Shown here one piece after another: positions 1 to 20,639 of a stretch of 20,639 nt of DNA. The stretch covers positions 1-20,639 of IMG/VR virus record IMGVR_UViG_3300042197_001330; one strand, given 5' to 3'. The position numbers were made by a program, and so were the translations under genes. The stretch comes from a virus. The stretch's first letter is position 1. The number at the start of each line of letters is the position of its first letter. The notes under the pieces were generated by a model. The model was given only the letters and a program-made list of their open reading frames with translations. It was not told the origin of the DNA and did not search any database.

Positions 1-2
1 GT

Positions 3-170
3 TCTGCCGACAGTTACTATCGTCGTCCTCGTCGTCCGCATTTCTTTACTGATGCGACGTATCAGAGTGATGAGATTGAAGAGCGTTTTATGACGAAGCA
101 GCAGATTGCTGAATACAATCTTGGCTTCGACGATAACGAAGCATCGCAAAATTTCAAGGACTGGGGTTGA
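3..170 (+). CDS. C-terminal end of an unidentified phage protein (5' partial)
   Basis: An open frame enters from the left edge and stops at TGA 168-170, giving 55 residues. The visible part begins with an Arg/Tyr/Pro-rich stretch (YYRRPRRPHFF) and ends in an acidic tail with a short helix-like segment (MTKQQIAEYN). The frame is uninterrupted and the next gene starts two bases after its stop, as is usual in this compact operon, so it is probably a real gene end. I do not recognise the family, and no function can be assigned from the tail. Confidence 0.6.
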   Translation, partial: SADSYYRRPRRPHFFTDATYQSDEIEERFMTKQQIAEYNLGFDDNEASQNFKDWG

Positions 171-171
171 T

Positions 172-396
172 ATGAAAAAGCAAACAGAAACATTGTTGAG
201 TGAAGCGATTGATTTGGTGAATGCTGCTGATCATGTTCTTGCGAACACGATGACGCAGTATGATCTGAGTGCGAAGGATTGTTATAATCTCGCCGAGAAA
301 CTTGAGCGTGCATGTCATATGCTCTTGGTTGTTGGCGATCGCAAGATGCAAGCAGATTTGAATAAGATTCCAGTTGGTGAAGGAGTGCCGTTCTAA
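172..396 (+). CDS. Small hypothetical phage protein, 74 aa
   Basis: The ATG at 172 lies two bases after the preceding stop. It is preferred over an upstream in-frame ATG at 106, which would overlap the previous gene by 65 bases. The protein looks all-helical (LLSEAIDLVNAADHVLANTM, then LAEKLERACHMLL), with no membrane segment or recognised motif. Its stop TAA 394-396 shares its last base with the ATG of the next gene, which suggests translational coupling. Function unknown. Confidence 0.7.
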   Translation: MKKQTETLLSEAIDLVNAADHVLANTMTQYDLSAKDCYNLAEKLERACHMLLVVGDRKMQADLNKIPVGEGVPF

Positions 397-623
397 TGGG
401 TTACTTTAAGAATATTGAGATTGATGTCATCGACATGTATCACAGCGAAGGCATGAAAGAGTTTGAGATTGCAACATCTCTTGGCATTCCTCTGACGCAG
501 GTGCATGCGATTCTTGCTGCTTATGACAAGGATTGCGATGCCGATGCTGATGAAGGTGAGAGTGATGTTGAGATTGTCAGTTATGATGATCTTGAATTTG
601 ATCCAGGCGCTGAGCACTATTGA
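396..623 (+). CDS. Small protein with a helix-turn-helix-like segment and acidic tail, 75 aa
   Basis: It starts in a TAATG overlap with the gene before it. Residues 20-42 (MKEFEIATSLGIPLTQVHAIL) have the pattern of a helix-turn-helix: a first helix with Ala, a Gly at the turn, then a second helix. Residues 45-70 are strongly acidic (DKDCDADADEGESD). A small HTH with an acidic tail would fit a phage regulator or a DNA-mimic-like protein, but this is inference from shape only and no family is recognised. Next start overlaps its stop (TGATG). Confidence 0.7.
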   Translation: MGYFKNIEIDVIDMYHSEGMKEFEIATSLGIPLTQVHAILAAYDKDCDADADEGESDVEIVSYDDLEFDPGAEHY

Positions 624-889
624 TGCAGCACTCACCACATTTTGAAGATTGGCTTGAATTACAAAAACTCAAACGTGAAAATGAGGAGTTGAAAATGGCA
701 CAAGTAAATCCGAACAACACCAAGCAAGCAGTTGAACATCTGCGACAGTTGCGCAAGATGGGTTATGCAGTTGTTGCATTTACACCTGAAGAATTGCATG
801 GGGCTGATCCCGATCATGTTGAAGATCGTTTGGTTGAACTTGGTTGGGATGTCATTGATAGTCTTTCTACGGAGCCATACAATGAATGA
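623..889 (+). CDS. Small conserved-type phage protein with N-terminal coiled coil, 88 aa
   Basis: The ATG at 623 overlaps the previous stop (TGATG); a TTG just before it is less likely. Residues 10-24 (LELQKLKRENEELKM) form a short charged heptad-like helix. The rest is a compact alpha/beta domain with GYAVVAFTPEEL and VEDRLVELGWDVID, a pattern I associate with small proteins of T4-like marine phages whose function is unknown. A second in-frame ATG at 695, preceded by GAGGAG (683-688), could give a 64-residue form without the coiled coil. Its 3' end overlaps the next gene by 8 bases. Confidence 0.7.
   Translation: MQHSPHFEDWLELQKLKRENEELKMAQVNPNNTKQAVEHLRQLRKMGYAVVAFTPEELHGADPDHVEDRLVELGWDVIDSLSTEPYNE
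683..697 (+). promoter_or_regulatory. Possible internal ribosome binding site and start
   Basis: GAGGAG (683-688) is followed after six bases by an in-frame ATG (695-697), inside the 623-889 gene. This is a better Shine-Dalgarno arrangement than at the first ATG, which relies on stop-start coupling. It could be the true start or make a second, shorter product. Confidence 0.4.
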
Positions 890-995
890 TCCTTATGTAA
901 CATTTGTTTTAGGATTGCTTTGCGGTTTGATCATGGGTATTCTTGTGATGATTCCTGCGAAACGAAAGGGGCGTTATTATTATGATGACAAATGA
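882..995 (+). CDS. Tiny single-pass membrane protein, 37 aa
   Basis: A 37-codon frame starts at ATG 882, inside the last codons of the previous gene. Residues 5-24 are a continuous hydrophobic stretch (YVTFVLGLLCGLIMGILVMI), followed by a basic patch (AKRKGR) and an YYYDDK tail, so one transmembrane helix with a cytoplasmic C terminus is predicted by the positive-inside rule. The Gly spacing (GLLCGLIMG) would allow helix packing. Its stop lies within the first codons of the next gene. Such small membrane proteins are common in T4-like phages; the specific role is unknown. Confidence 0.6.
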   Translation: MNDPYVTFVLGLLCGLIMGILVMIPAKRKGRYYYDDK

Positions 996-1206
996 ATATC
1001 GTCGCTCAGTACTTGCTCCTCGCGCAAGAGTTCCCTTTGATCCTAGCAATAATAAACATATGCTTGATTTTGCTAGATTTGTAAAGTATAATAGTTGGAG
1101 AGAAGGTTGTTCTTATTTCTTGGAAGATCCATACAGTGATATTCCTACGATGATTCGAGCAAAAATTGCTGACTACACTTTGTCTAAACTTGTGGAGAAA
1201 GTCTAA
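982..1206 (+). CDS. Hypothetical phage protein, 74 aa
   Basis: Two adjacent ATG codons (982, 985) follow an AAAGGGG Shine-Dalgarno; the first is used here. The protein opens with a basic segment (YRRSVLAPRARVPFDPSN), then a FARFVKYNSWREGCSYFLEDPYSDIPTM core and a C-terminal helix. The pattern 'PRARVPF ... LEDPY.DIPTMI' resembles small proteins I associate with T4-like cyanophages, from memory only. No function is known. It overlaps the gene before by 14 bases, and the next ATG directly follows its stop. Confidence 0.7.
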   Translation: MMTNEYRRSVLAPRARVPFDPSNNKHMLDFARFVKYNSWREGCSYFLEDPYSDIPTMIRAKIADYTLSKLVEKV

Positions 1207-1404
1207 ATGATTTCAAACGGTAATTTTGAAGTGATGCCACTCGGCACAATGGAAGAGATTCGTGAGTTGCGTCGATTGACAAAAGAACTCATTGCTCTCG
1301 ATAGCACTCATAGCGTGAGTATGCCTTATGCAGTCTCTGCCAAGATTGGAGAGATTGCTCGATTCTATCAATATCATTGTGAAAAGTATCCTGTACAAAT
1401 ATGA
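1207..1404 (+). CDS. Small hypothetical phage protein, 65 aa
   Basis: The ATG immediately follows the previous TAA and is preceded by GGAG (1194-1197) at normal spacing. The product has a helical centre (MEEIRELRRLTKELIAL, then VSAKIGEIARFYQYH) and no membrane segment. It overlaps the next gene by 4 bases (ATGA). Family not recognised. Confidence 0.65.
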   Translation: MISNGNFEVMPLGTMEEIRELRRLTKELIALDSTHSVSMPYAVSAKIGEIARFYQYHCEKYPVQI

Positions 1405-1721
1405 TGATTTATTGCGCCGCTCGTTTCAAACCAAAAAAGAAACGTAAGACAAAGGGTGTAGTTGCTCAAAAGTATCAGCGATCAAGTGCTATCTTGGGTG
1501 TTGAGAAATTGCCTTCGCTTTCTTATGGTTCGCGTGTTGGTGCTGATACAGCGAGAACCATTCAGTCCCTTCAGACCGATCGTATATATACTGAAAGGCG
1601 AGAGAGTATGAAGTATACTGGATCGCTTGTTAAGGGCATCGCTACGATGCACAAATCAAATGCTGTTCCTGTGATTGATGAAGAACAGATGAAAGATATT
1701 TCGCGTATGCGCAGAGGTTAA
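1401..1721 (+). CDS. Basic hypothetical phage protein, 106 aa
   Basis: It starts in an ATGA overlap with the previous gene. The N terminus is very basic (FKPKKKRKTKGVVAQKYQR), suggesting nucleic-acid or capsid contact. The middle has YGSRVGADTARTIQSLQTDR, and the C terminus ends in SRMRRG. There is no catalytic motif or membrane helix. The gene is followed two bases later by a 31-codon gene that is also strongly basic. Function unknown; coding status is supported by tight packing and protein-like composition. Confidence 0.65.
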   Translation: MMIYCAARFKPKKKRKTKGVVAQKYQRSSAILGVEKLPSLSYGSRVGADTARTIQSLQTDRIYTERRESMKYTGSLVKGIATMHKSNAVPVIDEEQMKDISRMRRG

Positions 1722-1723
1722 TT

Positions 1724-1819
1724 ATGCCAGCAAAAGTTGGATTGAAAGGTCACGGTAAAGGTCGTTGCAAGTTAGGCTCAAAGAAACGTAAAGCACGACG
1801 CCGCAATCGCGGTGCTTAA
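1724..1819 (+). CDS. Arg/Lys-rich 31-residue peptide
   Basis: A 31-codon frame runs from ATG 1724 to TAA 1817-1819, filling the space between its neighbours exactly, with two bases on each side. Eight Lys and seven Arg in 31 residues, mainly in a C-terminal cluster (GSKKRKARRRNRGA), plus Gly-rich spacing (GLKGHGKGRCKLG), suggest an unstructured nucleic-acid or ribosome-binding peptide. The same TTAATTATG start context occurs at both this gene and the next. Family not recognised. Confidence 0.55.
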   Translation: MPAKVGLKGHGKGRCKLGSKKRKARRRNRGA

Positions 1820-1821
1820 TT

Positions 1822-2310
1822 ATGAAGATCTCTATCGGTAAATATCCGAAGAAAGGTGAACAAAAGAAGTCTATTAAGATTGATCCATGGGATACATGGA
1901 ACATGGCGCATACTCTTGCTGACATCATTCATCCGATGCTTCAGCAGTTGCACAAAGATAAACATGGTGCACCATATACCGATGACGAAGATGTGCCTGA
2001 GCATCTTCGTTCTACTGCAGCCAAACCCAAGAAAAACGAATGGGATGTTGATTCCAACCACTTCAAGCGTTGGGATTGGATTCTGAAAGAAATGATCTGG
2101 GCATTTGGTGAACTTGCTAAAGATCGCGATCTTGACTTCTTCATCAAGAAGCCAAAGTACAAATGGGTCAAGAAAGAAGGTGAAAATTTCTCTGAGATGG
2201 TAACTGTACGCGAAGGCATCTATGATGCCGAAAAAGCCAAAGCATACTATGCTCGAAAGAAAAATGCTTTCCGTTTGTTTGGAAAATACTACGAAAATTT
2301 ATGGGATTAA
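1822..2310 (+). CDS. Hypothetical T4-like phage protein, 162 aa
   Basis: A clean 162-residue frame. Visible blocks are KISIGKYPK at the N terminus, IDPWDTWNMAHTLADIIHPML (residues about 20-40), KHGAPYTDDEDVPEHLRST and NHFKRWDWILKEMIWAF, rich in Trp, Asp and His. I recognise this combination (DxWDTW, HGAP, DVPExLRS, FKRWDW.LDEMIWAF) as a protein recurring in T4-like marine phages, but with no known function. The His/Asp/Trp content could point to metal or nucleotide binding; that is speculation. It is the last small gene before the sugar island. Confidence 0.85.
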   Translation: MKISIGKYPKKGEQKKSIKIDPWDTWNMAHTLADIIHPMLQQLHKDKHGAPYTDDEDVPEHLRSTAAKPKKNEWDVDSNHFKRWDWILKEMIWAFGELAKDRDLDFFIKKPKYKWVKKEGENFSEMVTVREGIYDAEKAKAYYARKKNAFRLFGKYYENLWD

Positions 2311-2313
2311 TAA

Positions 2314-3069
2314 ATGACAACAAAAATAAGTTTGGAGGAATTGAATAAACAATTCTTCAGCGGAGAGCCATACAATCATGTGGTGATTGACAATTTTTTT
2401 GATGAGAAAACTGCTCAAGAACTCGCAGCAGAGTTTCCGAAGTTTGATGATCCGAATGTTTGGACAGTCTCTTACGATAACCCAGTAGAAAAAAAGAAAG
2501 CCTGTTCTCATTGGGATAAATTTCCACCAAAACTTTATTCATCGCTATTCTGGTTGTGTAGCGATGGTTTCTCATATACACTATCCAAGATTACAGGTAA
2601 AGAAAATATTGTTGCTGATTATGGATTGAATGGTGGTGGATTGCATATTCATGGTAATAAAGGTAAATTGAATATTCATAAGGACTATTCTGTTCATCCA
2701 AAACTTCCACTTAAAAGAAACTACAATCTTATCATATACATGACTCCTGATTGGGATTCGTCTTGGGGTGGAGGATTAGAACTTTGGAGTCATGATGCTG
2801 AAAGAAATCGCCCTAAAGAATTGGTTAAGACTGTAGAAAATAAATTTAATCGCGCAGTTATTTTTGATACCACACAAAATTCTTGGCACGGATTGCCACA
2901 AGAATTAACTTGCCCAGATCACGTGACTAGAAATAGTCTCGCGGTTTATTATCTTACTGAAATAGATGAAAAAACTGAACAACGTAAGCGTGCTTATTTT
3001 GTTCCGTACAAAGATCAAAACAATGATCCATCAATTGAACAATTTTGTATAGAGAGAAGTGGTTTATGA
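2314..3069 (+). CDS. 2-oxoglutarate/Fe(II)-dependent oxygenase, prolyl-4-hydroxylase-like
   Basis: A 251-residue protein with the signature of a 2OG/Fe(II) dioxygenase: a metal ligand pair H122-x-D124 in LNIHKDYS, a distal His H192 (NSWHGLP) and a putative 2-oxoglutarate-binding Arg R206 (TRNSLAVYY). The stretch YNLIIYMTPDW ... SWGGGLELW is the typical core strand pair. The family hydroxylates protein side chains or small molecules using O2 and 2-oxoglutarate. The substrate cannot be read here. Being first in a glycan operon and overlapping a glycosyltransferase by 4 bases (ATGA), it may hydroxylate a residue or sugar that is then glycosylated. TET/JBP-type base hydroxylation is possible in phages, but this protein looks more P4H-like. 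Confidence 0.85.
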   Translation: MTTKISLEELNKQFFSGEPYNHVVIDNFFDEKTAQELAAEFPKFDDPNVWTVSYDNPVEKKKACSHWDKFPPKLYSSLFWLCSDGFSYTLSKITGKENIVADYGLNGGGLHIHGNKGKLNIHKDYSVHPKLPLKRNYNLIIYMTPDWDSSWGGGLELWSHDAERNRPKELVKTVENKFNRAVIFDTTQNSWHGLPQELTCPDHVTRNSLAVYYLTEIDEKTEQRKRAYFVPYKDQNNDPSIEQFCIERSGL

Positions 3070-3812
3070 AAGTAACAGTCATAACTCCAACAACAGGAAA
3101 TATATTTCTTGGCGAATGTATTGAATCTGTTAGAAAACAAACTTATAAGAACGTAGAACATATCGTAGTTGTTGATGGACACAGTCGATGGGAACAAACA
3201 AGTGAGGTATTGAATGCAGCGGAATTCCCAAATGGAACGAACCAGCATATCTGCATACTACCCTATCCTACAGGCACTAACCGTTACAACGGTCATCGTG
3301 TGTACGGTGCTGCTACTTATTTCGCAGATGGCGATTATCATATCTGGTTAGATGATGATAATGCATTAGAACCAGATCATATCGAAAAACTTGTAAAACT
3401 TGTTCAAGAAAAACAATTACACTGGGCGTTCTCCTTCAGAAAAATTATCGACAAAGATAGCAACGTATTGTGTCTTGATGATTGTGAGAGCCTAGGACTA
3501 TGGCCATCCATTTTGCACGAACAAGATTATTTCGTTGACGTAAATTGTTACTTTGTGAAAAAAGAAGTTGCTGTTGCGATGAGTACAGTTTGGTATCGTA
3601 AGTTCCGCGAGCCAGGTCAGATGGAGATCGATCGTGCGATTGCGTCAGTCCTTATGTCAAAACAAAACAACTTAAAGTTTGACTGTACTAGGGATTATAC
3701 GGTAAAATATAGAGTCGGCAATACTGGTCTATCAGTACAAGCAGACTTTTTCTTGCGTGGTAATGAAGAAATGCTACGAAGGTATAATAACAAGTTACCT
3801 TGGAAATCATAA
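3066..3812 (+). CDS. Glycosyltransferase family 2-like (GT-A fold)
   Basis: A 248-residue protein starting at ATG 3066 (ATGA overlap); a longer frame would run 21 bases further into the oxygenase gene. It shows the GT-A opening strand VTVITPTTGN, a helix (FLGECIESVRKQTY), IVVVDGHS, and a metal/nucleotide-sugar motif D96-D97-D98 in YHIWLDDDNAL, preceded by GHRVYGAATYFADGD. These are hallmarks of family 2 inverting transferases that move sugar from a nucleotide-sugar. Donor and acceptor are unknown. There is no membrane helix, so it acts in the cytoplasm on a soluble or peripheral acceptor. The intact Asp motif contrasts with the next gene. Confidence 0.85.
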   Translation: MKVTVITPTTGNIFLGECIESVRKQTYKNVEHIVVVDGHSRWEQTSEVLNAAEFPNGTNQHICILPYPTGTNRYNGHRVYGAATYFADGDYHIWLDDDNALEPDHIEKLVKLVQEKQLHWAFSFRKIIDKDSNVLCLDDCESLGLWPSILHEQDYFVDVNCYFVKKEVAVAMSTVWYRKFREPGQMEIDRAIASVLMSKQNNLKFDCTRDYTVKYRVGNTGLSVQADFFLRGNEEMLRRYNNKLPWKS

Positions 3813-3813
3813 T

Positions 3814-4695
3814 ATGAAAGCACTTAAAATTGTTGTCACACACGTTCGGAATGAGGAATATCTACTTCAATGGTGGATTCCTCATCACGCAAAGAAGTTT
3901 GATTTCGGTGTTGTAATTGATTATGGTTCAACTGATCGGTCAATGGAAATGTTCAAAGAACTAGTTCCCCATTGGCAAATTATTCCATCAAGAAATAAAG
4001 ATTTTAATGCATTAAATTGTGATATTGAAGTTTTTGAAATTGAAGGAGCCATATTTAATCAGTTGCGGCAACAAGGAAATCCATTTGCTCCTTGGGTAGT
4101 TGCCTTGAACTCAACTGAGTTTTTGATTGGTGACACTGATAAACTTCGACCGCTCACATTTCGTAGCCAAAAGTTTTTGGCTTGTGATATTATGGTTGAT
4201 CGACCAGAGCAAGAAGGTATCGAACCAGATGTAACAAAACCATTGGTTGAACAACGGACACACGGCATTGCATTAGAATATGATAATTGTCGTAATGATC
4301 CATATGCAAGTAGAATTGATCAAATAGCATACGCTCGCGCAGCATCTGATCCAGAGTTTCACAAAAATGTGCACTTCTCTAATCGCGTTATGAGAAGTAT
4401 GCATAACTTCAATTTAAATTACATGGAAACATCGATGTATGGAACTGGTCGACATTACTGGGCGACACCATGCGAAGACTTTAGAATTGCTTGGTATGCC
4501 TATGCGCCTTATACTGATAAGATGCTTCAGCGTAAAATGGCAATTCAACATCAAATTCCATTAGTTGATCGTCAAGCTGGTCGTGGACCATCTCACTATA
4601 TAGATGAAGTGAAAGCAAAACGTCGTTTGGAATTTCACCAAGAGTTTGCTACTGACTTGAATTCTCTTTATAATAATTTGGAAAATAAATCATGA
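3814..4695 (+). CDS. Glycosyltransferase-like protein (Glyco_tranf_2_4 type) with altered Asp motif
   Basis: Start ATG 3814 lies one base after the previous stop; an in-frame ATG at 3757 would overlap the previous gene and is rejected. The protein has 293 residues. The N terminus (IVVTHVRNEEYLLQWWIPHH, then VVIDYGSTDRSMEMF) matches the GT2 subgroup usually opening with 'RNE...W..HH...G' and 'D..S.D.S'. At the expected Asp-x-Asp-Glu-Phe site the protein reads L98-N99-S100-T101-E102-F103, so both metal-binding Asp residues are replaced. It may bind metal differently or be non-catalytic. The end overlaps the epimerase by 4 bases (ATGA). Confidence 0.75.
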   Translation: MKALKIVVTHVRNEEYLLQWWIPHHAKKFDFGVVIDYGSTDRSMEMFKELVPHWQIIPSRNKDFNALNCDIEVFEIEGAIFNQLRQQGNPFAPWVVALNSTEFLIGDTDKLRPLTFRSQKFLACDIMVDRPEQEGIEPDVTKPLVEQRTHGIALEYDNCRNDPYASRIDQIAYARAASDPEFHKNVHFSNRVMRSMHNFNLNYMETSMYGTGRHYWATPCEDFRIAWYAYAPYTDKMLQRKMAIQHQIPLVDRQAGRGPSHYIDEVKAKRRLEFHQEFATDLNSLYNNLENKS

Positions 4696-5621
4696 GTATA
4701 ATTGGCGAAAGTTTAAAATTTGATCCGACCCCAGGAAAGGTATTGCTTATTGGTGGTTGTGGATATGTTGGTTCAGCGATATACGAAGAAATCAAAGATA
4801 GATATATTGTTGATACTGTAGATTTAGAATGGTATGGTAATTTCAATAATCCAAAAAACCTCAAAGAAGATTTTGGTTATCTTCATGAGTATGTTCTGCA
4901 GCAATATGAAACTGTAATTATTGTTGCCGCCAACTCATCAGTTCCTATGTGCAAAAATATTTGGAGCACGTTGGACAATAACATTGTTAAATTTTTGAAT
5001 GTTGTTGCAGAAATGAAACGCCCTGGGCAACGTTTAATCTACGCATCTAGTTCTTGCGTATACGTTGAGTCTAGTGATAAACCAATGGCAGAAGATCAAC
5101 CATTGGTTCCGAATGATGGTTTGACTCTTTCTAAAACCATTCTCGATTACACTTTACCACTACTCGATGTTGAGTATTATGGTTTAAGATTTGGTAGCGT
5201 GAATGGTTGGGCGCCAAACATGCGTACAGATTTAATGATTAATTCGATGACTCTTTCAGCAATGAAAGATAAACAAGTCAATGTGTTTAATGCCAAGGCT
5301 CATCGTCCAATCGTTTCTACTCATGATCTTGCTCGTGCCGTTTTAGCGATTCTTGATAACAGAGAAGATAATCGCGGTATCTATAATGTAGCCTCATTCA
5401 ATATGAATATTGGTGATGTCGGTCAGCGTGTTGCTGATTGTATGGGTGTTCCGCTTGTAGATAAAGGAACGAGCCAAACATATGACTTCATGGTTTCATC
5501 CGAGAAGTTTAAAAAGACGTTCAATTTTGAATTTACAGGAACCGTTGAATCTATTGTTGATTCAATTGTTACTAAACCTTTCAACAAACTATGGACTAAA
5601 AGAGAGAAGAATTTCCTATGA
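4692..5621 (+). CDS. NAD(P)-dependent epimerase/dehydratase (extended SDR) lacking the catalytic Tyr
   Basis: A 309-residue protein with a Rossmann nucleotide-binding loop GGCGYVG (21-27), an acidic strand end (VDTVDLEW), VAANSS (79-83), a catalytic-type Ser segment YASSSCVY (117-124) and C-terminal substrate-domain features (YGLRFGSVNGW, HRPIVSTHDLARAV, YNVAS). In the normal Tyr-x-x-x-Lys site it reads L144-T-L-S-K148: Lys is kept, Tyr is Leu. Extended SDRs epimerise, dehydrate or reduce nucleotide-sugars; without the Tyr the chemistry may differ or use another acid. It sits between a glycosyltransferase and the C-methyltransferase, overlapping both by 4 bases (ATGA at each junction). Confidence 0.85.
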   Translation: MSIIGESLKFDPTPGKVLLIGGCGYVGSAIYEEIKDRYIVDTVDLEWYGNFNNPKNLKEDFGYLHEYVLQQYETVIIVAANSSVPMCKNIWSTLDNNIVKFLNVVAEMKRPGQRLIYASSSCVYVESSDKPMAEDQPLVPNDGLTLSKTILDYTLPLLDVEYYGLRFGSVNGWAPNMRTDLMINSMTLSAMKDKQVNVFNAKAHRPIVSTHDLARAVLAILDNREDNRGIYNVASFNMNIGDVGQRVADCMGVPLVDKGTSQTYDFMVSSEKFKKTFNFEFTGTVESIVDSIVTKPFNKLWTKREKNFL

Positions 5622-6862
5622 AGAAAAATGATCATTGTTTAGTTTGTGAAACACCAGTTAATATTCAATATCTAGATTTAACAGATCAGCCACTGGCTAA
5701 TTCTTATCATAAGGGTGGAGCACTTGGAGCAGGACTGGCGCGATATCCACTTCAAATGTTGGTGTGCGATAATTGCTGGCACTCACAACTCTCAGTCTCT
5801 GTGCCACCTGCTGAAATGTTCGAACACTATCTATACGTTTCTGATACAAGTAGAACGCTAACTGAATATTTTGAATGGTGCGCAGATTATATTTTAAAGA
5901 ACGTTCTAGAACAACCTAAAAATGTTTTAGAAATTGCATGTAACTCTGGTCTATTTCTAGAGATGTTTAAGAAGCGCGGATTACAATGCGTTGGTGTTGA
6001 TCCCGCAGCAAACTTGAGAGAAATGACTCTTGAGCGTGGATTAGATGTATATGTTGATTACTGGAATCAACAATTCTCAGAAAAGGTTAAAGAGGAAAAG
6101 GGTAAGTTTGATCTTATCCTTGCGTTCCACGTTTTGCCGCACGTCGAAAGTCCAAATGATTTTATTCGTTCGTGTAAAAACGTTTTGTCTGATACAGGAA
6201 CCGTCTTTATTCAAACTTCCCAATGCGATATGTTCTTGAATAATGAATTTGATGTTATCTATCACGAACACTCATCATACTTTACGGCTCGTTCTATTCA
6301 AGAACTCGCTCATCGAAATGGTTTGTATGTTTCGAGTATCATTAAAACGGATATTCATAGTAAATCATTCTTGTTTGCCCTACAGCAATTGCCATGTGAA
6401 GAAACACAACTTAACGCATTGATTGAGCAGGAAGAAGAAGATAACATTTATACCATCACCAAGTATTTTGATTTTGCGGCTCACGCAGAATATACTCGTA
6501 ACACGTTGATTCAAAATCTTGATAAGTTTAAGAGGCAGGGTTATACATTAGTTGGGTATGGCGCTGCCGCTAAAGGCAACACGTTATTAAACTATATGCA
6601 ATACAAGTTAGATTTTATTATCGATGATAACCCACTCAAGCATGATTACCTTACACCTGGTATGAATATTCCAATCACATCTATTGATTTGATTGCAGAT
6701 AACAAGATTGAAAAGGTTTGCTTCATTCCATTGGCTTGGAACTTCTACGCTGAAATTAAAGAGCGTATCAATGAAGTTCGTGACACCAAGAACGATGTAT
6801 TTGTGAAATACTTCCCTGAATATTATGAAGAAGGCGAAATCTTTCCTAGAATAACGCAATGA
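5618..6862 (+). CDS. Nucleotide-sugar C-methyltransferase, TylC3/NovU type
   Basis: A 414-residue protein with the three-part build of dTDP-hexose C-methyltransferases: an N-terminal zinc-binding domain (C7-x-x-C10 and C50-x-x-C53), a central SAM-binding Rossmann domain (VLEIACNSGLF, about 103-113; VGVDPA), the family's His-Glu-His motif (YHEHSSYF, H216/E217/H218) and a C-terminal domain with GYGAAAKGNTLLNY (313-326). Length is typical (about 410). Known members transfer methyl from SAM to C3 of dTDP-4-keto-6-deoxy sugars, using the His-Glu pair as base. The RmlA/RmlB genes further right could supply such a substrate. Coupled by ATGA overlaps on both sides. Confidence 0.9.
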   Translation: MKKNDHCLVCETPVNIQYLDLTDQPLANSYHKGGALGAGLARYPLQMLVCDNCWHSQLSVSVPPAEMFEHYLYVSDTSRTLTEYFEWCADYILKNVLEQPKNVLEIACNSGLFLEMFKKRGLQCVGVDPAANLREMTLERGLDVYVDYWNQQFSEKVKEEKGKFDLILAFHVLPHVESPNDFIRSCKNVLSDTGTVFIQTSQCDMFLNNEFDVIYHEHSSYFTARSIQELAHRNGLYVSSIIKTDIHSKSFLFALQQLPCEETQLNALIEQEEEDNIYTITKYFDFAAHAEYTRNTLIQNLDKFKRQGYTLVGYGAAAKGNTLLNYMQYKLDFIIDDNPLKHDYLTPGMNIPITSIDLIADNKIEKVCFIPLAWNFYAEIKERINEVRDTKNDVFVKYFPEYYEEGEIFPRITQ

Positions 6863-7824
6863 TTGTAGCATCGTGCCCTTTAAGAATTTCTCTGGTCGGT
6901 GGATCAACTGACCACCCAGAATTTTTAAAAAGATATGATAGAGGAGCTGTTATCAGCTTCCCTTCTAATCTGCGCACATATATCACAATCCACAGAGACG
7001 TTTTCGGCATCAATACGATTGATGAGAATTATAATTTAAACTATTCCCGTCGCGAAACTGTAAAGAACGTATCAGATATTCAAAATGAAATGCTACGGCA
7101 TTGCTTCGAGTATCTAAATGTCGAACGTATCAATTGCAGTTTAGTATCTGATATTTACTCGGCTGGCTCTGGTTTGGCTGCATCTTCTGCATATCTACAA
7201 GCACTTATCAAAGCCATTCACGTTTGGCGTAATGAACCCATCACTGAATTTGAGGTATGTAAAATTGCGGAGAATGTCGAAAGAAAGTTTAATCCGTTAG
7301 TGGGTCAACAAGATTTTTATGGTAGTATGGGTGGACTCAAGCGCATAAACTTCTTCAAAGACTCTGATCCACAATTTAGATATCTTGATACGAAGATATT
7401 TGATTCAATGGATATTCATCTACTATATACAGGCGTGCTACGCAACTCGACTAAAGTATTGGAAAGCATCGACGTATCAAAGTGTGAAGTATTGATATCT
7501 GATGTCAGAAATCTAGAGCAAGCAATATGTAAGACTGATGTTGACGCTTTCAATAGTATAATGAAAAAGTCTTGGGAAAATAAAAAGAAAACAAGCAAAT
7601 TAATTTGCGAGAACGAAGTATTAGTTGACTTGGATAACAAATTAAGTTATGATAGTAGAGTGTTGTCGCATAAGTTATGCGGAGCAGGTAATGGGGGCTA
7701 CTTTTTGATATTCTCTAATAAGAATTCTTGCCTTGAAAAAGAATATGAGAGATGTTCGAAGATTAGCATATCTGAAACTGGTTTGAAGTATGTGAACTTA
7801 ACAAATGAATTTACAAGAACTTAA
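6859..7824 (+). CDS. GHMP-family sugar kinase, HddA-like (D-glycero-D-manno-heptose 7-phosphate kinase type)
   Basis: A 321-residue GHMP kinase. It has the N-terminal motif PLRISLVGGSTDHP (7-20), the ATP-binding loop GSGLAASSA (103-111), VGQQDFYGSMGG with putative catalytic Asp D152, and the C-terminal glycine motif GAGNGG (275-280). The opening 'PLRISL.GG.TD' and 'QQD.YG...GG' are characteristic of HddA and related anomeric heptose or fucose kinases. HddA phosphorylates heptose 7-phosphate at C1 for GDP-heptose synthesis. The next two genes, a GmhA-like isomerase and an HldE-like nucleotidyltransferase, support a heptose route. Substrate is inferred from neighbours; fucokinase-like activity cannot be excluded. 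It overlaps the isomerase gene by 20 bases. Confidence 0.85.
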   Translation: MIVASCPLRISLVGGSTDHPEFLKRYDRGAVISFPSNLRTYITIHRDVFGINTIDENYNLNYSRRETVKNVSDIQNEMLRHCFEYLNVERINCSLVSDIYSAGSGLAASSAYLQALIKAIHVWRNEPITEFEVCKIAENVERKFNPLVGQQDFYGSMGGLKRINFFKDSDPQFRYLDTKIFDSMDIHLLYTGVLRNSTKVLESIDVSKCEVLISDVRNLEQAICKTDVDAFNSIMKKSWENKKKTSKLICENEVLVDLDNKLSYDSRVLSHKLCGAGNGGYFLIFSNKNSCLEKEYERCSKISISETGLKYVNLTNEFTRT

Positions 7825-8305
7825 AAATTGTTTAGACGGTATTGATAAAGAACAATTGTATTGCTTGGGTGTTACTATTCATCGACACAAGCATATTATT
7901 CTTTTGGGTAACGGTGGCAGTAATGCGATCACAGGTCATGTTGCCCAGGATTACACTAAAGCATTGGGTAAGAAAGCAATTTGTTTCTGCGATTCCTCGC
8001 GTTTAACTTGCTATGCTAATGACTATGGTTGGGAGCATGCTTATACTAAATTCCTTGAGCAGTTCGTTGAGCCTGAATCATTAGTGATTCTAATTTCATC
8101 ATCTGGTAATTCGCAGAATATTCTGAACGCTGCACAATTCTGTGCTGATCGTAAACAGCCGATGATTACTCTGTCTGGGTTTGATCCAGATAACAAACTC
8201 AGAACTCAATTTAGAACTCATTCGTTTGCGCATTTTTATGTTCCTAGTAAGGATTATGGTATTGTTGAGTATCTCCACGGAATTATTCTACACTCAGTCA
8301 TATGA
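7805..8305 (+). CDS. SIS-domain sugar isomerase, GmhA-like (phosphoheptose isomerase type)
   Basis: A 166-residue SIS domain with phosphate-binding loop GNGGSNA (35-41), SSSGNS (98-103) and a C-terminal helix carrying H158 (VEYLHGIILH). GmhA converts sedoheptulose 7-phosphate to D-glycero-D-manno-heptose 7-phosphate. By alignment from memory, the GmhA HFAEE catalytic segment corresponds to H45-V-A-Q-D49 here, so the base would be Asp instead of Glu; SIS proteins with '..H.A.D.TK' also occur in other surface-sugar clusters. It is shorter than GmhA (about 190), mainly at the N terminus. Kinase and nucleotidyltransferase neighbours, both overlapping, suggest one pathway. Confidence 0.85.
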   Translation: MNLQELKNCLDGIDKEQLYCLGVTIHRHKHIILLGNGGSNAITGHVAQDYTKALGKKAICFCDSSRLTCYANDYGWEHAYTKFLEQFVEPESLVILISSSGNSQNILNAAQFCADRKQPMITLSGFDPDNKLRTQFRTHSFAHFYVPSKDYGIVEYLHGIILHSVI

Positions 8306-8775
8306 TTTTTAGTAGATTAATTGAGTTAAAGAAACAGGGTTTAAAAATTGGCATCACCTTTAGTCAGTTTGATTTGCTACATGCAGGTCATATTGCTATG
8401 CTTGCTGAAGCAAAAGAACACTGTGATTTTTTAATTGTTGGTTTACAAAACGACGCTAGTTGGGATAGACCAGATAAAAACTCACCTGTTCAGAGTATTG
8501 TCGAACGTCAAATTCAATTGAGCGCAGTTAGGTTCGTTGATGAGATAGTTGTGTATAATACAGAAAAAGATCTAGAAGATATATTATTAACTCTACCATT
8601 AGATGTACGCATTCTTGGTGAAGAATATATGAAGAAAGAGTTTACAGGTAGAGCAATTTGTGAATTGCGTGGAATTGAATTAATATTCAATCGTCGTGAT
8701 CATAGTTTTAGTTCAAGCGGATTACGCCAACGTGTGGTAGAATCGCAAGCCAAGAAAACACAAAAGGAATTATAA
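8302..8775 (+). CDS. Sugar-phosphate nucleotidyltransferase of the HIGH superfamily (HldE C-domain/TagD-like)
   Basis: A 157-residue cytidylyltransferase-like protein with ITFSQFDLLHAGH (18-30; the HxGH motif is H27-A-G-H30), LIVGLQNDAS (44-53), SIVERQIQLSAVRFVDEIV (65-83) and ILGEEY followed by the closing SSSGLR (137-142). The fold joins a sugar or polyol phosphate to a nucleotide: HldE makes ADP-heptose from heptose 1-phosphate, TagD makes CDP-glycerol. Following a heptose-type kinase and isomerase, activation of a heptose 1-phosphate is the favoured role; CDP-glycerol synthesis is the alternative. Coupled to the isomerase by ATGA and to the next gene by TAATG. Confidence 0.85.
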   Translation: MIFSRLIELKKQGLKIGITFSQFDLLHAGHIAMLAEAKEHCDFLIVGLQNDASWDRPDKNSPVQSIVERQIQLSAVRFVDEIVVYNTEKDLEDILLTLPLDVRILGEEYMKKEFTGRAICELRGIELIFNRRDHSFSSSGLRQRVVESQAKKTQKEL

Positions 8776-9491
8776 TGAAAATTTGTATAGCATCATATTA
8801 TATGAATAACATCGACCCCAAAACAGTCGAGTTACAGAAAAAGGTTATTGAAAAATTCAATCCATTAAATATTCCTCATTTATCTATGAGTGGTGAAATT
8901 TCACACGCTATGTTCATAGATTATGTTTGGGCGTTAAATGGTCAACCACCAGAATCAATGAAGCAGCATAATATTAAAAGAGAACTTGATTTTGATGCAG
9001 TTCTTTTCTTAGATATTGATTGTGTGCCTTTGAATGATAAAGCATTACAAATTTATTTGAGTCGTGCAGTAGAAGGTGTTATTATTGGTAATGCACAGCG
9101 ATCAAGTCATTTGAATAATAACAATCATCTGTTCGCTGCTCCATCTGCTATTGCGCTTTCATGTGCAACGTTTGATAAAATTGGACGACCATCTGCATTA
9201 GAAACTGCTCGATCAGACGTTATTGAAGAATATACTTGGGCAGCTGGTGAAGCAAATGTTGAAGTAGAATTAGCGTTGCCTACAAAATATGATGGTGATG
9301 TTTATCGTTACCCATATGAAAAAGATCGTCGTCCTTATTGGACATTAGAAAATGGATTGCCTAATTATGGATTAGGAACGACCTTCGGCAGTGAAGGCGT
9401 TGGTGACTTGTTCTGGCACAATTTTCAAATCTTCCTGCCAGGTCAACAAGAACGTTTTTGGAAGAAATGTGAGGAATTATTGAATGGCTAA
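8775..9491 (+). CDS. Glycosyltransferase-like protein, GT-A type, 238 aa
   Basis: A 238-residue protein with a GT-A-like first strand (MKICIASYYM) and a clear D80-I-D82 motif in FDAVLFLDIDCVPL, typical of metal-bound nucleotide-sugar sites. The C-terminal half carries HLFAAPSAIALS, EYTWAAGEANVEVEL and a Trp/Phe-rich end (LFWHNFQIFLPGQQERFW). I associate this overall pattern with uncharacterised T4-like phage proteins. No standard GT2 second motif is evident, so it may be a divergent family. It closes sugar island A: TAATG coupling upstream, 8-base overlap with a small phage gene downstream. Confidence 0.7.
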   Translation: MKICIASYYMNNIDPKTVELQKKVIEKFNPLNIPHLSMSGEISHAMFIDYVWALNGQPPESMKQHNIKRELDFDAVLFLDIDCVPLNDKALQIYLSRAVEGVIIGNAQRSSHLNNNNHLFAAPSAIALSCATFDKIGRPSALETARSDVIEEYTWAAGEANVEVELALPTKYDGDVYRYPYEKDRRPYWTLENGLPNYGLGTTFGSEGVGDLFWHNFQIFLPGQQERFWKKCEELLNG

Positions 9492-9690
9492 TCGTAGTGA
9501 TTTTTTTAATGCTAAACTCCCACGCCAATATAAGCGCATGTTTGCAATGGCAAAAACTAATGGTTGGGTGAAAGACTCTCATGAGTATGGCATGCTTAAA
9601 CGTTATTTCATTTCGGCGCACGCAGAACATGTTGGCTTTAAAATGAAACGTAATACAGTTGATACTCGCGACGTATCAGATAACTCATAA
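9484..9690 (+). CDS. Small hypothetical phage protein, 68 aa
   Basis: It starts within the last codons of the transferase gene, behind a GAGGAA-type Shine-Dalgarno (about 9471-9476). The product is basic with aromatic residues (MANRSDFFNAKLPRQYKRMF, then HEYGMLKRYF) and looks like a small RNA- or DNA-contacting helical protein. I have an impression of similar 'MA.(R/K)SDFFN..LP...KRM' proteins in T4-like phages, but no function. Its stop TAA shares a base with the next ATG. Confidence 0.7.
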   Translation: MANRSDFFNAKLPRQYKRMFAMAKTNGWVKDSHEYGMLKRYFISAHAEHVGFKMKRNTVDTRDVSDNS

Positions 9691-9944
9691 TGCATTCATT
9701 AAATGATTTAAAAAACCTGTTTTTGGAAAACCAATTACAGGCGACTTCAAACGGATACGAATTAAAAGTTGGAAAGGACACGTGGGAAATGGCTCACGAT
9801 GTTTATTATTGTAATGGAAAGCCATTTAATATTAAAGATAAAAAGTCATTATCGCTTTATATGAGGAAAAAACAAAATGGGACTACTAGCACTCAAACTC
9901 GGAAGTGGAGAGGAATTAGTTGTAGACGTATTAGAGGAGACTGA
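9690..9944 (+). CDS. Hypothetical protein, 84 aa, 3' end overlapping the next gene
   Basis: It begins in a TAATG overlap. The first 62 residues look like a folded domain (LNDLKNLFLENQLQATSNGYELKVG and related strands). The last 22 (from about NGTTSTQTRKWRG) lie in the 68-base stretch shared with the following gene in another frame, and look unstructured and basic. The downstream frame is the better conserved-looking one. A sequencing frameshift or loss of an earlier stop could explain the tail. Family unknown. Confidence 0.6.
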   Translation: MHSLNDLKNLFLENQLQATSNGYELKVGKDTWEMAHDVYYCNGKPFNIKDKKSLSLYMRKKQNGTTSTQTRKWRGISCRRIRGD

Positions 9945-10170
9945 TACTACAATTAAATTTCAAAACCCAACAGGGGTTATCCTTCGCAATACAAATACAG
10001 GTCCAGCAATTGGATTTTTGCCTTGGATGAAGGCAAGCAATGGACCATTTGAAATTGATAAGAAGAATGTAATTATATCCGCAGAGGTAGCGGATGAAGT
10101 CAAAAACGGGTATAATCAAATCTTCGGAGCAGGAATCGTTGTTCCGCCAAAACAACTACTAGTGAGTTAA
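9877..10170 (+). CDS. Small beta-barrel (LSm-like) phage protein, 97 aa
   Basis: The ATG at 9877 has a good Shine-Dalgarno (GAGGA 9863-9867, spacing 9), so translation need not depend on the overlapping upstream gene. Residues 4-35 (LALKLGSGEELVVDVLEE, then IKFQNPTGVIL) follow the Sm1 pattern: hydrophobic strand, Gly-x-Gly turn, strand, acidic turn, strand, Asn-Pro. The second half (GFLPWMK, KNVIISAEV, NGYNQIFGAGIVVP) completes a strand-rich fold. LSm/Hfq-like phage proteins could bind RNA or DNA; the similarity is by pattern only. It stops two bases before the polymerase start and also contains the hairpin described there. Confidence 0.75.
   Translation: MGLLALKLGSGEELVVDVLEETDTTIKFQNPTGVILRNTNTGPAIGFLPWMKASNGPFEIDKKNVIISAEVADEVKNGYNQIFGAGIVVPPKQLLVS
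10138..10156 (+). promoter_or_regulatory. Small hairpin upstream of the DNA polymerase start
   Basis: GTTGTT (10138-10143) and AACAAC (10151-10156) can pair over 6 bp around a 7-base loop CCGCCAA, ending 16 bases before the TTG start. In T4 the polymerase represses its own mRNA by binding a hairpin in the same position. Here the hairpin is coding sequence of the preceding gene, and a stem this small is common by chance, so the role is a suggestion. Confidence 0.3.
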
Positions 10171-10172
10171 CA

Positions 10173-12728
10173 TTGTCTGATTTTTATACAAATATCCGCG
10201 TCTCTGGAAAGTTTATTCTTTTCAGGGGCGTGGAGAGTGGCAAGCGTGTTCAACGTAAAGTTGAATATCGCCCAACGTTCTTTTTGCCGTCAAGAGAAAA
10301 AACTGAGTTTAAAACTCTTGCGGGAGAATATGTAAAACCAATTCAACCAGGAACTATACCAGAATGTCGAGAATTTTTACAGAGATACGAAAGTGTTGAT
10401 AACTTCCCTGTTTACGGCAATAATCGTTATGAGTACGCTTTTATTGGTGATAAGTATCCTGATGATATCCTTTGGGATATTAATAAAGCTCTCATCGCTT
10501 ATCTCGACATTGAAGTTGGATCAGAAAATGGATTCCCAGAGCCAAAAGATGCCAACGAATCAATCACCGCAATCACTATCAAAGTCAAAGGTAATTATTT
10601 TGTGTTTGGGTGTGGCGATTACGTCAAGCATCGTGACGACGTGCACTATGCAAGATGTCGCGATGAGCACGACCTCATACGAAGATTCCTCGACCTATGG
10701 ACAAGATTCCACCCTGATATTGTAACAGGTTGGAACATTGAAGGGTTCGATATTCCTTATCTTGTAAATAGAATCATAAAAATTCTTGGTGAAGATGAGG
10801 CTAAGAAACTATCGCCGTGGAATAAACTCAATGCTTATCAGGCAATGATGTTTAATAAAGAAACTCAATCATATGAGATTCTTGGCGTATCTGTTCTAGA
10901 TTACATTTGGCTATATCGTAAGTTTACATACTCTCAGCAAGAGTCTTATCGTCTTGATAATATTGCTCACGTTGAACTTGGTGAAAAGAAATTAGATTAT
11001 TCTCAGTTTGAAAATCTGCATCAGTTATACAAACAAGACTATCAAAAGTTTATTGAGTATAACATCAAAGACGTTGAACTTGTTGAAAAACTTGAAGACA
11101 AAATGAAATTGCTAGAACTAGCAATGACTTTGGCATATGATAATCACGTTAATTATGAAGATGTGTTTACCCAAGTTCGTATGTGGGATTCAATTGTTTA
11201 CAATCATTTGAAGAAAAAGAATATAGTAATTCCTCAAATGAAGAGTTCTTTAAAGAGTTGTGCATACGAAGGTGCATATGTTAAAGATCCTATTCTTGGT
11301 ATGCATCAATGGGTAGCATCATTTGACTTGAATAGTTTGTATCCGCATTTAATTATGCAGTACAATATCTCGATGGAAACGATAATCGAACCTTCAAAAT
11401 ATAATGATAATATGCGAGGTTTTATTCGTAACAATAAGATTGAGGTTGATACGTTATTAAATCAACAAATTGACACCAGTGTACTAAAGGAAATTGGAGC
11501 AACAGTTACACCAAACGGTCAATTGTTCAGTACAAAATTTCAAGGTATGATGCCAGAAATTATGGACAGTATGTATAAAGATCGTACGCGATATAAGAAG
11601 TTGGCTATTGAAGCCAAAAAGAAAATGGAAACTGTTCTTGAGGATAAAAATCAAGTAGAGTATCTTGAGAAACAAGTAGCAAGATATAATAACCTTCAGT
11701 TGGCTAAAAAGGTTACATTGAACTCTGCTTATGGTGCGCTAGGCAATCAATACTTCCGCTTCTTTGATACACGTATCGCCGAAGGTATTACGACAGCAGG
11801 GCAGTTGTCTATTCGTTGGATTGAAAAGAAGATTAATGAGTATATGAATAAAGTGCTTAAGACGAAAGGCGAAGACTATGTTATTGCATCAGATACAGAT
11901 TCGATCTATCTTAACCTTGGTCCGTTAGTTGATAAGGTTTACAACTCTGAGTTGGAGAATCTTTCCAATGATCCGAAGAAAGTTATTAAATTTATGAATA
12001 AAATTTGTGAGGAAAAGATACAACCTTACATTGATAATTCGTATCAAGAACTTGCAGACTATGTAAATGCATATCAACAGCGCATGGAAATGAAACGTGA
12101 GTCTTTGGCTAATAAAGCAATTTGGACTGCTAAGAAGCGATACATTCTTAACGTATATGATAGTGAAGGAGTCGCTTACGCAAAACCTAAATTAAAGATC
12201 ATGGGTCTTGAGGCAGTTAAATCTTCTACGCCATCTGCTTGCCGCACCAAGATTAAAGAAGCAATTAATATTATTATGACGCAAACAGAAGATGATTTGC
12301 ATAGGTTCATAAATAACTTCCGCGAAGAATTCAAAACATTGCCAGTTGAAGACATATCATTTCCAAGATCTGTAAACGGATTAAAAGAATATGCTGATGC
12401 CGCAAATGTGTTTAAGAAGGGCACACCGATTCATGTGAAGGGTGCGCTCACCTACAATTATTTCCTAGAAGCAAAAAAGTTGACTAAACGTTATCAACTA
12501 ATTCAAGAAGGCGAAAAGATTAAATTTATTTACTTGAAGCAGCCAAATATCTTCAATAACAATACTCTTGCCTTTTTGTCTGGTATTCCTAAACAATTGG
12601 GCGCCGAGCAATACATTGATTATGATTTACAATTCGAGAAATCATTTCTTGAGCCACTTGATATAATCCTTTCTTCAATTAATTGGAATGCGGAGAAAGT
12701 CGATTCAATAGATAGTTTTTTTACATAA
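10173..12728 (+). CDS. 43: Family B DNA polymerase, T4 gp43-like
   Basis: An 851-residue replicative polymerase (T4 gp43 is 898). Exonuclease: Exo I AYLDIE (D112, E114, the same numbers as T4), Exo II GWNIEGFDIPYL (D193), Exo III YNIKDVEL (D300). Polymerase: motif A SFDLNSLYPHL (D385), motif B KKVTLNSAYGALGNQYF (from 512), motif C IASDTDSIYL (D574, D576), and TAKKRYILNVYD downstream. All catalytic Asp residues are present, so proofreading and synthesis should be active. The C terminus (SIDSFFT) resembles the sliding-clamp-binding tail of T4-type polymerases. The start is TTG at 10173: MSDFYTN is the usual family opening, and no ATG fits. The Shine-Dalgarno is weak (AGTGAG), which suggests restrained translation. 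Confidence 0.97.
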   Translation: MSDFYTNIRVSGKFILFRGVESGKRVQRKVEYRPTFFLPSREKTEFKTLAGEYVKPIQPGTIPECREFLQRYESVDNFPVYGNNRYEYAFIGDKYPDDILWDINKALIAYLDIEVGSENGFPEPKDANESITAITIKVKGNYFVFGCGDYVKHRDDVHYARCRDEHDLIRRFLDLWTRFHPDIVTGWNIEGFDIPYLVNRIIKILGEDEAKKLSPWNKLNAYQAMMFNKETQSYEILGVSVLDYIWLYRKFTYSQQESYRLDNIAHVELGEKKLDYSQFENLHQLYKQDYQKFIEYNIKDVELVEKLEDKMKLLELAMTLAYDNHVNYEDVFTQVRMWDSIVYNHLKKKNIVIPQMKSSLKSCAYEGAYVKDPILGMHQWVASFDLNSLYPHLIMQYNISMETIIEPSKYNDNMRGFIRNNKIEVDTLLNQQIDTSVLKEIGATVTPNGQLFSTKFQGMMPEIMDSMYKDRTRYKKLAIEAKKKMETVLEDKNQVEYLEKQVARYNNLQLAKKVTLNSAYGALGNQYFRFFDTRIAEGITTAGQLSIRWIEKKINEYMNKVLKTKGEDYVIASDTDSIYLNLGPLVDKVYNSELENLSNDPKKVIKFMNKICEEKIQPYIDNSYQELADYVNAYQQRMEMKRESLANKAIWTAKKRYILNVYDSEGVAYAKPKLKIMGLEAVKSSTPSACRTKIKEAINIIMTQTEDDLHRFINNFREEFKTLPVEDISFPRSVNGLKEYADAANVFKKGTPIHVKGALTYNYFLEAKKLTKRYQLIQEGEKIKFIYLKQPNIFNNNTLAFLSGIPKQLGAEQYIDYDLQFEKSFLEPLDIILSSINWNAEKVDSIDSFFT

Positions 12729-12735
12729 AATAGTA

Positions 12736-12741
12736 TATAAT
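12736..12741 (+). promoter_or_regulatory. Possible -10 element upstream of uvsX
   Basis: A perfect TATAAT lies in one of only two real gaps in the window (12729-12768), followed by GGAG (12757-12760) and the uvsX ATG at 12769. No good -35 is seen at 16-18 bases (AGTTTT/TAGTTT), and TTTACA (12720-12725) is too close. It may therefore be an activator-dependent (middle-type) promoter or a chance AT-rich match. Confidence 0.4.
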
Positions 12742-12768
12742 ATCTAAACCATACATGGAGATACAATT

Positions 12769-13824
12769 ATGAGCCTACTCGAAAAATTGAAGAAAAATTC
12801 TACAATTAAAGATACTGCTATTCTTGCTAAATCAAAATTCTTTGCTGCCAAGGACATGATCCAGACAACTATTCCCGTTGTGAACGTTGCGTTCTCTGGT
12901 GATTTAGATGGAGGATTTACTCCTGGTCTTACGATGTGGGCTGGTCCGAGTAAGCACTTCAAAACTGCATTTAGCCTTTTGATGGCAAAGGCATATCAGG
13001 ATAAGTATCCCGAATCAGTTGTTTTGTTTTATGACTCAGAGTTTGGTACTCCACAAAACTATTTTACCTCATTCGGAATTGATATGGAGCGTGTAATTCA
13101 TACTCCTATCACTGACGTTGAGCAGTTGAAGTTTGATATTATGCAGCAGTTGAGTAACATTGAGCGCGGCGAACGTGTGATGATCGTCATTGATTCTATT
13201 GGCAACCTTGCTTCTAAGAAAGAAGTTGAGGATGCGCTTGATCAGAAGTCAGTTGCTGATATGAGTCGCGCAAAGCAAATAAAATCCCTGTTCCGTATGG
13301 TGACCCCACACCTCACCCTTAAAGACATTCCTATGGTTGTAGTAAATCATACCTATAAGGAAATCGGTATGTTTCCCAAGGATATTGTTGGTGGCGGAAC
13401 AGGTTCCTATTACTCGGCTGATAACATTTATATTCTAGGAAGGCAGCAGGAAAAAGATGGACAGGATCTTATTGGCTATAATTTCATTATCAACGTCGAA
13501 AAATCTCGCTACGTTCGTGAGAAGGCTCGCATACCTGTCACTGTTCGTTTCGATGGTGGCATTAGTAAGTATAGTGGGCTTCTTGATATGGCTCTTGAGT
13601 CTGGTCATGTAACCAAACCTAGCATGGGTTGGTACGCAAAAGTTGATCGTTCAACTGGCGCAATTGATGGTAAGAAATGGCGCGCAGCAGACACAGAGTC
13701 CGCAGAATTTTGGGATAGTATTCTTGAAGATGATGGATTTAAACAATGGGTGCGCAGCACTTATCAATTCAGTTCTGCACTTGGAGGTAATTTGACAACC
13801 GAGGTCGTGGAAGATGATGAATAA
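12769..13824 (+). CDS. uvsX: UvsX recombinase (RecA/RAD51 family)
   Basis: A 351-residue T4-type RecA protein. Walker A is GPSKHFKT (59-66), the UvsX version of the P loop (T4 has GPSKSFKS). A catalytic-type Glu is E91 in LFYDSEFGTP, Walker B is VMIVIDS (137-143), and VVVNHTY (190-196) is the switch segment contacting the nucleotide. The C-terminal region is acidic and ends in EDDE, as in T4. UvsX forms ATP-dependent filaments on single-stranded DNA, pairs homologous DNA and drives recombination-dependent replication. It has a good Shine-Dalgarno (GGAG) and its own possible promoter; its end overlaps the next gene by 11 bases. Gene order 43-uvsX-40-41 supports the assignment. Confidence 0.97.
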   Translation: MSLLEKLKKNSTIKDTAILAKSKFFAAKDMIQTTIPVVNVAFSGDLDGGFTPGLTMWAGPSKHFKTAFSLLMAKAYQDKYPESVVLFYDSEFGTPQNYFTSFGIDMERVIHTPITDVEQLKFDIMQQLSNIERGERVMIVIDSIGNLASKKEVEDALDQKSVADMSRAKQIKSLFRMVTPHLTLKDIPMVVVNHTYKEIGMFPKDIVGGGTGSYYSADNIYILGRQQEKDGQDLIGYNFIINVEKSRYVREKARIPVTVRFDGGISKYSGLLDMALESGHVTKPSMGWYAKVDRSTGAIDGKKWRAADTESAEFWDSILEDDGFKQWVRSTYQFSSALGGNLTTEVVEDDE

Positions 13825-14350
13825 GATTCGCGATTTAATTGCCAAAGTTGAATTTTTGTACGCAACCAAGTTTATACAACTCGATACACATTATACTTTC
13901 TTTTTAGATTTAAATGGTCCAGCGGGATCATTTGCAGTTAAATTTCTTAAAAAGTATGATGGAATTATTGTTGAGTATACCGACGTTACAGTTGGTGAAA
14001 ATGGATTACTAACATTTAATTATGATGTAATCTCAAATGTAAATAATTGTAATGTGAAATCTAAATCGTTTGAACGCTTTACTCGAAACGTAATGCGTAA
14101 TATGATTTATGGTGCTGTGAAAAATTTAGAGAAGGATTTGAATGAAAACGGAAAACTTGATTCTGTCGAATCTGATTCGCAACGAACCGTTCATGAGGAA
14201 GTCACTGCCGTTCCTCAAGAGCGAGTATCTAACCGAAAGCCACGAAAGAAAGCTGTTCGAGCAAATAAAAGAGTTCATTCTGAAGTACAACAGTCTGCCT
14301 CCAACAGCAGCGTTGGAAATCAGTCTGAGGGAGTCGACAAAACTTTCTGA
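13814..14350 (+). CDS. Gene 40-position protein (candidate head vertex assembly chaperone), 178 aa
   Basis: It lies between uvsX and the helicase, where T4 has gene 40 (head vertex assembly), so that role is suggested by position only. Residues 1-110 look like a folded domain (LIAKVEFLYATKFIQLD, YTFFLDLNGPAGSFAVKFLKKYDG, FTRNVMRNMIYGAVKNL). Residues from about 110 to 178 are disordered and charged (ESDSQRTVHEEV, NRKPRKKAVRANKR, SASNSSVGNQSEG) and are encoded in the 209 bases shared with the helicase start in another frame. T4 gp40 is about 114 residues, so the extra tail is notable. Two ATGs (13814, 13817) are possible starts. I could not confirm homology to gp40 by residues. Confidence 0.75.
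   Translation: MMNKIRDLIAKVEFLYATKFIQLDTHYTFFLDLNGPAGSFAVKFLKKYDGIIVEYTDVTVGENGLLTFNYDVISNVNNCNVKSKSFERFTRNVMRNMIYGAVKNLEKDLNENGKLDSVESDSQRTVHEEVTAVPQERVSNRKPRKKAVRANKRVHSEVQQSASNSSVGNQSEGVDKTF
14142..14350 (+). other. 209-base dual-coding stretch (gp40-position gene / helicase)
   Basis: Both frames are open here: the tail of the 13814-14350 gene and the first 69 codons of the helicase. Helicase coding is supported by similarity to gp41 and a Shine-Dalgarno; the other frame gives a low-complexity, charged tail. This is by far the longest overlap in the window (the next is 68 bases). Confidence 0.8.
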
Positions 14351-15521
14351 AGTTGAGTTAAATAAGTCTCTTGAACTGCTGAAGGAAGTAGCAAGTGACA
14401 AATCAGAACAAAAACTTGAATGGCTTCTTGACACTACAGAAAAGTTTTGCCAAGAAAAAGCAATCTATAATGCTATCATGGACAGTATTCAGATACTGGA
14501 TGGCAAAGATCAAGCGCGTGGCAAAGGAAGTATTCCTGCTCTTTTGTCTGATGCTCTTGGCGTCAGTTTCGATCCTCATATTGGTCACGACTTTTTGGAT
14601 TGCTACGCTGATCGCTACGATTTCTATCATCGTATCGAAAAAAGAATACCCTTTGATCTTGAATATTTCAACAAGATTACTAAAGGAGGACTTCCGCAAA
14701 AGACCCTTAACATTGCTCTTGCAGGTACTGGCGTCGGCAAGTCTCTTTTTATGTGTCACGTGGCTGCTAGTTGCCTGGTTCAAAACTACAACGTACTTTA
14801 CATAACTCTTGAAATGTCTGAAGAGAAGATTGCTGAGCGTATTGACGCCAATCTTCTAAACGTCACCATCGATGATCTTATGTCTATGCCTAAAGACATG
14901 TATGAGAAACGTATGGGTAAACTTCGCGAAAAGGTCAAGGGTAAGTTGATCATTAAAGAATACCCAACTGCCTCTGCTAATCCTGCTCACTTTCGGGCAT
15001 TAATTAATGATCTTGCATTGAAAAAGAATTTTCGTCCAGATATTATTTTCGTCGACTACCTAAATATCTGCGCATCTGCAAGAATTAAGGCTGGCGCAAA
15101 TGTTAATTCCTACACCTACATCAAAGCCATCGCAGAAGAACTTCGTGGGCTTGCCGTCGAAAATAACGTGCCGATTGTCTCGGCAACTCAAACGACAAGG
15201 TCGGGGTTTTCGAATTCAGATCCTGGTCTGGAAGATACTTCCGAGTCTTTTGGTTTGCCTGCTACTGCTGACTTCATGTTTGCACTCGTTAGCACTGACG
15301 AACTTCAACAATTGAATCAGTTACTCGTGAAACAGTTGAAGAATCGTTATAATGATCCGAATCTTCATAAGCGATTTACAATTGGAGTTGATCGAGGTAA
15401 AATGAAATTGTATGATCTTGAACAAAAAGCCCAAGATGCCGTGATGCAAGAAGTTGAATCCAAACCTGTGTTTGATCGTGGGCGTGGCTCGACTGACAAA
15501 TTTAAGAATCTAAAGGTCTGA
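14142..15521 (+). CDS. 41: Replicative DNA helicase, DnaB/T4 gp41-like
   Basis: A 459-residue hexameric helicase (T4 gp41 is 475). The N-terminal domain matches gp41 in pattern (ILSNLI, then PFLKSEYL), so ATG 14142 is the start, and AAGGA (14132-14136) lies 5 bases before it. Walker A is AGTGVGKS (194-201), a catalytic Glu sits in ITLEMSEE (E224), and Walker B is IIFVDY (301-306). Other shared blocks are VGHD-like IGHDFLDCYADRYD, SYTYIKAIAEELRGLAVE, VSATQTTRSG (sensor Gln) and GLPATADFM. It unwinds DNA 5'-3' ahead of the polymerase and works with primase. The first 209 bases also encode the tail of the preceding gene. Next gene coupled by TGATG. Confidence 0.96.
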   Translation: MKTENLILSNLIRNEPFMRKSLPFLKSEYLTESHERKLFEQIKEFILKYNSLPPTAALEISLRESTKLSEVELNKSLELLKEVASDKSEQKLEWLLDTTEKFCQEKAIYNAIMDSIQILDGKDQARGKGSIPALLSDALGVSFDPHIGHDFLDCYADRYDFYHRIEKRIPFDLEYFNKITKGGLPQKTLNIALAGTGVGKSLFMCHVAASCLVQNYNVLYITLEMSEEKIAERIDANLLNVTIDDLMSMPKDMYEKRMGKLREKVKGKLIIKEYPTASANPAHFRALINDLALKKNFRPDIIFVDYLNICASARIKAGANVNSYTYIKAIAEELRGLAVENNVPIVSATQTTRSGFSNSDPGLEDTSESFGLPATADFMFALVSTDELQQLNQLLVKQLKNRYNDPNLHKRFTIGVDRGKMKLYDLEQKAQDAVMQEVESKPVFDRGRGSTDKFKNLKV

Positions 15522-16141
15522 TGAAACTTGCAAAAATAGAAAAAAAAGTTTACACTCTTTCCAAAAATTGGATTGGCGAAAAACACATACCTTCTATTAT
15601 TCGTGGACTTAAAAAAGCATTCAAGCATAACATCGTAACATTTTCCTCTGAAAGATACGATTCAGAATATTATAAAGATCATAGTGTTATTGTAAATGCG
15701 CATTACTGCAATCGCATTTCAGATATAATCCCAGAGCATATCTATATTCAGTTAAACTTTCCTAGAGATTCTAAAAAAGCAATCATAACTGAAAAGGGCG
15801 CAAAAAATCTGGCTGTGAAGATTATTCGCACCATACATCATGAGTATCGTCATAAGCATCAGCAAAAGCAACGACCATTCCTGCTACAAAAGCCATACTC
15901 TCCAAGACCCAAACAGAACAAACTGAAGGCTATGTATTATGGGAATCCAGATGAACTAGATGCTCACGCATATGAAACTCAGGCTGAGAAACTAGATATA
16001 AATAAACTCAGAGCAGCGCATAAAATTCGTTGGGCTGAATGCGAAGCAATTTTTATGTATCGTCAAACTTTTAGAAAACAAGATCCTAAAGTTTGGCATA
16101 AATTTTTGAAGAAAGTGTATAAAAATGGCACAAATATTTAA
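15521..16141 (+). CDS. Putative HExxH zinc metallopeptidase-like protein, 206 aa
   Basis: A 206-residue basic protein. IIRTIHHEYRHKHQ contains H107-E108-Y-R-H111, a HExxH zinc-binding motif, and a downstream ELDAHAYE (E145, D147) sits where a third ligand Glu/Asp would be expected. There is no signal peptide or membrane helix, so it would act inside the cell. Many T4-like phages carry uncharacterised proteins with an HExxH-like pair and a '.PDELDAHAYE' block; a protease role is inferred, and a zinc-binding structural role is possible. Coupled to the helicase by TGATG and overlapping the next gene by 17 bases. Confidence 0.7.
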   Translation: MKLAKIEKKVYTLSKNWIGEKHIPSIIRGLKKAFKHNIVTFSSERYDSEYYKDHSVIVNAHYCNRISDIIPEHIYIQLNFPRDSKKAIITEKGAKNLAVKIIRTIHHEYRHKHQQKQRPFLLQKPYSPRPKQNKLKAMYYGNPDELDAHAYETQAEKLDINKLRAAHKIRWAECEAIFMYRQTFRKQDPKVWHKFLKKVYKNGTNI

Positions 16142-17375
16142 ACCAGATCAATTGTTGGGAAATAAACTATCGTTTGAATCACCAAGCGAATTGTATACCC
16201 ACACAAAAAATAAAATCAAATCAAACGTCCAGATTCCAGAAGCATTTAAAGTTTTGATGACATCCCTTTTAGACTATTGTCATAAAGGAAGCGTGTATCC
16301 CGACAAGAAAGTTTGGGAAGCCGCCGAGAAAAGTAAACAAAATAAATCAACTGGCGTTACCGTGGCTGCTTTAGAAACTGATTTTGCGGAAATCCTAGGA
16401 CCGCTAATGCTTGCGGTAAAAAATCCATCGAAGTATGGCGCATTAAGAAATAAAACATGGTTGTCATTTCCAAGTGCTGGTAACGAGGGTATGTATGATT
16501 ATCTTCTAAACGGTGCCAAGTATTCTGCAAAGGCTGGAAGTTCAAAAGCAAGCAACGTAGTAGGATTAGCTGAGTTAACTGCTCAAGCAGGTTTTAATGA
16601 TTTAGCAAACACAATTGAAAAACAAATGTGCGAAGCCGTTGCCAAATCAGATTCGACATTATATCAACCTATCGATGCTGTAATGTTTTTAATTTCAAAG
16701 AATATTCCATTACCAAGTATTAATGCGGCTAAATTCAAAAGAGGATATAAGTCTGGTCTTGGTCCAAATTCAGTAATCCCTAAAGACTGGATTGAGATTG
16801 CTGCGAAAGATAATGTTGTTAGCGAATATTTTGACGAAGGTAAAGTTAAACCAAAAATTTTAGCCGTTGGCAAGATTAAAACCGTAATGTCAAATGTTCT
16901 GACATTAGATAAAGTCTCAAAACCATCTGGCGCGAAGTATGCTAAATCAGTAGAAGTTTCCAGTAAAAACGATTACACAAATCTTTATATTAGAGTACTA
17001 GGAACTTCAGCTGAAGGTGAAAAGATTGCATCTTATAATGCAGGTCAAAAGAAAGCAACATTACAATCTGCAAATAAGACATTGACTAAAGGTTCTAAAA
17101 TTGAAATATATACAAAGAATACTGACGCTATTACAACCAAATTAATATCTGGTATTTGTGCAGACGAATTAGCAGAAATGTGTGATGGAATCAATTCTAC
17201 TTTAGATTTTACTGATGTGATGTCAATATTTGCTCCAGTATTTGTTAAGGTTAAACTTGGCACAACATCAGCTGACGTCGCTGTAGATCCAAAAAGTAAG
17301 AAAGTTATTCGTAATAAAAATCACCCAACTAACCCAAGAGGTATTGTAAGAGGTAAATTGGGTATTCAACCATAG
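16125..17375 (+). CDS. Phage protein of unknown function, 416 aa
   Basis: A long clean frame with normal composition. Visible landmarks: a helical N terminus (1-50), TWLSFPSAGNEGMYDYLLNG (111-130) leading to YSAKAGSSKASN (133-144), KFKRGYKSGLGPNS, and a strand-rich C-terminal half with TNLYIRVLGT, GSKIEIYTK and MSIFAPVFVKVKLGT. The central 'Gly-Asn-Glu...Tyr-Asp-Tyr...Ser-x-Lys-Ala-Gly' block suggests a binding or nuclease-like site, but I cannot place the family. It could be structural (the beta-rich end resembles a virion or internal-head protein) or enzymatic. It ends 11 bases before rmlB, so it borders the second sugar island. Confidence 0.75.
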   Translation: MAQIFKPDQLLGNKLSFESPSELYTHTKNKIKSNVQIPEAFKVLMTSLLDYCHKGSVYPDKKVWEAAEKSKQNKSTGVTVAALETDFAEILGPLMLAVKNPSKYGALRNKTWLSFPSAGNEGMYDYLLNGAKYSAKAGSSKASNVVGLAELTAQAGFNDLANTIEKQMCEAVAKSDSTLYQPIDAVMFLISKNIPLPSINAAKFKRGYKSGLGPNSVIPKDWIEIAAKDNVVSEYFDEGKVKPKILAVGKIKTVMSNVLTLDKVSKPSGAKYAKSVEVSSKNDYTNLYIRVLGTSAEGEKIASYNAGQKKATLQSANKTLTKGSKIEIYTKNTDAITTKLISGICADELAEMCDGINSTLDFTDVMSIFAPVFVKVKLGTTSADVAVDPKSKKVIRNKNHPTNPRGIVRGKLGIQP

Positions 17376-17386
17376 TATGAGGCTTT

Positions 17387-18337
17387 ATGACTGTATTTGT
17401 GACTGGTGGTTTGGGATTTATTGGTTCTAATTTTGTAATCTCGCACCTTAAAAAATATCCTAGCGACACGGTAGTCGTCATTGATAATCATTCCTATGCC
17501 GCGAATGGAAGCAATCTTAATGGATATTGGGAAGATTATCGTCTAGAGGTCAAGCATTGCGATATTCGCAATCTTGGTATGCTGGAGAACTTGTATGCGG
17601 ACTACATCCCTTCTCACACTTTTCATTTTGCTGCTGAATCTCATGTGGATAACTCCATTCGTGGCGATAATATTTTTGTCGATACAAACATTATCGGAAC
17701 TCACAATATTCTCAAGTGTATTAGGAAGGTCGGCGGGAAATTAGTTCACGTCTCTACCGATGAAGTGTATGGTAGTTTGGGTCATGATGATCCAGGGTTT
17801 ACTGAAAGCACTCCATACAATCCTCGCAATCCGTACTCCGCTACAAAAGCAGCCAGCGACCATTTAGTTCGCGCCTATGTTAATACTCATGGCGTTGAAG
17901 CAGTTGTAACCAATTGCTCAAATAACTATGGTCCACGCCAACATCCAGAAAAGTTTATCCCAACAGTCATTCGTCATATTAAGAATAATACACCTGTTCC
18001 TGTTTATGGTAACGGTGAAAATGTTCGCGATTGGTTATTCGTCGAAGATCATTGCGAAGCATTGCTAGCAATTAAAGAAAACTTCAATTCAGGCGAACGA
18101 TATAATATCGGTGGCGGTATTGAAATGAGCAACCTTCAAATGGTTACGCTCATTCTTGATCTAATGGGCAAACCAGTTCACATGTATCAGAACTGGATTA
18201 ATTTTGTACCAGATCGTAAAGGTCATGATTTTAGATATTCAATGGATGCAACTAAAATTGCATATGAGTTGGGTTGGCAAGCGAAAACGAATATTAATGA
18301 TGGATTAATTAAAACATTGGAGTGGTACAATGCATAA
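17387..18337 (+). CDS. rmlB: dTDP-glucose 4,6-dehydratase (RmlB)
   Basis: A 316-residue extended SDR with NAD motif GGLGFIG (7-13), the RmlB catalytic trio T124-D125-E126 in HVSTDEVYGS, Tyr-Lys pair Y150/K154 (NPYSATKAASD) and the substrate-binding block NNYGPRQHPEKFIP. All catalytic residues are present. RmlB oxidises, dehydrates and reduces dTDP-glucose to dTDP-4-keto-6-deoxyglucose, the branch point for 6-deoxy and C-methylated sugars. Slightly shorter than bacterial enzymes (about 330-360). GAGG precedes the ATG, and the gene overlaps rmlA by 8 bases. Confidence 0.93.
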   Translation: MTVFVTGGLGFIGSNFVISHLKKYPSDTVVVIDNHSYAANGSNLNGYWEDYRLEVKHCDIRNLGMLENLYADYIPSHTFHFAAESHVDNSIRGDNIFVDTNIIGTHNILKCIRKVGGKLVHVSTDEVYGSLGHDDPGFTESTPYNPRNPYSATKAASDHLVRAYVNTHGVEAVVTNCSNNYGPRQHPEKFIPTVIRHIKNNTPVPVYGNGENVRDWLFVEDHCEALLAIKENFNSGERYNIGGGIEMSNLQMVTLILDLMGKPVHMYQNWINFVPDRKGHDFRYSMDATKIAYELGWQAKTNINDGLIKTLEWYNA

Positions 18338-19202
18338 AGGAATTATATTAGCAGGTGGTCTTGGTACTAGATTGTACCCATGCACAGAGGTATTATCAAA
18401 ACAATTATTACCTGTATATGACAAACCATTGATTTATTATCCTCTATCGACGCTAATGCTTGCTGGTATTAGAGACGTTATGATTATTAATAACCCAAGT
18501 GATAGCGATCAATTCCAACGATTATTAAAAGATGGTTCCCAATTTGGTATGCGTATAACTTATTCAGTTCAACACGAACCGCGTGGAATTGCTGAATGTT
18601 TTCGTATTGCTGAGAAGTGGATTGGAAAGGATGACGTTACATTAATCCTTGGTGATAATTTATTTTACGGCAATGATTTAATTAATCGTTTAAATTATGC
18701 CAAAAATCACGTTGGGTGCACACTATACGCCTATCATGTGAATGATCCAGAAAGATTCGGTGTATTAAAACTGAATTCGACCAATGACCCAATTGAAGTT
18801 GTCGAAAAACCAACAAATCCTCCATCCAATTACGCTGTAACTGGATTATACTTTTTTGATAATCGTGTAATTGATTATAGTTATGCAATCAAACCTTCCG
18901 CTCGTGGCGAATTAGAAATTACTGATATCATTAATATGTACATAGCCGATTACACTTGTAATGTTGAGTTTTTAAATCGCGGCATTGCTTGGATTGATAC
19001 AGGTACGTTCGAATCATTGGCTGATGCTGCGACATTTGTTGGTTCTGTTCAACGTCGAACAGGTATGATGATAGCCTGTCCAGAAGAAATTGCATATAAA
19101 AATGCATGGATTACAATTGATCAATTAAAAGCATCAGCTGATATGTATAAAAAATCTGATTACGGTAAATATCTAGAAAGAATTTCAAATACGAGGTGGT
19201 AA
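18330..19202 (+). CDS. rmlA: Glucose-1-phosphate thymidylyltransferase (RmlA)
   Basis: A 290-residue nucleotidyltransferase, the usual RmlA length. It has the nucleotide loop GGLGTR (9-14), K24 in LSKQLLPVYDKP, the metal-binding Asp D109 in LILGDNLFYG, VVEKP, VTGLYFFD and RGELEITDI. It joins dTTP and glucose 1-phosphate to dTDP-glucose, feeding RmlB next door. At the RmlA nucleobase region the usual PDGLAQ is replaced by PRGIAE, a variant seen in some homologues, so nucleotide choice could be relaxed. The next gene's Shine-Dalgarno (ACGAGGTGG) lies in its last codons. Confidence 0.93.
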   Translation: MHKGIILAGGLGTRLYPCTEVLSKQLLPVYDKPLIYYPLSTLMLAGIRDVMIINNPSDSDQFQRLLKDGSQFGMRITYSVQHEPRGIAECFRIAEKWIGKDDVTLILGDNLFYGNDLINRLNYAKNHVGCTLYAYHVNDPERFGVLKLNSTNDPIEVVEKPTNPPSNYAVTGLYFFDNRVIDYSYAIKPSARGELEITDIINMYIADYTCNVEFLNRGIAWIDTGTFESLADAATFVGSVQRRTGMMIACPEEIAYKNAWITIDQLKASADMYKKSDYGKYLERISNTRW

Positions 19203-19204
19203 TT

Positions 19205-20068
19205 ATGAAAGAAATACTAAGAAAAAATATGAATATTTTAATTGTTGGTCGCGGTTGGACTGGCAGAAAGATGATGGAAGAACTTATACGTCGCGATCAT
19301 ATTGTTACAATGTGTTCGCATAAATTAGCCATTGAAGAGTTGGATAAACATCGTCATAGTTATGATTGGGTTATCAACTGTGCAGGTATGACAGGTTCGC
19401 CTAATGTTGACGCTTGCGAACTTGATCGCGAAGGAACTACTTACGCTAATGCAATTTTTCCAGCGTTTCTTTACAAGGCTGCAGTAATTTACAAGGCTGC
19501 AGTAAAAAATGAGGATAGCGAGTTTGGTTTGAATAGACTTTTTTGGGGAACTAGATTTGCACATTTCTCAAGTGGCTGCATCTATCAGGGTGAAATCAAT
19601 CATGTATATGATGATCCAAATTATTTCGGCAGTATCTATTCAGTTACCAAGGGTGTTTCTGATCTTTATCTAAAGGATCGTGCTCTTGTATTCCGTATTC
19701 GTATGCCATTTACTGGCGTCGATGAGAAGAAAAACTATCTTACGAAAGTAATCAATTATGCCAAAAATGGTAAGTTGATTGATTCAGGATTAAACTCATT
19801 AACAGATTTAGACGAAGCTGTTCGAGTTGCTTGTGATTTAATTGAAAAGAATGAAACAGGACCTGTTAACCTTGTTAATGATGGCTCAGTTACCATGCAT
19901 GAACTAGTAGAAATGCTTGGACTTGAGAATGTCAGCTGGTTTACGGAAGAAGAATTTAAAGCCGCCACATTGGCATCCCGTTCAACCTGCACTATTCCTT
20001 CGCATCCTGCTATGCGACCAGTTCGCGAGGCTCTCGAAGAGGCTATAAGAAAGTTGAAAAATACCTAA
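19205..20068 (+). CDS. RmlD-like NAD(P)-dependent sugar reductase/epimerase
   Basis: A 287-residue SDR, with ATG 19205 chosen for its Shine-Dalgarno GAGGTGG. A GTG at 19196 is too close to that site, and ATG 19229 begins the Rossmann strand directly but has no ribosome site. It shows GRGWTG (15-20), INCAGMTGSPNVD, FSSGCIYQG and the catalytic pair Y145/K149 (YSVTK). RmlD reduces dTDP-4-keto sugars; the position beside rmlAB fits that, but the N-terminal loop and overall sequence are divergent, so an epimerase is possible. No rmlC is seen. Residues 90-101 come from an exact 18-base tandem duplication. The gene's end carries the -35 of the following promoter. Confidence 0.8.
   Translation: MKEILRKNMNILIVGRGWTGRKMMEELIRRDHIVTMCSHKLAIEELDKHRHSYDWVINCAGMTGSPNVDACELDREGTTYANAIFPAFLYKAAVIYKAAVKNEDSEFGLNRLFWGTRFAHFSSGCIYQGEINHVYDDPNYFGSIYSVTKGVSDLYLKDRALVFRIRMPFTGVDEKKNYLTKVINYAKNGKLIDSGLNSLTDLDEAVRVACDLIEKNETGPVNLVNDGSVTMHELVEMLGLENVSWFTEEEFKAATLASRSTCTIPSHPAMRPVREALEEAIRKLKNT
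19470..19505 (+). repeat. Exact 18-base tandem duplication inside the RmlD-like gene
   Basis: TTTACAAGGCTGCAGTAA occurs twice back to back (19470-19487, 19488-19505). It keeps the frame and adds six residues (YKAAVI then YKAAVK). The unit contains the palindrome CTGCAG. It looks like a recent slippage or recombination event. Confidence 0.95.
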
Positions 20069-20081
20069 ATATTCTTATAAT
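20054..20081 (+). promoter_or_regulatory. Sigma-70-type promoter for the 20101 gene
   Basis: TTGAAA (20054-20059, 5 of 6 to consensus) and a perfect TATAAT (20076-20081) are separated by 16 bases. Transcription would start near 20088, leaving a short leader with GGAGAGG (20092-20098) before ATG 20101. This is the best promoter match noticed in the window and lies over the end of the RmlD-like gene, in one of only two gaps. It fits an early phage promoter. Confidence 0.65.
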
Positions 20082-20082
20082 C

Positions 20083-20093
20083 CCACAGTGTGG
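20083..20093. promoter_or_regulatory. Short palindrome at the predicted transcription start
   Basis: CCACAGTGTGG is a perfect 5-bp inverted repeat around one base, centred at 20088, just downstream of the -10 and overlapping the Shine-Dalgarno edge. It could be an operator; short palindromes are also expected by chance. Confidence 0.35.
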
Positions 20094-20100
20094 AGAGGAT

Positions 20101-20639
20101 ATGTTAGGGTTCTCAGCTCACTACAATCTTATTCAAGAAGCCAAAATGGCTGGCGGAATCCTACATATTGACCATCCAGCGGATCGTTCTTTCCGCGGGA
20201 AAGCGTTAGCATCAAAAGCCCTCTCTACAATTCGCGGCGTGGCTATGGGTCGCACTCCAATTACTCGTAAGATTGACGATAGGATGTCGTTCCAAACCAT
20301 CCACGATCAACAAGGTCGCATTGGCTGGAAGTACAAAGGCTCAGGCTCAACATATAATTTCTCAAATGATGATATTGAGCGTCAACATGGCGATAAACCT
20401 TATCTCGCGAATACTCTTAAAACACTTTTAGCCCATGGGCATAAAATATTGCCGAACAGACCAGGCGAATGGCAGGGTGGATTTATGTCCACACCCGAAA
20501 CTCGCACTGAAAAGGGTGGCAAAGTCGGTCATACACCAAATACAGTCTCTTATTCAGTGAAAAAAGACTCACCAGAGGGTAAAAAACTCGCTGGTTCAAA
20601 GGTAAGTATGACTATTCATAGTGAATTGAAGGGTCCAAA
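20101..20639 (+). CDS. Conserved-type phage protein, 3' partial (DUF6267-like pattern)
   Basis: The frame opens at ATG 20101 with a strong ribosome site and remains open to the right edge (179 residues). The N terminus (MLGFSAHYNLIQEAKMAGG) and the sequence ITRKIDDRMSFQTIHDQQGRIGWKYKGSG, then NDDIERQHGD, PGEWQGGFMSTPE and HTPNTVSYSV resemble, from memory, an uncharacterised family in T4-like phages that usually has a 'KWDG.P' core and 'PNT..Y.V'. The KxD at K57-I-D59 recalls the lysine motif of ligase/nucleotidyltransferases, a weak parallel. It has its own promoter, so it starts a new transcription unit. Confidence 0.75.
   Translation, partial: MLGFSAHYNLIQEAKMAGGILHIDHPADRSFRGKALASKALSTIRGVAMGRTPITRKIDDRMSFQTIHDQQGRIGWKYKGSGSTYNFSNDDIERQHGDKPYLANTLKTLLAHGHKILPNRPGEWQGGFMSTPETRTEKGGKVGHTPNTVSYSVKKDSPEGKKLAGSKVSMTIHSELKGP

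Follow-up and report, generated by a model that had tools for sequence, protein, structure and literature searches.

Organization of the locus

The window analyzed here is an entire viral record of 20.6 kb (20,639 nucleotides). It carries two sugar-biosynthesis islands, island A (positions 2314–9491) and island B (17387–20068), both real and intact, whose named genes are full length, lie on the plus strand, and show no frameshift. Gene families were assigned with Pfam, NCBIfam, and PHROGs, which confirmed, bar the exceptions given below, the families and single-strand layout proposed in an earlier sequence-only reading. The overlapping gene starts described there also hold: junctions within each island are 1–20 base overlaps, except the last junction of island B, which is a 26-base gap if translation starts at ATG 19229. 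The polymerase, UvsX, and gp41 helicase are located between the islands as proposed, but gp40, placed in the same row, is not retained, as none of the tests supports this identity for 13814–14350. A large gene of unknown function (16125–17375) separates the helicase block from island B. At the DNA level, megablast against phages returned a single match of 146 bases in the polymerase.

The suggestion that the sugars are made early in infection gained no support from regulatory motifs. A single copy of the T4-type late motif TATAAATA is present versus 2.0 expected, with no enrichment, and promoter-like sites (82) are near the number in shuffled sequences (71). A cyanophage host was considered and rejected: a photosynthetic host is not supported because the psbA/psbD family (PF00124) is absent from 16 records, one of them 197 kb long.

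Island B encodes a predicted dTDP-L-rhamnose pathway

Island B consists of three genes:

17387–18337, plus strand: RmlB (TIGR01181, 395 bits, above the cut-off of 365.1; STDEVYG motif in the sequence)
18330–19202, plus strand: RmlA, glucose-1-phosphate thymidylyltransferase (TIGR01207, 406.7 bits, above the cut-off of 360.65)
19229–20068, plus strand: predicted NRS/ER (UGER)-type bifunctional 3,5-epimerase/4-reductase (PDB matches, Foldseek, conserved residues)

RmlA and RmlB both pass their equivalog cut-offs, in support of the idea that the phage encodes nucleotide-sugar synthesis. The third gene, for which a longer open reading frame begins at GTG 19196 and whose relatives start near ATG 19229, had been called RmlD-like, and this label does not stand. 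The RmlD model TIGR01214 scores 24.4 bits against a cut-off of 224.05, and RmlD chains are absent from the PDB sequence matches at E ≤ 0.1. The only PDB matches by sequence are 4QQR (Arabidopsis UER, 2.4e-17) and 7JID (Mimivirus L780, 4.1e-15), and the same two entries occupy Foldseek ranks 1–3 for the predicted structure (AF2 pLDDT 87.9). Scored against a profile built from the phage proteins, UER reaches 139 bits and a classical phage RmlD 39 bits. The phage enzyme and these plant and Mimivirus proteins (about 32–35% identical) share the bifunctional 3,5-epimerase/4-reductase fold and a Cys/Lys/Tyr/Lys active site, whose Cys117, Tyr137, Lys141, and Lys173 are invariant across the phage set. 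In L780, catalytic Cys108 and Lys175 were established by mutagenesis (PMC9614988); their equivalents are found in all phage homologues and in 79 (Cys) and 75 (Lys) of 79 bacterial ones.

It is improbable that the third enzyme is a simple C4-reductase or a single epimerase, leading to another 6-deoxy sugar, for instance dTDP-6-deoxy-talose or dTDP-fucose. Such enzymes share the SDR fold, and RmlD structures follow close behind in the fold search, but the epimerase Cys/Lys pair is kept throughout the phage set, whereas a classical phage RmlD lacks the Cys and reads STDYVF instead of SSGCIY. The position of the bacterial gene beside RmlB and RmlA, in genomes mostly without RmlC, also argues for the bifunctional type. 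RmlC itself is absent from the records of 15 relatives and was not found by tblastn in the whole 20.6-kb stretch or in 130 phage loci. Because L780 favors UDP- over dTDP-sugars (PMC9614988), the nucleotide used by the phage enzyme was deduced from its neighbors: it differs from UER and L780 in being paired, in a bacteriophage, with RmlA and a dTDP-type RmlB, and is therefore probably dTDP- rather than UDP-linked.

Island B appears to be a complete, self-contained predicted dTDP-L-rhamnose pathway of three genes. RmlA would generate dTDP-glucose, RmlB would yield dTDP-4-keto-6-deoxyglucose, and the NRS/ER-type enzyme would epimerize C3 and C5 and reduce C4, covering the work of RmlC plus RmlD. 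The rmlB-rmlA-rmlC-rmlD genes of the Justusliebigvirus JohannJBalmer, an E. coli phage, are likewise a phage dTDP-rhamnose set (RmlA 56% and RmlB 45% identical), but comprise four classical genes, whereas here one NRS/ER gene replaces RmlC and RmlD.

Distribution of the NRS/ER enzyme

This two-in-one enzyme was previously known from plants and giant viruses and is predicted here in a bacterial virus. A search of 50,697 catalogued phage records gave no match to the gene, and we found no prior description in the open-access literature of a phage NRS/ER, a cyanophage RmlA/RmlB, or a 3-C-methyl-heptose. In Verrucomicrobia and Planctomycetes, the homologue adjoins RmlB and RmlA; among 80 bacterial NRS/ER loci, a set that includes one phage contig (L133), RmlB is present in 57 and RmlA in 53. 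RmlC over cut-off is missing from 28 of 36 genomes with the NRS/ER cluster and present in 11 of 14 controls. These bacterial clusters contain the same three genes and catalytic residues as island B but differ in their usual gene order; their proteins are about 30% identical to those of the phage, and the main phage clade forms a separate long branch. In 2011, a study reported no more than four bacterial homologues for the plant NRS/ER domain and did not settle where the domain arose (PMC3220709). Two distinct phage lineages and the three-gene rhamnose clusters of PVC bacteria now add to these, which makes many sequences available for tracing its origin.

Island A encodes heptose-enzyme-like proteins and a predicted 3-C-methyltransferase

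Island A contains nine genes:

2314–3069, plus strand: 2OG-Fe(II) oxygenase of the prolyl-hydroxylase-like superfamily, optional (PF13640, 7.5e-15)
3069–3812, plus strand: GT_A, GT2 glycosyltransferase, invariant left part (PF00535, 2.4e-14)
3808–4695, plus strand: GT_B, Glyco_tranf_2_4-type transferase, GT2-type (PF13704, 3.7e-6, barely above cut-off)
4692–5621, plus strand: extended SDR, candidate nucleotide-heptose C4-dehydrogenase (PF01370; best PDB match Cj1427, 6VO6, 1.1e-11)
5618–6862, plus strand: TylC3/TcaB9-type sugar 3-C-methyltransferase, CMT (Methyltransf_13/23/14 architecture, Pfam)
6859–7824, plus strand: HddA-like heptose-7-phosphate kinase, GHMP (PDB 4N3O, 6.4e-20, and 3K85; NF049969 best family)
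7805–8305, plus strand: GmhA-like sedoheptulose-7-phosphate isomerase, SIS (TIGR00441, 3.2e-17; PDB phosphoheptose isomerases, 8e-12)
8302–8775, plus strand: HldE-C/cytidylyltransferase-like nucleotidyltransferase (TIGR02199, 1.8e-21; PF01467)
8775–9491, plus strand: GT_C, GT-A-fold glycosyltransferase, invariant right part (AF2 pLDDT 92.4; Foldseek)

The heptose route and 3-C-methyltransferase proposed for this island are both supported. The HddA, GmhA, and HldE-C families are the best by score, at 86, 63, and 76.5 bits against equivalog cut-offs of 600, 209, and 181.5 bits that are not reached, and the three proteins are therefore classed as heptose-enzyme-like. In the GmhA-like protein, the active-site Glu aligns with an Asp. 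The CMT belongs to the TcaB9 family and matches the mycarose 3-C-methyltransferase 4RV9 at 3.8e-45; it shares with TylC3/TcaB9 enzymes the full-length three-domain architecture (Methyltransf_13, _23, and _14) and a conserved IYHEH motif (YHEH core), but those enzymes come from antibiotic clusters, whereas the phage CMT sits in a heptose cassette. The SDR is island A's own candidate source of a 4-keto sugar; its best PDB match, Cj1427 (6VO6), is a heptose C4-dehydrogenase, but the YxxxK active-site Tyr is replaced by Leu in this phage and its module relatives. The HxD...H...R residues of the oxygenase are conserved in 21 aligned sequences. GT_C has no Pfam match, and its Foldseek hits are GT-A enzymes with TM-scores (query) of 0.34–0.46, low values that limit the assignment to the level of the GT-A fold. 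Glycosyltransferases of collagen hydroxylysine and of the PBCV-1 capsid are among these fold matches.

The capsular heptose clusters of Campylobacter jejuni (GmhA2, HddA, Cj1427) similarly group an isomerase, a kinase, and a C4-dehydrogenase-like SDR. The phage island differs in the SDR Tyr-to-Leu replacement, in its HldE/cytidylyltransferase-type nucleotidyltransferase, in the absence of a heptose-7-phosphatase, and in the added 3-C-methyltransferase. A glycosyltransferase-rich island of Synechococcus phage SynMITS9220M01 has a related GHMP kinase (45% identical), SIS isomerase (44%), and nucleotidyltransferase (38%) in a different genomic place and with different partners, and the region read gave no C-methyltransferase match.

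The two islands vary independently

Island A is a variable cassette flanked by two invariant glycosyltransferases. GT_A and GT_C are each present in 32/32 spanning relatives, GT_B in 14, and the oxygenase in 17, always immediately before GT_A. The heptose genes (GHMP) occur in 4 of the 32 and the CMT in 6, and about ten other cassettes are seen at the island A position. One segment bears the mark of recent transfer:

6859–8305, plus strand: recently exchanged GHMP-SIS block (sliding identity)

Compared with one relative (L028), DNA identity is about 87–96% in this block and about 55–80% in its flanks; the block's proteins are 94–96% identical versus 80% for the polymerase. The nearest relatives of GT_A and GT_C conflict. 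Island B is near-constant, with RmlB in 16, RmlA in 17, and NRS/ER in 15 of 17 spanning relatives. In two relatives (L056 and L070), no NRS/ER is seen and RmlA adjoins a DegT-type gene, so rhamnose does not extend to the whole clade.

The sequence-only reading held that both islands cooperate on one sugar and proposed a gene-order comparison as the check. This comparison shows a near-constant island B and speaks against cooperation, as relatives keep island B while other cassettes replace island A. A single pathway, in which RmlA and RmlB feed dTDP-4-keto-6-deoxyglucose to the CMT to give a branched sugar, has a low probability. TylC3-family methyltransferases of known structure act on dTDP-4-keto-6-deoxy sugars, the CMT is related to 4RV9 and TcaB9, and both gene sets reside in the same phage. 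Against this, the RmlB product would already be consumed by NRS/ER, and the claimed substrate link between the islands is unsupported because the SDR-CMT-GHMP-SIS module exists on phage records without RmlA, one of them 95 kb long. In close relatives, the CMT always lies beside the heptose genes and SDR; a scan with the single protein found it at only three viral loci. We consider it likely that the replication genes of this T4-like phage lie between two independently evolving sugar modules, a rhamnose pathway and an exchangeable cassette.

Predicted glycan product and acceptor

In this phage, island A would operate a nucleotide-heptose route through the GmhA-like, HddA-like, and nucleotidyltransferase enzymes, with the missing 7-phosphatase presumably supplied by the host. 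With an SDR that would probably oxidize C4 and a 3-C-methyltransferase, the predicted product is a C-methyl-branched heptose. With rhamnose, the invariant transferases may build the shared portion of the glycan, to which the cassette would add variable sugars; an O-methyltransferase gene in relatives' cassettes matches the rhamnosyl O-methyltransferase family PF04989. The glycan could be carried by the virion, the more likely site, perhaps on residues hydroxylated by the oxygenase, or by the surface of the infected cell.

Island A is probably a source of variation in the glycan coat, either that of the virus or that of its host. The phage enzymes might remodel the host O-antigen or capsule, for example in superinfection exclusion, a possibility we take seriously but do not favor. 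Genes of the heptose, rhamnose, C-methyl, and O-methyl kinds are characteristic of clusters for envelope polysaccharides, and SynMITS9220M01 has a similar heptose/epimerase cluster; however, a flippase, polymerase, ligase, or membrane-anchored transferase was identified in neither island, and an oxygenase beside GT_A better suits a protein acceptor, neither point being decisive. DNA, which the sequence-only reading had listed among the acceptors, is an unlikely one, and we give very little credence to sugars modifying the phage genome. T4-type phages do glucosylate DNA, the islands adjoin replication genes, and an oxygenase is present, but this oxygenase matches 2OG-FeII_Oxy_3/_4 with no Tet_JBP match reported, and the thymidylate synthase/hydroxymethylase family is missing from the records of nine relatives. 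Cassette swapping, moreover, is typical of surface glycans and not of DNA marks.

More speculatively, and with low confidence, the locus could be a phage counterpart of a serotype locus, in which a constant rhamnose core and swappable cassettes decorate the virion and the PVC and phage NRS/ER genes belong to a prokaryotic pool from which the eukaryotic rhamnose synthase stems. If this serotype reading were true, the cassette of this phage would make an undescribed 3-C-methyl-heptose, and the core synthase would be of the plant/giant-virus type. Island A resembles a recombining glycan locus, similar in kind to an O-antigen cluster, which predicts strain-to-strain variation in surface glycans.

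Phage group and gene content

The window, a complete 20,639-base viral record, holds ~30 genes on the + strand, and no tRNA was found in it. Family searches bore out the gene list of the sequence-only reading except for the third gene of island B, which had been called RmlD-like and is NRS/ER-type; it scores 24.4 bits on the RmlD model (cut-off 224). The T4-type replication block consists of:

10173-12728, +, polymerase
12769-13824, +, UvsX
14142-15521, +, DnaB-type helicase

The polymerase shares ~52% identity with cyanophage polymerases and 77-86% with roughly 70 IMG/VR contigs, which places the phage in a group of uncultured relatives. The psbA/psbD family was absent from 16 related records searched, one of 197 kb, which argues against a cyanobacterial host. 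A 178-aa gene (13814-14350) shares 209 bases with the helicase gene (14142-15521), read in a different frame; the overlap measures 119-209 bases in the same relative frame in 45/45 relatives examined. Part of the clade (loci L007, L013, L017, L044 and L060) has an insertion between polymerase and UvsX that holds glycosyltransferase-like genes (x000) and a putative membrane protein (x002), which makes this a third entry place for transferase genes. The slot at 16125-17375, between 15521-16141 and RmlB, is hypervariable: almost every relative fills it with a gene of its own that looks unrelated to the others (x040, x066, x091, x093, x134 and x050 among them), and several of these genes contain D...ExK-like or SxK-like stretches.

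Island B encodes a predicted rhamnose pathway

The window presents phage-encoded nucleotide-sugar synthesis in a new variant, in which the NRS/ER-type enzyme stands out most. RmlB and RmlA of island B both score above curated equivalog cut-offs. Against all PDB sequences (E<=0.1), the third protein matched only 4QQR (Arabidopsis UER, 2.4e-17) and 7JID (Mimivirus L780, 4.1e-15), both bifunctional enzymes of C3/C5 epimerisation and C4 reduction, of which the phage gene is a sequence relative. UER and L780 were also the top fold matches of its AlphaFold2 model (pLDDT 87.9), followed by RmlD structures. Cys117, Lys173, Tyr137 and Lys141 are invariant across the phage homologues, and the first two correspond to Cys108 and Lys175, the key catalytic residues of L780 confirmed by mutagenesis (PMC9614988). 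The phage proteins carry SSGCIY where the classical RmlD of Justusliebigvirus has STDYVF, and a profile built from them scores UER at 139 bits versus 39 bits for that RmlD. RmlC was not found in the window, 130 phage loci or 15 records of the clade. Because RmlA and RmlB exceed their cut-offs, the third gene is NRS/ER-type and RmlC is absent, we infer from families and residues that island B encodes a complete predicted dTDP-L-rhamnose route. L780 takes UDP- and dTDP-linked substrates, preferring UDP (PMC9614988); for the phage enzyme, the dTDP-type RmlA points to dTDP. In other loci, a DegT-type PLP enzyme replaces or follows NRS/ER (after RmlA in L056 and L070, after NRS/ER in L114-L121), mostly with a further SDR alongside, which suggests a second 6-deoxy sugar branch.

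NRS/ER homologues in bacteria and phages

In 2011, only four bacterial NRS/ER homologues were known and the enzyme's origin was called unknown (PMC3220709). The phage gene had no match among 50,697 phage records. Among 84,980 prokaryote species scanned, there were 506 candidates, and the best 80, which we examined, were nearly all from Verrucomicrobia and Planctomycetes, with RmlB in 57/80 and RmlA in 53/80 of these loci, usually in the order NRS/ER-RmlB-RmlA. One of the 80, L133, is a 4.6-kb phage contig of the window's clade (RmlB 92%, RmlA 78%, DUF6267) filed under a Chitinophagaceae MAG, either a contamination or a host clue. RmlC exceeded the cut-off in 8/36 NRS/ER genomes versus 11/14 control genomes; this scarcity independently backs the rhamnose pathway, and is supportive rather than conclusive because many of the 36 are metagenome assemblies that may be incomplete.

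In a tree whose unresolved root precludes any claim of transfer direction, the main phage group forms a separate long branch with full support, a second group of phages branches next to the PVC bacteria as their sister, and the plant and Mimivirus proteins cluster with one archaeal sequence. In a second, distant phage lineage (L125, L126, L130 and L132), NRS/ER adjoins a nucleotidyltransferase 48-53% like that of island A, with RmlA/RmlB not nearby.

Island A is an exchangeable cassette

Among 32 relatives spanning island A, the transferases GT_A and GT_C are both present in all (32/32), the oxygenase in 17 and GT_B or a distant relative in 14; six carry SDR and C-methyltransferase genes, distant relatives counted. 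The GHMP kinase and isomerase occur in 4, a frequency that is probably lower in truth, as a few of the loci were picked up by way of the kinase. Roughly ten distinct gene sets occupy the GT_A-GT_C interval, including Methyltransf_24/rhamnosyl O-methyltransferase-like genes, FkbM methyltransferases, epimerase/dehydratase genes and, judged by eye, dehydrogenase-like genes. One cassette encodes a RuBisCO-like protein (PF00016, 1.1e-41; L038:3456-4703, also L037 and L069) with sugar nucleotidyltransferase-like and cupin-like partners. Between the window and the related locus L028, DNA identity is mostly 91-96% across the GHMP-SIS block and about 55-80% in its flanks, breaking at the kinase gene start and declining across the nucleotidyltransferase. 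The phages nearest to the window by GT_A have a GT_C only 44-47% like its own. The identity break and this conflict both point to repeated recombination.

The kinase, isomerase and nucleotidyltransferase are HddA-, GmhA- and HldE-C-like, respectively, all below equivalog cut-offs with PDB relatives found; a heptose bisphosphate phosphatase was not seen. The closest solved relative of the SDR, Cj1427, oxidises GDP-heptose at C4 with alpha-ketoglutarate (PMC10680097). The canonical SDR tyrosine, which Cj1427 has, is Leu in the window SDR and close module relatives, which leaves the chemistry of this candidate C4-dehydrogenase uncertain. The C-methyltransferase has the IYHEH motif and hits mycarose 3-C-methyltransferase at 3.8e-45. 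The simplest reading of the predicted product is an NDP-heptose, C4-oxidised and C3-methylated. Some relatives carry a second methyltransferase between C-methyltransferase and kinase, missing from the window.

Acceptor and relation of the islands

The sequence-only reading observed the two islands correctly, and its interpretation, a jointly made sugar attached to virion, host surface or DNA, is partly supported. DNA is an unlikely acceptor, as the records of 9 relatives contain no thymidylate synthase/hydroxymethylase family and a domain search of the window gave no Tet/JBP match. A virion protein is the preferred candidate, because the prolyl-hydroxylase-like oxygenase has an intact active-site motif across 21 aligned sequences and, where present, always lies directly upstream of GT_A; remodelling of the host envelope would be almost as likely. 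Evidence stands against a substrate shared by both islands: relatives retain island B under changing versions of island A, and phage records with no detected RmlA, one of 95 kb, also carry the SDR-CMT-GHMP-SIS module, which falls short of proof since such records may be fragments and the host could supply RmlA/RmlB. Both islands may still feed one glycan, with constant rhamnose, constant transferases and variable tailoring.
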